From Actinokineospora sp. NBRC 105648 (lineage in GTDB: Bacteria > Actinomycetota > Actinomycetes > Mycobacteriales > Pseudonocardiaceae): a stretch of 64,000 nt of DNA. The stretch lies in assembly GCF_030269645.1 (NCBI RefSeq), contig NZ_BSTR01000015.1, positions 1-64,000 of the forward strand. The letters run 5' to 3'. Of this stretch, positions 1-64,000 are shown piece by piece (the stretch's first letter is position 1; each line of letters opens with the position of its first letter). The notes under the pieces are model-generated. The model was given only the letters and a program-made list of their open reading frames with translations. It was not told where the DNA came from and searched no databases. A program made the translations under genes and the position numbers.

Positions 1-101
1 CACCGCGGTGGTGAAAAAAGGGCGGGTGAAGGGCATTCCCCACCACCGGTCAAGTTTAGCGGTGCTCTCCCCCCACACGAAGCGAGTCCACTAGATCGAG
101 C
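1..101 (-). repeat. palindromic structured element, copy A (cut by window edge)
   Basis: Read on the minus strand this is the 5' arm and centre of the ~140-bp element family described under copy F. It shows the outer arm GCTCGATCTAGTGGACTCGC, the inner arm GAGCACCGC, the conserved single-stranded TAAACTTGACC and a central GGAATGCCCTTC. The 3' arm lies beyond the left edge. The conserved leader CTACGGATGCTCGA follows on the plus strand at 101-108. It is probably one half of an inverted pair, as at 10.1, 33.6 and 36.6 kb. Confidence 0.8.
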
Positions 102-142
102 ATCCGTAGCGGGCCTTGCGTTCCAGCCGGGGCGGCCTATCC

Positions 143-210
143 GCTGCGGTTTGGTGGTGGTGTGGTGGTGGGACTCGCTGCGGTTTGGTGGTGGTGTGGT
201 GGTGGGACTC
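143..210. repeat. 34-bp tandem duplication next to element copy A
   Basis: Two perfect 34-bp copies (143-176 and 177-210), rich in GGT/GTG, are followed by a few bases of a third. In element orientation each unit begins CCGCAGCG, and the next stretch begins CCGCAGCGGATAGGCC, the conserved leader of copies D and F. The array therefore sits immediately upstream of the element. There are no unique spacers, so it is not CRISPR. Confidence 0.85.
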
Positions 211-228
211 GCTGCTGTTCGGCGGTGA

Positions 229-828
229 TCAGCAAGCCTCGTGCTGTGGTGAGGCGCCGGTGGGGCCGGAGTCGATCCGCCACTCCCCTTGGGCGACCGC
301 CAGCGGGAAGATGACGCTCCAGCGGATGCAGTCCGCGGGCAGTTCCAGTGGGGCGTCCGCGGTGTCCTGCTTGCTGACGAACGTGAGCAGGACTCGCGCG
401 TTGTTCTGGGGTCCCGTCTCGATGCGGTAGACCACGATGGTGCCGTCCTGGGTGGTCCGGTAGGACGCCCGCCAGGTGTCCTCGGGCATGTCCTTGATCC
501 GGGACTCGGTGACCGTGGTCTTCCAGCGCGCGTAGCTCTTGCCGTTGATCGCGTCGAAGTAGGTCTGGAGCAGTTGTCGGACCGTCTCGTACAGCGGGTG
601 CTGGGTGGCGTCCTGGGTTGCGCGGACGTCGCGCGGGCCTGGGCGGGCGCTTTCCGGCAGGGTGCTCTCGCTCGGCAGGATCGGCGGAGCCGCCTCTGGT
701 GCGCGAGTTCTCGCCGGGTAGAGCTCGCGGGCGACCATCGCGGCCGCGGCGGCGATCACGACGGCGACCATGATGACCGGCAGCAGCCACCGCTGGCGCT
801 CCTGCGCCGGGGCCTTGACGGGTTGCAC
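229..828 (-). CDS. membrane-anchored extracytoplasmic protein, unknown function
   Basis: This encodes 199 aa. A short basic cytoplasmic N-terminus is followed by one transmembrane helix (about residues 16-35) and an exported domain with the pattern TYFDAINGKSYARWKTTVTES. That pattern resembles the NTF2/SnoaL-like domains tethered to the membrane in actinobacteria (an inference from overall look). The GTG start at 828 is chosen because coding-like sequence begins there and CACGCT lies six bases upstream, compatible with a leaderless start. It lies downstream of the DUF3145 gene on the same strand. No catalytic residues are evident. Confidence 0.65.
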   Translation of the reverse strand: MQPVKAPAQERQRWLLPVIMVAVVIAAAAAMVARELYPARTRAPEAAPPILPSESTLPESARPGPRDVRATQDATQHPLYETVRQLLQTYFDAINGKSYARWKTTVTESRIKDMPEDTWRASYRTTQDGTIVVYRIETGPQNNARVLLTFVSKQDTADAPLELPADCIRWSVIFPLAVAQGEWRIDSGPTGASPQHEAC

Positions 829-910
829 GGCGTCAGCGTGCCACAGCGGCCGAGCCGCACGGCAGCAGATCACCGCGGTGGCGGGTGACCGTGCGGTTGG
901 CTCACCCGCA

Positions 911-936
911 GTGTCCGATAAAGCGCTATCCGACAC
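911..936. promoter_or_regulatory. 26-bp imperfect palindrome
   Basis: GTGTCCGATA, six bases, then TATCCGACAC form a 10-bp inverted repeat with one mismatch. It lies between the DUF3145 stop and the start of the membrane protein gene, so it could be an operator for the latter or a weak terminator. There is no T-tract. Confidence 0.4.
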
Positions 937-995
937 GGCGGTGCCGGATCGCCACGGTGCCGGGGCAGCGCTTGGCGCGGTCGCGAACCGCCAGG

Positions 996-1499
996 TCAGC
1001 CGACGCGGTGCAGCCAGGTGACCGGGGCGCCGTCGCCCGCGCGGCGGTAGGGCTCCAAGGCCTCGTCCCAGGAGGCGCCGAGGAGCTCGTCGACCTTGAA
1101 CGCGAAGGACTCGCCGCCGCGGGCGCTCGCGGCGATCGCGCGCAGCTGGTCCTCGGCCACGACGATGTCGCCGCTGGCGCTGGTTCGCGCGTGCCACAGG
1201 CCGAGCGCGGGCGCGTAGCAGAACCGCTCCCCGTCGACCCCGCTGCTGGGCTCCTCGGTGACCTCGAACCTGATCATCGGCCACGCCCGCAGGGCGGCGG
1301 CCAGCTTGCCGCCGGTGCCCGCGTCGCCGGTCCACGCGCATTCCGCGCGCAACTGGCCGGGAGCGGCGGGCTGCGCGGTCCAGCGCAACTCGGCCCGCAC
1401 CCCTAGGGTGCCCGAAATAGCCCACTCGACGTGCGGACAAACCGCAGCCGGCGACGAGTGGACGTACACCACACCTTGGGTGTTTCCACGGGTGCTCAC
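996..1499 (-). CDS. DUF3145 family protein
   Basis: This 167-aa protein starts STRGNTQGVVYVHSSPAAVC and continues with the CPHVEWAISG motif typical of the actinobacterial DUF3145 family, at full family length. The function of the family is not known. The GTG start at 1499 is preceded by GGAGGTCAGCA, a good ribosome binding site. It reads toward the membrane protein gene at 229-828, with a palindrome between them. It has no signal peptide or membrane segment and is probably cytoplasmic. Confidence 0.9.
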   Translation of the reverse strand: MSTRGNTQGVVYVHSSPAAVCPHVEWAISGTLGVRAELRWTAQPAAPGQLRAECAWTGDAGTGGKLAAALRAWPMIRFEVTEEPSSGVDGERFCYAPALGLWHARTSASGDIVVAEDQLRAIAASARGGESFAFKVDELLGASWDEALEPYRRAGDGAPVTWLHRVG

Positions 1500-1943
1500 T
1501 GCTGACCTCCGCTGCTCGACGAGGATCGTCTTCCCCTACGTCCTGCGCGATCAACGGCTGTCTGGACCACTCGCGGTATTCCCGGCGCCATTGTGCCCTG
1601 CTACCGGACACTTTGGCCACACGAACCACGAAAACAACGTGTGCCCCAGGCATTTCGCGCGAATGCGGGCAGCGTCGAGTAGGCCTGCCCCTTTCACCAG
1701 GTGCGAGACGGCGATCCCGCCGGACGGGCCTGTCGATCTTGATATGAGGTGGACGCGCGGGCGGGCACGACGTTGCGCCACTGATCGACATTCCCTGCGA
1801 GTGACCCCCAAAGGGGTGAGTGGCGGGTGACATCGCTACGTTCCGAGGTCTACCACCCCCGGCGGGGTCACTGGCGCTAGCGTGTCCGACAGGGTGGTGG
1901 GGAACCCACGGGACGGGTGGCCAGTCGGGCGGAGGTGGCAGGC
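1500..1943. other. 444-bp divergent intergenic region
   Basis: This separates the divergent DUF3145 gene and the membrane protein gene at 1944. Apart from the two ribosome binding sites at its ends I see no gene, repeat or clear operator. It must hold the promoters of both genes. Confidence 0.6.
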
Positions 1944-3224
1944 GTGCGCTTGATCCGGGTCGGCGAGTCGACCGCCGCGGTCGGCAAGGACCTGCGCGCC
2001 GCGCTGACCTCGTGGCAGCGCGGGGACGCGGTGGCGGGCGGGATCGCGCTGCTCGGCATCACCCCGCCGGGGCTCGCCGAGCCGGTCGAGGCCGTGGTGC
2101 TGCTGCCCAGGGGTGTGTTGGTGGTCACCGCCGTCGACCTGCCGGACCCGGCGATGCGGCTCGAGGCGCCGTTGGGCGGGCAGTGGAAGACCGACGGGTG
2201 GCCCCTGGTGCACGCCGACGGCCCGGTCAACCCGGCGGACGGCGCGCTGGCGGCCACCGCGGCGGTGGCCGGGTTGGTGCGGGCGAAGCAGCCGGTGCCG
2301 TTGCCGGTGTACACCGTCGTCGCGGTCGGGCCGTACGTCGCGGAGGTCGCCCAACCCGAGGCCGACGTGGCCCGCGGTGTGCGGATCCTGCACCCGGAGC
2401 CGATGCCGCTGCTGGCCCTCGCCCGCGAGCTGGCCACTCAGGACCGGCCGTGCCCGGTCGGCGAGCTGCGCCGGGTGCTCGCGGCGCTGCACCCGGAGCT
2501 GCGGGTCGCCGACGCGGAGCTGGTGGCCGAGGGCTTCCCGGACGGGTTGTCCGCCGAGTCCGCGGCCGAACGCACCACGGTGCTGCCCAGGATCGCCGCG
2601 GCCCCTGCGGCTCCCGCGCCCGCCGCGCCCCAGCGACGGCGGAACTGGATCCCCCTCGCGGCGATGTTGCTGGTGACGGTGCTGCTGATCGTGGGCATCG
2701 CGGTGGCGGTGAGCGCCGCGGGCGACCCACCGAGCCAACCCGCCGCCCCGCCCCAGACGACGACGAGCGCCGCCGAGATCCCGGTGGACGGTGTGGCGTT
2801 CACCCCCCGGGGCAGCGTCGACCAGGCCGACTGCGCCGCGCACGCGATCGGCGACGTGCGGGCCTGGCTGGAGCAGAACGGCTGCGCCCGCCTGATCCGC
2901 GGCCGGTTCGAAACGGGCCAGGCGGGACGAAGGGCCGCCGTGCTCGTGGGGGTGCTGCGGTTCACCAGCAGCTCCGCGGCGACCGAACTGCGCGCGCTGG
3001 CCGACCGACCTGGCTCCGGCGGCGTGGTGGACGCGGCGGTCGAGGGCCAGCCCTGGCCGGTCGAGCCGCAGCCGCGGTTCGAGTCGGCGGCGTACGCCAG
3101 CGGGCGGGAGGGGAACAGCGTGAAGGTGGTCCAGGTGGTGTGGCTCGACCAGCCGAGCGCACCGGGCGACCCGGCCCTGCAGGAGATCGCCGCCCGAGCA
3201 CTGCGCCTGACCCCCGCGGGCTGA
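1944..3224 (+). CDS. single-pass membrane protein with NERD-like N-terminal domain
   Basis: This encodes 426 aa. The N-terminal ~200 residues contain a stretch (LLPRGVLVVTAVDLP, then GGQWKTDGWPL) that resembles the core of nuclease-related NERD domains, but I cannot confirm catalytic residues. A proline-rich linker leads to one transmembrane helix at about residues 236-256. An exported ~170-aa domain with paired cysteines (DQADCAAHAI, EQNGCARLI) follows. Start GTG 1944 is preferred over GTG 1917 because GGAGGTGG sits at 1931-1938. It is monocistronic and its function is unknown. Confidence 0.7.
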   Translation: MRLIRVGESTAAVGKDLRAALTSWQRGDAVAGGIALLGITPPGLAEPVEAVVLLPRGVLVVTAVDLPDPAMRLEAPLGGQWKTDGWPLVHADGPVNPADGALAATAAVAGLVRAKQPVPLPVYTVVAVGPYVAEVAQPEADVARGVRILHPEPMPLLALARELATQDRPCPVGELRRVLAALHPELRVADAELVAEGFPDGLSAESAAERTTVLPRIAAAPAAPAPAAPQRRRNWIPLAAMLLVTVLLIVGIAVAVSAAGDPPSQPAAPPQTTTSAAEIPVDGVAFTPRGSVDQADCAAHAIGDVRAWLEQNGCARLIRGRFETGQAGRRAAVLVGVLRFTSSSAATELRALADRPGSGGVVDAAVEGQPWPVEPQPRFESAAYASGREGNSVKVVQVVWLDQPSAPGDPALQEIAARALRLTPAG

Positions 3225-3436
3225 CGACCGAGGCGGGGCTCGTCGGAGCGAGCTGGACAGGGCGGATCCGAGCCGGCACAGGCCCGGGTCGCCGGACCAG
3301 CAGCACCGTGTTCGCTGGGCCCCTCGAAACCTGGCCAAACGGTGGCGAGAGTGCCGACGTCGCCGGTTTAGCTGAGCACCGCGAAGTGGACCCCGACGCG
3401 CGGGCGGAGAGGCTCGGCACGAGGTGCCGAGGAACC

Positions 3437-4438
3437 TCAGGTCCGCAGGTCCGGGGCGTAGGCGAAGAGACCGGGGAGGCCGCCGGTGTGCAGGAAGACC
3501 ACCGTCTCCCCCGGCGCGATCTCCCCGGTGCGTGCCTGGTCGACCAGGCACGCGGCTGCCTTGCCGGTGTAGACCGGGTCGAGGGTGATGCCCTCGGTCT
3601 CGGCGAACAGGCGCACCGCCGCCCACATCTGGTCGGTCGGGATGCCGTAGCCGGGGCCCACGGCCCGGTCGTCGGTGTGCACCCCGGCCAGGGTGGGCTC
3701 GGGCGCGCCGAGCAGTGCGGCGGCCTCGCCGGTGAGCCTGCGGATGTCGGCCAGCGACTCGGCGGCGGTGTGGGACACGCAGGCGCCCACCACCCGGGTC
3801 GAGCGGCCCAGCAGTTCGGTGGCCAGCGCGACCCCGGCGACCGTGCCCGCGCTGCCGACCGGGACCACCAGGCGGTCCGGGACCACACCCGCGGCGTCGA
3901 GCTGGGTGAACAGCTCGTCGGTGGCGGCGACGTAGCCGAGCACGCCCAGGGCGTTCGAGCCGCCGACCGGGATGGTGGCGATCGTGTGGCCCGCCGCGGT
4001 GGCGCGCTCGACCACCTGGGCGTAGGTCTCGTCGACCGCGCGCTGGTCGTCGCACAGGTGGACGGTGGCGCCGTAGAGGGTGTGCAGGGCCATGTTGCCG
4101 GAGCGCTCGTAGGCCTCCCCGGTGCGCGGGACGTCGCGGGTGAGGATCAACTCACACCGCAGGCCGAGGCGGGCGCAGGCGGCCGCGGTGAGCCTGCCGT
4201 GGTTGGTCTGCAGGGCGCCGAAGGTGATCACCGTGTCGGCGCCGCCGTCGACCGCGGCGGCGAGCAGGAACTCGAGTTTGCGCAGCTTGTTGCCGCCGAC
4301 GCCGAGGCCGCTGACGTCGTCGCGCTTGACCAGCACGCGCACCCCGCCGAGGGCGGCGCCCAGCCGCGGGCACTCGTCGAGGGGGGTCGGCCAATGGCCG
4401 AGCGACACGCGTGCGAAGGCGGACAGGTCCAGGGCCAT
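3437..4438 (-). CDS. D-cysteine desulfhydrase / ACC deaminase family PLP enzyme
   Basis: This 333-aa protein belongs to the fold-type II PLP family that includes D-cysteine desulfhydrase and 1-aminocyclopropane-1-carboxylate deaminase. The PLP lysine is in GGNKLRKLE (Lys51), followed by the substrate-loop motif GALQTNHGR. PVGSAGTVAG is the phosphate-binding loop and HTGGLPGLF is near the C-terminus. D-cysteine desulfhydrase (pyruvate, H2S and ammonia as products) is the likelier reaction, but ACC deaminase cannot be excluded without the active-site Tyr/Glu pair. Start ATG 4438 is preceded by TACAGT at a 6-nt distance, so the mRNA is probably leaderless. It is monocistronic. Confidence 0.85.
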   Translation of the reverse strand: MALDLSAFARVSLGHWPTPLDECPRLGAALGGVRVLVKRDDVSGLGVGGNKLRKLEFLLAAAVDGGADTVITFGALQTNHGRLTAAACARLGLRCELILTRDVPRTGEAYERSGNMALHTLYGATVHLCDDQRAVDETYAQVVERATAAGHTIATIPVGGSNALGVLGYVAATDELFTQLDAAGVVPDRLVVPVGSAGTVAGVALATELLGRSTRVVGACVSHTAAESLADIRRLTGEAAALLGAPEPTLAGVHTDDRAVGPGYGIPTDQMWAAVRLFAETEGITLDPVYTGKAAACLVDQARTGEIAPGETVVFLHTGGLPGLFAYAPDLRT

Positions 4439-4860
4439 GGTGGAACTGTAACGGCGCGCCGCCGCGCACCGAGAAGACGGGCAATGACCACGACTCGACA
4501 CGCCGCGGAAATGACTGACCGATCCTCATGTTGCCTGGGAGGCAATTACCTGGGAACCGCCGTGGTCAAATGGCCGTGATTCCACCGGATGGCTGACCTG
4601 GGGAAATGGTGGCGGCGAAGTGGCCGGGAGCGGGCCGCCGGACGAATCGGACACGTCGTATTCCCGCTAGTGCGGTGTATGGCCTCGATGGGGTACTAAT
4701 GTTGAGGACCGCCACACCGGGCCACTGGCTGGTTCACCGACCCGCTTGCCGATACGCTTCCCCACGCCCGGTTGGCAATACCGGGGCAGACACCGGGACA
4801 CCGTCGCATAATCGGCTGGGACCCGTGCAGGAAACGAACTCTCATCACGCGGAGGAAACC
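4439..4860. other. 422-bp divergent intergenic region, lsr2 promoter region
   Basis: This lies between the divergent PLP enzyme gene and lsr2. It contains a TTGCC/GGCAA inverted repeat with a 5-nt loop (4531-4545) and a less GC-rich stretch around 4660-4720, a likely promoter site for lsr2. The lsr2 ribosome binding site GGAGGAAA is at its right end. I see no gene. Confidence 0.5.
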
Positions 4861-5205
4861 GTGGCGCAGAAGACCGTTGTGGAACTCGTCGACGACCTCG
4901 ACGGCGGGCAGGCCGACGAGACCGTCGACTTCGCCCTCGACGGGGTCGAGTTCGCGATCGACCTGTCCAGAGAGAACGCCGCCCGGCTGCGGGAATCGCT
5001 CGCCGAGTTCGTCGGCCACGCGCGCCGCACCAGTGGCCGCAAGTCGAAGAACGGCGTGGTCGTGGTGCGCCGCTTCGGTACCGGCGACCGCGCGGACAAC
5101 CAGGCGATCCGGGAATGGGCCCGCAACCAGGGGGAGACCATCGCGGAGCGGGGCCGGATCCCGCAGGCGCTGGTCACCAAGTTCCAGGAAGCCCACGGCG
5201 GCTGA
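4861..5205 (+). CDS. lsr2: nucleoid-associated protein Lsr2
   Basis: This 114-aa protein has full Lsr2 length. The N-terminal dimerisation domain begins MAQKTVVELVDDLDGG and the conserved YxxDLS-like EFAIDLS follows. The C-terminal DNA-binding domain carries REWARNQG and the AT-hook-like RGR motif (ERGRIPQ). In actinobacteria Lsr2 bridges DNA and silences AT-rich and horizontally acquired genes. Start GTG 4861 follows GCGGAGGAAACC, a strong site. The linker (RRTSGRKSKNG) is basic. It is transcribed alone with a long upstream region, typical of an autoregulated chromatin protein. Confidence 0.97.
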   Translation: MAQKTVVELVDDLDGGQADETVDFALDGVEFAIDLSRENAARLRESLAEFVGHARRTSGRKSKNGVVVVRRFGTGDRADNQAIREWARNQGETIAERGRIPQALVTKFQEAHGG

Positions 5206-5576
5206 CCCCAAAAGGGATTCAACTCGAATTCACCGCCCGTCTTGGCGGAGTTCCGGCAACCGGTCCGCCGGCGGTGTCGCCCACGCACCCGGGCGACCCA
5301 GTGGCGGGCTCGGGTCTTCGCGATCCGGAATCCGCCGGGCAGGTGACGGGCCGCCGCCTGAAACAATTTCGCGGCCAGGTGGTCGCGCTGTGGGATAGCG
5401 GCGGCGGCCGTGCTCCCAACCGGGAGCAGCGGGTACGACAGGTGCCTGGTCGTCGGTTCGCACGCGCGCACCCAGGGGTCAACGAAGGGTGCGCGACGCA
5501 GGGCGGCTAGGAATGGGGGCGACCTCGGCGGCAGAGCGCCTGGTCGTCTACCTCGCCGGCCTCCAGGTGCGCCGGC
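5206..5576. other. 371-bp intergenic region between convergent genes
   Basis: This separates convergent lsr2 and the PH-domain membrane protein gene. A small CCGCC/GGCGG stem-loop (5233-5248) soon after lsr2 may serve as its terminator, though it lacks a T-tract. I see no gene in it. Confidence 0.4.
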
Positions 5577-6071
5577 TCAGCCGCCCGACGGCGGCGTCGA
5601 CGGCAGCAGAGGCCGAGCGGACTCGTCCCCGAGCTGACGCGCCGGGTCGAGTTGGTCGAGGAACCCCTCGACGAGTCGCGCCCGCCGCGATCCGGGGCGG
5701 AAGTGCGCACGGTCGAGCCGGACGACACGGCCACCGACGGTGATCGCCGGGTAGCGGTAGACGGCCTGGCCGAGCGGTGCGCGCGCGTCACGCCACTCCA
5801 CCCCGGCGACGTCGTCGAGCGGGACCGACCGCAACCCGCGCACCGTGCGGATGCCGACCTTGCCGTCGCGGATGAAGCAGTACGGGAACAACGCCTGGTA
5901 CCCGGTGGCCACCGCGACGACGACCGCCGCGAGCAGGAACGCGATCTTGTCGGAGCCGCTCTCCGGCGTCCACACCACGGCCCCCAGGACGGTGGCCAGC
6001 AGGGTCGCCGACGACGTCCAGAGCAACGCCACCCGCTCGACGGGGTGGCGGTACACCACCGGTCTGTTCAC
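5577..6071 (-). CDS. PH-domain-like two-helix membrane protein
   Basis: This 164-aa protein has two adjacent transmembrane helices (about residues 13-32 and 41-60). They are followed by a cytoplasmic bacterial PH-like domain with the recurring pattern FIRDGKVGIRTVRGLRSVPLDD. Such proteins are common in actinobacteria and have no assigned biochemical role. The GTG start at 6071 is only 11 bp after the stop of the VOC protein gene, so the two are likely co-transcribed. Confidence 0.75.
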   Translation of the reverse strand: MNRPVVYRHPVERVALLWTSSATLLATVLGAVVWTPESGSDKIAFLLAAVVVAVATGYQALFPYCFIRDGKVGIRTVRGLRSVPLDDVAGVEWRDARAPLGQAVYRYPAITVGGRVVRLDRAHFRPGSRRARLVEGFLDQLDPARQLGDESARPLLPSTPPSGG

Positions 6072-6082
6072 CGCCGGACCGC

Positions 6083-6496
6083 CTACGGGCGCGCGGTGAT
6101 CTGCTGGACCGCCCAGCCGTTGCCATCCGGGTCGTGGAAGAAGACGAACCCGCTGTTGTTCAGGTCGTCCTCGGCGACGGCGACCCGGAACCCAGCCTCA
6201 CGACTCGCGTACATGACCTCGCCGACGTCAACACCGCGCGCCTTGAGCTCGGCGTGCGCGGCCCGAACGTCGTTGACGACGAGCTGCAGGCCGCTGAGCG
6301 AACCCGGCTCCATGTCCCCGACCCCCCGCCCGATCACGATCGAGCACCCGGACCCCGGCGGCGTCAACTGCACGATCCGCATCGCCCCGGCATCGGTGTC
6401 GTGGTCGACGGCGAAGCCCAGCTTGTCGGCGTAGAACACCTTGGCCAGGTCCACGTCGCTGACCGGTACCACGACGACTTCCAGGGTCCACTGCAT
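6083..6496 (-). CDS. VOC superfamily (glyoxalase-like) protein
   Basis: This 137-aa protein has the paired beta-alpha-beta-beta-beta units of the vicinal oxygen chelate fold, seen as VVPVSDVDLAKVFYADKLGF and the terminal FFHDPDGNGWAVQQ. It resembles actinobacterial glyoxalase/bleomycin-resistance-like proteins whose substrates are mostly unknown. ATG 6496 is preceded by CCTAGGAGGACGC, which decides the start over upstream in-frame codons. It is the first gene of a pair with the PH-domain membrane protein. Confidence 0.88.
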   Translation of the reverse strand: MQWTLEVVVVPVSDVDLAKVFYADKLGFAVDHDTDAGAMRIVQLTPPGSGCSIVIGRGVGDMEPGSLSGLQLVVNDVRAAHAELKARGVDVGEVMYASREAGFRVAVAEDDLNNSGFVFFHDPDGNGWAVQQITARP

Positions 6497-6576
6497 GCGT
6501 CCTCCTAGGCCTGCTGGGGCAAGCATGGCAGAACCGCCAAGACCACACGCGAACTGGGCCAAGCAGCCAACCCCTT

Positions 6577-6817
6577 GCTTGATCGAGGTGGAACAGCCAG
6601 TCCCGGCCAGCCGAACCGCCAGCCGACAGCGCCCCTGCTCGATGAGGTGAAACAACAAGCCCGATCCACCCGAAACCGCCACCAACAACACCCATGGTCG
6701 ATGGGGTAGCGCGACCACCTCACCCCACCGCCAAACCGCCACCCGACAACGCCCCTGCCCGGTGGGATGCAGCGACCACCCCATCCCACCCCCAGACCGC
6801 CACCTGACAACGCCCCT
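6577..6817 (+). repeat. degenerate ~68-70-bp tandem repeats leading into element copy H
   Basis: About four diverged units each end in a variant of CCCCTGCTCGATGGGGTG (around 6577, 6635, 6692, 6754 and finally 6815). Each contains AACCGCCA..CGACAACG. The last unit runs directly into the 5' arm of copy H, so the array looks like repeated capture or slippage of the element's upstream boundary. No coding signal is apparent. Confidence 0.6.
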
Positions 6818-6959
6818 GCTCGATGGGGTGGAGTGGCTTTGTTTGGGGAGAAAAGAGGCGCTAGCCTGGTCCCGGCGTGGGTGATCCCTTCCCCACCCGC
6901 TTCACCCCGGCGCCTCTTTTCTCAGGGGCCCCAAACAAAGCCGCTCCACCCCATCGAGC
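6818..6959 (+). repeat. palindromic structured element, copy H
   Basis: This is the most diverged copy. The 5' arm GCTCGATGGGGTGGAGTGGC continues with TTTGTTTGGGG. The 3' arm is GGGGCCCCAAACAAAGCC followed by GCTCCACCCCATCGAGC, so outer pairing is nearly complete despite arm sequences unlike the other copies. The inner stem is AAAAGAGGCGC/GCGCCTCTTTT. The apical GTGGG/CCCAC hairpin encloses GATCCCTTC. It lies 73 bp beyond the pntB stop. The flank after it (AGCAAGCACCG) resembles the flank of copy I. Confidence 0.85.
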
Positions 6960-7032
6960 ACACCACCGAAGCAAGCACCGGGCCGAACACCCACCAAAGC
7001 AAGCACCGACGTGAAGCCCAGGCAAGCAGCGC

Positions 7033-8421
7033 TCAGAGCGCCTTGAGCTCCTCAGTCACCTCGGACACCGACGCCTTCGCGTCCCCGAACAGCATCGTCG
7101 TCTTCGGGTCGAAGTACAGCGCGTTGTCCACCCCCGCGAAGCCCGTCGCCATCCCGCGCTTGAGGACGATCACCGAGCGGCTCTCGTCGACGTTGAGGAT
7201 CGGCATGCCGTAGATCGGGGAGTCGGTGTCGGTGCGGGCGGCCGGGTTGGTGACGTCGTTGGCGCCGATCACCATGGCCACGTCGGTGCGGCTGAACTCG
7301 CGGTTGATGTCCTCCATCTCCTTGAGCCGCTCGTAGGGCACGTCGGCCTCGGCCAGCAGGACGTTCATGTGCCCGGGCATCCGGCCCGCGACCGGGTGGA
7401 TGGCGTAGTACACCGACACCCCGCGCGACTCCAGCAGGTCGGCCATCTCGCGGACCGCGTGCTGGGCCTGGGCGACCGCCATGCCGTAGCCGGGGACGAT
7501 GATCACCTGGTTGGCGAAGGCCATCTGGATCGCGGCGTCCGAGGCGCTGGTGCGGCGGACGGTCTGGTCGCCGGAGGCGATCGCGCCGGTGCCGCCGCCA
7601 CCGCCGAAGCCGCCCGCGACGATGGCCGGGATGGAGCGGTTCATCGCCTTGGCCATCAGGTTGGTCAGGATCGTGCCGGACGCGCCGACGATCATGCCCG
7701 CCACGATCAGCGCGGTGTTGTCCAGCGCCAGGCCCATGGCCGCGGCGCTCAGCCCGGTGAGCGCGTTGAGCAGGGAGATCACCACCGGCATGTCGGCACC
7801 GCCGATGGGCAGCACCACCATCACGCCCAGCACGGCCGAGGCGACCAGCAGTCCGATGATCAGCAGTTGCCCGGAGCCGCCCGCGATGGTGGCGGCGGCG
7901 CAGGCCAGGGCAGCGAGCAGCAGCACGAGGTTGAGCGGTTGTTGCAGCTTGCCGATGCCGACCGGGCGGCCGGTGATCAGCTCCTGCAGCTTGCCGTAGG
8001 CGACCAGCGAGCCCCAGAACGAGATCGAGCCGACGATCGCGGAGAACAGGCTCGCGATCGCGACGTGCTCGGGCTCGTTGGCGAACCCGAGGCTCTGCCG
8101 GAACTCCACCCAGGCGATCAGCGCGACCGCGCCGCCGCCGACACCGTTGAACAGGGCGACCATCTGCGGCATCGCGGTCATCTTGACCTGCTTGGCCGAC
8201 GGCACGCCGACGGCGGTCCCGATGGCGACACCGAGCAGGATCAGCCACCAGTTGCCCATGCCCGGGGTCAGCAGCGTGGCGATCACGGCCACCCCCATGC
8301 CCGCCGCGGCGATCCAGTTGCCGCGCACGGCCGTGCGGGGGCCGGTGAGGCCCATCAGGCCGTAGATGAACAGGGCGAAGGCGACGATGTAGAGCAGCTG
8401 GATCGCGACGTCGCGGGTCAT
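7033..8421 (-). CDS. pntB: NAD(P) transhydrogenase subunit beta
   Basis: This 462-aa membrane protein is the beta subunit of proton-translocating transhydrogenase, which moves hydride between NADH and NADP coupled to the proton gradient. The N-terminal ~260 residues form the multi-helix channel. The C-terminal domain III binds NADP(H), with VIIVPGYGMAVAQAQHAV and HPVAGRMPGHMNVLLAEA as its signature. Its start overlaps the pntA2 stop by 4 bp (ATGA), showing tight coupling. Full family length. Confidence 0.97.
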   Translation of the reverse strand: MTRDVAIQLLYIVAFALFIYGLMGLTGPRTAVRGNWIAAAGMGVAVIATLLTPGMGNWWLILLGVAIGTAVGVPSAKQVKMTAMPQMVALFNGVGGGAVALIAWVEFRQSLGFANEPEHVAIASLFSAIVGSISFWGSLVAYGKLQELITGRPVGIGKLQQPLNLVLLLAALACAAATIAGGSGQLLIIGLLVASAVLGVMVVLPIGGADMPVVISLLNALTGLSAAAMGLALDNTALIVAGMIVGASGTILTNLMAKAMNRSIPAIVAGGFGGGGGTGAIASGDQTVRRTSASDAAIQMAFANQVIIVPGYGMAVAQAQHAVREMADLLESRGVSVYYAIHPVAGRMPGHMNVLLAEADVPYERLKEMEDINREFSRTDVAMVIGANDVTNPAARTDTDSPIYGMPILNVDESRSVIVLKRGMATGFAGVDNALYFDPKTTMLFGDAKASVSEVTEELKAL

Positions 8422-8723
8422 CGCCGGTCCCCGTCCCGGGTCCGGTTCGGACTGTTCTTGAACATGCCCAGCATCCGGTCGGTCACCAGGAAGCCACCGA
8501 TGACGTTGATCGTGCCGAACGCGATCGCGATCACCAGCAGGATCTTGTCCAGCACCGACTCCGCGCCCAGGCCGAGCACGATGAGACCGCCGAGCAGCAC
8601 GATGCCGTGGATGGCGTTGGTCCCCGACATCAGCGGGGTGTGCAACGTGTTGGGCACCTTGGAGATCACCGCGAAGCCGACGAAGCCCGCCAGCACCAGC
8701 ACCGCCAGGTTCTGCACCAGCAT
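8418..8723 (-). CDS. pntA2: NAD(P) transhydrogenase subunit alpha, part 2 (membrane)
   Basis: This 101-aa protein has three or four transmembrane helices and the conserved KVPNTLHTPLMSGTNAIHGI motif of the alpha-subunit membrane domain. In many actinobacteria and alphaproteobacteria the alpha subunit is split into a soluble and a membrane part, as here. ATG 8723 directly follows the TAG of pntA1, with GGAGGG overlapping the end of pntA1. The C-terminal tail is charged. Confidence 0.96.
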   Translation of the reverse strand: MLVQNLAVLVLAGFVGFAVISKVPNTLHTPLMSGTNAIHGIVLLGGLIVLGLGAESVLDKILLVIAIAFGTINVIGGFLVTDRMLGMFKNSPNRTRDGDRR

Positions 8724-9812
8724 CTAGCCCTCCTCCCCGCTCACGCGGGCACCGGCGACGACCTCGTCGGTGAAGTCGATGGCGAGCGCGCCGTCGGTGT
8801 CGACGAGCAGTTCGAGCAGCGCTTGGACGTTGCGGGCGTAGAGCTCACTGGCGTGCTCGGGCATTCCCGCGGGCAGGTTCAGCGGGGCCGCGATGGTGAC
8901 CCCGCGGGTCACGATCACCTCGCCGGGACGGGTGAGCTCGCAGTTGCCACCGGACTCCCCGGCCAGGTCGACCACCACACTGCCCGGCCGCATCCCCTCG
9001 ACGGCCTCGGTGCGCACCAACGTCGGCGCACGGCGCCCGGGCACCTGCGCGGTCGTGATCACGGCATCGAACCCGGTGATCGCCTTGCTCAGCTGGCGCT
9101 GCTGCTCCTCCCGCTCGGCATCGGTGAGCGCGCGGGCGTACCCGCCTTCACCGACCGCCTCGATACCGAGGTCCAGCCACTGCGCACCGACCGAACGGAC
9201 CTGGTCGGCGACCTCGGGTCGGACGTCGTAGCCGGTGGTGTGCGCCCCGAGCCTGCGAGCGGTGGCGAGCGCCTGCAGACCGGCGACACCCACCCCGAGC
9301 ACGAGAACCTTGGCGGGCGGCACCGTCCCGGCGGCGGTGGTCAGCATGGGGAAGAACCGTGTGAGCTGCTCAGCGGCCAGCATCGCGGCACGGTAGCCGG
9401 CGACATTGGCCTGAGAGGACAGTGCGTCCATCGACTGCGCCCGCGAGATGCGCGGTATCGACTCCATCGCGAACGCAGTGATACGACTGCGCTTGAGCGC
9501 CTCGACCCGACTCGGGTCGGACAACGGTGCCAGGAAACCGATCAGCACCGCCCCCGGCCGGAGCAGCGCGATCTCCTCGTCGGTCGGCGGCGCCACCTTG
9601 ACCACGATGTCAGCGGCCCAGGGATCACCGAGCGTGGCTCCAGAATGGACATAGGCGTCATCCGGGATCAGCGCGTTCGCACCGGCTCCCGGCTCGACGA
9701 CAACGGAGAGGTTCCGGGCGCGAAGCCGCTCGACCACCTTGGGCACGAGCGCGACCCGCCGCTCGCCCTCGATGGTCTCCCTCGGGACGCCCACGACTGT
9801 GTTGGCGGTCAC
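8724..9812 (-). CDS. pntA1: NAD(P) transhydrogenase subunit alpha, part 1 (soluble)
   Basis: This 362-aa soluble subunit binds NAD(H). It shows the alanine dehydrogenase/PNT N-terminal signature GVPRETIEGERRVALVP and the Rossmann motif LVLGVGVAGLQALATARRLGA. GTG 9812 is chosen over an upstream ATG (9842) because family conservation begins just after it. TACAACTGTACTGTG spans the start and may hold a promoter for a leaderless message. It is first gene of the pntA1-pntA2-pntB operon, which supplies NADPH. Confidence 0.95.
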   Translation of the reverse strand: MTANTVVGVPRETIEGERRVALVPKVVERLRARNLSVVVEPGAGANALIPDDAYVHSGATLGDPWAADIVVKVAPPTDEEIALLRPGAVLIGFLAPLSDPSRVEALKRSRITAFAMESIPRISRAQSMDALSSQANVAGYRAAMLAAEQLTRFFPMLTTAAGTVPPAKVLVLGVGVAGLQALATARRLGAHTTGYDVRPEVADQVRSVGAQWLDLGIEAVGEGGYARALTDAEREEQQRQLSKAITGFDAVITTAQVPGRRAPTLVRTEAVEGMRPGSVVVDLAGESGGNCELTRPGEVIVTRGVTIAAPLNLPAGMPEHASELYARNVQALLELLVDTDGALAIDFTDEVVAGARVSGEEG

Positions 9813-10144
9813 AGTACAGTTGTACCATTTACTGGGGGCCAACGCAGAGCATCACAGTTACCACCTGAGGCCTGTGCGGCTCGGGGCGCAGGCCAGGCAC
9901 ATGGACCGCACGTGGATCTGCCCGGTCGGCCCGGGTCAGCCCAAGCCCCAGCCCCAAGCCCTCCCGGCTCGGCCCACCCTCGCCTCGCCTCGCCCACCCT
10001 CGCCTCGGCTCGGCTCGGCCCACCCCACCCCACATCAGCCCGTCAACTCGCGTGGCCCAAAGTCTCACTCGTGCCCTCTGCTTCGCCCTTTCTTTTCATC
10101 CCTAAATCCCAAGCCCTACGGAACGCAACACCCGCTACGCCAGT
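9813..10144. repeat. left flank of the B/C double element, low-complexity inverted-repeat arm
   Basis: After the pntA1 promoter there is a GC-skewed low-complexity stretch (about 9950-10040: repeats of CTCGCCTCGGCTCGGCCCACC type). It is followed by a TTTCATCCCTAA-containing segment. The stretch 10111-10134 is repeated exactly in inverse at 10517-10540 (24 bp). Looser inverted similarity extends outward to the low-complexity stretches on both sides (about 9950-10040 versus 10600-10700). No gene is seen. Confidence 0.65.
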
Positions 10145-10284
10145 GCTCGATTCAGTGGACTCGCTTCGTGTGGGGGGAGAGTACCGCTAAACTGGCCGGT
10201 GGTGGGAAATGCCCTTCACCCGCCCTTTTTTCACCACCGCGGTGCTCTAGGGGCCCCGCACGAAGTGAGTTCACTGAATCGAGC
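10145..10284 (+). repeat. palindromic structured element, copy B
   Basis: The outer arms are GCTCGATTCAGTGGACTCGC and, as reverse complement of the 3' arm, GCTCGATTCAGTGAACTCAC. Both carry TTCAGTG where copies A and F have CTAGTG, so the change is matched on both sides. The inner arm ends in ACCGC and the 3' side has GCGGTGCTCTAGGGGCCCC. CTAAACTGGCC and AAATGCCCTTC are the conserved unpaired parts. It is paired with copy C. Confidence 0.88.
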
Positions 10285-10365
10285 CCGCTCTTACTCGGGT
10301 ACACACGGCGTTGCTCGCCTCATCGACTGGGCGTAGCTCATACAGGTTGCCCGACTAAGACGCAG

Positions 10366-10506
10366 GCTCGATCTGGCGAACTCCCTTTGCGCGGGGCCCC
10401 TAGAGCACCGCTGTGGGGAAAAAGCGTGGGGAGAAGGGCATCCCCACCACCAGGTCAAGGTTAGCGGCACTCCTCCCCCACACAAAGGGAGTCCGCCAGA
10501 TCGAGC
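10366..10506 (-). repeat. palindromic structured element, copy C
   Basis: This minus-strand copy is 81 bp from copy B and inverted to it. The arms (GCTCGATCTGGCGGACTCCC and the matching GGGAGTTCGCCAGATCGAGC) carry their own complementary set of substitutions. The apex pairs GTGGGG with CCCCAC around ATGCCCTTC. The spacer between B and C is itself semi-palindromic (CTTACTCGGG against CCCGACTAAG). Confidence 0.88.
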
Positions 10507-10710
10507 ACATCCGTACCGGGTGTTGCGTTCCGTAGGGCTTGAGAATTAGGGATGAAGAGAAAGGACAAGCATAAGGCAAGAGCAAGGCTTTGAGGGTGGC
10601 GAATTGGCGGGCCGGAGACGGAATTGGCGGGCCGGGGCGAAAGTGGGCCGAGTGGGTCGTGCAGGGTGGGCCGAGACGGGGTGGGCTGAGGCGGGGCGAG
10701 AATGGGGTGG
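10507..10710. repeat. right flank of the B/C double element
   Basis: This is the inverted counterpart of the left flank. It begins with the 24-bp exact inverse copy at 10517-10540, then an inverse of the TTTCATCCCTAA segment, then GGCGGGCCGG repeats and a low-complexity GGGTGGGCCGAG stretch before the TetR gene stop. No gene is seen. Confidence 0.6.
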
Positions 10711-11376
10711 TTATCTGGGGTGCCAGTGGGCCATACCCAGGGCGATCATTCTCAGTTGGCGTTCTGCCACGCCTATCACCTGTGCCAGGTCGTCCGGGTG
10801 ATCACCCACGTCCAGCAGTGCCATGACTATCGACAGCATGGCGCCGACCATCAGGTCCGCTGCCATGCGCAGGTCGTCGGAGGACCAGGTCGCCATGCCC
10901 GGGAAGCGGCCCAGGTCTGTGGCGAGTTCGCTGCCCAGTAGTCGTAGTTCCGCGGCTATGGCGCGTCGGACTTCGGCTGCGCCGCCGTAGCGTTCGCGGA
11001 CCAGGAAGCGGAAGTGGGGTTCGTGTTTGCGGACCTGGGCGACCAGGGTGGCTACCGAGCCCTTGATGGCGTCGTCGGCCGGCTTCTGTCGGGCGTCGCG
11101 GAGCATGGTGCGGAGGGTCCGCATGCTCTCTTCGGCGAGTGCCACGCCCAGTTCGTCCATTGAGGCGAAGTGGCGGTAGAAGGCTGTCGGGACGATGCCC
11201 GCCTCGCGGGTGACCTCGCGCAGGCTCAGGCCGGCCAGGCTGCTGTCTGCGAGCAGGCGCAGGGCCGCGTCCAGGAGTGACTGCCTGGTGCGCCGCTTGC
11301 GCTCCTGTCTGGACTCCACCGCGCCGGTCACGGGGGCGAGGGTACTGGGCCTGCGCGGGCCCGCCGTGGTCACCAC
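10711..11376 (-). CDS. TetR family regulator, DesT/FabR-like
   Basis: This encodes about 221 aa. An N-terminal basic stretch RQERKRRTRQSLLDAALRLL precedes the helix-turn-helix (LSLREVTREAGIVPTAFYRHF, with the typical YRHF recognition end). The C-terminal ligand domain contains FRFLVRERYGG. The recognition-helix sequence and the divergent desaturase operon fit the DesT/FabR group that senses acyl-CoA saturation (inference). The start is taken at a GTGGTG pair at 11376; a downstream GTG is possible. It is divergent from the ferredoxin reductase gene, sharing the 11437-11454 palindrome, so autoregulation and operon control are likely. Confidence 0.85.
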   Translation of the reverse strand: MVTTAGPRRPSTLAPVTGAVESRQERKRRTRQSLLDAALRLLADSSLAGLSLREVTREAGIVPTAFYRHFASMDELGVALAEESMRTLRTMLRDARQKPADDAIKGSVATLVAQVRKHEPHFRFLVRERYGGAAEVRRAIAAELRLLGSELATDLGRFPGMATWSSDDLRMAADLMVGAMLSIVMALLDVGDHPDDLAQVIGVAERQLRMIALGMAHWHPR

Positions 11377-11436
11377 TGTTCGACACCTCACAGTCCCGTC
11401 GAGTTGACAGCGGGGTCGATCCGCGCTGTCCTTTTC

Positions 11437-11454
11437 AGTGTACGCACGTTCACT
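11437..11454. promoter_or_regulatory. candidate DesT-like operator
   Basis: AGTGTACGCACGTTCACT is an 18-bp palindrome with a single mismatched pair, placed between the divergent TetR gene and the desaturase operon, just upstream of the GGAGGTGG site. It closely resembles, from memory, the operator of Pseudomonas DesT, an AGTGAAC-type palindrome in front of a desaturase operon. Confidence 0.75.
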
Positions 11455-11471
11455 CAACATCGGAGGTGGCG

Positions 11472-12563
11472 GTGACCGCACAGCTGGAGCGCAAGCCGGG
11501 GTTTTCCGTGTTGCGGCTGCTTGAGGCCCTGGCCACGCCGCACGGGGTGGATCGGTACCTGGAGCTGGTGCATCCGATGCTCACCATCCGGGACCTCCGT
11601 GGTGAGGTGACGCGTGTACACCGAAGCACGTCCGACACGGTCACCCTCACGGTCCGCCCGACGCGGCGGTGGCGGGGGTTCAGCGCTGGGCAGTTCGTGC
11701 GGGTCGGGGTGGACATCGACGGGGTCCGGCGGACCCGGTGCTACTCCCCCGCCACCTCGCAGCACCGCGCAGGCGAGTTCGAGCTGACCATCAAGGCGCA
11801 CGCCGAGGGACTGGTCTCGCGGTGGCTGCACAGCAACGCCGAGCCGGGGCTGGTGTTGCACCTGTCGCAGGCCGAGGGCACCTTCACGCTGCCCGACGCC
11901 CGCCCGGACAAGGTGCTGCTGATCAGCGGTGGCAGCGGCATCACCCCGGTGCTGGCCATGCTGCGGACGCTGGCCGACGAGGACCACACCGGCGAGGTCA
12001 CCTTCCTGCACTACGCCTACACCGAGGCCGACGTCCCACACCGCGACGAGCTGCGCGCGCTCGCCGAGCGGGCGAACGTCAACCTGGTCCTCGCCTACAC
12101 CCACGCCGACGGCGGCGACCTGCGTGGCTTCTTCGACGAGACCCACCTGCGCGCGGCCGCCCCGTGGCACGCCGAGGCGCGGACATACCTCTGCGGTCCG
12201 CCCGGCCTGATGTCGGGCGTGCGCGACGTCTTCACCGGCCTCGGTCTCGCCGACCGGCTGCACACCGAGGAGTTCGCGCCCGCGCCGATCACCGTCGACG
12301 CCGCCGACGCGACCGGTGAGGTCACCTTCGCCCGCAGCGACCGGGCCGCCGCCAACTCCGGGCGAACGCTGCTGGAGCAGGCCGAGGCGGCGGGCCTCAA
12401 ACCCGAGCACGGCTGCCGGATGGGGATCTGCTTCTCCTGCAACCGGGTCAAGACCGCGGGCTGCACGCGCGACGTGCGCAACGGCGAGCTCTCCACCGAC
12501 CCGGACGAAGAGATCCAGCTGTGCGTGTCCGTGCCCGTCGGCGACGTGTCCATCGACCTCTGA
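11472..12563 (+). CDS. ferredoxin reductase with C-terminal 2Fe-2S domain, desaturase partner
   Basis: This 363-aa protein has an FAD-binding barrel (RCYSPATSQH), a NAD(P) domain (LLISGGSGITPVLAMLRTL, YLCGPPGLM) and a C-terminal plant-type ferredoxin domain. The cluster cysteines are in CRMGICFSCNRVKTAGC and LCVSVPVG. It matches the layout of M. tuberculosis Rv3230c, which passes electrons to the acyl desaturase DesA3. GTG 11472 follows GGAGGTGGC. It is the first gene of an operon with the desaturase 16 bp downstream and is probably controlled by the divergent TetR regulator. Confidence 0.93.
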   Translation: MTAQLERKPGFSVLRLLEALATPHGVDRYLELVHPMLTIRDLRGEVTRVHRSTSDTVTLTVRPTRRWRGFSAGQFVRVGVDIDGVRRTRCYSPATSQHRAGEFELTIKAHAEGLVSRWLHSNAEPGLVLHLSQAEGTFTLPDARPDKVLLISGGSGITPVLAMLRTLADEDHTGEVTFLHYAYTEADVPHRDELRALAERANVNLVLAYTHADGGDLRGFFDETHLRAAAPWHAEARTYLCGPPGLMSGVRDVFTGLGLADRLHTEEFAPAPITVDAADATGEVTFARSDRAAANSGRTLLEQAEAAGLKPEHGCRMGICFSCNRVKTAGCTRDVRNGELSTDPDEEIQLCVSVPVGDVSIDL

Positions 12564-12579
12564 GACCCCGGGAGAAACC

Positions 12580-13707
12580 ATGAGCGACAAGACCGTCCGC
12601 CTGACGCCGAGGCAGTTCGAGGAGCTGGGCCGCGACCTGGACGCGCTGCGGCAGCGGGTCGTCGACGACCTGGGCGAGGAGGACCGCAAGTACATCTACG
12701 ACGTGGTCAAGGTCCAGCGCGCCCTCGAGGTGGCCGGGCGCGGTCTGCTCTTCGCCGGGTTCTTCCCGCCCGCCTGGCTGGCCGGGGTGGCCGCGCTGTC
12801 GGTGTCGAAGATCCTGGACAACATGGAGATCGGCCACAACGTCATGCACGGCCAGTACGACTGGATGCGCGATCCGGCACTGAACTCCAAGATGTTCGAG
12901 TGGGACACCGTGGCGCCCGCGGAGAACTGGAAGCACTCGCACAACTACATCCACCACACCTTCACCAACATCCTGGGCAAGGACCGCGACATCGGCTACG
13001 GCGTGCTGCGGATGGACGAGGCGCAGCGGTGGAATCCGTACTACCTGGGCAACCCGGTGTACGCGTTCCTGCTGATGGCCTTCTTCCAGTGGGGCGTGAT
13101 GCTGCACGACATGGAGACCGAGCGGCTGATCTCCGGTGAGAAGAAGTGGGCGGACACCGCGGGCGTGCGCAAGCGCATGTGGCACAAGGGCCTCAAGCAG
13201 ACGCTCAAGGACTACGTACTCTTCCCCGCGCTGACCGGGCCGATGTTCGTGACCACGCTCGCGGGCAACGCGACGGCCAACCTGGTGCGCAACGTCTGGG
13301 CGTTCAGCATCATCTTCTGCGGCCACTTCCCCAGCGGGGTGGAGAGCTTCACCGAGGAGGAGACCGCGAACGAGACCCGCGGCCAGTGGTACTACCGGCA
13401 GATGCTCGGCTCGGCCAACATCTCCGGCAGCCCGCTGTTCCACATCATGAGCGGCAATCTCTCGCACCAGATCGAGCACCACCTGTTCCCGGACATCCCG
13501 GCGCGCCGGTACCCGCAGATCGCGCCCGAGGTGCGGGCGATCTGCGCGAAGTACGGCCTGCCGTACAACACCGGCGGTCTGGGCAAGCAGCTCGGCTCGG
13601 TGGTCGGCAAGATCGTGAAGCTGGCGCTGCCGGACTGGCTGAGGGGGAAGCCCTCGACGCCGCCTGCCGGTACCGTCGGAGATGGCCGCGCGCTGCGCGC
13701 GGCGTGA
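12580..13707 (+). CDS. membrane acyl-CoA / fatty acid desaturase (DesA3-like)
   Basis: This 375-aa integral membrane di-iron desaturase has all three histidine boxes: HNVMHG (residues 86-91), HSHNYIHH (119-126) and HQIEHH (296-301). Hydrophobic segments lie between them. It is the counterpart of M. tuberculosis DesA3, which introduces a delta-9 double bond into stearoyl-CoA using the partner oxidoreductase. It has a GGGAGAAACC site before ATG 12580. The gene order reductase-desaturase and the shared operator argue for regulated control of membrane lipid unsaturation. Exact regiospecificity is inferred. Confidence 0.93.
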   Translation: MSDKTVRLTPRQFEELGRDLDALRQRVVDDLGEEDRKYIYDVVKVQRALEVAGRGLLFAGFFPPAWLAGVAALSVSKILDNMEIGHNVMHGQYDWMRDPALNSKMFEWDTVAPAENWKHSHNYIHHTFTNILGKDRDIGYGVLRMDEAQRWNPYYLGNPVYAFLLMAFFQWGVMLHDMETERLISGEKKWADTAGVRKRMWHKGLKQTLKDYVLFPALTGPMFVTTLAGNATANLVRNVWAFSIIFCGHFPSGVESFTEEETANETRGQWYYRQMLGSANISGSPLFHIMSGNLSHQIEHHLFPDIPARRYPQIAPEVRAICAKYGLPYNTGGLGKQLGSVVGKIVKLALPDWLRGKPSTPPAGTVGDGRALRAA

Positions 13708-13727
13708 GCAGTGAGACGGGGGTAGTC

Positions 13728-13940
13728 GTGGTCAGCGAGATCGAGAGCACCAAGGACACCATCCAAGAGGTCACCGAGTCCGCCGCCAACCACATCGGCC
13801 GGATCGCGCTGATCATCACCGGCGCGGTCCGCGACATCGCCCGCGAGGTGGGCGACTGGGCCACCGACGTGATCGAGATGCGCGAGGCCGCCGAACGGGC
13901 GTCGGTCGATCGACCGGTGGTCGTCGACGAAGACCGGTAA
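13728..13940 (+). CDS. small conserved hypothetical protein of the desaturase operon
   Basis: This is a 70-aa protein with an amphipathic N-terminal helix (TKDTIQEVTESAANHIGRIALIITGAVRDIAREVGDW, quoted here in parts: ESAANHIGRIALIITGAVRD) and an acidic tail. It starts at GTG 13728, 20 bp after the desaturase stop, behind a GGGGG-rich site, so it is probably the last gene of the operon. A terminator-like stem follows at 13958. The function is unknown; the hydrophobic helix suggests membrane association. Confidence 0.65.
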   Translation: MVSEIESTKDTIQEVTESAANHIGRIALIITGAVRDIAREVGDWATDVIEMREAAERASVDRPVVVDEDR

Positions 13941-13957
13941 TAGCGCTGCGCACAGGG

Positions 13958-13983
13958 CTCCTCGACCCGATCGGGCCGAGGAG
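13958..13983 (+). terminator. stem-loop after the desaturase operon
   Basis: CTCCTCGACCCGA pairs with TCGGGCCGAGGAG (one mismatch) directly after the last gene of the operon. There is no T-tract, as is common in high-GC actinobacteria. Confidence 0.6.
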
Positions 13984-13984
13984 T

Positions 13985-14033
13985 CACTCTACTGTGGACT
14001 CGCCCAGCGGTGATCGTTCTGCGAGGCTCTGAC
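13985..14033 (+). promoter_or_regulatory. upstream module shared by two secreted-protein genes, copy 1
   Basis: CTACTGTGGACTCG is followed after a fixed interval by GCTCTGAC, then a short stem-loop and AGGAGC before the small secreted protein. The same elements at the same spacing precede the Asp-rich protein gene (14475-14523), suggesting a common promoter or regulator. Confidence 0.6.
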
Positions 14034-14075
14034 CGCCTGAACTCGTCAGGCGAGAAGAGGAGCAGGGAAATCCCA

Positions 14076-14285
14076 ATGCGTATCACCGTTCTGCGCGTCG
14101 GCGCCGCAGCGCTCGGCACCGTCGCGCTCGCCCTCGGCCTCGGCGCGGGCACCGCGAGCGCGGCGCCCGCCGACAGCAGCCAGCTCCCGGTCACCGGGCT
14201 GGCGGACCTGCCGGAGATCAACGTCGTGAAGATCGACGCGGTCAACATCGCCAGCCCGCTGCTGGGCCCCGGCATCCTGAGCTGA
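14076..14285 (+). CDS. small secreted peptide
   Basis: This is a 69-aa precursor with a clear signal peptide (MRITVLRVGAAALGTVALAL followed by GLGAGTASAA, cleavage after ASA). The mature peptide is about 40 aa and hydrophobic (LPVTGLADLPEINVVKIDAV). It has no cysteines. A ribosome binding site GAGGAGCAGGG lies upstream. The upstream region and signal peptide match those of the Asp-rich protein at 14562, so the two genes look like diverged relatives under common control. The function is unknown. Confidence 0.7.
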   Translation: MRITVLRVGAAALGTVALALGLGAGTASAAPADSSQLPVTGLADLPEINVVKIDAVNIASPLLGPGILS

Positions 14286-14291
14286 GCCCGC

Positions 14292-14326
14292 CCGTCGGGC
14301 CGGTGCTGACCGCATCGGCCCGACGG
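14292..14326 (+). terminator. stem-loop terminator candidate
   Basis: CCGTCGGGCC (14292-14301) pairs perfectly with GGCCCGACGG (14317-14326) just after the stop of the small secreted peptide gene. There is no T-tract. Confidence 0.6.
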
Positions 14327-14474
14327 ATGTCACCGGCCCCACGGAAGAGCGTCAGCCGATCGTGGGCGCGCCGGTCGGAATTGATCACCATGCGAAGTCG
14401 GATTAGTTCCTTCGAAGGAGTGGGTTTCCCAGCGCTAGGCCGTTCGGCGCGCGGAAAATGATCACGAAAGTGGC

Positions 14475-14523
14475 CACCCTACTGTGGACTCGAATTGACG
14501 GGAATGCTCTGGAACGCTCTGAC
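14475..14523 (+). promoter_or_regulatory. upstream module shared by two secreted-protein genes, copy 2
   Basis: CTACTGTGGACTCG followed by GCTCTGAC, with the same 25-base interval as copy 1 at 13985. A stem (GACTG/CAGTC type) and TAGGAGCG follow before the ATG. Confidence 0.6.
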
Positions 14524-14561
14524 TGTCCACTTCAGTCAGTCCAGCTAGGAGCGATCCACAC

Positions 14562-15086
14562 ATGCGCAAAGTCGCACTGCGCCTCGGAGTCATGGCCACC
14601 GCCACCGCGCTCGTCCTCGGCTTCACGGCCACGAACGCCTCCGCCGAGACCGCGGCCACTGCTGACATCCCGGTGACGGCCGACGTCATCGCCCAGATCG
14701 CCGCCGATCTCCACCTCGACCTCGACGACGTCTCCGACATCATCGACGACATCCTCGACGAGCTGGACGACGCGGACATCGACCTCGACGCCGACATCGA
14801 CCTCGACCTGCTGGTCGACCTGGTCGTCGACGCCTCGATCGACCTGGACATCGACCTCGACGTCGCGATCGACCTGGTGATCGACGCGCTGATCGACCTC
14901 GATCTCGACATCGACGGCCTGCTGGACCTCGACGGCAACATCAACATCGCCCTGCTGGTCGACCTGGGCCACCTGCTCGACATCGACATCAACATCGGCG
15001 GCCTGGTCGACCTGGGCAACGACGATGACGACGACGATGACGACTCGCCGCTGCTGAGCATCGGCGGCATCCACATCGGCCGCTAG
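14562..15086 (+). CDS. secreted Asp/Leu/Ile-rich low-complexity protein
   Basis: This is a 174-aa precursor with a signal peptide (MRKVALRLGVMATATALVLG, cleavage after NASA). The mature part is built almost only of D, L, I, V and A in alternating IDLDIDLD and LVDLVVDA patterns, with a run of eight Asp near the C-terminus and SIGGIHIGR as the end. More than 40 Asp residues are present, against very few basic residues. Alternating acidic and hydrophobic residues could form beta-sheet or helix stacks and bind divalent cations (inference). I do not recognise a family. AGGAG precedes the ATG, and a strong terminator follows at 15095. Confidence 0.8.
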   Translation: MRKVALRLGVMATATALVLGFTATNASAETAATADIPVTADVIAQIAADLHLDLDDVSDIIDDILDELDDADIDLDADIDLDLLVDLVVDASIDLDIDLDVAIDLVIDALIDLDLDIDGLLDLDGNINIALLVDLGHLLDIDINIGGLVDLGNDDDDDDDDSPLLSIGGIHIGR

Positions 15087-15094
15087 CCGACCGT

Positions 15095-15139
15095 CCGAAA
15101 GGGCCGCTGACCCGGGATCCGGGTCAGCGGCCCTTTCGG
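15095..15139. terminator. strong bidirectional terminator
   Basis: A 20-bp perfect stem (15095-15114 with 15120-15139, arms CCGAAAGGGCCGCTGACCCG and complement) encloses GGATC. It lies between the convergent Asp-rich protein gene and the thiamine-diphosphate enzyme gene and can serve both. Confidence 0.9.
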
Positions 15140-15149
15140 TTGCCCCGGC

Positions 15150-16715
15150 TCAGATCAGCGAGGGCACCATGGCCTCGATCAGGTGCGGGCCGGGCTCGGC
15201 CAGCGCGGCCGCGAACTGCTCGGCCAGCTCCTCCGCCGTGGTGGCGCGGGTCGCCGGAACGCCCATGCCCCGGGCGATGCTGACGAAGTCGAGGTCCGGT
15301 CGGGCGAGGTCGAGCAGCGAGTTCGCCTGCGGGCCCGCGCCCTCGACGCCCACGCGCATCAGCTCCATGCGCAGGATGGCGTAGGCCCGGTTGTTGAGCA
15401 GAACCGTTGTGACGTCGAGGTTCTCCCGCGCCATCGTCCACAGCGCGGAGATCGTGTACATCGCGCTGCCGTCGGACTGCAGGCAGATCACCGGCCGGTC
15501 CGGGCAGGCCACCGCCGCGCCGACGGCGACCGGGAGGCCGTAGCCGATGGAGCCACCGGTCAGGGTCAGCACGTCGTGCCGCGGCGCGCCCGCGGTGGTC
15601 ATCGGGATCATCAACCCGGAGGTGTTGGCCTCGTCCGCGATGATCGCGCGCTCCGGCAGCAGCGCGCCGATCACCTCGGTCCAGTTCTGCGGGGTCAGGT
15701 CGCCGCTGGGCAGCGCGGGCCTGCTCGGCTCCTGCAGCACCGGCTCGGTGTCCGCGGCGACGACCTCGGCCAGCTTCGCCAACGCCCCCGCGGTGTCTTC
15801 GCCGAGCGAGGCGAGGGTGTGCACCTGGCAGCCCTCGGGGGTCAGCTCGCTCACCTTGCCCGGGTAGGCGAAGAACGACACGGGTGCCTTGGCACCGACC
15901 AGGACCAGGTGCTTGACGTCGGTGAGCTGCCACTGCACCTGCTCGGCCAGGTAGCCGAGCCGGTCCACCGCGGGCAGTCCGGCGCCGCGCTCGATGCGCG
16001 CGGGGAAGGTCTCGGCGAACAGCTTGACCCCGGTCGCGACCGAGATCCGGCTCGCCGCGAGCAGACCGGCCTCGCGGGTGGCCCCCGCGCCGAGCAGCAG
16101 CACGGTCGACTCGCCGGAGCGCAGCACCTCGGCGACCGCGGCCACCCGCTCATCGTCCACTTCGGACAGAACCGGCCGGGGCGCGGGCGCGGCGGGCACG
16201 CCGCCCTCGCCCCACGAGACGTCGGCGGGCAGCACCAGGTTCGCGATCTGCCCCGCCTGCGCGGCGGCGACGGCCGCGGCGGCGTCCGCGCCGATCTCGG
16301 CCGGGTCGGTGGTCGTGCGGCTCCACCCCTCGGTCCAGCCGGTGAGCGCGCCGATGTCGGACTCCAGCGGCGCGTCGAAGCCCTTGTGGTACCCGGCGTG
16401 GTCGCCGATGACGTTGACGACCGGGGTGTGCGCGCGGCGCGCGTTGTGCAGGTTCGCCAAGCCGTTGGCCAGGCCAGGGCCCAGGTGCAGCAGGGTGGCA
16501 GCGGGCTGGTCGGCCATCCGCGCGTAACCGTCGGCGGCGCCGGTTACCACCCCCTCGAACAACGCGAGCACGCCGCGCATCTCCGGCACCGCGTCCAGGG
16601 CGGCGACGAAGTGCATCTCCGAGGTCCCCGGGTTGGCGAAGCAGACCCGCACCCCGGAGTCCACCAGGGTGCGGATCAGGGCCTGGGCGCCGTTGCGGGG
16701 CGCGCTTGTCGTCAT
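15150..16715 (-). CDS. acetolactate synthase-like thiamine diphosphate enzyme
   Basis: This 521-aa protein has the three-domain layout of ThDP decarboxylases: a pyrimidine-binding domain with the catalytic Glu in LALFEGVVTGAADGYAR, a central domain, and a PP domain. In the PP domain the usual GDG is SDG (LQSDGSAMYTISALW) and the Asn pair is VLLNNRAYAI. The sequence is of the large-subunit ILV/benzoylformate decarboxylase type, without a neighbouring small subunit, so a catabolic decarboxylase or lyase is likelier than branched amino acid synthesis. ATG 16715 overlaps the stop of the upstream FAD oxidase (TGATG). It is the last gene of its operon. Confidence 0.85.
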   Translation of the reverse strand: MTTSAPRNGAQALIRTLVDSGVRVCFANPGTSEMHFVAALDAVPEMRGVLALFEGVVTGAADGYARMADQPAATLLHLGPGLANGLANLHNARRAHTPVVNVIGDHAGYHKGFDAPLESDIGALTGWTEGWSRTTTDPAEIGADAAAAVAAAQAGQIANLVLPADVSWGEGGVPAAPAPRPVLSEVDDERVAAVAEVLRSGESTVLLLGAGATREAGLLAASRISVATGVKLFAETFPARIERGAGLPAVDRLGYLAEQVQWQLTDVKHLVLVGAKAPVSFFAYPGKVSELTPEGCQVHTLASLGEDTAGALAKLAEVVAADTEPVLQEPSRPALPSGDLTPQNWTEVIGALLPERAIIADEANTSGLMIPMTTAGAPRHDVLTLTGGSIGYGLPVAVGAAVACPDRPVICLQSDGSAMYTISALWTMARENLDVTTVLLNNRAYAILRMELMRVGVEGAGPQANSLLDLARPDLDFVSIARGMGVPATRATTAEELAEQFAAALAEPGPHLIEAMVPSLI

Positions 16716-18100
16716 CACTGTCCTTCTGCGTCGGGGTCGAGGAGAACACCGGGGTTGAGCACGCCCGCCGGGTCGAACGCCTGCTTGACCCGGCGCATGA
16801 GGTCCACCTTGGCCGGGTCCTCCAGTTCGAGGAAGTACGCCTTCTTGGCGTGGCCGACGCCGTGCTCACCGGAGATCGCGCCGCCCAGCGCCATCGCGGC
16901 GGCGAAGAGGGCCCGGAGCACGGTGGCGCGCTTCTCGGCGTCCTTCTGGAACACGGCGAGGTGGACGTTGCCGTCGCCCGCGTGCCCGCAGCCGATCACG
17001 AAGGTCTCGTTGGCCTGGGCGATAGCGGTGACCTCGGCCATGAACGCGGGCAGCGCGGCGCGCGGCAGCACGGTGTCGATCACGTCGTCCGCGCCCGCGT
17101 TCTTGGCGGTGTAGAAGGCTTTCTCGCGCGCCTCGATGAGCTTGCGGGCCGAACCGCCGGGCAGCACGTAGACGTCGATCGCGCCGAGCTCGCTGAGCAG
17201 CTCGCCCGCGGCCACGGTGTCGGCCTCGAGCCGCTGCTCGTCGCGGTTCTCCAGCATCACCACCAGGTACGCCTGCGAGCGGTCGCGGACCTCGTCCGGG
17301 ATGCCGAGCTGGAGGTCGGCGGTGTAGGTGATGGCGCCCATGGTCATGCCGTCGATGTACTCGAGGATCAGCGGGGCCAGACCGGAACCGACCACCTTGG
17401 GCACCGCGCTCACGACCTCGGTCAGGTCGTGGAACGGGGCCAGCACGGTGGCGCTGTGCCGGATCCGCGGTTGCAGCTTGAGGGTCGCCTCGGTCACCAG
17501 GGCCAGGGTGCCCTCGGAGCCGACGATCAGCTGGGTGAGGTCGTAACCGGTGCTGGCCTTGACGAACTTGCCGCCGGTGCGCAGGACCTCGCCGGTGGCC
17601 AAGACCGCTTGCAGGCCCAGGACGTGGTGGCGGGTGACGCCGTACTTGACCGCGCGCATGCCGCCCGCGTTGGTGGCGACGTTGCCGCCCAGGCTCGCGC
17701 TCAGCTCGCCGGGGTAGACCGGATAGACCAGCCCGTGCTCGGCGGTGCGGGCGTCGAGCTCTTGGAGCGTGACCCCGGGCTGCACGACCGCCACGTGGTT
17801 CTCCGTGTCGATCTCCAGCACCTGGTTCATCCGCTCGAAGGAGACCAGGATGCCGTCGGCCCTGGGCGTGGCCGCGCCGGAGAGGCCGCTGCCGGACCCG
17901 CGAGCGGTGACCGGGACCCCCTCGGCGGTGGCGAGCTTGAGGACCGCGGCCACCTCGTCGGCCGTCCGGGGCCGCACGACGAAGGCCGGGGTGACGGCGC
18001 GGCCGCCGAGCGACTCGTCGTGGCCGTAGTCCGCCGCGATGTCGGCACCGGTCAGCACGTCACCGACGATCTCCGCGAGCGCGGCACCGATGTCCGCCAT
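16715..18100 (-). CDS. FAD-linked oxidase, glycolate oxidase / D-lactate dehydrogenase type (GlcD-like)
   Basis: This 461-aa flavoprotein of the PCMH/FAD_binding_4 group has the FAD loop GSGSGLSGAATP and the GELSASLGGNVATNAGGMRA segment. The C-terminal oxidase domain carries GCGHAGDGNVHLAVFQ and SGEHGVGHAKK. Such enzymes oxidise D-2-hydroxyacids such as D-lactate or glycolate to 2-oxoacids. ATG 18100 follows GGAGGGAGCCCC. It overlaps the thiamine-diphosphate enzyme, which could take up a 2-oxoacid product (inference). The physiological substrate is not determined. Confidence 0.9.
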   Translation of the reverse strand: MADIGAALAEIVGDVLTGADIAADYGHDESLGGRAVTPAFVVRPRTADEVAAVLKLATAEGVPVTARGSGSGLSGAATPRADGILVSFERMNQVLEIDTENHVAVVQPGVTLQELDARTAEHGLVYPVYPGELSASLGGNVATNAGGMRAVKYGVTRHHVLGLQAVLATGEVLRTGGKFVKASTGYDLTQLIVGSEGTLALVTEATLKLQPRIRHSATVLAPFHDLTEVVSAVPKVVGSGLAPLILEYIDGMTMGAITYTADLQLGIPDEVRDRSQAYLVVMLENRDEQRLEADTVAAGELLSELGAIDVYVLPGGSARKLIEAREKAFYTAKNAGADDVIDTVLPRAALPAFMAEVTAIAQANETFVIGCGHAGDGNVHLAVFQKDAEKRATVLRALFAAAMALGGAISGEHGVGHAKKAYFLELEDPAKVDLMRRVKQAFDPAGVLNPGVLLDPDAEGQ

Positions 18101-18150
18101 GGGGCTCCCTCCGCCGTTGGACCAAGCCGGGCCCACGATAGTGCGTTCGG

Positions 18151-19197
18151 TTACCCCTCGGTAGCGAACCGGGCGGGCGAGAGCGCGGCGGCCGGGACGG
18201 CGGTGGGCTCGCCGCGGATGATCGCGGCGGCGGTGCTCGCCAGCGCCGGTGCCATCTGGATGCCGTAGCCGCCCTGACCGGCGACGAAGGCGAAGCCGGG
18301 GTGGCCGGGGACCTCGCCGACCACCGGGTCGCGGTCGGCGGCGAACGAGCGCAGGCCCGCCCACGCGGTGCGGACCGAGCGCAGGCCGAGCGTGCTGACC
18401 TCGTTGACCCGGTCCACGGCCAGCGCGATGTCGAGCTCGTCGGGCTTGGCGTCGCCGGGCTCGGCCGGGGTCTCGTCGGCGGGCGAGACCAGGACGCCGG
18501 GGCCCTCGGGGCGGAAGTAGAACGTGTCGGCGATGTCGGCGACCAGTGGCCAGCGCGGGTCCACCCGACCGGCGCCCACCGCGATGGCGATGGTGCGGCG
18601 CAACGGCCGCAGGCCGATCCCCGGCACACCCGCCAACGCGGCGAGCCGATCGGCCCAGGCGCCCGCGGCGTTGACCACGTAGCCCACCTGGATCTCTTCC
18701 CCACCAAGGGAAACCCGCCAGCCCGCGCCGTCGCGGCGGAGCGCGGTGACCGGGGCGGCCAGCCGGATGGCGCCGTGCTCGCGCAGGGTGCGGACGTAGC
18801 GCTGGTGCAGGCCCATCACATCGATGTCCATGGTCGCGGCGTCGACCGCGAACGCCTCGACCCGGTCCGGCCGCAGCACCGGGCACAGCTCGAGGGCGGT
18901 GGCCGCGTCGACCACCTCGACCGACGGCGCGGCGGCGACCTCCTCGGCGCTGCCCAGCCACAGCATCGGGCGCGGGGTGAGCACGCCGTCGCCGAAGGCG
19001 TCCCGGCTGGCGGCGGTCAGCGCGCGCACGACCGGGCCGCCGTAGCTGGGCAGGTACACCGCCGCCGAGCGGCCCGTGGTGTGCCTGGCCAACTCGGGTT
19101 CGGCCTCCACGAGCAGCACCGACCGGTGCGGCGCCAGCTCAGCGGCCACCGACACCCCCGCGATACCGCCGCCTACCACCAGCACGTCCCAGCCCAT
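18151..19197 (-). CDS. FAD-dependent D-amino acid oxidoreductase (DadA/glycine oxidase family)
   Basis: This 348-aa DAO-type flavoprotein has the N-terminal dinucleotide motif VLVVGGGIAGVSVAAEL, the RSAAVYLPSYGG segment near the flavin and the C-terminal GQGGYGIQMAPALA loop. It resembles D-arginine dehydrogenase-like enzymes giving 2-oxoacids from D-amino acids (substrate inferred). It is 50 bp upstream of the FAD oxidase gene on the same strand, so the three-gene set may route D-amino or hydroxy acids through 2-oxoacids to decarboxylation. Confidence 0.85.
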   Translation of the reverse strand: MGWDVLVVGGGIAGVSVAAELAPHRSVLLVEAEPELARHTTGRSAAVYLPSYGGPVVRALTAASRDAFGDGVLTPRPMLWLGSAEEVAAAPSVEVVDAATALELCPVLRPDRVEAFAVDAATMDIDVMGLHQRYVRTLREHGAIRLAAPVTALRRDGAGWRVSLGGEEIQVGYVVNAAGAWADRLAALAGVPGIGLRPLRRTIAIAVGAGRVDPRWPLVADIADTFYFRPEGPGVLVSPADETPAEPGDAKPDELDIALAVDRVNEVSTLGLRSVRTAWAGLRSFAADRDPVVGEVPGHPGFAFVAGQGGYGIQMAPALASTAAAIIRGEPTAVPAAALSPARFATEG

Positions 19198-19206
19198 GCG
19201 GGCAGC

Positions 19207-19782
19207 TTACGGGCGCCAGCCCGGGTCCCGACCGCTCACGCCGAGCGCCCGCGCCAACGGCGGGGCGTCCGCGGGCACGCTGACCTCGGCGCCGAACACC
19301 TCGTACTGGCGGGCCATCTCGGCCATCCCGGCCGCACCCTCCAGGGTGTACTCGGCGACCTCGGGCGCGACCTCGAACGGCTGCCCGGTGGCCACGGCCA
19401 GGTCCCAGGCGTGCAGCACGAGCTCGCCGAAGACCATGTCGTGGATGAACTTGGCGGGCCGCGCGTCGGCCATCATCACCGTCTCGCCCTCCAGCGCGCC
19501 GGGGGCGTCCCAGGCCTCGACCGCGCGGGCGACGCCCTCGACGAACGGGGCGGGCCAGCCCGCGGTGAAGTCGTTCGACTCGTCCTCGGAGCCGTCGCCC
19601 GGCGGCGGGAGCCTGCGGGCACTGCGCTCGGAGACCTTGGCGCTCCACAGCGTGAGGTGGTTCGCCAGGTCCCGCACCGTCCACCCCGGACAGGGCGTGG
19701 GCAGGTCGAACTGGTCGGGCGTGACGTTGCGGGCGACGGTGACCGCGCTGTCGGCGGCCTTCGCCATGAGGCTCTTGTCCAT
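19207..19782 (-). CDS. TIGR03086 family DinB-like metal-binding protein
   Basis: This 191-aa protein belongs to the actinobacterial TIGR03086 family, a branch of the mycothiol-dependent maleylpyruvate isomerase/DinB fold. Markers are FDLPTPCPGWTVRDLANHLTLW and the ELVLHAWDLAVATGQ helix with metal-ligand histidines. It probably uses or modifies mycothiol adducts (inference). It is 9 bp upstream of the DadA-like gene and likely heads the minus-strand operon that ends at the 15095 terminator. Confidence 0.88.
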   Translation of the reverse strand: MDKSLMAKAADSAVTVARNVTPDQFDLPTPCPGWTVRDLANHLTLWSAKVSERSARRLPPPGDGSEDESNDFTAGWPAPFVEGVARAVEAWDAPGALEGETVMMADARPAKFIHDMVFGELVLHAWDLAVATGQPFEVAPEVAEYTLEGAAGMAEMARQYEVFGAEVSVPADAPPLARALGVSGRDPGWRP

Positions 19783-19865
19783 GCCGGCCAGGCTAAGCGC
19801 GCGGTGGTGCCGGGTCTTGAAGAAACGCGACAGCGGCTGTCGGTGGGCCGGGTTACCGTGGTCTG

Positions 19866-20630
19866 GTGGCGTACCGGGGCGTGCTCGACGAGCAGGCGGG
19901 ACTGACCAGGTTCCGGCTGCGCACCGTCGCGCCCTCGGCCGAGCTGGCGCCGTTCGTGGAGTACCACTGGATCGTCTCCTGGGACCTCGACGAGCCCTAC
20001 GAGCAGCGGGTCGTGCCGCACCCGAACGTGCACCTGGTGTTCGAGCCCGAGGGCGCCCGGGTCTACGGGGTGCTGCGCGGGTTGTTCACCCGGCGGCTGG
20101 TGGGTCGGGCGCAGGTGCTCGGGGTGCGGTTCCACCCGGGCGGGTTCCGGCCGTGGCTGGGCGGGCGGGTCGCCGACCTGACCGACCGGACGGTGCCGGT
20201 CGCGGAGTTCTTCGACGTCGAGGGCAGCGAGAAGCCGGTGGGCGACGCGGCGACCGACGCGGAGATGGTCGCCGCGGCCGAGTCGGTGCTGCTGCCCCGG
20301 CTGCCCGAGCCGGATCCGGTCGTCGAGCAGGTGCGCTCGCTGGTGGCGCTGATCGCCGAGGCGGAGGTGACCAGGGTCGACGAGCTGGCCACCGCGGCCG
20401 GGCTCACCGTGCGGTCCCTGCAGCGGCTGTTCAGCGACTACGTCGGCGTCGGTCCCAAGTGGGTGATCCAGCGGCACCGGATGCACTCGGCCGCCGCGCG
20501 GGCCGCCGACGGGGCCGAGGTCGACTGGGCGGCGCTGGCCGCCGAGCTCGGCTACAGCGACCAGGCCCACTTCACCCGCGACTTCACGGCGACGATCGGT
20601 GTCTCGCCCGGCCGCTACGCCGCCGGTTAG
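19866..20630 (+). CDS. AraC family transcriptional regulator
   Basis: This 254-aa protein has an N-terminal domain (PFVEYHWIVSWDL, VVPHPNVHLVFEP) of the DUF6597 type and a C-terminal AraC helix-turn-helix pair (VDELATAAGLTVRSLQRLF and LAAELGYSDQAHFTRDF). The second part is the classical AraC signature. GTG 19866 is preceded by TACCGT six bases upstream, fitting a leaderless mRNA. It is divergent from the TIGR03086 operon and may control it. The GNAT gene follows after 21 bp. Confidence 0.9.
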   Translation: MAYRGVLDEQAGLTRFRLRTVAPSAELAPFVEYHWIVSWDLDEPYEQRVVPHPNVHLVFEPEGARVYGVLRGLFTRRLVGRAQVLGVRFHPGGFRPWLGGRVADLTDRTVPVAEFFDVEGSEKPVGDAATDAEMVAAAESVLLPRLPEPDPVVEQVRSLVALIAEAEVTRVDELATAAGLTVRSLQRLFSDYVGVGPKWVIQRHRMHSAAARAADGAEVDWAALAAELGYSDQAHFTRDFTATIGVSPGRYAAG

Positions 20631-20651
20631 GTCGACGGATAGGTTGCGGTC

Positions 20652-21083
20652 ATGAGCGAGTACGAGCTGTCCGACGACCCGGGCCGGACCGATGTCGATG
20701 TGGTGTGGGGGTACCTGTCCACCGACGCGTACTGGGGGCGCTGGCGCACCCGGGCGCACCTGGAGGCCCAGCTGGCCTCGGCGTGGCGCGTGGTCGGGGT
20801 GTTCGAGCGCGCGACTGGCGCGCAGGTCGGCTTCGCCCGGGCGATCTCGGACGGGGTGGCGATCGCCTACCTGGCGGACGTGTTCGTGCTGCCGTCCGTG
20901 CGCGGCCAGGGCCTGGGCAAGGCGCTGGTGCGCACCATGATCGACGAGGGCCCCGGCGCGCGCTTCCGCTGGCTGCTGCACACCAGCGACGCGCACTCCC
21001 TTTACGGCGGGTTCGGCTTCGTCCGGCCGGACGAGACGTTCCTGGAGCGCTTGGGCACGGTGCAGGGCAACCCCGAGGGGTGA
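20652..21083 (+). CDS. GNAT family N-acetyltransferase
   Basis: This 143-aa single-domain acetyltransferase has the acetyl-CoA loop VLPSVRGQGLGKALV and a C-terminal LYGGFGFVRP. Its nearest look-alikes are the short GNAT proteins near YlbP/ArgA-like enzymes, with substrate unknown. ATG 20652 has TAGGTT six bases upstream, so it probably has its own leaderless promoter despite lying 21 bp after the AraC gene. Confidence 0.88.
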   Translation: MSEYELSDDPGRTDVDVVWGYLSTDAYWGRWRTRAHLEAQLASAWRVVGVFERATGAQVGFARAISDGVAIAYLADVFVLPSVRGQGLGKALVRTMIDEGPGARFRWLLHTSDAHSLYGGFGFVRPDETFLERLGTVQGNPEG

Positions 21084-21155
21084 TCGTCGAACGAGTGTGA
21101 CCAAAGCGACCGCCCGGCGGGGAAAGCCCGCTGATCGACCCGTGTTGCACCGGGT

Positions 21156-22190
21156 GTGGACGTGGTGGTGATCGGGGCGGGGCAGGCGGGGTTGTCCGCC
21201 GCGTACTTCCTGCGGCGGACCGGGCTGGAGTTCGTGGTCCTGGACGCCAACCCCGGACCGGGCGGTGCGTGGCGCCACCGCTGGCCGACGCTGCGGCTGG
21301 GCACCGTGCACGGCATCCACGACCTGCCGGGCCTGGCCCTGCCGCACGCCGATCCCGAGCGGCCCGCCTCGGAGGTGGTGGCCGACTACTTCGGTGGCTA
21401 CGAGCGCGAGTTCGACCTGCCGGTGCTGCGCCCGGTCGCCGTGCGGGCGGTGCGGGAGGCCGAGGGCGGGCTGCTGGTCGAGACCGACAGCGGCGTCTGG
21501 TTGACGCGCGCGGTGATCAACGCGACCGGCACCTGGGACAAGCCGTTCTGGCCGCACTACCCCGGCCGATTCGCGGGGCGCCAGCTGCACACGGCGAACT
21601 ACCGCGGGCCGGAGGAGTTCAAGCGGCAGCGCGTGATCGTGGTGGGCGGTGGCACCTCGGCGGTGCAGGCGTTGATCGAGATCGCCGCGGTGGCGGCCGA
21701 GACGACCTGGGTGACGCGGCGTCCGCCGGTGTTCCACGAGGGTCCGTTCACCGCCGAGTTCGGCCGCGCGGTGGTGGCCAAGGTGGATGCGGCGGTACGT
21801 GCCGGGCGGGTGCCCGACAGCGTGGTGAGTGTGACCGGGCTGGGGCTCACTCCGGAGGTCATCGCGGCCCGTGAGCAGGGGATCCTCGACCGGCAGCCGA
21901 TGTTCGACCACCTGGTCGGCGACGGTGCGGTCTGGGCGGACGGGCATGTCGTGCGGGCGGACGCCATCCTGTGGGCCACGGGCTTCCGGCACTCGCTCGA
22001 CCACCTGGCGCCGCTGAACCTGCGCGGGCCCGGCGGCGGCATCGTGGTGGACGGGACCCAGGTGGTGGCCGATCCCCGCGTGCACCTGGTCGGTTACGGG
22101 CCGTCTGCCAGCACCATCGGCGCCACCCGGGCGGGTCGCGCCGCCGCGATGGCTCTGAAGCGGCTGCTCAACGAGCCGGTGAAGGCGTGA
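21156..22190 (+). CDS. FAD-dependent monooxygenase-like oxidoreductase (YpdA/FMO type)
   Basis: This 344-aa flavoprotein has an N-terminal FAD motif VVVIGAGQAGLSAAYFLRRTG, a central NADPH motif VIVVGGGTSAVQALIEI and the ATGF motif ILWATGFRHSLDHL. This is the layout of small flavin-containing monooxygenases and thioredoxin-reductase-like oxidoreductases. The substrate is unknown. Start GTG 21156 is the first codon before the FAD motif. It is convergent with the SGNH hydrolase gene 27 bp downstream. Confidence 0.88.
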   Translation: MDVVVIGAGQAGLSAAYFLRRTGLEFVVLDANPGPGGAWRHRWPTLRLGTVHGIHDLPGLALPHADPERPASEVVADYFGGYEREFDLPVLRPVAVRAVREAEGGLLVETDSGVWLTRAVINATGTWDKPFWPHYPGRFAGRQLHTANYRGPEEFKRQRVIVVGGGTSAVQALIEIAAVAAETTWVTRRPPVFHEGPFTAEFGRAVVAKVDAAVRAGRVPDSVVSVTGLGLTPEVIAAREQGILDRQPMFDHLVGDGAVWADGHVVRADAILWATGFRHSLDHLAPLNLRGPGGGIVVDGTQVVADPRVHLVGYGPSASTIGATRAGRAAAMALKRLLNEPVKA

Positions 22191-22217
22191 GCCCGACCGG
22201 CTGGGACCAGTTCTCGC

Positions 22218-22982
22218 TCAGGGCGTGAACGGCTCCAGGTCCGGTCGCTTCGGCTCGCGGCCGTCGCCGGACGAGCGGCCGGTCAGCCGTCGACCGATCC
22301 ACGGCCCGGCGTGCTCGCGCGCCCACCGCAGGTCGGCCGCGGCCCGCGCCCGCCAGTCCTGTTCGGACAGGGCGACCGGCGAGTCCCAGTCGAACTCCGG
22401 GGCCACGTCCAGCGCCCGCAGGGTCGCCTCCGCGACCCGGCGGTGACCCTCGGTGTTCAGGTGGATCCGGTCCGGCGCCCACAGCTCGGGCGAGTCGAAG
22501 ACCCGTGCGGAGAACAGGTCGACGACCACCGCGTCGTGCCGCGCGGCGAGCTCGTCGACCAGCGCCAGCAGCCGGTTGATCCGGGGCAGCAGGCGGGCGC
22601 TGCCGCGCATCCGGCGGGTCGGGTCGATCACCCGGAACAGGACCACCTGCCGCGACGCCGCCGCCAGGGTGTCGATCGCGTAGGTCACCCGGGCGGTCAG
22701 GGCGGTCATGTCGCACTGCGGGCGCAGCACGTCGTTCATGCCGCCCGCGAAGGTGACCAGGTCGGGGCGCATGGCCGCGGCCCGGTCGACCTGCTCGTTG
22801 ACGATCTGGCGCACGAGCTTGCCGCGCACCGCCAGGTTCGCGTAGCGGAACCCCGGGGTGTCGCGGGCCAGCCGGGCCGCCACGAGGTCGGCCCAGCCGC
22901 GGCAGGTGCCGTCGGGCTGGAAATCGGACATGCCCTCGCTGAACGAGTCCCCGAGGGCGACCAGGCTGGTGTGCGCGTTCAT
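22218..22982 (-). CDS. SGNH/GDSL hydrolase
   Basis: This 254-aa lipase/esterase-like hydrolase has block I ALGDSFSEGM (nucleophile Ser), block III TFAGGMNDVL and block V DRIHLNTEGHRRVA (catalytic Asp-His). It has no signal peptide, so it is probably cytoplasmic. Actinobacterial proteins of this kind act on small esters, but the substrate is unknown. It starts 97 bp from the divergent histidine kinase gene. Confidence 0.92.
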   Translation of the reverse strand: MNAHTSLVALGDSFSEGMSDFQPDGTCRGWADLVAARLARDTPGFRYANLAVRGKLVRQIVNEQVDRAAAMRPDLVTFAGGMNDVLRPQCDMTALTARVTYAIDTLAAASRQVVLFRVIDPTRRMRGSARLLPRINRLLALVDELAARHDAVVVDLFSARVFDSPELWAPDRIHLNTEGHRRVAEATLRALDVAPEFDWDSPVALSEQDWRARAAADLRWAREHAGPWIGRRLTGRSSGDGREPKRPDLEPFTP

Positions 22983-23079
22983 CGCCGGTGATGCTAGCCC
23001 GCAACTTTCGTTGCACGTCAGAGCACCCGAATGGTGCCGTTCGACGGACGGCCGCGGTCACGGCCGGTACCGTGCTGGC

Positions 23080-24285
23080 GTGAGGGAGCCACTGTGGCAA
23101 TCGCGGCGTGAGGCCTTCTTCTACCTGCTGCCCGTCGCGGTCGTGCTGGCCCTGACCGTCGCGGGCGCCATCTGGGACGACCCGCCGGACGGGGTGCTCG
23201 GCTGCGTCGACGCGGTCGTCTCGCTGGCGATGACCGGGCTGCTGGTGGTGCGCAAGTGGTACCCGCTGGCGCTGATGGCGGCCTCGGTGATCCTGTGCGC
23301 GGTCTACCTGGTGCTGATGACCTTCGGGTCCGGCGGGTGGCACCCGGGGTTCAAGGTCACCGACCCGTGGATGTCGGTGTCCGGGACCATCTACGCCTAC
23401 AACGTCATGGTCTACGCGGGCGCGGTGGCCGGGTCGCTGATGGTCGGCGCGCTGCTGCTGGTCGTCACCCGGCCGTGGCACACCTCGACCGAGGTGGTCC
23501 TGGGCGCGGTGCTGCTCGTGGTGCTGCCCGCGGTGATCGGCCTCTACGTCCGGGCCCACCGACGGGCGGTGGACGCGCTCACCGACCGCGCCGAGCGGGC
23601 CGAGCGCGAGCAGCACCTGTTGGCCGAGCAGGCCCGGGCGGACGAGCGGCTGCGGCTGGCCGAGGAGATGCACGACATGGTCACCCACCGGGTCAGCCTG
23701 ATGGTGCTGCACGCGGGCGCGTTGACCGTGACCGGCCCGGACGAGCAGACCAGGACGGCCGCCGAGGGCATGCGCGCGGCGGGCTGCGAGGCTCTCAACG
23801 AGCTGCGCGAGCTGGTCGGCGTCCTGCGCGACGACACCCAGGGCCACCAGCCGCGCGCGGCCGACGACGCGCCCGCCGAGGTGCCCGACCTCACCACGCT
23901 GGTCGCCGAGTCGGAGTCCGTCGGGGTGCCGGTGGACCTGGTGCAGGAGGGCGACCCGGCGCTGACGTCCCCGGCGGTCGGGCGCACCGCGTACCGGGTC
24001 GTGCAGGAGTCGCTGACCAACATCCGCAAGCACGCGCCAGGCGCCCCCACCCGGGTGCACGTGCGCTACGGCGGCGACCGGGTGCGGCTCACCGTGCGCA
24101 ACGACCGGGCGACCTCCACTGTCGACAGTGGACTGTCCGGCACCGGTTCCGGCGCCGGGCTGACCGGGTTGCGGCAGCGGGTCGAGCTGGTCGGCGGCAC
24201 GCTGCGGGCGGGCCCGCGCGACGGCGGCGGTTTCGAGGTCGAGGCCGTGCTGCCCGCCTACGTACCGGCTCCCGAGAGCGTGTAG
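23080..24285 (+). CDS. sensor histidine kinase (NarL/DesK type)
   Basis: This 401-aa membrane kinase has four or five N-terminal transmembrane helices (about residues 10-170), a short coiled coil, and a HisKA_3 dimerisation domain. The phosphoacceptor is His198 in EMHDMVTHRVSLM. The C-terminal ATPase domain carries GSGAGLTGLRQRVELVGG. GTG 23080 is preceded by TACCGT six bases upstream (leaderless type). It is followed without a gap by the response regulator gene. The small extracytoplasmic loops suggest sensing in or at the membrane. Confidence 0.92.
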   Translation: MREPLWQSRREAFFYLLPVAVVLALTVAGAIWDDPPDGVLGCVDAVVSLAMTGLLVVRKWYPLALMAASVILCAVYLVLMTFGSGGWHPGFKVTDPWMSVSGTIYAYNVMVYAGAVAGSLMVGALLLVVTRPWHTSTEVVLGAVLLVVLPAVIGLYVRAHRRAVDALTDRAERAEREQHLLAEQARADERLRLAEEMHDMVTHRVSLMVLHAGALTVTGPDEQTRTAAEGMRAAGCEALNELRELVGVLRDDTQGHQPRAADDAPAEVPDLTTLVAESESVGVPVDLVQEGDPALTSPAVGRTAYRVVQESLTNIRKHAPGAPTRVHVRYGGDRVRLTVRNDRATSTVDSGLSGTGSGAGLTGLRQRVELVGGTLRAGPRDGGGFEVEAVLPAYVPAPESV

Positions 24286-24948
24286 ATGTCGCCGGGCGTG
24301 ATCCGCGTCGTCCTGGTCGACGACGAGCCGATGGTCTGCGCGCACCTGCGCGCGATCCTGGACTCGGCCCCGGACATCACCGTCGTCGACCAGGCCCAGG
24401 ACGGCGCCGCCGCGGTGGAGGCGGTGGTGCGGCACCGACCGCACGTGGTGCTGATGGACCTGCGGATGCCCGGGGTGGACGGGCTCACCGCGATCGAGCG
24501 GATCGCCCGGCTGCCCGAGCCGCCCGCGGTGGTGGCGCTGACGACCTTCGACGCCGACCAGTACGTGGTGCGCGCGCTGCGCGCGGGGGCGGCCGGGTTC
24601 CTGGTGAAGACGACCCCACCGGAGGACCTGATCGGGCTGGTCCGGGTGGCCGCGGACGGGCACACGGTGCTCTCCCCCGCCGCCACCCGGCGGCTGGTCG
24701 CCGTGCGGGCGGGCGAGCAGGCGGCCCGCGACCGGGCGCTGCACCGGGTGCGGGAGCTGACCGAGCGGGAGACCGAGGTGCTGGCCGGTCTGGGCGAGGG
24801 GTTGTCGAACGCGCAGATCGCCGGTCGGCTGTCGTTGAGCGAGGCGACGGTGAAGAGCTACGTGTCGCGGATGCTGGTGAAGCTGGAGTGCGCGAACCGC
24901 ACGCAGGCGGGCCTGTTGGCATACCACGCGGGTCTTGTCACCCGCTGA
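24286..24948 (+). CDS. response regulator, NarL/FixJ family
   Basis: This 220-aa regulator has a receiver domain (phosphoacceptor Asp58 in VVLMDLRMPG, Lys in FLVKTTPPEDL). The LuxR-type helix-turn-helix is LTERETEVLAGLGEGLSNAQ then RLSLSEATVKSYVSRML. Its ATG directly follows the TAG of the kinase gene, so the pair is translationally coupled and forms one two-component system. Targets are unknown. Confidence 0.95.
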   Translation: MSPGVIRVVLVDDEPMVCAHLRAILDSAPDITVVDQAQDGAAAVEAVVRHRPHVVLMDLRMPGVDGLTAIERIARLPEPPAVVALTTFDADQYVVRALRAGAAGFLVKTTPPEDLIGLVRVAADGHTVLSPAATRRLVAVRAGEQAARDRALHRVRELTERETEVLAGLGEGLSNAQIAGRLSLSEATVKSYVSRMLVKLECANRTQAGLLAYHAGLVTR

Positions 24949-24992
24949 ACAGACCTGGCTGAGCGCCGGGCGGCTGGGCTAGGTTCCGGCGC

Positions 24993-26048
24993 ATGAAGCG
25001 ATCCCTCATCACCGCCGCGCTGGCCGCGGTCGCCGTAGCGACCCTGCAGGCGCCCGCGTCGGCCGATGCCCCCGCCCCCACCTGGAAACTGTCCACGACC
25101 GGCACCGACGCGCAGCTGCGCGGCCTGTCCGCGGTGAGCCACCGGGTGGCGTGGGCCAGCGGCAGCAAGGGCACGGTGCTGCGCACGGTCGACGGCGGCC
25201 GCACCTGGACGCGCACGTCACCGCCGGACACCGCGGCGCTGGAGCTGCGCGACATCGAGGCGTTCGACGCGAACACGGCCGTGGCCATGACCATCGGCCC
25301 GGGCGGGCAGTCCCGGATCTTCCGCACCACCGACGGCGGCAAGGCGTGGACCGAGACCTTCCGCAACGCCGAGGAGACCGCGTTCTACGACTGCCTGGCG
25401 TTCTTCGACCGCGAGCACGGGCTGGCGCTGAGCGACCCGGTGGGCGGCAAGTTCCGCCTGGTGTCCACTCAGGACGGTGGCCGGTCCTGGTCGGTCGTCC
25501 CGGGCGACCGGATGCCCGCGGCCCTCGACGGTGAGTTCGCCTTCGCCGCCAGCGGCCAGTGCGTCAGCACCTCGGGTTCGCGCGACGCGTGGATCGCGAC
25601 CGGCGGCGGCGCCAAGGCGCGGGTGCTGCACTCGGCCGACCGCGGCCGGAGCTGGACGGTGACCGACACGGTGCTCGCCAGCGCCCCGAGCGCGGGCGTG
25701 TTCGCCACCGCCTTCCGCGACACCCGCCACGGCATCGCCGTCGGCGGTGACTACGCCACCCCCACCGGTGGCGTCGACGCCCTCGGCCTGACCCGCGACG
25801 GTGGGAAGACCTGGCAGAAGCCGTCGAACGCCCCGCAGGGCTACCGCTCGGGCGTGGCGTGGCACCCGTTCCTGCGGTCCGCCGCGATCGCCGTCGGCCC
25901 GACCGGCAGCGACTACACCCTCGACGAGGGACGGCACTGGCGCCGCTTCGACACCGGCAGCTTCGACACGGTGGACTGCGCCGCTGACGGCGCCTGCTGG
26001 GCCGCGGGCGAGAAGGGCCGCGTGGCGGTGCTGGGGTTCACCCGATGA
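24993..26048 (+). CDS. secreted BNR/YCF48-like beta-propeller protein
   Basis: This 351-aa precursor has a signal peptide (MKRSLITAALAAVAVATLQA, then PASA). Repeated Asp-box type motifs follow: TVDGGRTWTRT, TTDGGKAWTE, STQDGGRSWS, SADRGRSWT, TRDGGKTWQK and LDEGRHWRR. These mark a beta-propeller like sialidases and the photosystem II assembly factor Ycf48. There are no sialidase catalytic residues that I can identify, so a binding role is likelier. TAGGTT lies seven bases before ATG. The VOC gene overlaps its 3' end. Confidence 0.85.
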   Translation: MKRSLITAALAAVAVATLQAPASADAPAPTWKLSTTGTDAQLRGLSAVSHRVAWASGSKGTVLRTVDGGRTWTRTSPPDTAALELRDIEAFDANTAVAMTIGPGGQSRIFRTTDGGKAWTETFRNAEETAFYDCLAFFDREHGLALSDPVGGKFRLVSTQDGGRSWSVVPGDRMPAALDGEFAFAASGQCVSTSGSRDAWIATGGGAKARVLHSADRGRSWTVTDTVLASAPSAGVFATAFRDTRHGIAVGGDYATPTGGVDALGLTRDGGKTWQKPSNAPQGYRSGVAWHPFLRSAAIAVGPTGSDYTLDEGRHWRRFDTGSFDTVDCAADGACWAAGEKGRVAVLGFTR

Positions 26049-26425
26049 GCTCGGTGATCCTGAACATCGCCTTCGACGCGACGGACAACTACGCGTTGGC
26101 GCAGTGGTGGAGCCAGGTCGTCGACCACCCGGTGGGCGCGGATTGCGCGCCGGGCGAGGAAGAGGCGTGGATCGAGGTCCCGGACGGACCGACGCTGTTC
26201 TTCAACCGGGTTCCCGAGGGCAAGACGGTGAAGAACCGGGTGCACGTGTGCCTGCGGCCGGACATCCCTCGGGACGAGGAGGTCGCGCGGCTGCTGGGGA
26301 TCGGGGCGACCCTGGTGTCGGACCGGCGGAACGCGGACGGCACGGGGTGGGCGGTGCTCGGCGACCCGGAGGGGAACGAGTTCTGCGTGCTTCGCAGTGC
26401 GGCGGAGAGGGCGGCGACGGACTAG
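26045..26425 (+). CDS. VOC family protein
   Basis: This 126-aa single VOC-like protein has a pattern of DATDNYALAQWWSQVVDHPV and the terminal VLGDPEGNEFCVLR typical of actinobacterial glyoxalase-like proteins. Its ATG overlaps the stop of the propeller gene by 4 bp, so they are co-translated. A strong terminator follows 41 bp downstream. The substrate is unknown. Confidence 0.88.
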   Translation: MSSVILNIAFDATDNYALAQWWSQVVDHPVGADCAPGEEEAWIEVPDGPTLFFNRVPEGKTVKNRVHVCLRPDIPRDEEVARLLGIGATLVSDRRNADGTGWAVLGDPEGNEFCVLRSAAERAATD

Positions 26426-26465
26426 CGGTTCACGGCGCACCAGCGCCACCAGCGATAGTCGAGGG

Positions 26466-26514
26466 AGTCCCGGGCCCGCCGCTCAGCACTGAGCGGCGGG
26501 CCCGGGACTTTTCT
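26466..26514 (+). terminator. intrinsic terminator
   Basis: A perfect 20-bp stem (26466-26485 with 26490-26509), arms beginning AGTCCCGGGCCCGCC, encloses GCAC and is followed by TTTTCT. It ends the propeller-VOC transcript. Confidence 0.93.
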
Positions 26515-26638
26515 GCTCGCCGCGGCACGGCTCACCGCGAGACCGGTTCCGCGAGACCGTCCGTGAGGTCGGGCCCCCGCTGGCGAACGGCGGGCGGGCA
26601 ATTGGTCCCCCGGTCCGGATGGGGATAGCATTGTGCCA

Positions 26639-26650
26639 TGGTCTAGACCA
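26639..26650. promoter_or_regulatory. DasR-type operator (dre)
   Basis: TGGTCTAGACCA is a perfect 12-bp palindrome identical to the core consensus of DasR response elements in Streptomyces, the GntR-family sensor of glucosamine-6-phosphate. It lies 125 bp upstream of the cutC start. A second, one-mismatch site precedes the chitinase gene in this window. Confidence 0.85.
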
Positions 26651-26774
26651 AATGACCCATCGGGGTGAGTGCTCCGCCACTGGTCGTGGGCTAGGTGAGC
26701 ACAAAAATCGGCCATGGGGTGGGAAACGACACCCGGCCCTGGCGCACCGGCCCGAAGACCGGATGATGGGCGGT

Positions 26775-27470
26775 GTGACCGCACCTTCGCCGCCCCGTGG
26801 CCTGCTGGAGATCATCGCCCTGACCGTCGCCGACGCGGTCGCCGCCCAAGCCGGTGGCGCCGACCGGATCGAGGTCGTGGCGCACATGGACCGGGACGGG
26901 CTGACCCCGGCGCCCGCCCTGATCGCCGAGATGCAGGCGGCGGTCGACATCCCGCTGCGGGTGATGGTGCGCGGCACCGACGGCTTCACCGCCGACGCCG
27001 AGGAACTGACCCGCCTGCTGGCCACGGTCGCAGAACTGCGGGGGGCGGGGGCGCAGGAGTTCGTCCTGGGCTTCCTCACCGCCGACGGCCACATCGACCT
27101 CGCGGCCACCGGCGCCGTGGTGGCGGCACTGGACGGCTGCCCGTGGACTTTCCACCGCGCGGTCGACCACGCCACCGACACCGAGCGGGCGTGGTCGGAC
27201 CTGCGCGGGCTGCCGGGCCTGGACACGGTGCTGACGGCCGGTTCCGCGCGCGGCCTGGAGGACGGACTACCCCGACTCGCCGCGCGGGACGACTGGAAGG
27301 ACGCCGGGGTGCGACTGTTGGCAGGCGGCGGACTCAAGCACGTGCACGTGGCCGGGCTGCGATCGATCGGGGTCAACGCGATCCACGCGGGCGGCCTGGT
27401 CCGGGACGACTGGGACAGTCCGGTGTGCGCCGAACGGGTGCGCGGGTTGCGGGAACTACTGGACGCCTGA
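26775..27470 (+). CDS. cutC: CutC family protein
   Basis: This ~231-aa TIM-barrel protein of the CutC family has GGADRIEVVAHMDRDGLTPA near the N-terminus, FTFHRA-like PWTFHRAVDHATD, VLTAGSARGLEDGLP and the phosphate-loop-like LLAGGGLKHVH. CutC was named for copper tolerance, but its biochemical role is unresolved. GTG 26775 is chosen because GATGAT lies seven bases upstream (leaderless type); ATG 26763/26766 are alternatives. The perfect DasR-type site upstream suggests aminosugar-dependent control (inference). Confidence 0.85.
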   Translation: MTAPSPPRGLLEIIALTVADAVAAQAGGADRIEVVAHMDRDGLTPAPALIAEMQAAVDIPLRVMVRGTDGFTADAEELTRLLATVAELRGAGAQEFVLGFLTADGHIDLAATGAVVAALDGCPWTFHRAVDHATDTERAWSDLRGLPGLDTVLTAGSARGLEDGLPRLAARDDWKDAGVRLLAGGGLKHVHVAGLRSIGVNAIHAGGLVRDDWDSPVCAERVRGLRELLDA

Positions 27471-27568
27471 CCTGCTTCAACTTTGGCGCTTGGCGCGCCG
27501 GAACCGCGCCAGGCAGCCATTGTGCACGAATCCCGCATACCGCCCAGGCCGCGCCAATCGGCCCGTCT

Positions 27569-27708
27569 GCTCGATTGGGTGGACTGTCCTTGTGTGGGGG
27601 AGGGCGACCGCCTAAGCTGCCCGGCGCGTGGGTGGATCCCTTCCCCACCCGCCCTCCCACCGGCGGTCGCCCAGGGGCCCCGCACAAAGACAGTCCACCC
27701 AATCGAGC
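27569..27708 (+). repeat. palindromic structured element, copy I
   Basis: This single copy lies between cutC and the OsmC gene. The outer arm GCTCGATTGGGTGGACTGTC continues with CTTGTGTGGGG. The 3' arm is GCACAAAGACAGTCC followed by ACCCAATCGAGC. The inner stem is GGGCGACCGCC/GGCGGTCGCCC, and the apex GTGGG/CCCAC encloses TGGATCCCTTC. All stem changes relative to other copies are compensated. The conserved GGGGCCCC lies in the 3' arm. Confidence 0.9.
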
Positions 27709-27801
27709 ACCACCACCACAGCAAGCCCCGACGACACACGCCCAAACAAGCCCAGGGCAGCGGCTGCCCGCGCCGGTCCCTCCGCCTGGGATGATCCGGG
27801 T

Positions 27802-28209
27802 ATGGCCACGATCAGGACAGCGCGCACCGGTGAGCACGTGTTCACCGCCCACAACGACCGAGGGGCCGAGGTCGCCATCGGTCGGGCGGGCGCGCCCGGC
27901 ACCTTCAGTCCCGTTGAACTCCTGCTCGCCGCCGCCGCGGGCTGTGTCGGGATCACTGCCGAGGAGCTGATCCTGCGCCGTGTCAGCACTCCCATCGCTG
28001 TCGACGCGACGGACCTGCGGCCGGCAGGTGCGCACGAGCTCGACGGTGTTCGGATCGACCTGGGTCTCGATCTGTCCACTTTGGACGATGAGGCCCGTGC
28101 CGCGCTGCTTGCCGTGGTCGATCGGGCGGTCGCCGCGTTGTGCACCGTGACCCGGACGCTGAAGCGGTCGACGGCCGTTGAGACCGTTGCGGTAGAGATC
28201 AGCGCATGA
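27802..28209 (+). CDS. OsmC family protein
   Basis: This 135-aa protein of the OsmC/Ohr fold has the first redox Cys in LLLAAAAGCVGITAEEL and the second in VAALCTVTRTLKRS. These positions match the thiol peroxidase pair of the family, so reduction of organic hydroperoxides is plausible. ATG 27802 has GATGAT six bases upstream. It overlaps the NUDIX gene by 4 bp, forming a two-gene operon. Confidence 0.9.
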   Translation: MATIRTARTGEHVFTAHNDRGAEVAIGRAGAPGTFSPVELLLAAAAGCVGITAEELILRRVSTPIAVDATDLRPAGAHELDGVRIDLGLDLSTLDDEARAALLAVVDRAVAALCTVTRTLKRSTAVETVAVEISA

Positions 28210-28709
28210 CCAAGAACTCGCACTGCTCCTACTGCGGCACCCCGTACCCACCCGATCTCGCTTGGCCGCGTCGGTGTGCGGAGTGCGGACAAACCACCTA
28301 CGTCAACCCGGTTCCCGTCGCGGTTCTGCTCTTACCGGTGGACGGCGGCCTGTTGGTCGTGCGCCGCGACGTCGAACCGCGAAGAGGGCAGCTCGCGCTT
28401 CCCGGCGGTTTCATCGACCTGGGCGAATCGTGGCAAGAGGCTGCCGCGCGCGAGCTGCGGGAAGAGGCGGGGATCGAGCAAGACCCGGCCGAGATCACCC
28501 TCTTCGACGCACGCAGCGCCCCCGACGGGACGCTGCTGGTCTTCGGCCTCGCCCCGCCGACCACCTCGGCCGTGCTTCCCCCCTCCCGGCCGACCGACGA
28601 GACGACCGGCTGGGAGTTGGTGACCGGGCCGGTCAGCCTGGCGTTCCCGCTGCACACGACGGTGGTGGCGTCCTACTTCGATCGAGTACAGACCAAAGTG
28701 GACAGCTGA
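28206..28709 (+). CDS. NUDIX hydrolase with zinc ribbon
   Basis: This 167-aa protein has an N-terminal four-cysteine zinc ribbon (CSYCGTPYPPDLAWPRRCAEC). The NUDIX box GGFIDLGESWQEAAARELRE continues with EAGI and fits GX5EX7REUXEEXGU. This arrangement is seen in NADH pyrophosphatase-like and ADP-ribose pyrophosphatase-like proteins, which hydrolyse nucleoside diphosphate derivatives. Its ATG overlaps the OsmC stop. The exact substrate is unknown. Confidence 0.92.
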   Translation: MTKNSHCSYCGTPYPPDLAWPRRCAECGQTTYVNPVPVAVLLLPVDGGLLVVRRDVEPRRGQLALPGGFIDLGESWQEAAARELREEAGIEQDPAEITLFDARSAPDGTLLVFGLAPPTTSAVLPPSRPTDETTGWELVTGPVSLAFPLHTTVVASYFDRVQTKVDS

Positions 28710-28888
28710 TCGGGGCCCGCCTCCGCCGAAGGTCGTACCGCGCGGTCATGCTCAGGACTGACGACCGTCCGTAATCAACCCAATACCGTTGTGCCCAGGC
28801 CACAGTTCGGGGGGACGTGGCGAAGTGGGGGGTACTGGGGGTGATGGCCCCCGCCGGGTCTGGTCCCGGCGGGGGCTACCCTCCCCCG

Positions 28889-29884
28889 GTGGACATCCCG
28901 GTACTGGTCGTCGCGGGTTTCCTCGGATCCGGCAAGACCACGCTGCTCAACCACCTGCTGCGGTCCGAGACCGGCCTGCGCGTCGGTGTGATCGTGAACG
29001 ACTTCGGCAAGGTCAACATCGACGCGCTGACCGTCGCCGCCCAGGTGGACTCGATGGTCTCGCTGGGCAACGGCTGCCTGTGCTGCGCGGTGGACGCCGC
29101 CGACCTCGACGCCATGCTGGAGCGGCTGGCCCGCCCGGACGGCCCGGTGGACGTCATCGTGGTGGAGGCCAGCGGGCTGGCCGAGCCGCCCGCGATGGTC
29201 AAGCTGGTGCTGGCCTCGCAGAACCCGCACATCCGCTACGGCGGCCTGGTCGAGGTGGTGGACGCCGCCGAGTTCGAGCAGACCCGCGAGCGCCACCCGC
29301 AGCTGGACAAGCACCTGCGCTACGCCGACCTCGTGCTGCTCAACAAGATCGACCGCGCCCCAGACGGCGAGCGGCTGCTGGCCCTGGTCCGCGAGCTGGC
29401 CGGGGGCACGCCGGTGGTGCCGACCGAGTACGGGCGGATCGACCCGGACCTGCTGTTCGACCCGGTCGACCGGCCGGACCCGGTGGAGCGGCAGCTCTCG
29501 TTCGACGACCTGGTCGAGCACGAGCAGCACGTGCACGCCCAGTACAGCAGCGTCGAGTTCGGGCACGACCTGCCGATGAACCCGCTGCGCTTCGCGGAGT
29601 TCCTCAACGACCGCCCGGCGGGTCTCTACCGGATGAAGGGCTTCCTGCACTTCGGCGTCCCCGGCCACGAGGAGCCGCTGGCGGTGCAGACCGTCGGGCC
29701 GTCGGTGCGGATCACCCGCGCGCCGGACGCGGCGCGGCGCACCGAGCTGGTCATGATCGGTGCCGGGCTCGACGCCGACGACCTGACCGCCCGGCTCACC
29801 GCCGCGCTGGAGCACGACGTGGCCGCGGTCGGCCCGCTCGACCTGCTGTCGGTCACCCGCTACCTCGTCGACGACGCGCGCTGA
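28889..29884 (+). CDS. CobW/COG0523 family GTP-binding metallochaperone
   Basis: This 331-aa G3E-family GTPase has P-loop GFLGSGKTTLLNHLL, the metal-binding CxCC motif in GNGCLCCAV, Walker B VIVVEASGLAEPP and the NKID guanine motif. The CobW C-terminal domain follows. COG0523 proteins deliver zinc or other metals; with Zur elsewhere in the window a zinc role is possible but unproven. GTG 28889 is preceded by TACCCT six bases upstream. Its last 25 bp overlap the convergent LuxR gene. Confidence 0.92.
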   Translation: MDIPVLVVAGFLGSGKTTLLNHLLRSETGLRVGVIVNDFGKVNIDALTVAAQVDSMVSLGNGCLCCAVDAADLDAMLERLARPDGPVDVIVVEASGLAEPPAMVKLVLASQNPHIRYGGLVEVVDAAEFEQTRERHPQLDKHLRYADLVLLNKIDRAPDGERLLALVRELAGGTPVVPTEYGRIDPDLLFDPVDRPDPVERQLSFDDLVEHEQHVHAQYSSVEFGHDLPMNPLRFAEFLNDRPAGLYRMKGFLHFGVPGHEEPLAVQTVGPSVRITRAPDAARRTELVMIGAGLDADDLTARLTAALEHDVAAVGPLDLLSVTRYLVDDAR

Positions 29885-32571
29885 GCCAGGATCTGCCCCA
29901 GCTGCGCCCGCGCGGTCACACCGAGCTTCGGGAACGCCTGGTAGAGGTGGAAGCTGACGGTGCGGTGCGAGAGGAACATCCGCTCGCCGATCTCGCGGTT
30001 GGTCAGGCCGTCGGCGGCCAACCGGACGATCTGCCGCTGCTGGGGTGTGAGCACGTCGAGCAGGTCGGCGCCGCCCGGGGCGACGGCCACGCCGGACGCG
30101 CGCAGCTCGGTCCGCGCGCGGTCGGCCCACGGTCGGGCGCCCAGTCGCTCGAACACCGGCAGGGCCGCGGCGAGCGCGATCCGGGCCTCGGCGATCCGCC
30201 GGTTGCGGCGCAGCCACTCGCCGCTGTCGAGCTGGGCGAGGGCGCGCTCGAACGGCCAGCGCTCCCCCTCGGGATCGGCCAGCGCGGCGGCGAAGTGCGG
30301 TTCGGGGTCGTCGGCGAGCTGGGCGCCTGCCCGGTGCAGGATCAGGTCGAGCCGGGTGGAGGCGGCACCGCTGAGGCGCTCGCGGGCGAGCTTGAGGATG
30401 CCGGTCACCTCGCTGACCTGGTCGGTGCGGGCGGCGGCCGCGGCCAGGTCGGCGATGGCGTAGTAGGAGAAGTGGTAGTGCACCGGGTGGCCGTCGGCGT
30501 CGAAGAGGGCCCGCAGGGTGGTGTAGGCGAGTTCGTGGTCGCCGTCAGCCACCGCGGCCATGCCCGCGGCGTAGTGGGCGCGGACCGTCACGGCCAGGGC
30601 GTCGGCGGGTTCGGTGATCGCCAGCAGCTCGGCCACCTCACCCGCGCCGGACCCGGACAGCGCGGACAGCGTCTTCATCAGCGCCCGGGCGCGCACGGTG
30701 GCCAGCGTCGGCCCAGCGGTGCCCACCCGGCGGGCCAAGCCCTCGACCGCGCGCCGGGCGTCCGCCCAGCGGCCCGCGGCGAACCAGGCCCAGCCCAGGT
30801 CGGCCGCGGCCATGCCCAGCTGCACGACCTCGGCGTCCGGGCGGACCGGGTCGGCCAGCTCGACGAGCAGCCGCACCGCGGTCTCGGTCTCGTCGAGGAG
30901 CATCGCCAGCGCGCCGAGCAGGTTGAGCAGCACCGGGTCGCGCGGCAGCCCGTCGATCCCCGCGAGCCCGGCGCGGCCGTGCGCGGCGTTGCCGAACGGG
31001 TCGACCACGGCCGCGATCCAGGACTGGAACGGCACCGCGGCCGGACTGTCCACATGGCACCGTTCGTAGACTCGCCGGACGGCGGCCAGGTGGTCCGGGT
31101 CGCCGGTGTAGTGGGCGATGTTGGCCGCGATGGTCAGCGTGTGCAGGGTGACTTCCTGATCGGGCGGCAGGCTCTCGGTGACCGGCAGCACGAGAGTGAT
31201 GGCGTGCCGCAGCCGCAGGGTCACCGAGGCGACAGTCCCCGCGAGCACCGACAGCCACGCGCTGGCGGCGGGATCGGCGGTGCGCGACCTCGCCCTGGCC
31301 GCCAGTTCGGCCGCGCGGGCCAGATCGCCCGCCACGATGGCCGTGACCGCGCTCTTGGCCAGCCGGTTGCCGTGGTCGACCGGGTCCGGGCTGAGGTAGG
31401 CGGCCCGCTCGAACGCGGCCATCGACTCCACCGTGGCGCCGCGGCCGCGGGCGCGGTTCGCGGTCTCCTCCAGTGCCGCGGCAACGGTTTCGTCGGGTGT
31501 GACGGTGGCCGCGGAGAGGTGCCAGGCGCGCCGGTCCGGGTCGTGCACCCGGGCCAGGGCGAGGTGGGCGGCGCGGCGTTCGTCGGGCGTGGCGGCGTAG
31601 TAGACCGCCGAGCGCACCAGGGGGTGGCGGAACTCCAACTCGCCGTGGCCGAGCCGCAGCAGGCCCGCGCGCTCGGCGGGCAGCCACACGTCCAGCCCCG
31701 CGCCGGGGAGCACGCCGAGCACGATGGCCAGGTCGGTGGTGTCGGCGGCCGCGGCGACGAGCAGCGCCCGACGGGTATCGGCGGGCAACGCGGGCAGATC
31801 CGCGGCGAAGGTGCGCTCGATGCGTTCGGTGACCGGCAGTTCCTCGTGTTCCCAGCCCGCGCGCCCGTCGATGGCCGCGGCCTTCGCCAACTCCGCCAGT
31901 GCCAACGGGTTTCCCTCGGCGAGAGTCAGGATTCGCTTGCGCAGCAAGCCCTTCGGCGGCACAGGCTGCGCGTCGAGCACCGCCTCGGCGGCCTCGGGCG
32001 CCAGCGGCGGCACGGTCAGCACCGGGACGTCGAGGTCGAACCCGGCGGGCGGGCAGTCACCACGGGCCAGGACCAGCAGGGAGATCGGTTCACCCTCGAG
32101 CCTGCGTGCCAGGAAGGCCAGCACGTCCACGGTCGCCCGGTCGACCCACTGCGCGTCGTCGACCACGAGCAGCAGCGGGCCCGCGTCGGCCAGGGTGGAC
32201 AGCAGGGTGAGGACGGCCAGGCTCAGCGCCATCCCGTCGCCGGGCTCGGCGGACCCGTCGTACCCGAAGGCGGCCCGCAGCACCTCGCGCTGCCGCTCGG
32301 GCAGGTCGTCGACAGCGTCGAGCACCGGGCGCAGCAGCTGGTGCAGACCCGCGAACGCCAGCTCGGTCTCAGCCGCGCTGCCGCGCACGCGCAGCACCCG
32401 AACCCCCCGCTCCCCCGCCTCGGCGACGGCCGCCTCGAGCAGGCTCGTCTTGCCGATCCCGGCACCGCCGACCACGACCAGGACCTGCGCACCCCCGCTG
32501 ACCGGCGGCAACAGCGCGCGAACGCGGGCCGACTCCGCGGATCGTCCGATGCTGGGGCCGGGGGAGGTCAC
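29860..32571 (-). CDS. large LuxR family ATPase regulator (LAL type)
   Basis: This 903-aa protein has an N-terminal AAA domain with Walker A VVVGGAGIGKTSLLEA and Walker B LLLVVDDAQWVD. A long helical, TPR-like middle region follows. The C-terminal LuxR helix-turn-helix is LTPQQRQIVRLAADGLTNRE then RMFLSHRTVSFHLYQAF. LAL regulators bind a ligand and ATP to activate transcription, often of secondary metabolism. It is convergent with the CobW gene with a 25-bp overlap, and divergent from a methyltransferase gene 90 bp away. No biosynthetic cluster adjoins it. Confidence 0.93.
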   Translation of the reverse strand: MTSPGPSIGRSAESARVRALLPPVSGGAQVLVVVGGAGIGKTSLLEAAVAEAGERGVRVLRVRGSAAETELAFAGLHQLLRPVLDAVDDLPERQREVLRAAFGYDGSAEPGDGMALSLAVLTLLSTLADAGPLLLVVDDAQWVDRATVDVLAFLARRLEGEPISLLVLARGDCPPAGFDLDVPVLTVPPLAPEAAEAVLDAQPVPPKGLLRKRILTLAEGNPLALAELAKAAAIDGRAGWEHEELPVTERIERTFAADLPALPADTRRALLVAAAADTTDLAIVLGVLPGAGLDVWLPAERAGLLRLGHGELEFRHPLVRSAVYYAATPDERRAAHLALARVHDPDRRAWHLSAATVTPDETVAAALEETANRARGRGATVESMAAFERAAYLSPDPVDHGNRLAKSAVTAIVAGDLARAAELAARARSRTADPAASAWLSVLAGTVASVTLRLRHAITLVLPVTESLPPDQEVTLHTLTIAANIAHYTGDPDHLAAVRRVYERCHVDSPAAVPFQSWIAAVVDPFGNAAHGRAGLAGIDGLPRDPVLLNLLGALAMLLDETETAVRLLVELADPVRPDAEVVQLGMAAADLGWAWFAAGRWADARRAVEGLARRVGTAGPTLATVRARALMKTLSALSGSGAGEVAELLAITEPADALAVTVRAHYAAGMAAVADGDHELAYTTLRALFDADGHPVHYHFSYYAIADLAAAAARTDQVSEVTGILKLARERLSGAASTRLDLILHRAGAQLADDPEPHFAAALADPEGERWPFERALAQLDSGEWLRRNRRIAEARIALAAALPVFERLGARPWADRARTELRASGVAVAPGGADLLDVLTPQQRQIVRLAADGLTNREIGERMFLSHRTVSFHLYQAFPKLGVTARAQLGQILAQRASSTR

Positions 32572-32661
32572 GCCGGCAGCCTAGCCGGGGAGCGATCCCA
32601 GTCCGCCTGGCGAGAACGTGAACAAGATCCGCCCTCGCGGTGTCCGGGGTAGCGTGGCGGC

Positions 32662-33468
32662 ATGGACGCCAGGCAGGCCATCGCGGCGGTGTTCGACCAG
32701 ACCGCGGACACCTACGACGCGCTCGGCGTCGACTTCTTCGGGGTCTTCGCCCGCACCCTGCTCGACGACGTGGGCCCGATCGACGGCCTGCGTGTCCTGG
32801 ACGCAGGCTGCGGCCGCGGCGCAGTCCTCTTCCAGGCCGCGGAACGGGTCGGTCCACAGGGGTCGGTGGTGGGCATCGACCTGGCACCGCAGATGGTGAC
32901 CCGCACCGAGGCCGAGGCCACCGAGTGCGGGATAGAGAATGTCTCGGTCCTGGTGTCCGACGCACAGGAACCCACGGTGGCAGGCCCGTTCGACGTCGTC
33001 CTGTCCTCGTGCGTGATCTTCTTCCTGCCCAACCCAGCAGCAGCGTTGCGCGCATGGCACAGCCTGCTGACCCCGGACGGCATACTGGGCCTGACCACCT
33101 TCGGCGGCATAGACCCACGGTGGGCGCCGATCGACGAACTGTTCGCACCGTATGTGCCGGAACCGCTCGCGCAGTCGATCAAAGCCAGCCCCTTCAACAA
33201 CACCGACCACGTGAACACCCTGGTAGCCGACGCAGGTTTCGCCGACCCGACCTCGGTGACCCGCGAACACGACGTCCGATTCGACTCACCGCAACACTGG
33301 GTGGACTGGTCGTGGTCACACGGACAACGACTGTTCTGGGGCCTGGTCCCCGAGTCCGAACGCGACGCTGTCACAACGGGGATCCTGGACCACTTGCGCA
33401 CACTGTCCGAACCGGACGGTTCAGTGGTACTGCACCAGCCAGTCAGATACACAATCGCCTGGCACTGA
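32662..33468 (+). CDS. class I SAM-dependent methyltransferase
   Basis: This 268-aa methyltransferase is of the UbiE/Methyltransf_11 type with motif I LRVLDAGCGRGAVLFQAAE, post-I VVGIDLAPQMV and FDVVLSSCVIFFL. ATG 32662 has TAGCGT six bases upstream, so it is probably leaderless. The substrate is unknown. Codon use in its 3' half is slightly less GC-biased than its neighbours. It is followed by the D/E double element. Confidence 0.9.
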   Translation: MDARQAIAAVFDQTADTYDALGVDFFGVFARTLLDDVGPIDGLRVLDAGCGRGAVLFQAAERVGPQGSVVGIDLAPQMVTRTEAEATECGIENVSVLVSDAQEPTVAGPFDVVLSSCVIFFLPNPAAALRAWHSLLTPDGILGLTTFGGIDPRWAPIDELFAPYVPEPLAQSIKASPFNNTDHVNTLVADAGFADPTSVTREHDVRFDSPQHWVDWSWSHGQRLFWGLVPESERDAVTTGILDHLRTLSEPDGSVVLHQPVRYTIAWH

Positions 33469-33586
33469 CGGCACGAACACCAACTGCAGCAGAACCAGAG
33501 CCGCTGGCACACAACAAGATCCCGTCCCCACGCTGGTACCGCAGCGGATAGGCCGACCCAGCTGGAAAGTAAGTCCCGTTACGGAT

Positions 33587-33723
33587 GCTCGATCTGGTGG
33601 ACTCGCTTCGTGTGGGGGAGAGCACCGCTAAACTTGCCGTGGGTGGGGATGCCCTTACCTGCCCTTTTCTCTCCACCGCGGTGCTCTAGGGGCCCCACAC
33701 GAAGCGAGTTCACTAGATCGAGC
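33587..33723 (+). repeat. palindromic structured element, copy D
   Basis: The leader GGATAGGCCGACCCAGCTGG and GTTACGGAT precede the 5' arm GCTCGATCTGGTGGACTCGC. The inner arm is GAGAGCACCGC. TAAACTTGCC, GGGGATGCCCTTACC, the 3' inner arm GCGGTGCTCTAGGGGCCCC and the outer GAAGCGAGTTCACTAGATCG follow. It is nearly identical to copy F. It lies downstream of the methyltransferase gene and forms an inverted pair with copy E. Confidence 0.9.
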
Positions 33724-33818
33724 CCCTCATCTTTTCCTCGGGCAGCCCATGTCTACGAGCCACCCGTGGCGTCGACCCCAGGGCAGCACATCCCACGAGC
33801 TGCCCGAGTAAGAGCGGG

Positions 33819-33958
33819 GCTCGATTGGCCGGACTACCTTCGCGCGGGGCCCCTAGAGCACCGCGGTGGTGAAAAAAGGGCGGGTGAAGGGCATCCCCAC
33901 CACACGGCAAGTTTAGCGGCACTCCTCCCCCACACGAAGGCAGTCCACCCAATCGAGC
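33819..33958 (-). repeat. palindromic structured element, copy E
   Basis: This minus-strand copy has 5' arm GCTCGATTGGGTGGACTGCC and 3' arm complement GCTCGATTGGCCGGACTACC. The inner stem is less perfect (AGTGCCGC facing GCGGTGCT). The 95-bp spacer to copy D carries CTCGGGCAGC at one end and GCTGCCCGAG at the other. Beyond it the leader GTCCGTAGCGGGTGTTGCGT appears in inverse. Confidence 0.88.
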
Positions 33959-34062
33959 ATGTCCGTAGCGGGTGTTGCGTACCAGCGGGCTCGGCTTTAA
34001 AGAGTGAAAGACTTCGAGATCTGAGAGAAGAAAGCAAGCCCCTCCCCAGAAGAAAGGAAATG

Positions 34063-34110
34063 CCAAGCGGGGTGGTGGTGCACGTTGCCGTGCACCACCA
34101 CCCCGCTTGG
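34063..34110. terminator. strong bidirectional terminator of the chitinase gene
   Basis: A perfect 21-bp stem (34063-34083 with 34090-34110; inner part GGTGGTGGTGCAC) encloses GTTGCC. It lies 33 bp after the chitinase stop. On the minus strand it is followed by a pyrimidine-rich CATTTCCTTTCTTC tail. Confidence 0.92.
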
Positions 34111-34143
34111 GACCGTCCAGTAGAGAGGACTAGCCAATAGCTA

Positions 34144-36210
34144 CTAGCTGATGGTGAAGTCGTCCGCGTAGACGGCGCTCTGGCCGTACCAGCCGTGGAC
34201 GTAGAGCTTGACCGTGCCGTTGGACCCGGTGGTGAACGGGATGCTCAGCTGCTTCCAGTCGCTGGTCGAGGTCCAAGCACTGGCGGTGGCGCCGCCGGTG
34301 ACGCCGACGTAGGCGTAGTTGCCGCGCACCCACGCCTTGAGCGTGTAGGCCTTGTTCGGCAGCAGGGTCACGCTCTGCGAGACCTCACCGGTGCCCGAGG
34401 CCGACGGGGTGACCGAGAGGGCCTTGGCGCCGGAGTGCACCGGGGTGCTCACCACGGACGAGCCGGACGCCGCCGTCCACGGGGAGATGGCGCCGGACTC
34501 GAAGCCGCCGTTGACGACCGCGCCGCTGGGCTGGGTGCCGTTGACGGTGATCGCGTAGGTCGCGGTGTGGGTGGCGTTCGGGCCGGTGCCGGTCACCGTG
34601 AAGGTGTAGGTGCCGGGGGTGGCCGTGGCCGACGCGGCCAGCGTCAGGGTGGAGGTGCCGCCCGCGGTGACGGTGGTCGGGCTGAGGGAAGCGGTGACGC
34701 CGCCCTGGGCCGGGCCCGAGGTGAGCGCGACGGACTGCGCGCTGCCCGAGGTGACGGCGGTGTTCACGGTGGCCGTGACGCTCGCGCCCACGTTGACCGA
34801 CCCGGAGGTCGGGTTGACCGCGAGCGAGAAGTCGTTGGCCGGGGTGGTGCCGTTGACCTTCACCGAGACGGTCGCGGTGTGCGTGCCGGACGCGCCGGTG
34901 CCGGTGACCGTGAAGGTGTAGGTGCCCGAAGCCGCCCCCGCCGCGGCGGCGAAGGTGAGGGTGGACGTGCCACCCGCGGTGACGCTGGTCGGGTTCAGCG
35001 TGGCGGTGACGCCACCCTGGGCCGGGCCGGCGGTCAGCGCGACGGACTGCGCGCTACCCGAGGTGACCGCGGTGCTGACCGTGGCGGTCGCGCTCGCGCC
35101 CGCGTTCACCGTGACCGAGGCCGGGCTGACCGCGACGGAGAAGTCGTTGGTCGGGACCGACCCGCTCGTGAACGGGGCGAACTTCTTGCTGAAGTAGTAG
35201 AGGTCCTGCGCGATGCCGGAGCAGTTGTCAGCGGCGGCGCCACCGGGGCAGCTGCCGTTGTCGCGCTGCAGGGCCCAGAAGGACAGCGTGTTGATGCCCT
35301 TCGCCAGCGCCCAGTTGTAGACGGTGGTCGCGTCCGCGGTCGTGAAGGTCTCGGCCGGGCCGAAGTCGTCGACACCGATCATCTCGGTGACGCCGACCAT
35401 GCCCCACAGCTGCGCCTGGGTCTTGCTCGGGTACAGCTGCGCCAGCGTGTTCACCAGACCCTGCGAGGCGGTCTCGGTGTCCTTGGCCATGTTGTGCGTG
35501 CCGGCGTTGTCGTAGTAGTCGAACGTCATGATGTTGACGACGTCGACCTGCGCGTTGTTCTGCACGGCGTTGCGCAGCAGCGCGACACCGTTCTGCGCCA
35601 GCCCGCTCGTGGTGGTGGGCAGGGTGTAGGAGAACTGGATCGGGCGCCCGTTGGCCGCCGCCCAGTCCTTGACGATCTTGATCGCCTTGTTCCGGCGGTC
35701 GACGCCCGCGGTGTTGTCCAGCGAGTCGATCTCGATGTCGAGGTCGATCCGGCTGATGTCGTAGGTGGTGATCAGCCGCTGGTACTCACCGGCGATCTTG
35801 TTGACGTCGGTGCAGCTGTCGGCCAGCTCGGTACCGGTGGTGTCGGCGGTGTAGCCGCCGAACGACGGGATGACGTCACCGCCGTTGGCCTTGATCGTGT
35901 TGATGGCCGCGCCGAAGGTCGACGAGGAGATCGGCATCGAGGTGTCGCCGTTCCACAGCGCCGTGCAGGAGCCGGGACTGGCCGTCTGCAGGAAGGCCAT
36001 GGTCAGGTACTTGGCCCCGGACGCGGCCGAGAGGGTGGCCGGGTTCTCCCCGGTCCAGGCCTCGAAGTACGGCGCGAAGACCCGCGCGGGCATCGGCTTG
36101 GCCGCGACCGTCGCGGCCTCGGCCTGGTTCGTGGCGATGGTGACACCTGTGACGGCGGCGGCCGTGGCCACCAGGGTCAGCACAGACATCAAGGGTTTGG
36201 ACAACCGCAT
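34144..36210 (-). CDS. secreted GH18 chitinase with two Ig-like repeats and a C-terminal carbohydrate-binding domain
   Basis: This is a 688-aa precursor. A signal peptide (residues 1 to about 33, ending NQAEAA) is followed by a GH18 catalytic domain (about 40-375). The family motif appears as IDLDIE, with Glu160 the expected proton donor. Two ~100-aa near-identical repeats (DFSxAVxPxS start, VALTxGPAQGGVTA core) act as linkers. A C-terminal GGFESGAISPW domain of CBM4/9/16 jelly-roll look ends the protein. It hydrolyses chitin outside the cell. GGAGCG precedes ATG 36210, and a DasR-type site lies 72 bp upstream. Confidence 0.93.
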   Translation of the reverse strand: MRLSKPLMSVLTLVATAAAVTGVTIATNQAEAATVAAKPMPARVFAPYFEAWTGENPATLSAASGAKYLTMAFLQTASPGSCTALWNGDTSMPISSSTFGAAINTIKANGGDVIPSFGGYTADTTGTELADSCTDVNKIAGEYQRLITTYDISRIDLDIEIDSLDNTAGVDRRNKAIKIVKDWAAANGRPIQFSYTLPTTTSGLAQNGVALLRNAVQNNAQVDVVNIMTFDYYDNAGTHNMAKDTETASQGLVNTLAQLYPSKTQAQLWGMVGVTEMIGVDDFGPAETFTTADATTVYNWALAKGINTLSFWALQRDNGSCPGGAAADNCSGIAQDLYYFSKKFAPFTSGSVPTNDFSVAVSPASVTVNAGASATATVSTAVTSGSAQSVALTAGPAQGGVTATLNPTSVTAGGTSTLTFAAAAGAASGTYTFTVTGTGASGTHTATVSVKVNGTTPANDFSLAVNPTSGSVNVGASVTATVNTAVTSGSAQSVALTSGPAQGGVTASLSPTTVTAGGTSTLTLAASATATPGTYTFTVTGTGPNATHTATYAITVNGTQPSGAVVNGGFESGAISPWTAASGSSVVSTPVHSGAKALSVTPSASGTGEVSQSVTLLPNKAYTLKAWVRGNYAYVGVTGGATASAWTSTSDWKQLSIPFTTGSNGTVKLYVHGWYGQSAVYADDFTIS

Positions 36211-36281
36211 GTCGCGCTCCAGTGCAGGGATTGGCCACGACCGGGAGGAACAGCCCCGGGCGCGGTGGTGCATCCCAAAAT

Positions 36282-36293
36282 TGGACTAGACCA
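36282..36293. promoter_or_regulatory. DasR-type operator upstream of chitinase
   Basis: TGGACTAGACCA, extended to TTGGACTAGACCAA, is a palindrome with one mismatch to the DasR consensus, 72 bp upstream of the chitinase start. Chitinase genes are classical DasR targets in Streptomyces. Confidence 0.85.
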
Positions 36294-36507
36294 AAGCCGA
36301 TGTCAAGACCGGTGCGACAGGCGGTCACCAACCAGGCACGAACAGTGCAAATCCGGGCTAACGGGATGATTACCCCAAATCGACCAGCCAGGGCACCCGG
36401 CCAGGACAGCGCCACACCACCAGATCCAAGCCACGAAGAGACCTCGACACCTGGCCCCCGCGACCGAAACACCTAACCGCAGCATGACCCGACTCCACTG
36501 GTATTCG

Positions 36508-36631
36508 ACAGAATCCCGAACCCGCTGGAACCAAACAAAATCCCGACCCCGCTCGACCGCAACAGGATCCCGTTCCCACCCAACCGCAGCGGATAGGCCA
36601 ACCCGGCTGGAAAGTAAGTCCCGTTACGGAT
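36508..36631 (+). repeat. ~28-bp tandem repeats and conserved leader before element copy F
   Basis: Three to four diverged units with the pattern ATCCCGNNCCCGCTNGAACC (around 36511, 36539, 36567) run into CCGCAGCGGATAGGCC and the leader AAGTCCCGTTACGGAT. The same leader, with a shorter version of the repeat, precedes copy D. The reverse complement of 101-145 shows it for copy A too. Confidence 0.7.
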
Positions 36632-36770
36632 GCTCGATCTAGTGGACTCGCTTCGTGTGGGGGGAGAGCACCGCTAAACTTGCCGTGGGTGGGGATGCCC
36701 TTACCCTGCCCTTTTCTCTCCACCGCGGTGCTCTAGGGGCCCCGCACGAAGCGAGTTCACTAGATCGAGC
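36632..36770 (+). repeat. palindromic structured element, copy F (reference copy)
   Basis: Outer helix: GCTCGATCTAGTGGACTCGC plus TTCGTGTGGGG pairs with CCCCGCACGAAGCGAG plus TTCACTAGATCGAGC. Inner helix: GAGCACCGC with GCGGTGCTC. The conserved unpaired segments are TAAACTTGCC, the apical ATGCCCTT and the asymmetric TAGGGGCC bulge in the 3' arm. It lies between the divergent chitinase and AfsR-type genes. It carries no ORF or transposase end that I recognise. Confidence 0.92.
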
Positions 36771-36871
36771 CCCTCGTCTTTTCCTCGGGCAACCCCAGCG
36801 ACGAGCCACCATGCAGGTCGACCGCAGGTCGGCGTGCGGCACACCCCACGAGCTGCCCAAGTAAGAGCAGG

Positions 36872-37010
36872 GCTCGATTGGCTGGACTGCCTTCGCGCGG
36901 GGCCCCTAGGCGACCGCGTGGGGAAAAAGCGTGGGGAGAAGGGCATCCCCACCACAGGTCAAGTTTAGCGGTCGCCTCCCCCCACACGAAGGCAGTCCAC
37001 CCAATCGAGC
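36872..37010 (-). repeat. palindromic structured element, copy G
   Basis: This minus-strand copy is paired with F across a 101-bp spacer that ends GAGCTGCCCAAGTAAGAG. Arms: GCTCGATTGGGTGGACTGCC and 3' complement GCTCGATTGGCTGGACTGCC. The inner stem GGCGACCGC/GCGGTCGCC replaces the GAGCACCGC/GCGGTGCTC of copy F, a compensated change. The apex pairs GTGGGG/CCCCAC around ATGCCCTTC. Confidence 0.9.
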
Positions 37011-37325
37011 ACAAACGTAACGGGCATTGCGTACCAGCGGACTCGGCATTTAGAGATTAAGGGATGAAAGATTAGAGACTTAAAGAAGGGTTGACGGATT
37101 GAGGAATATCCGAAACGGGAGAAAAGGGGAATCCCGCGCATTGGTTGGCCCGGTCACCCCGGCTGGGCGCGGTCTGAGCAGGTCGTGGGCTACCCCCAGG
37201 GAGCCCACGGCACCGACAACGACCGCGCCCGGCCGGGTGTCGCACAGCGTGCGGGGCGGACCTGGACGAAACCTGGACAAACGTGCTGCCGGTGGGGGTG
37301 GGGCGCCGGCTAGGGTGATCACCTC

Positions 37326-40253
37326 ATGGAGATTCGCGTGCTGGGGGCCATCGAGGTGTGGCACGTCGGGGAGCGGCTGCCCGCGGGCACGCCGCAGCAG
37401 CGCTGTGTCCTGGCGATGCTGGCCCTGGCCGGTGACCGCGGCCAGTCGGTGGAACGGCTGGTCGAGGTGCTCTGGCCCGACGACCAACCGGACGGCGCTC
37501 GGGGTCTGGTGCACGGCTACATCTCCCGGCTGCGCAAGGCGTTGCGGCCCGCCGGGGTCGGCATCGTGCGCCGCTCCCCCGGCTACGCCATCGACGTCGA
37601 GCCCAGCACGATCGACCTGCACCTGTTCCGAGACCTGGTCCTCGATGCCCGCGCCGAGACCGAGCCGGGCGTCAGCGCGCGGCGGCTGTGCGAGGCGCTC
37701 GCGTTGTGGCGTGGTGAGCCGTTGTCCGGGTTGCCGTTGTCGAGCGTGCTCGACCGGGTGCGCGCCGGGCTGGAGATCGAGCGCGTGGCGGTGATCGAGG
37801 AGTGGGCTGAGCTGGAGCTGCGGTTGGGTCGGCACCGGGAGCTCGTCGGTGAGCTGGCCACGCGGTCGGCCGAGTACCCCTACCAGGAGAAACTCGTCGG
37901 ACTGCTGTTGCTCGCGCTGCACCGCTGCGGTCGGCAGGCTGAGGCGCTGCGCCGGTACGAGCAGTGCCGCAGGCTGTTGGCCGACACGCTCGGGGTCGAC
38001 CCGAGTGCGGAGTTGCGCGGGCTCTACGAGCGCATCCTGCGCGCGGACCCGGCCCTGTCCTGGCCGGCCGAGCCCGCCCCCACCGCGCCGGTGGAGGCCG
38101 CTCGGGCGCCGAACTCGCTGCCGTTCGCGGTGCCGGACTTCGTCGGCCGGGAGGACGAACTGGCCCGGCTGCTCACCGCCGGGGCCCGCGTGATCTCGAT
38201 CGACGGCATGGCCGGGGTCGGCAAGACGGCGCTCGCCGTGCACGCCGCACATGCCCTGAGCAGCCAGTACCCCGACGCCCAGCTGTTCGTGGACCTGCAC
38301 GGGTTCACCCCCGGCCGCGAGCCGGTCTCGGCCGATGCCGCGTTGGGCGTCCTGCTGCGCTCGGTCGGGCTGGCCCCGGGCGACATCCCGACCGACCACG
38401 ACGAACGGGTCGCGACGTGGCGCACCGAGATGGCGGGCAGGCGCGCGGTGGTCGTGCTGGACAACGCCCTCGACGCCGCGCACGTGCGCCCGCTGGTGCC
38501 CGGCGCACCGGGCTGCGTGGTGATCGTCACCAGCAGGCGGCGGCTGATCACCCTCGACGGCGCCGTGCCGCTCACCGTCGACGTGCTGCGGGCGGAGCAG
38601 GCCGCCGAGCTGTTCTGCCAGGTCGCGGGGATCGCCGGGCGCAGGCACGACGAGGTGGCCGAACTGCTCGCGCTCTGCGGGCACCTGCCGCTGGCCCTGC
38701 GGGTGGCGGGCGCCCGGCTGCGACACCGTCCGCAGTGGACAGTGGCGGACCTGGTCGAGCGGCTGCGCGCCGAACGGCTCCGGTTGACCGGGCTCGCGGT
38801 GCACGACCGCGACGTCGCCGCCGCGTTCACCGTGTCCTACGACTACCTCGACGCCGGTCAGCAGCGGATGTTCCGACGGCTCGGCCTGCACCCGGGCCCC
38901 GACATCGACGCGCACGCCGCGGCCGCGATCAGCGCCGAGCCGCGGGCCGACGAGCTGCTGGAGGACCTGCTCGACCACCACCTGCTCGAGCAGCGCACCC
39001 GCGACCGGTTCCGGTTCCACGACCTGATCCGCGACCACGCCCAGCGCCTGGCAGCCCCGGCCGAGGACCAGGTGGCCGCGGCCGAGCGGCTGCTGGACTA
39101 CTTCGCCGTGGTCACCGACCGCGCCGCGGACGCGCTGCAGCCGGGCAGGCGGCGGATCCCGCCGAACCCCCGGCACTGGCCGGTGTCCACACCGGAGGTG
39201 TCCGACCACGCCTCGGCACTGGCCTGGTACGCCGCCGAGCACCCGAACCTGGTGGCCGCCACCGCGTGCGCGGCCCGCGCGGGGCTGGACCGGCACGTGC
39301 GCGACCTGCCCCGCAACTTCGGCCACTACCTGGTGATCAGCCACCACATCGACGACCTGGTGGCCATCGCCGAGCCCGCCGCCGAGGCCGCGCGCAGGCT
39401 GGGTGAGCCTGCGGCGGAGTCGATCAGCCTGTCGCACCTGGCGCTCACCTACTACATGGCGGGCCGCTACCGGTTGGGCCTGCGGCACGCCGACGGCCAC
39501 CTGGTCCTGGCCCGCGAGCTGGGCGACCTGGCGGGCGAGGTCTACGCGCTGGGCGTCTCGGCGCTGCTGCACCAGCGGCTGGGCGAGTACACCGAGGCCG
39601 TGGAGCGCACCACCGCGGCCATCGCGTTGTGCGAGCGCACCGGCGAGCGCCGGATGGCCGCCATCTGCCTCGCGAACCTGGGCCGCGTGGCGCTGCTGCG
39701 GCGCGATCCGCACCGGGCGCTCCCGCTGCTTGAGGAGGCCTTGGCACGCACCCGCGCGATCGGGGAGCGCAGCGAGGAGGCATCCGTGCTGTCCGCGCTG
39801 GGTGCCACCACCAGCCTGCGCGGCGACCACGGCAACGCGTTGCGGCTGCTACACGAGGGGGTGGAGTTGGCCCGCGAGGTCGGCAACACCGACTACACCG
39901 TGCGCGGCACGATCAAACTCGCCGAAGGCCACCGCCGCGCGGGCCACACCGAGCAGGCGCGCGCGGTCGTGTCGGGCTTGGTCCCCGAGCTGCCCGCCAA
40001 CGCCGACCACCTGACCACCGCCCTCAACGTCCTGGGCCACACCCACCTCGACGCGCGCGACCCGGCCGCCGCCCTCGCCGCGTTCACCCACGCCCACACC
40101 CTGGCGACACGGCTGGAGTACCGGATCGAACAGGCCAATGCCCTCGCCGGTCTGGCCGCCGCCCACACCGCGCTCGGTGACCACAACGCAGCCGCCGCGC
40201 ACGGCGCCGAGGCCGACACCCACTTCCTGGCCATGGAGGTCAAGATCCGATGA
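37326..40253 (+). CDS. AfsR/SARP family regulator with NB-ARC and TPR domains
   Basis: This 975-aa regulator has an OmpR-like winged helix (residues 1 to about 95; EIRVLGAIEVWHVGERLPAG, GLVHGYISRLRKAL) and a bacterial transcriptional activation domain (about 100-245). An NB-ARC NTPase follows with P-loop GMAGVGKTAL near residue 294 and VVVLDNALDAAHVR. The C-terminal third is TPR-like. AfsR-type proteins control secondary metabolism and respond to phosphorylation in Streptomyces. TAGGGT lies nine bases before ATG 37326. Its stop overlaps the start of a tyrosine phosphatase gene. Confidence 0.94.
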   Translation: MEIRVLGAIEVWHVGERLPAGTPQQRCVLAMLALAGDRGQSVERLVEVLWPDDQPDGARGLVHGYISRLRKALRPAGVGIVRRSPGYAIDVEPSTIDLHLFRDLVLDARAETEPGVSARRLCEALALWRGEPLSGLPLSSVLDRVRAGLEIERVAVIEEWAELELRLGRHRELVGELATRSAEYPYQEKLVGLLLLALHRCGRQAEALRRYEQCRRLLADTLGVDPSAELRGLYERILRADPALSWPAEPAPTAPVEAARAPNSLPFAVPDFVGREDELARLLTAGARVISIDGMAGVGKTALAVHAAHALSSQYPDAQLFVDLHGFTPGREPVSADAALGVLLRSVGLAPGDIPTDHDERVATWRTEMAGRRAVVVLDNALDAAHVRPLVPGAPGCVVIVTSRRRLITLDGAVPLTVDVLRAEQAAELFCQVAGIAGRRHDEVAELLALCGHLPLALRVAGARLRHRPQWTVADLVERLRAERLRLTGLAVHDRDVAAAFTVSYDYLDAGQQRMFRRLGLHPGPDIDAHAAAAISAEPRADELLEDLLDHHLLEQRTRDRFRFHDLIRDHAQRLAAPAEDQVAAAERLLDYFAVVTDRAADALQPGRRRIPPNPRHWPVSTPEVSDHASALAWYAAEHPNLVAATACAARAGLDRHVRDLPRNFGHYLVISHHIDDLVAIAEPAAEAARRLGEPAAESISLSHLALTYYMAGRYRLGLRHADGHLVLARELGDLAGEVYALGVSALLHQRLGEYTEAVERTTAAIALCERTGERRMAAICLANLGRVALLRRDPHRALPLLEEALARTRAIGERSEEASVLSALGATTSLRGDHGNALRLLHEGVELAREVGNTDYTVRGTIKLAEGHRRAGHTEQARAVVSGLVPELPANADHLTTALNVLGHTHLDARDPAAALAAFTHAHTLATRLEYRIEQANALAGLAAAHTALGDHNAAAAHGAEADTHFLAMEVKIR

Positions 40254-40969
40254 GGCACTTGCCTTTCGCCCGCCTGCACAACTTCCGCGACCTAGGCGGC
40301 TACCCCGCGCGCGGGGGCACCGTGCGCTGGGGGCTGCTCTACCGGTCGGACTCACTGGGCAAGCTGGCAGGCGACGACCTGGCGCGGTTCACCGCCCTCG
40401 GAGTGCGCACGGTGATCGATCTGCGGCACGCCTACGAGATCGAGGCCCGCGGCCGAGTCCCGGACCTCGACGGTTTGTCCTACCACCACCTGCCGATCGA
40501 GCACCGCCCCTACGACCAGACGAGTCTCGGCCCCGATGTCGACCCCGGCCGCTACCTCGCCGACCGCTACCTGGAGGTCGCCGAGGACGGCGCGGTGGAA
40601 CTGAGCGCCGCGCTGGAGGTGATCGCCGACGCCGAGGGCCCCGCGGTGTTCCACTGCGCGTCCGGGAAGGACCGGACCGGTGTGCTGGCCGCCTTGGTGC
40701 TGAACGCGATCGGCGTGTCCACGGTGGACATCGTCGAGGACTTCGCGCGGACCGGACTGGCCACCGATCGGCTCTTGGCGGACTGGCTGGCGGAGCGCCC
40801 CGGCAGCTACACCTGGCCGGGGTACGGCCGCGCCCCGGAGTCGGCCATGCGCCTGTTCCTGGCCGACCTCAGCGCGGCGCACGGCTCGGTCGAGTCCTAT
40901 GTGGCCCACCACTTGCGCGTCGCCCCGGCCACCATCACCAGCCTGCACCGGCGGTTCGTGGGGCGCTGA
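40250..40969 (+). CDS. tyrosine-protein phosphatase (MptpB/DUF442-like)
   Basis: This 239-aa phosphatase has the active-site loop HCASGKDRTG, with nucleophile Cys136 and Arg142. The N-terminal NFRDLGGYPARGGTVRWGLL and LYRSDSL segments are typical of the PtpB family in mycobacteria. The Lys in the P-loop (CASGKDR) is a feature of the group also seen in lipid/tyrosine phosphatases. Its ATG overlaps the AfsR-type stop by 4 bp, so the two are translationally coupled. A role in reversing regulator phosphorylation is tempting but unproven. Confidence 0.92.
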   Translation: MRHLPFARLHNFRDLGGYPARGGTVRWGLLYRSDSLGKLAGDDLARFTALGVRTVIDLRHAYEIEARGRVPDLDGLSYHHLPIEHRPYDQTSLGPDVDPGRYLADRYLEVAEDGAVELSAALEVIADAEGPAVFHCASGKDRTGVLAALVLNAIGVSTVDIVEDFARTGLATDRLLADWLAERPGSYTWPGYGRAPESAMRLFLADLSAAHGSVESYVAHHLRVAPATITSLHRRFVGR

Positions 40970-41088
40970 TCTCGGCACCGACCCCGAAAGATGATCCGGT
41001 GCGCCCGATCCGGTGAACTCGTTCCTTGCGGGGTGGAAACCGCTGACGGGATCGGGCCGCCACACCGGCTCCCTGCCACGCTCGGACC

Positions 41089-42252
41089 ATGACGGCGAAC
41101 GCGGGTTTCGGTCGTTGGGTGCGGAAAGGCGCGTCCGGGACCGGCACGTCGCCCTACGGTGTGCGCATGGTGCCCGTCGCGGGAAGTCACGAGCTGTTCG
41201 GCGGTTCGGGCAAGCCGGGCCACGGCGTCCAGGCGACCGTGCGGTACGAGGCGGGCACCGGGCTCAACGACGGCTCGGAAGAGCAGGTCCACCACCGCGA
41301 CCCGGCGGCCGCCTTCCGGGTGGCGCCCGTGCTGCGCGTGCTCGGTGAGCCAGGGCACCGCAAGCTGGTCATCGGCCAGGCGTTCGTCTCGGTCGCGGAC
41401 GGCGCCGAACCCGAGGTGACCGTGGCGGTGCACGTCGGCTGGGCCGAGAACGGTGGCTGGATCCGGGCAGCCGACCCGCTCGACGTCGTGGACGACGCCC
41501 TGGTGCGGTCCTTCCGCGGGCCATCGCACCCGTTCACCGGTACGGCCGAGCAGGTCGCCACGATCCTGGCCAAGGCCATCGCGGAGTCCTCGCGCAACGA
41601 GGTCTCCCGGGTGCGCGGACTGCGCTACGAGGTCGAGCAGCGGCTCTCCGCCCAGCTGGGCAACGCGGGAGCGCGCCGATCCGCGAGGTCCTGCTCGACC
41701 TCATCGAGCTGTCCCAGGCCGTCGACCGCGCCCGCGACCAGGCTCGCGAGGCCGCGCGCGAAGCGCTGTGGGTCTGGTTGTCGGACGAGGAGGGCTACCG
41801 CGAGTTCCAACGCCCCGACGCCGGGACCACGGCCAGGCCGTGGATGTCCACCACCGCGCCGCGGTGCGCCAGTGCGAGGCGATGCAAGCCCAACTCGGCG
41901 AGGAGGTCGCCCACCTGTCCCGGCTGCTCACCAGCATGTCGACCATCTCCGTGGCGCAGGAGGCGGAGGCGTTGCAGCGCTTCAACCTCTTCGCCACCGC
42001 CGCGGCCGCGGGCATCGGTCTGCCCGCGCTGATCCTGGCGTTCTACAGCGCCCAGCCCTACCTGCCGTTGAACTCCTTCGACCGCACCTGGCGGGCGCTG
42101 ACCCCGATCGTGATCACCACGCTGCTCGCCGTCGCGCTGGTGCTGTCCGGCTACCGGAGAAACCGCGTCGCGGACAGCTGATCGCGGCAGTGATCCTGGT
42201 CCTGACCCTGTGCGGTGTGCTGTTCTTGGCTGGCGCGCTGGTCCCGAACTAG
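41089..42252 (+). pseudogene. frameshifted gene for a C-terminal multi-helix membrane protein
   Basis: Coding-quality sequence changes frame. Residues 1 to about 193 read from ATG 41089 (to ~41665, ...QRLSAQLGNAG). A -1 frame follows (41667-~41825; REVLLDLIELSQAVDRARDQ, GYREFQRP), then another -1 frame (~41828-42181; CEAMQAQLGEEVAHLSRLL and two transmembrane helices). A third hydrophobic helix (LIAAVILVLTLCGVLFLAGA) is open in the first frame, ending at 42252. The whole resembles a soluble domain, a coiled region and a CorA-like membrane end. Either the gene is decaying through single-base deletions or the assembly has errors. I do not recognise a family. Confidence 0.65.
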
Positions 42253-42527
42253 TGCCGGCAGCAGGTGACTTCCCACCGCTCGGCCGAACGCCAACCGCGG
42301 CGCCCGCCGAGTGGGACTCGCCGATTGACCATCCTCTATAGACACATCGGGTTCCTGCGACTTCGTCGGCTACAGCCCGGCTAGCGAAACGCCCCCTGTG
42401 AGCCATTTCCGCGACGTCGCGAGTTCGCTGTGGATGGTGGACCACCCCCGACCTGGAGCGGCGCTCCCGTTGTCCGAGCTCCCCCGGTCTGCGACGATGC
42501 CCAGGCCACCACTCGAACGGAGCAACC
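42253..42527. other. 275-bp intergenic region
   Basis: This lies between the frameshifted membrane-protein gene and the PhnB-like gene. It contains a relatively AT-rich patch CATCCTCTATAGACAC (near 42331) that could be a promoter. No gene, repeat or clear operator is visible. Confidence 0.4.
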
Positions 42528-42938
42528 ATGTCGTCCAGGCTCAACCCGTACATCAACTTCACCGACAACGCCCGCCAGGCGCTGGACTTCTACCAGCAGG
42601 TCTTCGGCGGCACCCTGGTCACGAACACCTTCGGCGAGTTCGGCGCGCAGGGACCGGACGCCGAGAAGATCATGCACGGCCAACTGGAGACCGACGCGGG
42701 CTACACCCTGATGGCCGCGGACACCCCGACCGGCATGACCTTCACCCCCGGCACCAACATCACGGTCAGCCTCAGCGGCGAGGACGGCGACACCCTGCGC
42801 GGCTACTGGGAGAAGCTCAGCGCGGGCGCGACCGTCACCACCCCCCTGGAAAAGCAGATGTGGGGCGACGAGTTCGGCCAGCTGACCGACCAGTTCGGGG
42901 TCCCCTGGATGGTCAACATCACCCAGCCCAAGTCCTGA
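42528..42938 (+). CDS. PhnB-like VOC family protein
   Basis: This 136-aa protein is of the PhnB/3-demethylubiquinone methyltransferase-like VOC group. Markers are LNPYINFTDNARQALDFYQQ, VFGGTL, KIMHGQLE and the terminal DQFGVPWMVNI. These proteins are widespread and of uncertain substrate. ATG 42528 follows GAACGGAGCAACC. It stands alone, followed by two tRNA genes on the opposite strand. Confidence 0.9.
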   Translation: MSSRLNPYINFTDNARQALDFYQQVFGGTLVTNTFGEFGAQGPDAEKIMHGQLETDAGYTLMAADTPTGMTFTPGTNITVSLSGEDGDTLRGYWEKLSAGATVTTPLEKQMWGDEFGQLTDQFGVPWMVNITQPKS

Positions 42939-43141
42939 CCCACCCGGACCAGGGCGGGTCGGCCGCGCGCCTGGGCCTGCCGACCGGCCAGGCCCAGGCC
43001 GCCCTGGCGAGTGGCGGATGCGTTGGGGCGGAACAGCTCAGGCACGTGAGCGAGCCGGACCCCGTGGCCAACTCCAGCCACATCAACGATTTGCCGCACC
43101 CGAGCACCAGGGACCTGAACGCAGGACATAAAGACCAGTTG

Positions 43142-43215
43142 TGGGGCGGGTGGGGCTCGAACCCACGGCCAAGGGATTATGAGTCCCCTGCTCTGACCAA
43201 CTGAGCTACCGCCCC
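43142..43215 (-). tRNA. tRNA with CAT anticodon (Ile2 or elongator Met)
   Basis: A complete 74-nt cloverleaf: acceptor GGGGCGG/CCGCCCC with discriminator A, D-arm GCTC..GAGC, anticodon loop CTCATAA on a GGGGA/TCCCT stem, and T-arm GTGGG-TTCGAGC-CCCAC. CAT could be elongator Met or lysidine-modified Ile2. The anticodon-arm surroundings (GGGACTCATAATCCC, TTGG variable start) look closer to Ile2 of E. coli, but this is a judgement. CCA is not encoded. Confidence 0.9.
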
Positions 43216-43306
43216 CAGTGCCGCAGATCCTACCGAGGCGTCCGTCCAGCGGACACCTCAGGATGATCTTGATCAAGACCAGGTCGCGAACCCGCTAAAG
43301 CAACAA

Positions 43307-43330
43307 ACCCCAGGTCAATAGACCTGGGGT
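43307..43330 (-). terminator. terminator of the tRNA-Asn gene
   Basis: On the minus strand, ACCCCAGGTC and GACCTGGGGT form a perfect 10-bp stem around TATT, followed by TTTGTTGC, 4 bases after the tRNA-Asn 3' end. Confidence 0.85.
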
Positions 43331-43334
43331 CACG

Positions 43335-43407
43335 CTCCTCCAGCTGGACTCGAACCAGCAACCCTTCGATTAACAGTCGAATGCTCTGCCAATTGAGCTA
43401 TGGAGGA
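43335..43407 (-). tRNA. tRNA-Asn(GTT)
   Basis: A 73-nt cloverleaf: acceptor TCCTCCA/TGGAGGA with discriminator G, anticodon loop CTGTTAA on a TTCGA/TCGAA stem, and T-arm GCTGG-TTCGAGT-CCAGC. The GTT anticodon reads Asn codons. CCA is not encoded. It has its own terminator, so it may be transcribed separately from the CAT tRNA. Confidence 0.96.
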
Positions 43408-43556
43408 AGGTCGCTCTGCCGGGCCGTGGCCCAACGAGCGGTAACTCTAGCGCATGCCGGAGGGGTCCAGATACCGGGTACCCCATGAGCGCCCGCAGCG
43501 GTGGGCCACCCGGTAGGGGAGGATGGGCCGACGACGAGACGCGGGAGGCGAACACG

Positions 43557-43718
43557 GTGATTGGGTTCCTGTTGGGGGCCGGGGTCGGGTATGTGCTCGG
43601 TGCCAAGGCCGGCCGGGGGCGGTACGACCAGATCATGCGCACCTACCGCCGGATCGCCGACCACCCCGCCGTCCAGGGGGCGGCGGGGATCGCGCGGGCG
43701 AAGCTGGGCAAGGGCTAG
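43557..43718 (+). CDS. YtxH-like small membrane-associated protein
   Basis: This is a 53-aa protein: a glycine-rich hydrophobic helix (IGFLLGAGVGYVLGAKAGRG) then a basic amphipathic tail (YDQIMRTYRRIADHPAVQGA). This is the pattern of short YtxH-like proteins in actinobacteria. GTG 43557 follows GCGGGAGGCGAACAC, which decides the start. The last 4 bp overlap the convergent MOSC gene. Confidence 0.75.
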   Translation: MIGFLLGAGVGYVLGAKAGRGRYDQIMRTYRRIADHPAVQGAAGIARAKLGKG

Positions 43719-44380
43719 AACCGCACCTGGTCGCCGGTGCCGATGACGCCGGGGCGCACGACCCGGGCGTACACGCCGAAGGCGAGGTCGTAGGGCACCA
43801 GCGCCGGGAGCAGATCGGCCCGGGGCAGGTCGCCCTGGGCCTGCTCCAGCATGGCGCACCGGGTCACCTGGCCGGTGATCTCCAGTTCCGCGGTGCCCAC
43901 CGACACCCGGCGCCCGACCCAGTCGTCCTCGGGGCGGTCCGCGCCCTCGACGTCGACGACGATGTTGGGGCGGGCCCGCTGCCACTCGGCGCCCAGCCAG
44001 CGCAGCGACGCGGTGGTGACGATGTGCAGCGGGCCCGCGTCCAGGTGCGGGATCTCGGCTTCCTCGACGACGGTCACCGGCTGCCCGACCACCTCGGAGA
44101 CCGCGTCGTGGACCTTGTCGTCGGTGGTGGCGTACTCGCGGCCGTCGGGTAACCCGACCACCGTGTGCACGCCCCAGATGCCCTTCGCCCACATCTCCAA
44201 CAGCCGCGGCATCCGGGTGAACCGCCGGGTGCTCTTACCCGAACCGAACTTCCCGTTCTCCGCGAGCAGTGCCCACCTGCGGTCGTCGACCACACCGCGC
44301 TCGTCCAACTCGACTACCGCGAGTTCTTCGCCGCGCAGTGACTTGACCGGGTAGCGGGCAAGGGTGTGGACGGTGTTCAC
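43715..44380 (-). CDS. MOSC domain protein
   Basis: This 221-aa protein has a MOSC N-terminal beta-barrel (LARYPVKSLRGEEL, DDRRWALL) and a MOSC domain with RPNIVVDVEGADRPEDDWVG and the conserved Cys in GQVTRCAMLEQAQGD. MOSC proteins bind a sulfurated molybdenum cofactor and reduce N-hydroxylated substrates or handle sulfur. Its ATG overlaps the Tam gene stop by 4 bp, so the two form an operon. Confidence 0.92.
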   Translation of the reverse strand: MNTVHTLARYPVKSLRGEELAVVELDERGVVDDRRWALLAENGKFGSGKSTRRFTRMPRLLEMWAKGIWGVHTVVGLPDGREYATTDDKVHDAVSEVVGQPVTVVEEAEIPHLDAGPLHIVTTASLRWLGAEWQRARPNIVVDVEGADRPEDDWVGRRVSVGTAELEITGQVTRCAMLEQAQGDLPRADLLPALVPYDLAFGVYARVVRPGVIGTGDQVRF

Positions 44381-45141
44381 CTAGTCCTCGCGACGAAGAA
44401 GACCCGTCGGAACGGGAACCACGTCGTGCCGTCTGCGCGGCGCGGGTACGCCTTGGCGAGACGGGGCGCGAGCGCGGAACGGAACTCTTGCCACTCCTCG
44501 TCGGCCAGCTCCGCGCGGATCGGACGCAGCGCGGTGCCCGAGACCCACTCCAGCACCGCGTCCTCGCCGTCGAGCCGCTGCAGGTAGGTCGTCTCCCAGA
44601 CGTCGACCTCGCAGCCCGCGCCGATCATCAGCTCGGCGTAGCCCTCCGGCTCGAGGATGGCGTCCTCCTCACGCAGCCGCAGGGGTTCGAGCCGCTCGAA
44701 CCAGCCCGGCTCGGCGACCAGCTCGCGCACCAGCGCGTGCGACGGGGCGGCGAAGTTGCCGGGGACCTGCACGCCGATCCACGCCCGGCGCGGCAGGTGA
44801 CCGGCCCACTGGGCGAGCAGTTCGGGGTGGCCGGGCACCCACTGCAGCGCGGCGTTGCTGATCACCACGTCGGTGCCGTCGTCCGGCACCCACTCGCGCA
44901 GGTCCGCGACACTGGCGTCGACCCCCCGCTGCCGCGCGGCCGACACCATCGCCGCGGAGGTGTCGATGGCGCTGAGGCGCGCGTTCGGCCAGCGCTGCGC
45001 CATGGTGACGGTGAGGTTGCCCGGCCCACACCCCAGGTCCACCACCGCGCGCGGGCTCTCGGCGCGCACGCGCGCGAGGAGGTCGAAGAACGGACGCGCC
45101 CGGTGGTCACCAAAACTGAGGTACTTAGCGGGATCCCACAT
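44377..45141 (-). CDS. tam: trans-aconitate 2-methyltransferase
   Basis: This 254-aa SAM-dependent methyltransferase matches the Tam family: MWDPAKYLSFGDHRARPF at the N-terminus, motif I VVDLGCGPGNLTVTMA, and SNAALQWVPGHPELL. Tam methylates trans-aconitate, a by-product that inhibits aconitase. GGGAGGCATCG precedes ATG 45141. A 22-bp palindrome spans the promoter (45157-45178), so expression is probably controlled by a repressor not encoded nearby. Confidence 0.93.
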   Translation of the reverse strand: MWDPAKYLSFGDHRARPFFDLLARVRAESPRAVVDLGCGPGNLTVTMAQRWPNARLSAIDTSAAMVSAARQRGVDASVADLREWVPDDGTDVVISNAALQWVPGHPELLAQWAGHLPRRAWIGVQVPGNFAAPSHALVRELVAEPGWFERLEPLRLREEDAILEPEGYAELMIGAGCEVDVWETTYLQRLDGEDAVLEWVSGTALRPIRAELADEEWQEFRSALAPRLAKAYPRRADGTTWFPFRRVFFVARTR

Positions 45142-45156
45142 CGATGCCTCCCAAGC

Positions 45157-45178
45157 AAACCGTACGTACGTACTGTTT
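45157..45178. promoter_or_regulatory. TetR-type palindromic operator upstream of tam
   Basis: AAACCGTACGTACGTACTGT plus TT is a near-perfect 22-bp inverted repeat (one non-matching pair) with a CGTACGTACG core, 16 bp before the tam start. It would overlap the -10 region. The shape is typical of TetR-family operators. Confidence 0.7.
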
Positions 45179-45193
45179 ACCTTAGCTGCTCGA

Positions 45194-45721
45194 TCAGGAC
45201 TCCGCGAGCCCCTGGCCCATCTTCTCGGCGACGTCGTGCGCGATGGCGCGGACGACGTCCAGCTCAGTTCCCTCATCCGGGCGGACTTGCAGGACGGTAC
45301 CGTCTCGACCAGGCACTTTCCGTTGCACGAACCACGCTCCACCACCGGGGAGCTCACGGTGGTGGCGGGAGCGGATGGAGCCGGTGACCCTCCGGTGCAC
45401 GGCCTGCGGCAGCTTCCCGGGCGCCTCGACGGCGACCCGGATCGGCGGGCGGTCGACCAAGACGACAGCGGCACCTGCCTGCTCAGCCTCGTCCGCCTCG
45501 GTGATCGTGAAGACGCCGGCGGCCCAAGCCGCCTTGGACACCAGGTGCCAGCCGATGCGCCGGGGTCCGTCGTCGCCGGGCACCCACAGGCCCAACGACG
45601 TGGCCACCAGGAACCCACCGCCGCGGACCTCGGCCGAGGCGGCTACCGCCTCGTCGCGGTCGAGCCGCCCGGTGAACCCCTTCGGCACGCCGCTGAGCAG
45701 CCTGCTGAAGAACCCGGTCAT
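45194..45721 (-). CDS. conserved hypothetical protein (actinobacterial, next to dnaG)
   Basis: This is a 175-aa soluble protein, mixed alpha/beta, with SLGLWVPGDDGPRRIGWHLV and VDRPPIRVAVEAPGKLP segments. It has no membrane helix or recognised catalytic motif. It is a PH-like protein by overall pattern, perhaps (weak inference). ATG 45721 is at the start of the conserved-looking region. It follows dnaG on the same strand after 85 bp. Confidence 0.65.
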   Translation of the reverse strand: MTGFFSRLLSGVPKGFTGRLDRDEAVAASAEVRGGGFLVATSLGLWVPGDDGPRRIGWHLVSKAAWAAGVFTITEADEAEQAGAAVVLVDRPPIRVAVEAPGKLPQAVHRRVTGSIRSRHHRELPGGGAWFVQRKVPGRDGTVLQVRPDEGTELDVVRAIAHDVAEKMGQGLAES

Positions 45722-45806
45722 CGCACGGTTCCCAACTCGCGGGCCTCCTCCCGGGTCACGCCGTAGGTCACTGGAACCACCTTGCCAGAAAATCGCGGGG
45801 CGGTCG

Positions 45807-47711
45807 TCAATCCATGCTCCCCGACGCCTGCCTGCCCAGCGCCTTGTGCCACTCCTCCATGGCCACCAGGTCGCCCCAGAGCGCGCGGGCCTCCTCGGGG
45901 TGCTCCACCGGCGACACCCGCTGCAGCCGCGACTTGATGTCCGCGATCTGCCGGGCGACCAGCTGGCGCTGCAGCGCGGCCAGCATCGCCGAGGCGTAGC
46001 GCTCGGCGGCGGCGTTCTTGTTCGGCAGCGGCAACGGCTCGACGCCGAGCTCGCTGACCAGCTTGCGCACCGTCGGCGCGGCGCAGTTCTTGGCCACCGC
46101 CTCGAGCAGCTCCGCTCCGGCCAGCCCGGACGCCGTGCCACCGGCGTCGAGCACCGCGGTGTGCAGGGCGGCGTAAGCGGGATCGGTGAACACATCAATC
46201 GGCATCGAGTCGTAGAGCGGGCCTGCGAGCGCGGGCTCTTGGAGCGCGAGCTTCAAGACTTCGCGCTGGGCGTGCAGGTCGTTGTTGCGCGGATCGGGCC
46301 GGGGCGGGCCCTCGACCTCCACAGACAGCGCGCCCTGGTTCGGGTCGACCGCCCGCGACCTGCGGGTATTGGTGGGCGCGGGGGCGCCCGCGCTCTCGCG
46401 GACCCGGCGCACGACGGTGAGCGTGTCGTCCCAGCCGACCCACCCCGCCAGCTGGCGGGCGTACTCGTCGCGCAGGGAGTGGTCCTTGATCTGGGCGACC
46501 AGCGGCACCGTGCGGCGCAGCGCCTCCACCCGGCCCTCGGCGGTGTCGAGGTCGTAGTTGGTGAGCTCGGCGCGGATGGCGAAGGTGAACAGCGGGCGCC
46601 TGCGCGCGACCAGGTCCTTGACCGCGACGTCGCCCTTGGCCTGGCGCAGCTCGCACGGGTCCATGCTGTCGGGGGCGACGGCGATGAAGGTCTGGGCGGC
46701 GAACTCCTGGTCGTCCTCGAAGGCCTTCATGGCCGCCTTCTGGCCCGCCTGGTCACCGTCGAAGGTGAAGATCACCTCGCCGCGGAAGGCGTCGTCGTCC
46801 ATCAGCAGCCTGCGCAGGACCTTGATGTGGTCGGCGCCGAACGCCGTGCCGCACGAGGCGACCGCGGTGGGCACCCCGGCGGCGTGCATGGCCATCACGT
46901 CGGTGTAGCCCTCGACCACGACCACCTGGTGGCGCTTGGCGATCTCGCGCTTGGCCATGTCCAGGCCGAAGAGCACCTGGGACTTCTTGTAGATCGCGCT
47001 CTCGCTGGTGTTGAGGTACTTCGCCTGGATCTGGTCGTCGTCGAAGAGCCTGCGCGCGCCGAAGCCCACGACGTCGCCGCCGATGTCGCGGATCGGCCAG
47101 AGCAGCCTGCGGTGGAAGCGGTCGATCGGACCCTGCCTGCCCTCCTTGGCCAGGCCGGACTTGATCAGCTCGGTGATCTCGAAACCCCGGCCGAGCAGGT
47201 GCTTGGTCAGCTTGTCCCAGCCCGCGGGGGCGAACCCGCAGCCGAAGGTGTTCCAGGCGGTCTCGTCGAAGCCGCGCTCGGTGAGGAACTCACGGGCCTT
47301 GAGCGCCTCGGGCGAGCGCAGCTGCTCGGCGTAGAAGTCCGCGGCCGCCTTGTGCGCGTCGACCAGCCGGGTCCGCGTGCCGCGGTCGCGCTGGACGCTG
47401 GTGCCGCCGCCCTCGTAGGTCAGCTGCAGCCCGACCCGCTCGGCGAGGCGCTCGACGGACTCGACGAAGGACAGGTGGTCGATCTTCATCACGAAGGCGA
47501 TGACGTCGCCACCCTCGCCGCAGCCGAAGCAGTGGAACGTCCCGTGCGTGGGCCGCACGGTGAACGACGGGGTCTTCTCGTCGTGGAAGGGACACAGCCC
47601 CTTGACCGCGGTGCCCGCCCGCCGGAGCTGGACGTACTCCCCCACCACGTCGTCGATCCGGCTGCGCTCCCGGATCTGCGCTATGTCGCTCTCCCGGATA
47701 CGTCCTGCCAC
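45807..47711 (-). CDS. dnaG: DNA primase
   Basis: This 634-aa replication primase has an N-terminal CHC2 zinc finger (GLCPFHDEKTPSF and HCFGCGEGGDV). The RNA polymerase/TOPRIM core follows with VVVEGYTDVMAMHAAG and FTFDGDQAGQKAA, and then a C-terminal DnaB-interacting domain. It makes RNA primers on the lagging strand. The length is normal for actinobacteria. Position next to dgt and glyS matches the mycobacterial order. Confidence 0.98.
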   Translation of the reverse strand: MAGRIRESDIAQIRERSRIDDVVGEYVQLRRAGTAVKGLCPFHDEKTPSFTVRPTHGTFHCFGCGEGGDVIAFVMKIDHLSFVESVERLAERVGLQLTYEGGGTSVQRDRGTRTRLVDAHKAAADFYAEQLRSPEALKAREFLTERGFDETAWNTFGCGFAPAGWDKLTKHLLGRGFEITELIKSGLAKEGRQGPIDRFHRRLLWPIRDIGGDVVGFGARRLFDDDQIQAKYLNTSESAIYKKSQVLFGLDMAKREIAKRHQVVVVEGYTDVMAMHAAGVPTAVASCGTAFGADHIKVLRRLLMDDDAFRGEVIFTFDGDQAGQKAAMKAFEDDQEFAAQTFIAVAPDSMDPCELRQAKGDVAVKDLVARRRPLFTFAIRAELTNYDLDTAEGRVEALRRTVPLVAQIKDHSLRDEYARQLAGWVGWDDTLTVVRRVRESAGAPAPTNTRRSRAVDPNQGALSVEVEGPPRPDPRNNDLHAQREVLKLALQEPALAGPLYDSMPIDVFTDPAYAALHTAVLDAGGTASGLAGAELLEAVAKNCAAPTVRKLVSELGVEPLPLPNKNAAAERYASAMLAALQRQLVARQIADIKSRLQRVSPVEHPEEARALWGDLVAMEEWHKALGRQASGSMD

Positions 47712-48077
47712 GATCGCCGAGTCTAGGCGCGCCTGCCCACCGACGACGCCCAGCCCACCAGGACCGGCCGAACACGTCGAGGACCGGCACCGACCGAGGG
47801 CCGCTCACCACCGACGGCTCAGACCCCCGGTAGACCGAAGAGCCTCTCGTCGCACCCCAAAGGGGCACGTTCACCACCTCGGACCCCGAGCTTGCTCACC
47901 CCGCACGATCTCACCTCCGGCATGCCTCGATCACCCGCCGCCGCGCGACGAGCGGGCCCTGATTCCTCACGCCGTGCTCTGCTCAGCGGAGCCTCGCCCA
48001 CCGCCGTGTGCCCCGGTCCCCGCACACCTGCTCACGACAGGCCGCCATCGTTGGCGGCAGCTCATTACGATGGCGGT
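47712..48077. other. 366-bp divergent intergenic region
   Basis: This lies between divergent dnaG and the ECF sigma factor gene. The only signal I can point to is TACGAT (48066-48071), six bases before the sigma factor GTG. No repeat or small gene is evident. Confidence 0.45.
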
Positions 48078-49007
48078 GTGACCGTCAGCGACAGCGCCTT
48101 GGCCGAGCGGTTCTCCGAGCACCGCGACCACCTGCTAGGGGTGGCCTACCGGCTGACCGGGACTCGTTCGGACGCCGAGGACGCCATCCAGGAGGCCTGG
48201 CTCCGACTGTCCGCTGTGGACACTGAGACCCGCGACGGCATCCGCGACCTGCGCGCGTGGCTGACCACCGTCGTCGGCCGCCTCTGCCTCGACCGCCTGC
48301 GGTCGGCCACCGCCCGCCGTGAGCGCTACGTCGGGCCGTGGCTGCCCGAACCCCTGGTCACCCCGTTCGGCACCGCGGCCAGCGAGGACCCCCTGGACGT
48401 CGCCGTCCGCGACGACGGTGTGCGGATCGCCGCCCTGCTCGTCCTGGACCAGCTCAGCCCAGAACAACGCGTCGCCTTCGTCCTGCACGACGCGTTCGAC
48501 CTGCCCTTCGCCGACATCGCCGCCACCCTGGGCTGCACCGACGCCACCGCCCGCCAGCACGCCTCCCGGGCCCGCAAGGCCATGGCGAAGGCCGACCCGC
48601 CGCAGCGGGTGGCGCTGCCCGAGCAACGCGAGCTGATCGAGCGCTTCGTCGCCGCGCTCGCCTCCGGCGACCTGGCCCAGGTGGTCACCGTCCTGCACCC
48701 GGACGCCGTCCTGGTCGGCGACAGCGGCGGCAAGGCGCGCACGGCCCGCCAGCACATCCTGGGCCCGGACAAGATCGGCCGCTTCTTCCTCGGTCTGCTG
48801 CGCCAGTACGGCCCCGGGGCGATGGTCGGCGAGATCATCACGGTCAACGGCGACCTCGGCATCTACCTGCCCGAGGCCCAACCCACCGGCACCTACCAGG
48901 GCGGCCCGCGCAGCCGCCGGGTGACGACGTTCGCGGTCCGCGACGGCAAGATCGCCGCGATCTACGACATGGTCAACCCCGACAAGCTCACCCGGGTCGA
49001 CCTCTGA
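48078..49007 (+). CDS. ECF sigma factor of the ECF41 / SigJ type with SnoaL-like extension
   Basis: This encodes 309 aa. Sigma region 2 (HLLGVAYRLTGTRSDAEDAI, QEAWLRL) and region 4 (LDQLSPEQRVAFVLHDAFDL then ARQHASRARKA) are followed by a ~100-aa SnoaL/NTF2-like C-terminal domain (DLAQVVTVLHPDAVLVGDSG, FAVRDGKIAAIYDMVNPDKL). This is the ECF41 architecture, where the fused domain regulates sigma activity without an anti-sigma factor. GTG 48078 has TACGAT six bases upstream. An AhpD-like gene with an ECF41-type promoter lies 1.5 kb downstream. Confidence 0.93.
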   Translation: MTVSDSALAERFSEHRDHLLGVAYRLTGTRSDAEDAIQEAWLRLSAVDTETRDGIRDLRAWLTTVVGRLCLDRLRSATARRERYVGPWLPEPLVTPFGTAASEDPLDVAVRDDGVRIAALLVLDQLSPEQRVAFVLHDAFDLPFADIAATLGCTDATARQHASRARKAMAKADPPQRVALPEQRELIERFVAALASGDLAQVVTVLHPDAVLVGDSGGKARTARQHILGPDKIGRFFLGLLRQYGPGAMVGEIITVNGDLGIYLPEAQPTGTYQGGPRSRRVTTFAVRDGKIAAIYDMVNPDKLTRVDL

Positions 49008-49310
49008 CCGACCCGGCCGACCACCCACGCGGGCACCCCACCGACAACGACGAACTCGCACACCACCGACACCGCCAGACCAGACCACGCCGTGCGAGCA
49101 CCTGACGAACCCGGAGTTCCCCGAACACGACGGCCACCAGGGACTGACGGATCACCCACTCTTGCCGTGGGCCGTCCCAGGCGGTTCCGACAACCCAGCA
49201 CGGGTCCCCGCGCCTCGAACACCGATAGTCCTAACAGGACAATCAAGCACCAACAGCAGCGCCGCCGCCCGATCCCTATCAGGCCAAGGACTTCCGCCCA
49301 TCCCTCAGCA
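49008..49310. other. 303-bp region of non-coding or scrambled sequence
   Basis: This lies between the sigma factor stop and the MFS remnant. It is relatively rich in short CCGAC/CACC words and lacks a coding pattern. It may be debris from the loss of the transporter's 5' part. Confidence 0.4.
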
Positions 49311-49931
49311 CGGGTCGAGCACAAGGCGCTCGGGGTGTTCGCCGCGATGGCGGGTGCGGGCGGTGCGACCGGCACGGTGCTCGGCGGGGTGTTGACCAGC
49401 TGGCTGGGCTGGCGGTCCACCTTCGGGCTCAACATCCTGGCCGGTCTCGCGCTGGCGGTGCTCGCGGCGCGGGTGGTCGGGCCGACGGTGCGGCGGCGGG
49501 GCGCGGCGGGTGGGTTCGACCTGGGTGGCGCGCTGCTGTCCACGGTCGGTCTCGGTCTGCTGGCCTTCGCGCTGGTGAACACCGGTGTCGACGGGTGGAC
49601 CTCGCCGCGCACCGTGGTGCCGGGGGTGGCGGGGGTGCTGCTGCTCGGTCTGTTCGCGGTGGTGGAGCGGCGGGTGTCGGCGCCGCTGATGCCGCCGGAG
49701 GTGCTGCGCAGGCCGGTGCTGCGCACGGCGAACCTGCTCTCCGGGCTGGCCCAGGTGGTGCTGTTCCCGATGTTCTTCCTGATCAGCGTGCACATGCAGA
49801 CGGTGCTCGACTTCACCCCGGTGCAGGGCGGGCTCGCGCTGCTGCCGCTATCGGTCACCGTGATCCTGGTGGCGGGCAACACGGGCCGGGTCATCGGCCG
49901 GTTCGGGCCGCGGGCGGTCATGGTCGTCGGC
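49311..49931 (+). pseudogene. MFS drug transporter remnant (DHA2 type), both ends missing
   Basis: About 207 codons of a 14-helix DHA2 transporter remain. They run from the middle of the protein (KALGVFAAMAGAGGATGTVL, GGVLTSWLGWRSTF) to IGRFGPRAVMVVG. The expected N-terminal ~130 and C-terminal ~150 residues are missing. There is no start codon with a ribosome binding site at the left edge. At the right edge similarity stops 18 bp from the convergent AhpD-like gene end. This suggests deletion events that placed the remnant between the ECF41 sigma gene and its target. Confidence 0.8.
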
Positions 49932-49948
49932 CCCTCGTCCGTCCGGTG

Positions 49949-50527
49949 CTACCGGCTGGTGTCGACCGTCGGGACGCGGCAGGCGTCGCCGGAGGTGAAG
50001 CCCTGGTCGGTGATGCCCAGTGCGTGGTTCATCCGGGCACGCTGGTTCTCCAGCGCCACCTGGTAGGTCAGCTCGATCACTCCCTTCTCGCCGAACCTCG
50101 CGGTCAGCTCGGCGACCTGCTCGTCGGTCACGGTCATCGGGTTGGCGGTCATCGCGTCGGCGTAGGCGATGGCCAGTCGTTCATCGGCGGTGTAGGAATC
50201 CGACGTGGTGTAGTCGTCGATGTGCCGGAGCCGGTCGATGTCGAGCCCGTCCAGGCGCTGGAGCATCGTGCCGAAGTCGACGCACCACGAGCAGCCGACC
50301 TGCTGGGCCACCCGGAACACCGCCAGCTCGCGGACACCGGCGGGCAGCACCTTCGACGCCCGCCGCACGCCCAGTTCGTGCTTGGCGCCGGCCAGCATCA
50401 GCCCGCGGTGCCGCGCCAGCACGGTGAACGGCTCGGGCACGGCGCCGAACCGCCGCTTGGCGAACCAGTACAGGACGCGCAGCACCGGACCGGCTTCGCG
50501 GGCGGCGACTCCCTCGATACGCGGCAT
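49949..50527 (-). CDS. carboxymuconolactone decarboxylase / AhpD-like protein
   Basis: This 192-aa protein has the AhpD-like CxxC motif in VGCSWCVDFG and the helical core (VRELAVFRVAQQ, DERLAIAYADAM). ECF41 sigma factors typically control a neighbouring carboxymuconolactone decarboxylase, oxidoreductase or epimerase gene. A sequence fitting the ECF41 promoter (TGTCACA then CGTC) lies upstream, so it is probably the target of the sigma factor at 48078. GGAGAGGGCC precedes ATG 50527. The substrate is unknown; a thiol-based peroxide reductase activity is possible. Confidence 0.92.
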   Translation of the reverse strand: MPRIEGVAAREAGPVLRVLYWFAKRRFGAVPEPFTVLARHRGLMLAGAKHELGVRRASKVLPAGVRELAVFRVAQQVGCSWCVDFGTMLQRLDGLDIDRLRHIDDYTTSDSYTADERLAIAYADAMTANPMTVTDEQVAELTARFGEKGVIELTYQVALENQRARMNHALGITDQGFTSGDACRVPTVDTSR

Positions 50528-50573
50528 GGCCCTCTCCTCACCAGCGGCCCCGATCCGGGGCGTTCAGGGGGAA

Positions 50574-50600
50574 GACGACGTGCCGCGCGCCGGTGTGACA
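50574..50600 (-). promoter_or_regulatory. ECF41-type promoter of the AhpD-like gene
   Basis: On the minus strand TGTCACA (50600-50594) is followed by CGTCGTC (50580-50574), giving TGTCACA with a CGTC at 13 or 16 bases. TGTCACA and CGTC are the -35 and -10 elements reported for ECF41 promoters. It lies just after the serpin stop, about 47 bp before the AhpD-like start. Confidence 0.82.
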
Positions 50601-50602
50601 GC

Positions 50603-51688
50603 TCAGGACGGGTCGGTGACTCGGGCCACGAAGTACACCACCCCCGTCCCGCTGTGCCGGACCACGAACAGGAACGGCCGGTCGACGGTGACCCCGACCG
50701 GCTCAGGCGGCAGGCTCATCAGGCGCATCATCACCGCGGTGGCGGCGGCGCCCTCAAAACCCTCTTCGTCCACCTTGAGCACCGCCTCGTGCAGGATCGC
50801 CTGCACTGCCAACGGATCCGGGCTGATGGCGCTCAGGTCGGCCTGGTCGGTGAACACCGTCCGGACGCCCAGCTCGATCAGCGGCTCGCTCAGCTCGACC
50901 TGGGTGGCGAGCTCGAGCTTGGGCATGGTGAGCAGGACCTGCCGCCTGCTCGGCGCGTCGAGCAACGCCGCCAACCCGGCACCGGTGAGTCCCGGCTCGG
51001 CGTCCACCAGAGGCTGATCGGGAAGCAGGATCACGGCTTCCACACCACCGACCGCAGGCAGGCTGACGATCTGCCAGCCATCCTGGGCGGCGTACCCGAC
51101 GCTCTCGTTGAGCGCCATCGCGGGGACCTCGGCCGTGGCCGCGGTCCCCTGGAAGTGCAGCGGCTCCTGCGGGTCGAGCAGGAACTTGTTGCGCCACGCG
51201 CACTTCAAGTAGAGCGCGTTGACCAGAGCGGACGCCGTGTCCTCCCGGATGGAACCCTCCGGGAGGAGCTCCGGGATCAGTCCGCGCGTGGTCTCGGCGA
51301 CATCGGCGTTGATCTCGTCGCGCGCCTTCTCCGGAGCGGCCCGGAACGGCGCGTTGCGCACCGCGCCCCCGGACCACCGGGACAGCTCGTCGGCGAAACC
51401 GGGCTCCACGGCGATCGCCGCGTCCGCCCACAGCGTGTTCGACACCGCGATCGCGGGTGCGTCGTCGTCCGGCCCCGGCTGGTCGAGGGTGCCCGCCCCG
51501 CCGAGGTCCCGGGTCACCTCGTCGAGCTCGCCGAGGAGGTCGACCAACTCCGCTTGGCTGCGCCCCCGCGCGCCGTGCGCGAGCAGGCCGAGGGCACTGG
51601 CCACCGAGAACGGCGACCAACACACCTGCTCGCGCGGGTCAGGCGCGATGGCGCGGTGCAGGGCTAGCGTGAAATCCAGGTGCGACAC
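50603..51688 (-). CDS. serpin family protease inhibitor
   Basis: This 361-aa serpin has no signal peptide and probably acts in the cytoplasm. Family marks are SPFSVASALGLLAHGARG, NALYLKCAWRNKF, VDEEGFEGAAATAV (the reactive-loop hinge, with small residues expected of inhibitory serpins) and DRPFLFVVRH near the C-terminus. The scissile region falls in VMMRLMSLPP, so the target protease may prefer Met/Leu (inference). Serpins are sporadic in actinobacteria. It runs in the same direction as dgt upstream and the AhpD-like gene downstream. Confidence 0.93.
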   Translation of the reverse strand: MSHLDFTLALHRAIAPDPREQVCWSPFSVASALGLLAHGARGRSQAELVDLLGELDEVTRDLGGAGTLDQPGPDDDAPAIAVSNTLWADAAIAVEPGFADELSRWSGGAVRNAPFRAAPEKARDEINADVAETTRGLIPELLPEGSIREDTASALVNALYLKCAWRNKFLLDPQEPLHFQGTAATAEVPAMALNESVGYAAQDGWQIVSLPAVGGVEAVILLPDQPLVDAEPGLTGAGLAALLDAPSRRQVLLTMPKLELATQVELSEPLIELGVRTVFTDQADLSAISPDPLAVQAILHEAVLKVDEEGFEGAAATAVMMRLMSLPPEPVGVTVDRPFLFVVRHSGTGVVYFVARVTDPS

Positions 51689-51748
51689 GATGAACTCCCG
51701 ACTCGGTGATGACCGTTCTGCGAGTGTGCCGGCTCCGGGCGCGGAGGC

Positions 51749-53023
51749 TCAGAAGTTGTCCACAAGCCCCTTGTGCCAGGCCGTTGCCTGTGCATCGGTG
51801 AGCGAGGCGACCTGGTCGACGACGACGCGCAGGCGCCGGGCGTCGTCCTGGGCAGCCCGCCAGGCGGGCAGGAAGGCCGGTTCCAGGGCGTCGGGCGCGC
51901 GGTCGGTCAGCATCGACACCAGGCCGCTGATCAGCTCCCGCTGCCTCGCCTGCACGGCCAGCCGACGCGGGTCGCTCATGACGTAGCGGACGGCCATCGC
52001 CTTGAGCAGCGCCACCTCGGCCGCCACGCGGGCCGGGACCACCAGGTCAGCGGAGTACCGGGTGAGCTGCCCGGCGCCGTGCGCGGCGCGCGTCCCGGTC
52101 ACCGCGGCGGCGGCGAAGCGGCCGACGAGCTCGCTGGTCAGCCGCTTGAGCGCGACCTGGGCCCGGAGCGACCCGTCGTACTCGGTCGCCACCAGGTCAC
52201 CGAGGACCGGCAGCCCCAGCAACTCCGCCGCCGCCTCCTCGAGGCCGGAGACCGGCTCGCTGGAGAAGTGCTTGGCGGCCAGCTCGGCGATCACCGCGCG
52301 CTCGGCCGGATCGGCCAGCGAGGCAAGCGAGATCCGGCCGGACCGGACGCCGTCCTCGACGTCGTGCACGGAGTAGGCGACGTCGTCAGACCAGTCCATG
52401 ATCTGTGCCTCCACGGACGTCTTGTCGTCCGGTGCGCCCTCCCGCATCCAGGTGAAGACCGGCAGGTCGTCTTCGTAGACACCGAACTTGACCATCCCCG
52501 CACGGCGCGGCCAGGGGTACTTGGTGGCGGCGTCCAGCGACGCGCGGACCAGGTTGAGGCCGTACTCCACACCGTCGTCGCTGAGCACCTTCGGCTCGAG
52601 CCGGGTGAGGATGCGCAAGGTCTGCGCGTTGCCCTCGAAACCACCGCACTCCTGCGCGGCTTGGTTCAGCGCTAGCTCTCCGTTGTGGCCGAAAGGAGGG
52701 TGGCCGATGTCGTGCGCCAAGCCCGCGGTGTCGACGACGTCAGGATCACAGCCGAGCTCGTCGGCGATCCCCCGCCCGATCTGGGCTACCTCCAACGAGT
52801 GCGTTAACCGCGTCCGCGGGATCCCGTGCACCTCGGAACCCTCGTTAGGACCTACCACCTGCGTCTTGCCCGCCAACCTGCGCAACGCCGCAGAGTGCAA
52901 GACGCGCGCGCGATCACGGCTGAAGGGAGTACGCGAGGCAGGCCAAGACCCCGCTAACGCCGCACCCTTAGGCGGTTCCGCGAAGAGGCGTTCGTTGTCG
53001 TGCTCCGTATACGGGGGACTCAC
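51749..53023 (-). CDS. dgt: deoxyguanosinetriphosphate triphosphohydrolase-like protein
   Basis: This 424-aa HD-domain dNTPase has the metal motif LAHDIGHPPFGHNGELALNQ, the H-D pair and SLEVAQIGRGIADELG. It hydrolyses dGTP or other dNTPs to the nucleoside and triphosphate. Length and order (dnaG-dgt) match the mycobacterial Rv2343c-Rv2344c arrangement, here separated by accessory genes (sigma factor, AhpD, serpin). Confidence 0.96.
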   Translation of the reverse strand: MSPPYTEHDNERLFAEPPKGAALAGSWPASRTPFSRDRARVLHSAALRRLAGKTQVVGPNEGSEVHGIPRTRLTHSLEVAQIGRGIADELGCDPDVVDTAGLAHDIGHPPFGHNGELALNQAAQECGGFEGNAQTLRILTRLEPKVLSDDGVEYGLNLVRASLDAATKYPWPRRAGMVKFGVYEDDLPVFTWMREGAPDDKTSVEAQIMDWSDDVAYSVHDVEDGVRSGRISLASLADPAERAVIAELAAKHFSSEPVSGLEEAAAELLGLPVLGDLVATEYDGSLRAQVALKRLTSELVGRFAAAAVTGTRAAHGAGQLTRYSADLVVPARVAAEVALLKAMAVRYVMSDPRRLAVQARQRELISGLVSMLTDRAPDALEPAFLPAWRAAQDDARRLRVVVDQVASLTDAQATAWHKGLVDNF

Positions 53024-53042
53024 CAGGAAGAGACTACGACGG

Positions 53043-53699
53043 TCAGCCGACTTCCTGGTCGATGGCGATGCCGTCGGCCGAGGCGTTGGTCGCGCGGTAG
53101 TAGAGCAGCGCCGCGGTCTCCCGGAGGATGTACCGGGCCTGGGTCTCGCGGGTCTGCACGATCGGGCCGGAGTGGGTCGGCGAGGTCCAGGCGTCCAGGC
53201 CCGCGTCCTCGGCCATGGTGCGGGCGCGCAGCGAGTGCCACGGGTCGCTGACGATCACCGCGGTCTCCCAGCCCCGGTCGCGCACGGCGACCGCGACGGC
53301 CTGCAGCGTGCCGAGGGTGTCGTTGCCCGCGCCGACCTCGATGACCTTGTCACCGGGCACGCCGTGCTCGATCAGCCACTTGCGGCCTGCCTCGGCCTCG
53401 GTGAACTTGTCCCCCACCCGACGGCCGCCGCCGGTGACGACGTAGCGGGCGACGCCCTCGTCGTAGAGCTTCTTGGCCTGCCGCAGGCGCGCCTCGAGCA
53501 CCTTGGACGGCTTGCCCGCGTACTGCGCGGCGCCGAGCACCACGACGACGTCGGCGTGGTCGCGGTCGTCGACCCTGGCGACCTGCCACACGCGGAAAGC
53601 GGTCCCGCCCACGACGAGGAAACCCATCAGCACGATGCCGACGAGCAGCCTCCGCAAGAAGCGGCGGACAGGATGAGGGTGGGGAGGCACGGTCCGCAT
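53043..53699 (-). CDS. YdcF-like (DUF218) membrane-anchored protein
   Basis: This 218-aa protein has one N-terminal transmembrane helix (about residues 18-37) and a DUF218 domain with ADVVVVLGAAQYAGKPS, RYVVTGGG and VIVSDPWHSLRARTMAEDAG. YdcF binds SAM-like nucleotides, and SanA/ElyC relatives act in envelope biogenesis. Start ATG 53699 has GGAAGG immediately before it. It lies 19 bp upstream of the dgt start, likely in the same transcript. Confidence 0.88.
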   Translation of the reverse strand: MRTVPPHPHPVRRFLRRLLVGIVLMGFLVVGGTAFRVWQVARVDDRDHADVVVVLGAAQYAGKPSKVLEARLRQAKKLYDEGVARYVVTGGGRRVGDKFTEAEAGRKWLIEHGVPGDKVIEVGAGNDTLGTLQAVAVAVRDRGWETAVIVSDPWHSLRARTMAEDAGLDAWTSPTHSGPIVQTRETQARYILRETAALLYYRATNASADGIAIDQEVG

Positions 53700-53879
53700 C
53701 CTTCCAGAACAGTGGCGCGTGGTTGAGGACGGCCGAGCCAAGCGGGAGAACCGATTGTCAGGACGTCCGCGTGGCGGCTGGGTTGCCCCGGACGTGGAGT
53801 TGTCCACATACCCCCGATTTCATCCACAGATCCGAAACCGACCTTTTCCGCTTGCGTGGACCAGGGTTACCTCGAAGCC

Positions 53880-54824
53880 ATGCAAACGAACCGCAAACTC
53901 CTCGACGTCGACGAACTGCCCCGTCTGTTCCCCGAGGGAGTGGCCAGGGCGGCGGAGCTGGTGTCGCTCGGCTTCTCCGGGCACGCCATCCAGTCCCGGT
54001 GCGGGCCGCGTGGGCCCTGGCAGCGGCTGCAGCCCGATGTCGTGCTGCTCAGCGACGCGCCCCCGAACCGCCTGCAACGACTGCGGGCGGCGCTGCGCGT
54101 GGCCGATCCCGAGGCTGTGGTCACCGGTCGGGAAGCCATGTGGCTCAACGGTATCCAGCTGCCACCGATGGGTGCGGTGCATGTGGTCGTGCCTTCCGGC
54201 CACCGCACCCGGTCCGACGGGTCGGTCACCATCGAGCGAACGCTCCGGATGCCGGATCCGCTCTGGCGGAAGGGGTTTCCGACGGCCCCGCTGGCGCGCG
54301 CGACAGTCGACGCGTGCAGGCGGACGCCGACAGCGGGCGAGATCCGCGTGCTGGTGCTGGAAGCCGTGCACCGGGGCGGGGTCGCCCTGGCCGAGCTGCA
54401 CGAGGAGCTCGCGCTCGGCCCGAGCCGGGGCACCACCCTGCTGCGCCGGGTGCTAGCCGAGATCGACCGCGGCGTGCGCTCGGCCGGTGCGCGCATCGCC
54501 ACCGAGCTGATCGACCGCGCTGGTCTCCCCCAGCCCAGGTGGACGGCCCGGTTGAGCACCCGGCACGACGTGCACTTGGCGATCGTCGACGCCTGGTGGG
54601 ACAACGTGGCCTTCGCCTGGGACGCCGACATCCACCGACCGTGGGCACCGCGGACCGGGCTGCCGGCCCTGACCCGCGCGGCAAGGCTCACCGCGGCCGG
54701 GATCGTGGCCATCCACACCGACCCGATCCGCATCCGGCTGGACACCGCGGCGGTCGCGGAGGAACTGCGCGGCGCCTACCGGCTCGCCGCCGCCCGGCCG
54801 AGGCCGGAGGTGGTGATGTCGTGA
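53880..54824 (+). CDS. AbiEi-like / DUF559-type regulatory hypothetical protein
   Basis: This 314-aa protein resembles the many actinobacterial proteins annotated as AbiEi-like or Vsr-like. It has an N-terminal winged-helix-like part (LPRLFPEGVARAAELVSLGF, HAIQSRCGPRGPWQRLQPDV) and a C-terminal region where an endonuclease-like fold usually sits (HLAIVDAWWDNVAFAWDADI). I do not see a complete nuclease motif. There is no toxin-like partner gene next to it, so a toxin-antitoxin role is not supported. Start ATG 53880; an upstream ATG at 53856 is possible. Confidence 0.7.
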   Translation: MQTNRKLLDVDELPRLFPEGVARAAELVSLGFSGHAIQSRCGPRGPWQRLQPDVVLLSDAPPNRLQRLRAALRVADPEAVVTGREAMWLNGIQLPPMGAVHVVVPSGHRTRSDGSVTIERTLRMPDPLWRKGFPTAPLARATVDACRRTPTAGEIRVLVLEAVHRGGVALAELHEELALGPSRGTTLLRRVLAEIDRGVRSAGARIATELIDRAGLPQPRWTARLSTRHDVHLAIVDAWWDNVAFAWDADIHRPWAPRTGLPALTRAARLTAAGIVAIHTDPIRIRLDTAAVAEELRGAYRLAAARPRPEVVMS

Positions 54825-55276
54825 GCACGCGGAGCATTGGTGTGGATCTTGGTGTGCGACTGGCCGGGTTCCTGGGCCTTGGCCGACTGTTGCTGCGGTT
54901 GGCGCGAATGGTGGTGGGGCCGTGGATCCCGCCGGCCGGCCATCGGTCGCGGGGACGGTCGGGCTCCGGGGCAGGTGGCGTCGCGGGGTGCTCGACGGCC
55001 TCAGACTCCTGGGACGACCGACGGGACTCGGGCAGCACTCGTCAGGCATCAACGTCCCAGTCGGTCGCGCCGAGGGCCGACGCCTCCGAGCGACTCGAAC
55101 GCCACCGATGGGGCACCGAACGCACCAGGTTCCGCCGGGGGTCGTGGTCGGCGGTCATCTTCACTGCCTGGTTGACCAGTACCGCGAACGCACGACCCGC
55201 TAGGAAGCCGAGCCACCCACTGCCTGGCCTCCACCACCCCCGCGGCAGCCCGCTGGATGATGCCCTTGCCAAGTGA
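54822..55276 (+). other. doubtful ORF in a 461-bp region before glyS
   Basis: A 151-codon frame starts with GTG overlapping the stop of the AbiEi-like gene (GTGA). The first 40 residues (LGVRLAGFLGLGRLLLRLAR) look like a membrane helix. The rest is Arg/Ser/Gly rich, without a convincing coding pattern. It could be a degraded gene or chance. Nothing else is visible between 54825 and 55285. Confidence 0.25.
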
Positions 55277-55285
55277 GACCCGCGC

Positions 55286-56683
<1,398 letters not shown>

Positions 56684-56937
56684 GCGGGAACTCAAGGCGA
56701 GGAAAACCAGCGTAGTCCGCGCTCCGGTTGGTCCGTCCGGGGGACTCAGCCACCGATCGGCACGCCAGAACCGGCGGCGGTGACGCCTCCGCTGGCGCGG
56801 GTTCACGCCGCCAGCGGAAGTCGTCGCGGCCGCGGTCAGTGGATCTGGCCTCGATGTCCCAGCCTGAACCTTCGCGGCGTTCAGGCATCGGGGCCGTTGC
56901 GAGCCGGGCGCGCGGCTGTTGGTGCATGCTCGTGTTC

Positions 56938-57534
56938 ATGATCGATGAGTTCGCGAAGGAGTACCTGCACAGCGACCTCCGGGAGATCCGCGAGGCGATG
57001 GTCCGCAAGCTCGACGGGCTGTCCGAGTACGACATCCGCCGTCCGCTGACCTCGACCGGCACCAACCTCCTCGGCCTGGTCAAGCACCTGTCGGTGTCGG
57101 AGTCCCGCTACTTCGGCGAGGTCTTCGACCGGCCGTTCCCCGAGCCCGTCCCCCGGTGGGACGACCTCGAACAGCGCGGTACCGACTTGTGGGCGACCGA
57201 GCACGAGACACGAGAGGAGATCACCAGCCGCTACCAGCGCGTCTGGGAACACGCCGACGCGACGATCGCCGCTCTCACCATCGACTCACCCGGCCGCGTC
57301 CCCTGGTGGCCACGTCCTGACGTGCTGCTGTTCAACGTGCTGGTCCACATCCTCACCGAGACCAGCAGGCACGCCGGGCACGCCGACATCCTGCGCGAGC
57401 AGTTGGACGGCGCGGTCGAGATGGATGCTGCGGGCATGGCCCGGCGAGGGCAGGACGCGGCCTTCTGGGAGAACCGCCGGGCCGAAATCGAGCGGGCGGC
57501 AAAGGCCGCCGATCCAGCCACCCAACGGTCCTGA
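56938..57534 (+). CDS. DinB family protein (DUF664)
   Basis: This 198-aa four-helix DinB-type protein has the metal-ligand histidines in LVKHLSVSESRYFGEVF and HILTETSRHAGHADILREQL. Proteins of this kind in actinobacteria are thought to be thiol-dependent transferases, with mycothiol the likely cofactor. ATG 56938; an in-frame ATG five codons upstream is an alternative. It is an insertion relative to the mycobacterial glyS-smtB order. Confidence 0.9.
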   Translation: MIDEFAKEYLHSDLREIREAMVRKLDGLSEYDIRRPLTSTGTNLLGLVKHLSVSESRYFGEVFDRPFPEPVPRWDDLEQRGTDLWATEHETREEITSRYQRVWEHADATIAALTIDSPGRVPWWPRPDVLLFNVLVHILTETSRHAGHADILREQLDGAVEMDAAGMARRGQDAAFWENRRAEIERAAKAADPATQRS

Positions 57535-57608
57535 TCTGCGGCGCCGGTGCGCGGTGGGGTGCGCGGATCGCGGCCGCTGTCTGGTGAGCGGGCGGTGGTG
57601 GGGCCTGG

Positions 57609-57983
57609 TCAGCGGGCGGTGGTTGGGCCTGCTGCCTCGCCCAGGCGAACAGTGTGGGCGTCGGCGGCCAGCAGGCTGGTGTGCCTGCGCACCGCGTCCG
57701 GGGTGGCCTCGACGATGATCTCGTAGGCGGCGGGCTCGGTGGTGTCGGCTTCGGCGAGCAGCGGGATGACGTGGGTCCGGACGTCGAACGGGGACATGGA
57801 CCGGCGGTAGGCGGAGACCGAGTCGAACTCCGCGGTGAGCACCCACGAGTCGGCGGACTCGGTGGAGCGGACCAGCAGGCCGCGCACGCAGCCGGGCTGG
57901 GCGAGGAGGAGTTCCAGGGCGCGCTGCGCTCGGGTGGTGAACGGCTCGGGCTCGGTGACGGTGAACCTGGCGATCAGCAGCAC
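57609..57983 (-). CDS. antibiotic biosynthesis monooxygenase (ABM) domain protein
   Basis: This 124-aa ferredoxin-like dimeric alpha/beta barrel protein has LLIARFTVTEPEPFTTRAQR, CVRGLLVRSTESADSWVLTA and EFDSVSAYRRSM. ABM proteins include small cofactor-free monooxygenases and haem-degrading enzymes; the role here is unknown. GTG 57983 is chosen as the first codon of the conserved strand. It is divergent from a small membrane protein gene. Confidence 0.82.
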   Translation of the reverse strand: MLLIARFTVTEPEPFTTRAQRALELLLAQPGCVRGLLVRSTESADSWVLTAEFDSVSAYRRSMSPFDVRTHVIPLLAEADTTEPAAYEIIVEATPDAVRRHTSLLAADAHTVRLGEAAGPTTAR

Positions 57984-58050
57984 GCGCGGGCGCCCTTCTG
58001 GTGGCGGTGCGAGGATGCAGCACCGTAGCCCAACCGACGTGGGAGGCGCC

Positions 58051-58323
58051 GTGCGGCGGACTCGATCGCTCAGGACACCGTTGCTGGCCGGGGACGGCCC
58101 GTTGGCTCGGATCCCCCCGGTACTGGTGTTCCTGCTGGTCATCGCCGTGTTCGTGACCGGGGTGCTGGTGCGCGGCGTGCTCGGTGCCGGGTTGCTGGCA
58201 CTGCTCGCGGCCGGCGTCGGGGTGCTGTTGGCGACGACTTGGCCGGTGCTCGCGCCGGTGCAGCGGTTCGGTCGGGTGTTGGTGCTCGGCGTGCTCGTCG
58301 CGGTGGCCATTTCAGTGTTGTGA
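58051..58323 (+). CDS. small two-helix membrane protein
   Basis: This 90-aa protein has two or three hydrophobic helices (PPVLVFLLVIAVFVTGVLVR and GAGLLALLAAGVGVLLATTW) and a basic N-terminus. It is similar in look to short actinobacterial membrane proteins of unknown function (DUF6703-like, uncertain). GTG 58051 follows GTGGGAGGCGCC. It lies 111 bp upstream of smtB. Confidence 0.7.
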   Translation: MRRTRSLRTPLLAGDGPLARIPPVLVFLLVIAVFVTGVLVRGVLGAGLLALLAAGVGVLLATTWPVLAPVQRFGRVLVLGVLVAVAISVL

Positions 58324-58367
58324 CACGACCACTCACCGCACTGTCCACCGAAAACACCGGAAGCGCC

Positions 58368-58390
58368 TAAGATGAACACGGTAACCATCA
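58368..58390 (+). promoter_or_regulatory. candidate promoter and metal-responsive operator of smtB-zur
   Basis: TAAGAT fits a -10 element. The overlapping TGAACACGGTAACCATCA contains the palindromic GGTAACC with loosely matching ends. SmtB/ArsR repressors often bind across the transcription start, so this is a plausible site, but the symmetry is weak. Confidence 0.35.
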
Positions 58391-58434
58391 CCCGAAGGCC
58401 GTGGTCTCCGGGCAAACGGAAGGACCCGTCGACC

Positions 58435-58818
58435 GTGACCTCGGAAGCCGCGTCGCACGAGCTGCGGGTAGCCGCCGAGCAGCACGAACACTCGCCGGGA
58501 CGGCCGGTGGTGCGCGCGTCGCACCGCAGGCCCGCCATGACCCTGACCGCGGCGGGCGACCTGCTGCGCGCGTTGGCCGCGCCGGTGCGCATCGCGATCG
58601 TGCTCGAACTGCGCGAGGCCGACCGGTGCGTGCACGAACTGGTCGAGGCGCTGAGCGTGGCGCAGCCGTTGATCAGCCAGCACCTGCGGGTGCTCAAGTC
58701 GGCGGGCGTCGTCTACGGGGAACGCCACGGCCGCGAGGTGGTGTACCGGCTCGTCGACGAGCACCTGTCGCATATCGTCGTGGACGCAGTTGCCCACGTT
58801 GAGGAAGGCGACCGGTGA
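58435..58818 (+). CDS. smtB: ArsR/SmtB family metal-responsive repressor
   Basis: This 127-aa winged-helix repressor has LLRALAAPVRIAIVLELREA, CVHELVEALSVAQPLISQHL and RVLKSAGVVYGERHGREVVY. The C-terminal helix HLSHIVVDAVAHVEE holds the D/H zinc ligands of SmtB proteins. It corresponds to Rv2358, the zinc-releasing repressor of the smtB-zur operon. GTG 58435 with GGAAGG upstream is preferred; ATG 58372 lies inside the apparent promoter. Its stop overlaps the zur start (GTGA). Confidence 0.93.
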   Translation: MTSEAASHELRVAAEQHEHSPGRPVVRASHRRPAMTLTAAGDLLRALAAPVRIAIVLELREADRCVHELVEALSVAQPLISQHLRVLKSAGVVYGERHGREVVYRLVDEHLSHIVVDAVAHVEEGDR

Positions 58819-59228
58819 CGACCGAGCGAACGGCCTCGGCGACCGTGCCCGGAAGGCGCTCCACGCGTCAGCGCACGGCCGTCGCACAACTGCTCGACCA
58901 GCTCGACGAGTTCCGCTCGGCGCAAGAGCTGCACGAGGAGCTCCGCAAGCGGGGTGAGGGCATCGGGCTCACCACGGTCTACCGCACCCTCCAGTCCCTG
59001 GCGGACGCGGGCGAGATCGACGTCCTGCGCACCGACAGCGGCGAGGCGATCTACCGGCGGTGCTCCAGCCACCACCATCACCACCTCGTCTGCCGGTCCT
59101 GCGGGCACACGGTGGAGGTCGAGGGACCCGCCGTCGAACGGTGGGCCGACCGGGTGGCCGCGGAGAACGGCTTCTCGCAGATCAGCCACACCGTGGAGAT
59201 CTTCGGCACCTGCGGCCGCTGCGCCTGA
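58815..59228 (+). CDS. zur: zinc uptake regulator Zur (Fur family)
   Basis: This 137-aa Fur-family repressor has a winged helix (RRSTRQRTAVAQLLDQLDEF, GIGLTTVYRTLQSLADAGEI), a His-rich regulatory site SSHHHHHLVCRSCG and a structural zinc site completed by FGTCGRC. It corresponds to Rv2359 (FurB/Zur) and is translationally coupled to smtB. It represses zinc uptake genes when zinc is plentiful. The His-rich protein and permease pair starting at 61298 may be a target. Confidence 0.96.
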   Translation: MTTERTASATVPGRRSTRQRTAVAQLLDQLDEFRSAQELHEELRKRGEGIGLTTVYRTLQSLADAGEIDVLRTDSGEAIYRRCSSHHHHHLVCRSCGHTVEVEGPAVERWADRVAAENGFSQISHTVEIFGTCGRCA

Positions 59229-59427
59229 CCCAACCGGGACGAACGCCGGGCAGTCGCCTGGAGCCTTCGTGGACAAGGTCGAAAACCGCTGGTACTGCGG
59301 TAAAGCACGGCTGTCGGGACAACTACCGCCCGATCTCAAGCCGCTCCCTCGATGGAGCGATTCGGGTAGGTCAACCTGAAACGAGACGTAGCGCTGACTC
59401 AGCCTGATCGGGGCGCACCGGGACTCG

Positions 59428-60294
59428 CTACTGCTCGTACGGGTTCTCCGGCTGGGTGATCTCCGCCAGACCGGCGACCGTCAGGGTCGGGATGTAGTCG
59501 GACTCCTTCGACGCCGATCCCGGGACCACCCGGCCGGTGATGTCCAGCCAGGTGTCGTTGGTGAGGCCCGCCGCCATGGGGCCGGTGAGTTTCACCTTGA
59601 CCGGGAAGGCGTCCGCGGCGCAGCAGGCGATGGTGAGGCGGGCCAGGAAGGTGTCGGGGCCGTCGACCACGATGAAGCCGGTGAGCCGGACGTCGCGGTT
59701 GTCCAGGGAGTGGCCGGAGTCCCAGGCCGCTCGGGCGGCGAAGTCGCTCATCGCGACCGGGACCGGGTCGCCCGGTGCCAGCGGCGGGAACGCGGCCATG
59801 CCGTCGGTGCCCGAGGACCGGCTGGCGGCGGCGCGGTTGTCGCCGCGCATGACCGAGTCCGCGCCCAGGGCCGGTGGGGCGATCAGGAAGATCGCCAGCA
59901 CCGGCAGCAGCAGCAACCACGCGCTGCGGGCCGGGTGGTGGTGTTCGCCGTGGTCATGTCCGTGGGGGTCGGCGGACGCGGGTGCGGCGGGGTCCTGGGC
60001 AACCACGGCGTCGGCTGCCGGGGTGCGCACGGTGGCTGAGACGGAGGCCGAACCGGTGGCGGAGACGGGGTTGTCCCCGCCGGGGTTCTCGAGGACGGGA
60101 TCCGCGGCGGGGCGGGTGGCCAGCAGGTCGCGGGCGATCGAGATCGCCGCCAGCGTGACCATCACCAGGCCGCCGCCGATCAGCCACGGCTGGTGCGCCG
60201 GTTTGACGTACTGCAGGTAGGCGCCGGTGAAGCTGATCTTCAGCAGCGCGCCGCCCACCAGGACCAGCAGGATGTTCTGGGTCTCCCGCCTCAT
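59428..60294 (-). CDS. TIGR03943 family His-rich membrane protein
   Basis: This 288-aa protein has two N-terminal helices, a loop with the His-rich run PHGHDHGEHHHPARS, a third helix (AWLLLLPVLAIFLIAPPALG) and an exported C-terminal domain with paired Cys (IACCAADAFPVKVKL). It matches the TIGR03943 (DUF1980) family, which always travels with a permease of the next gene's type. Its ATG overlaps the permease stop by 4 bp. Zinc or another metal is a likely ligand given the His run and nearby zur (inference). Confidence 0.88.
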   Translation of the reverse strand: MRRETQNILLVLVGGALLKISFTGAYLQYVKPAHQPWLIGGGLVMVTLAAISIARDLLATRPAADPVLENPGGDNPVSATGSASVSATVRTPAADAVVAQDPAAPASADPHGHDHGEHHHPARSAWLLLLPVLAIFLIAPPALGADSVMRGDNRAAASRSSGTDGMAAFPPLAPGDPVPVAMSDFAARAAWDSGHSLDNRDVRLTGFIVVDGPDTFLARLTIACCAADAFPVKVKLTGPMAAGLTNDTWLDITGRVVPGSASKESDYIPTLTVAGLAEITQPENPYEQ

Positions 60295-61298
60295 GCCGCG
60301 CCCCCGAGGAAGATCGCGCCCGCGCCGACCGCGCAGCCCACGGCCACCACGAGCGTCGCGGGGGCGAACCGGATCGCGAACGAGCGGCCGAAGGTGCCCG
60401 CCTGCAACGCGAACAGCTTCACGTCGATCGCCGGGCCGACGACCAGGAACACCAGTTTCGGCAGCAGCGGCATCCCCGAGATCGAGGCCGCCACGAACGC
60501 GTCCGCCTCGCTGCACAGGGCCAGCAGCACCGCCAGGGCGGCCATGACGATCACCCCGAGGACGATCTGCTCGCCCAGCGTGTTCACCCACTCGCGGGGG
60601 ATGACCACGTTGAGCACCGCCGCGGTCAGGCCGCCGATGACCAGGAAGCCGCCCGCCTCGACCAGGTCGGCCCGGGAGGTCTCGAAGAACATCCGCCAGC
60701 GGGAGCGGCCGTCGAGCTCGGGCAGCCTGCGCAGGGCCCGCTCGATGATCCACTCGGTCTTGCCGAACCGGGCCCAGAGCCAGCCCATCGCGATCGCCGT
60801 CGCCAGCGAGCCGACCAGCCGGGCGGCGACCATGCCCGGGTTGTTCGGGAACGCGACGTTGGTCGCCACCAGCACGATCGGGTTCACCGCGGGCGCCGCC
60901 AGCAGGAACGCCAGGGCCACCGACGTGGGCACGCCCTGCTGCATCAGCCGCCGCGCGACCGGGACGGCCGCGCACTCGCAGGTCGGCAGCGCGACCCCGG
61001 CGACACCGGCGATCGGTACCGCCAGCGCCTGCCGCTTGGGCAGCAGCCGGTCCAGGGCCGAGGCGGGCACGAAGGCCGCGATCGCCCCGCTGATCAGCAC
61101 GCCGAGGACCAGGAACGGCAGCGCCTGCGCGCAGACCGCCACGAAGATCGTCGCGCCGGTCTGGATCGCGGGCGCGTCCAGCCAGGACGCCAGCTGCCCC
61201 TGCGCCAGCAGCGCCACCACCAGCACCGCGCAGAGCACCTCCAGCGAGGTGATCCGCCGCTTGGGCTCGACCGGGGCCTCGACCGCAGGCGCGCTCAT
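60291..61298 (-). CDS. permease of the DUF318/ArsP-like family
   Basis: This 335-aa transporter has about eight transmembrane helices, the conserved PTCECAAVPVARRLM motif with a Cys-Glu-Cys, AAPAVNPIVLVATNVAF and a second half with CSEADAFVAASI. It belongs to the PF03773 permease group, which includes organoarsenical exporter ArsP and metal-linked permeases. It is coupled to the His-rich TIGR03943 partner. A 15-bp perfect palindrome lies 65 bp upstream. Confidence 0.9.
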   Translation of the reverse strand: MSAPAVEAPVEPKRRITSLEVLCAVLVVALLAQGQLASWLDAPAIQTGATIFVAVCAQALPFLVLGVLISGAIAAFVPASALDRLLPKRQALAVPIAGVAGVALPTCECAAVPVARRLMQQGVPTSVALAFLLAAPAVNPIVLVATNVAFPNNPGMVAARLVGSLATAIAMGWLWARFGKTEWIIERALRRLPELDGRSRWRMFFETSRADLVEAGGFLVIGGLTAAVLNVVIPREWVNTLGEQIVLGVIVMAALAVLLALCSEADAFVAASISGMPLLPKLVFLVVGPAIDVKLFALQAGTFGRSFAIRFAPATLVVAVGCAVGAGAIFLGGAA

Positions 61299-61362
61299 CG
61301 GCGCCGCCCCGACCGTGACTGTGCGCGCACGGGGCCGGACCCTCGGCGCGAGCGGGAGTACC

Positions 61363-61377
61363 TCATTCGCCGAATGA
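61363..61377. promoter_or_regulatory. 15-bp perfect palindrome upstream of the permease operon
   Basis: TCATTCGCCGAATGA is a perfect 7-1-7 inverted repeat, the geometry of Fur-family operators, upstream of the permease gene and downstream of the YbjN-like gene. The sequence differs from the usual TGAAAATNATTTTCA-type Zur box, so binding by Zur is a hypothesis. Confidence 0.5.
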
Positions 61378-61391
61378 TGCCGGCCCGTGGA

Positions 61392-61838
61392 TCAGTTCGG
61401 GGACCCGTCAGTTGTACTTTGTTCAGCGGCCTTTCCCAGCAGCTCGACGCGCAGCTGGGAAGCGGTGGACACGACCAGCATCAGCAGTGTCCCCAATGCG
61501 GTGACGGCGAGTCCGTCGGCCGGGAACGCGTAGCGCAGCGTGACATCGAGTCCCCTTTCCGTGTGAACCACCCCCAGGGTGCCGAACAGGCCCTGCCCCG
61601 CGCGCTCGGCGGCGGAGACCGCCAGGCCGGGCTCGTCGGGCAGGTCCCAGGCCACCACGCAGGTGAGGCTGAGCACCGTGAGCCCCTCGGCGAGCTGCAT
61701 CGCCTGCACCGCGCACGGGACGTCGCCGTGGCGGAAGGTGAGCGCCCCGTCGTCGTCGACGTGCACGTCGTGGAAGCTCTCCAACGCCTCGCGGGCGTTG
61801 CCGAGCAGGCTCGCCGTGTTGGCCGCCTCCGTGGTCAT
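61392..61838 (-). CDS. YbjN-like conserved protein
   Basis: This 148-aa soluble protein has the mixed alpha/beta pattern of YbjN/type III chaperone-like folds ([40 protein letters not shown]). No enzyme motif is seen. GGAGGGACCGGC precedes ATG 61838. The start overlaps the uppS stop by 4 bp, so it is co-translated with uppS. Confidence 0.7.
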
Positions 61839-62680
61839 GCCGGTCCCTCCTGGTTGAGCCGCGCGGCGACCTCGGCGGAGTCGGCGGCCGCGCCGAACCG
61901 CCGGTCGCGCCGGGCGTAGGTCTCGACGGCGTCCCACAGGTGCAGGCGGTCGAAGTCGGGCCAGAGGTGGTCCTGGAAGACCAGCTCGGCGTAGGCGGAC
62001 TGCCAGAGCATGAAGTTCGACGTGCGCTGCTCCCCCGACGGCCGGATGAACAGGTCCACGTCCGGCATCTCCGGCTGGTAGAGGTAGCGGGCGATGGTGC
62101 GCTCGTCCACCTTCTCGGGGTTGATCTTGCCCGCGGCGGCCAGCCGGGCGATCTCGCGGGCCGCGTCGCCGATCTCGGCGCGGCCGCCGTAGTTGATGCA
62201 CATCGCCAGGTTGAGCACGTCGTTGCCCGCGGTGCGCTCCTCGGCGACCTCGAGCTCCTTGATCACGCTCTGCCACAGCCGCGGCCTGCGCCCGGCCCAG
62301 CGCACCCGCACGCCCATCTCGTCGAGCTCGTCGGTGCGCCGCCGGATGACGTCGCGGGAGAAGCCCATCAGGAACCGGACCTCGTCCGGGCTGCGCCGCC
62401 AGTTCTCGGTGGAGAAGGCGTAGAGCGAGAGCCACTTGACGCCCACCTCGATGCAGCCGCGGGCCGCCTCGACGACCTGGGCCTCGCCGCGCTTGTGGCC
62501 CTCGACCCGGGTGAGGCCGCGCTGGTTGGCCCAGCGCCCGTTGCCGTCCATCACGATGGCGACGTGCTTGGGCACGAACTCCAGCGGGATCGCGGGCGGC
62601 CGGGCGCCCGAGGGGTGCGGGTCCGGTGGCGCCACCGGCCGTCCAGCCTCGCGCCTGCCGGGCCGCCGCCGTCGCAGCAT
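61835..62680 (-). CDS. uppS: isoprenyl transferase (undecaprenyl/decaprenyl diphosphate synthase)
   Basis: This 281-aa cis-prenyltransferase has [40 protein letters not shown] and [20 protein letters not shown] with the final aromatic pair WPDF. It makes the polyprenyl phosphate carrier for cell-wall synthesis. GGAGGTG nine bases upstream selects ATG 62680. It corresponds to Rv2361c and sits between recO and the YbjN-like gene as expected. Confidence 0.97.
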
Positions 62681-62771
62681 GGTTTCACGCACCTCCACCG
62701 GGATTCCGCCGAGCCGGTCGGCAATGCTACCCGGCCCGCCGGACCGACCCGGACAGTCCACAGTGGACGGT

Positions 62772-63518
62772 CTAGGCGGGGTCGTACGGGCGGCGCTCGA
62801 CCAGCGGCAGCGAGCGCAGCTGGCGTTCCAGGTGCCACTGCAGCAGCGCCGCGACCAGGCCGCTCGCCTCGCGGCGGGAGGAGTCGGTGGCGCGCTCGGC
62901 GGTGTCCCAGCGGCCGTTGGCCAGCGCGTCCATCAGGGTGAGCACCTCGTACGCCGGGCTCGCCGAACCCGGTGGCTTGCAGCGCGGGCAGACCGAGCCG
63001 CCCGCGTTGACGTTGAAGGCGCGGTGCGGACCGGGGTCGCCGCAGCGGGCGCACTCGGTGATCGCGGGCGACCACCCCGCGAAGGCCAGCGCGCGGAGCA
63101 GGAACGCGTCCAGGACAAGGGAAGCGTCGCGTTGACCGTCGGCGAGCGCCCGGAGCGCACCGGCCACCAGGAGGTAGAGCCGGAACACCGGCTCGCCCTC
63201 TTCGGCGGACATCCGATCGGCGGTCTCCAGCACGGCGCAGCCCGCGGTGTAGCGCTGGTAGTCGTTGATGATGCCCGCGCCGAACGCGTCGAGGGTCTGC
63301 ACCTGGGTGATCACGTCGAGCGTGCGGCCGGTGTAGAACTGCACGTCCACGTGGGCGAACGGCTCCACCCGGGCGCCCAGCCGGGAGGTGGTGCGGCGCA
63401 CGCCCTTGGCCACCGCGCGCACCTTGCCGTGCTTCTGGGTGATCAGCGTGATGATCCGGTCGGCCTCGCCGAGCTTCTGCACGCGCAGCACTACGCCGGT
63501 GTCGCGGTACAGGCTCAC
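62772..63518 (-). CDS. recO: DNA repair protein RecO
   Basis: This 248-aa protein has an N-terminal OB-fold ([39 protein letters not shown]) and a four-Cys zinc site ([13 protein letters not shown] and VCPRCKP). RecO anneals complementary strands and loads RecA at gaps with RecR. Order recO-era matches mycobacteria. Length is normal. Confidence 0.97.
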
Positions 63519-63547
63519 CGGGTCATTGTCACACGGCCGGACAGCGC

Positions 63548-64000
63548 CTAGAACCCGAGCTTGCGCAGCTGCTTGGGGTCGCGCTGCCAGTCCTTGGCCA
63601 CCTTGACGTGCAGGTCGAGGAAGACCTTGGTGCCCAGCAGCGCCTCGATCTGCTTGCGCGAGCTGGAGCCCACGTGCTTGAGCCGCTCGCCGCGGTGGCC
63701 GAGCACGATGCCCTTCTGGCTGGACCGCTCGACGTAGAGCAGCGCGTAGATGTTGAGCATGTCGTCGCGGCCCTCGCGCGGGCCCATCTCCTCGATGGTG
63801 ACCGCGATGGAGTGCGGCAGCTCGTCGCGCACGCCCTCCAGGGCGGCCTCGCGGATCAGCTCGGCGACCAGGGTGGCCTCCGGCTCGTCGGTGAGCTCAC
63901 CGCCGGGGTAGAGCTGCGGCCCCTCGGGCAGCCGGGCGACGAGCAGGTCGGTCAGGGTGGCCACCTGGAAGCCGTCGACGGCCGAGACCGGCACCAGCTC
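63548..64000 (-). CDS. era: GTPase Era, C-terminal part (5' end outside window)
   Basis: The last ~150 residues of Era are present: the end of the GTPase domain (ELVPVSAVDGFQVATLTDLL) and the KH domain (HRGERLKHVGSSSRKQIEAL, LDLHVKVAKDWQRD). Era binds the 3' end of 16S rRNA during 30S assembly. The gene continues past the right edge, so the start is not seen. It is 29 bp upstream of recO and probably co-transcribed. Confidence 0.96.
   Translation of the reverse strand, partial: ELVPVSAVDGFQVATLTDLLVARLPEGPQLYPGGELTDEPEATLVAELIREAALEGVRDELPHSIAVTIEEMGPREGRDDMLNIYALLYVERSSQKGIVLGHRGERLKHVGSSSRKQIEALLGTKVFLDLHVKVAKDWQRDPKQLRKLGF

Follow-up and report, generated by a model that had tools for sequence, protein, structure and literature searches.

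A family of palindromic hairpin repeats in Actinokineospora and its possible link to DUF222-HNH genes

Palindrome copies in the window

The window is the whole stretch of 64,000 nucleotides analysed here (Actinokineospora sp. NBRC 105648, contig NZ_BSTR01000015.1, positions 1 to 64,000), for which an original prediction had described nine copies of a palindromic element with a common plan. The presence of the family is confirmed: eight full copies lie inside positions 6815-37013, and a further, ninth copy at 1-104 is truncated by the start of the contig. Full copies measure 142-148 bases and have the ends TGCTCGAT...ATCGAGC; six of the eight form head-to-head pairs (10142/10364, 33584/33817 and 36629/36870), while those at 6815 and 27566 are single. 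The features are the following.

1..104, minus strand: palindrome copy truncated at the start of the contig, covering model positions 1-103
6610..6830, no strand: repeat units of 61 bases next to the 6815 copy, with TGCTCGAT-like element starts
6815..6962, plus strand: single palindrome copy beyond the pntB stop, with a GGGG outer helix and a AGAGGCGC inner helix
10087..10564, no strand: whole composite of the first pair (inverted repeat), ends complementary, 84% over 107 nt
10142..10287, plus strand: palindrome copy with a TTCAGTG outer helix, left of the first head-to-head pair
10364..10509, minus strand: palindrome copy, right of the first pair
27566..27710, plus strand: single palindrome copy, with cutC and osmC on either side
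33584..33726, plus strand: palindrome copy with a CTGGTG/CACTAG outer helix, left of a pair
33817..33961, minus strand: palindrome copy, right of the pair with 33584
36600..37030, no strand: whole composite of the third pair
36629..36772, plus strand: palindrome copy, left of a pair, with the parts below taken from its RNA fold
36632-36662 with 36740-36770: outer helix of the 36629 copy
36665-36674 with 36725-36734: inner helix of the 36629 copy
36675-36686: unpaired TAAACTTGCCGT of the 36629 copy
36735-36739: unpaired AGGGG of the 36629 copy
36870..37013, minus strand: palindrome copy, right of the pair with 36629

The outer-helix variants listed earlier for the individual copies agree with our own reading. 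The shared plan stands as far as the palindromes are concerned; TAAACTTG and the apical CCCTTC, which had been included in it, differ in the copies at 6815 and 27566 and so are not universal. With at most one mismatch allowed, the window has 7 occurrences of the motif TAAACTTGNCC versus 0.28 expected, six of which lie within copies and one (53402) outside them; exact matches number 73 in the genome, versus 1 for the reversed pattern. As an example of a complete unit, the composite at 36600..37030 is present at 40 or more places in its own genome, itself counted, 88-100% alike over nearly the full length.

Folding, covariation and strand bias

As predicted, each of the eight full copies is self-complementary, with RNA folding energies of −91 to −108 kcal/mol and z-scores of −7.4 to −13.7, and none of 200 shuffles was equally good. 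The compensated arm changes are real, with covariation far above both kinds of control: 97.5% of 3180 cells are paired, versus 69.7% after shuffling, 43 of 49 helix pairs have changed on both sides, and the covariation score is 0.734, versus 0.198 in shuffled controls and 0.068-0.100 in slid controls. When the helix mismatches are read on one strand, G.U pairs outnumber A.C pairs by 160 to 18, and by 65 to 7 in 69 further distinct copies that were oriented solely by GGGGCCCC. Since it is G.U rather than A.C that is found on one strand, a single folded strand is conserved and not a cruciform; the conclusion that the conserved form is one folded single strand, whether RNA or ssDNA, is supported, and the selection on structure proposed at the outset is supported by the strand bias of the G.U pairs together with the covariation. 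The unpaired stretches are partly conserved, with a run of U after the apical hairpin. The AGGGG bulge is a mirror image of the outer helix's purine arm (GGGG with GGGG; in two other genera GGAG with GAGG), and bulge and arm together may form a triple-stranded recognition site.

Distribution, turnover and gene context

At least 150 strong copies are present in the own genome, and the element occurs in 15 of the 16 genomes of the genus and in 11 of 46 genera of a family-wide sample, so that the expectation of many more copies in relatives was justified; in a sample of the order no copy was found outside the family. Palindrome copies sit at some rearrangement points. The claim that the sequence belongs to no known family also held in Rfam, where a search with the window gave no match at the gathering score other than two tRNAs, the best match in 36500-37150 having an E-value of 3.1, far below the cut-off. 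The composite has no DNA match in plasmids and phages, and in the openly licensed PMC literature we found neither this repeat described nor any account of hairpins flanking DUF222-HNH genes.

Mobility of the palindromes is well supported. Two species that are 89% alike were compared over two syntenic stretches of 400 kb, and none of the 17 copies there occupies a matching place. The distance from pntB to the next gene is 536 bp here versus 49-61 bp in five relatives, in all of which the 6815 site is empty; the 61-base repeat units at 6610..6830 are part of the approximately 490 extra bases. Within a subfamily of 34 copies the arms are 0.96-0.99 identical and the flanks 0.49-0.71. As in MITEs, a short repeat without genes is present in many copies at differing places. 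No target duplication was seen by eye at the G003 and G005 sites, and a word search of six paired units gave best shared words of 5-7 bases, which are not convincing; in both cases arrays blur the ends.

The context of the copies was counted for 223 distinct copies, obtained from 229 rows, none of which overlaps a called gene. For the 205 copies with both neighbours the setting is convergent in 116 cases, tandem in 77 and divergent in 12. Against the baseline of available intergenic regions, a copy is held by 10 of 46 convergent, 10 of 115 tandem and 1 of 80 divergent regions (convergent versus divergent, Fisher p = 0.0002): copies avoid genes and promoters and favour the 3' ends of genes. In tandem settings copies lie on the strand of the genes in 49 cases versus 28 (p = 0.022), or 40 versus 17 when counted by region (p = 0.003). 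For the window's genus a recurrent neighbour gene was sought among the proteins called near copies, 367 in all, and rejected, the largest cluster containing 8 proteins from 7 loci. A divergent pair of copies about 1.1 kb apart in the own genome (C26, L034) was likewise considered as a gene unit and discarded, as it encloses an isochorismatase gene and not DUF222.

Several known systems invite comparison. IS200/IS605 elements and integron attC sites recombine in the form of a folded single strand, a mode that the strand bias described here would fit; the own genome differs from the IS200/IS605 case in having no Y1 transposase. High-copy intergenic palindromes, inverted pairs and species-specific families are also features of the REP/REPIN (BIME)-RAYT systems, as described in PMC2817692 and PMC3116915. 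REPs, however, are given in the former paper as about 21-37 nt long with mostly GTAG/GTGG heads, whereas the present element, at its length and with its ends, is not a short GTAG-headed unit. A RAYT link was rejected, Y1_Tnp (PF01797) being absent from the own genome and from 14 of the 16 genomes of the genus, and the two Y1_Tnp loci of the genus (3.4 kb each) do not contain the element. In size, intergenic place and stem-loop folding the element resembles YPAL/RU-2 of Yersinia (about 168 bp) and ERIC/RU-1 (127 bp), and in size class and long stem-loops it resembles NEMIS/Correia of Neisseria and RPE of Rickettsia, as these are described in PMC2229807. The same review reports empty and filled sites with target duplications of 3-26 bp for YPAL, and for NEMIS a 24 bp terminal repeat, TA ends, a target duplication and a proposed processing of the RNA by RNase III. 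When set apart by these descriptions, YPAL and ERIC belong to another phylum and the YPAL target duplication was not found here; nor, comparing again by description, were the terminal repeat, TA ends and target duplication of NEMIS.

DUF222-HNH genes and a possible origin of the copies

In four other genera (7 genomes) the palindrome lies beside a DUF222-HNH endonuclease gene of the 13E12 kind at 13 places; at 8 of these, in two genera, there are palindromes on both sides of the gene. All 21 neighbouring palindromes, at 13 of 13 places, turn their 5' end to the gene. One genome contains four dispersed units of gene and palindrome, 1.3-2.4 kb long and about 90% alike. The search itself selected 31 places, and at 6 of them the gene is nearby. 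Genera g8 and g35 contribute a single palindrome beside one gene each, the g8 gene match being weak (26% identity). In G157 all three genes tested score above the cut-off for PF02720 (DUF222), and one of three above the Pfam cut-off for PF01844 (HNH), the other two falling 0.3-3.3 bits below; at the other places relatives of the gene were recognised by tblastn. Neither PADLOC nor NCBIfam gave a match to the gene, and its likeness to Pumilio homolog 1 in one PDB match (E = 0.0079) was taken as chance. In the window's genus, tblastn found no DUF222 near copies in 859 kb of the own genome, 800 kb of two relatives and the other genus loci covered, and a looser search of six stretches found none either.

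For a MITE one would expect a parent element that shares its ends and carries a mobility gene. Here a DUF222-HNH gene lies between two palindromes in two other genera and beside one in two more, and none was seen in the own genus. In their protein domains the gene-bearing units resemble the mycobacterial DUF222-HNH/REP13E12 group (PF02720 with PF01844). Hairpins of this kind are missing at all five DUF222-HNH genes of other records (four actinobacterial plasmids and one phage scaffold) and are therefore no general DUF222-HNH trait. PMC10589994 names REP13E12, HNH endonuclease and DUF222 as one category, and a preprint (PMC13061034) presents the REP13E12 loci of M. tuberculosis as gene-conversion hotspots without a defined function.

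These observations are best interpreted by deriving the window's copies from DUF222-HNH elements that have lost the gene, with a nuclease that spreads them by working on the folded strand, a reading for which belief and doubt seem to us evenly balanced. The palindromes would form the hairpin ends of a mobile element specific to this family, whose full form, in related genera, would consist of a DUF222-HNH gene between two hairpins, each with its 5' end facing the gene; in the window's genus gene-less copies, single or paired, would spread like MITEs or REPINs. The HNH protein would recognise one palindrome strand, folded and single-stranded, and cut or nick there, and repair would then transfer the hairpin between this copy and another one, in either direction. 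Such cut-and-repair would homogenise the hairpins within a species while their flanks differ, keep compensated changes and leave no clear target duplication, and copies would survive chiefly at gene 3' ends, far from promoters. We infer the DUF222-HNH protein as mobilising enzyme, ssDNA rather than RNA as substrate, and repair of the homing type; the tolerated G.U pairs, and the excess of copies on the genes' strand in tandem settings, are no less compatible with RNA than with ssDNA.

The gene could instead be a passenger. A small REP- or MITE-like palindrome might be moved in trans by some other transposase, the DUF222-HNH units being a side branch in which hairpins captured a gene; we regard this as unlikely, though it deserves serious attention, as all the evidence for mobility stands without DUF222 and no linked gene emerged from the 367 proteins called around copies of the window's genus. 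Against it, the orientation fixed at 13 of 13 places and the four dispersed whole units argue for a functional link, and a RAYT-type Y1 transposase occurs 0 times in the own genome and in only 2 of 16 in the genus. It is rather improbable, in our judgement, that the copies are transcribed structured RNAs (3'-end stabilisers, RNase III targets or terminators) kept for the neighbouring genes. The excess of G.U over A.C on one strand, the partly conserved unpaired stretches with their U run, the preference for gene 3' ends and the favoured genes' strand in tandem settings are all in its favour. With 0 of 17 positions kept between two related species, however, no single gene depends on the element; moreover, in the more than half of settings that are convergent, transcription from the other gene would yield the wrong strand, and head-to-head pairs place both strands in one transcript.

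An RNA-copied, SINE-like retroelement would account for the folded-strand selection and the high copy number, and the own genome has three RVT_1 matches; but RVT_1 is found in 3 of 16 genomes of the genus, the own included, versus 15 of 16 for the element, and we consider this very improbable. Barely credible are readings that do without single-strand selection: quasi-palindrome correction, by template switching at the hairpins, or a role as double-stranded cruciform or as protein site. Both arms would be expected to change in pairs here too, but G.T and A.C should then be equally frequent on each strand, which the observed 160:18 and 65:7 contradict unless mutation itself is strongly strand-biased; the spread, the asymmetric loops and the gene linkage are also left unexplained.

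With somewhat less assurance, these elements could represent a new class of bacterial mobile element, bounded by long structured hairpins with a DUF222-HNH gene or no gene, and spread by cut-and-repair as the nuclease works on the hairpin's folded single strand, its gene-less hairpins being parasites that far outnumber the gene units. Overall, hairpin repeats with a nuclease partner suggest a little-known kind of mobile DNA, by which actinobacteria would gain a REPIN-like system without RAYT. The structured repeat family is missing from Rfam, and it breaks assemblies, with contigs beginning in copies. DUF222-HNH (13E12) genes are present in many actinobacteria, and to our knowledge no job has been assigned to them; a hairpin in fixed orientation beside such a gene is a concrete candidate substrate, which makes the function of the gene directly testable.

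Copies of the palindrome and their placement

Eight full palindromes, each 142-148 bases long, are present in the window, whose start also carries a cut copy. All eight full copies fold far better than their shuffled versions (z from -7.4 to -13.7), and six of them form three convergent (head-to-head) pairs with a spacing of 77-97 bases. A covariance search of 859 kb of the window's genome returned 31 full copies and one cut copy, with 6 convergent and 2 divergent (back-to-back) pairs among neighbours less than 400 bp apart. When the window, which was selected for its copies, is excluded, 23 copies remain in 795 kb, and the copy number is thus estimated at about 240-310 per genome. The genome-wide search gave at least 150 copies, every one with E below 1e-31, a lower bound because 150 of 2794 candidates were scored.

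The assembly of this genome is broken by the repeat, the window start included. A copy starts about 300 bases or less from the first base of at least 16 of the 149 contigs (C1, C7, C9, C13, C15, C16, C17, C35, C41, C46, C48, C55, C62, C64, C77, C84). To the left of many copies (e.g. loci L026, L027, L034) lies a second, shorter repeat family, arrayed in units roughly 30-45 bases long; CCGCAGCGGATAGGCCGACC and CCGCTGGTACGC are examples of those that precede CTAG subfamily copies. Other features recorded in the window are:

34144-36273, minus strand: GH18 chitinase-like gene, containing at 34534-35145 a 300 base direct repeat, 81% alike
14562-15086: called gene of aspartate- and leucine-rich repeats (read in frame), with an acidic run at its end

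The expectation of further copies in relatives is borne out: 15 of the 16 genomes of the genus contain the family according to search model R1 (palindromes of the relatives being possibly counted on both strands), and at least 41 of 200 genomes in a Pseudonocardiaceae-wide sample, from at least 11 of 46 genera, match at 1e-6 with 15 candidates scored per genome. In an order-wide sample of 298 genomes (10 candidates each) at least 8 match at 1e-8, all in the window's own family. The palindrome was not found in G006, a genome of the same genus, with either R1 or a second model, R2. When 150 candidates were scored in each of 20 match-less genomes, G006 plus 19 from other genera, none matched, so the model does not respond to just any GC-rich palindrome.

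No gene called with a home-made codon-usage caller overlaps any of the 223 distinct copies. Among the 205 copies with both neighbours, in a non-random sample in which many loci were taken for their best scores, 116 lie in convergent, 77 in tandem and 12 in divergent settings. Of the intergenic regions in the 859 kb that measure 100 bp or more, a copy occupies 10/46 convergent, 10/115 tandem and 1/80 divergent ones (convergent versus divergent, p 0.0002). Tandem settings show 49 copies on the strand of the genes and 28 on the opposite one (p 0.022), or 40 versus 17 if counted by region (p 0.003).

Fold, covariation and strand

Individual folds of the copies, which are not fitted to any alignment, mostly give an identical plan, with a few deviations (e.g. 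L010 and one copy in L094):

outer helix, about 31 bp
3' arm: AGGGG bulge
inner helix, about 10 bp
5' arm: unpaired stretch
apical hairpin, often followed by a U run

Of the 67 copies in the structure alignment, 66 are distinct; they come from the window and from 14 further genomes of its genus. Helix cells pair in 97.5% of cases versus 69.7% in shuffles, and changes on both sides are seen somewhere at 43 of the 49 helix pairs. The covariation analysis called for at the outset gave a score of 0.734 versus 0.198 when shuffled and 0.068-0.100 with slid partners, control (a) exaggerating significance when sequences are kin and the alignment being fitted to the structure, with the gap to control (b) still large.

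The loops, originally described as conserved, are so only in part, as can be seen from the motif frequencies: AGGGG(C/T)CCC in the 3' half recurs in 58/65 genus copies and 6/10 copies of other genera, TA(A/G)NC(T/G) in 30/65 and 8/10, and the CYTTT run in 49/65 and 2/10. In alignment A6, copies of other genera whose outer helix ends in GGAG/CTCC rather than GGGG/CCCC (L141, L142, L349, L351, L353, L383, L384) have an adjacent AGAGG bulge instead of AGGGG, which mirrors the outer helix's purine arm. This mirroring fits a purine triple strand; the joint change of bulge and arm may be one evolutionary event.

Under strand-symmetric mutation, helix G.T and A.C mismatches are expected to be equally frequent on a given strand. 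Over 89 copies (1 skipped), the outer helix showed 127 G.T versus 7 A.C, and the counts were 160 versus 18 in the three helices of 66 copies, both sets being oriented by the covariance model, which itself rewards G.U. GGGGCCCC is always in the 3' half (77 of the 77 motif-bearing copies among the 89), and 69 further distinct copies oriented solely by it (from 78; 8 motif-less, 1 skipped) gave 65 versus 7. A cruciform or a duplex site is disfavoured, because either would show equal G.T and A.C; the relevant form is therefore RNA or one DNA strand. The selection on folded structure originally proposed is supported by this excess.

Mobility and turnover

Almost identical copies occur amid differing surroundings in the window's genome. 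In its CTAGT subfamily (34 copies) arm identity is 0.99 and 0.96 versus 0.71 and 0.49 in the flanks; the TGGGT group (32 copies) gives 0.90 and 0.85 versus 0.57 and 0.50. In two other species of the genus, 89% alike, syntenic 400 kb stretches carry 8 (G003) and 9 (G005) copies, and comparison of the gaps by hand with the copy lists found 0 of these 17 at matching positions. Two of the 17 (G003 12747 and G005 143795) are at the edges of inversions between these species, where matching is less clear. The gaps around copies often exceed the element length by several hundred bases and are filled by other small repeats; thus the copies reside in growing repeat islands. In the window 536 bp separate pntB from the next gene; five relatives have 49-61 bp there.

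An intergenic insert of 1 kb in G005 (contig C5, about 63914-64914, L261-L262), not in G003, contains a roughly 330 base repeat three times with the DnaA-box-like TTATCCACATGTGGAT, exact in two of them and with a single change in the third; the similar stretches TTATCCACA/TTGTCCACA lie near hairpin copies of G005. Arrays of three to five hairpins at about 240-325 base spacing are seen in G003 (L094, L108, and C1 near 2764930-2765570), L094 having three on one strand followed by two on the opposite strand.

A DUF222-HNH gene beside the palindromes in other genera

In G157, a genome of a different genus (g28), four back-to-back pairs of copies 1.0-2.1 kb apart delimit units that are about 90% alike throughout, palindromes included. 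The gene between them, in the three scanned, is a DUF222-HNH nuclease gene of the 13E12 kind, with DUF222 at 2e-20, 9e-18 and 4e-19, each over the cut-off; HNH reaches 1e-7 in the third, and 0.003 and 0.0004 in the first and second fall just short of its cut-off. L370, the third gene, is doubled and includes a stretch of unknown bases; in L369, the fourth, the gene is broken and matches in pieces. Similar genes adjoin copies in G152, G071, G137 and G121 (g20), G022 (g8) and G049 (g35), for a total of 13 places in 7 genomes of 4 genera, a weak fourteenth match (L372) being excluded. Six places (L368-L371, L383, L384) were picked for their paired appearance; at search-picked places (L134-L143, L347-L367) the gene is present in 6 of 31. 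Palindromes flank both sides at 8 of the 13 places (g28 and g20), the examined stretch elsewhere mostly ending too soon, and in all 13 places the 5' end faces the gene (21 of 21 neighbouring palindromes).

A DUF222 match is absent from every stretch examined near copies in the window's genus, and no flanking palindrome was found at the DUF222-HNH genes of five records (four plasmids, one phage scaffold) with a finder that detects palindromes at three control places; at L391 one unrelated palindrome lies 1.7 kb upstream of such a gene. Target duplication was not convincing at the G003/G005 sites or in the six paired units. These absences count against the HNH protein as the mobilising enzyme, a role that we infer.

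The HNH protein would take the folded palindrome strand as its substrate, and cutting followed by repair from another copy would spread and homogenise the hairpins. This reading agrees with a preprint that describes REP13E12 loci as gene-conversion hotspots without defined function (PMC13061034); another paper names REP13E12 together with DUF222/HNH (PMC10589994). The relation of gene-less to gene-bearing copies would then be parasitic, like that of REPINs to RAYTs.
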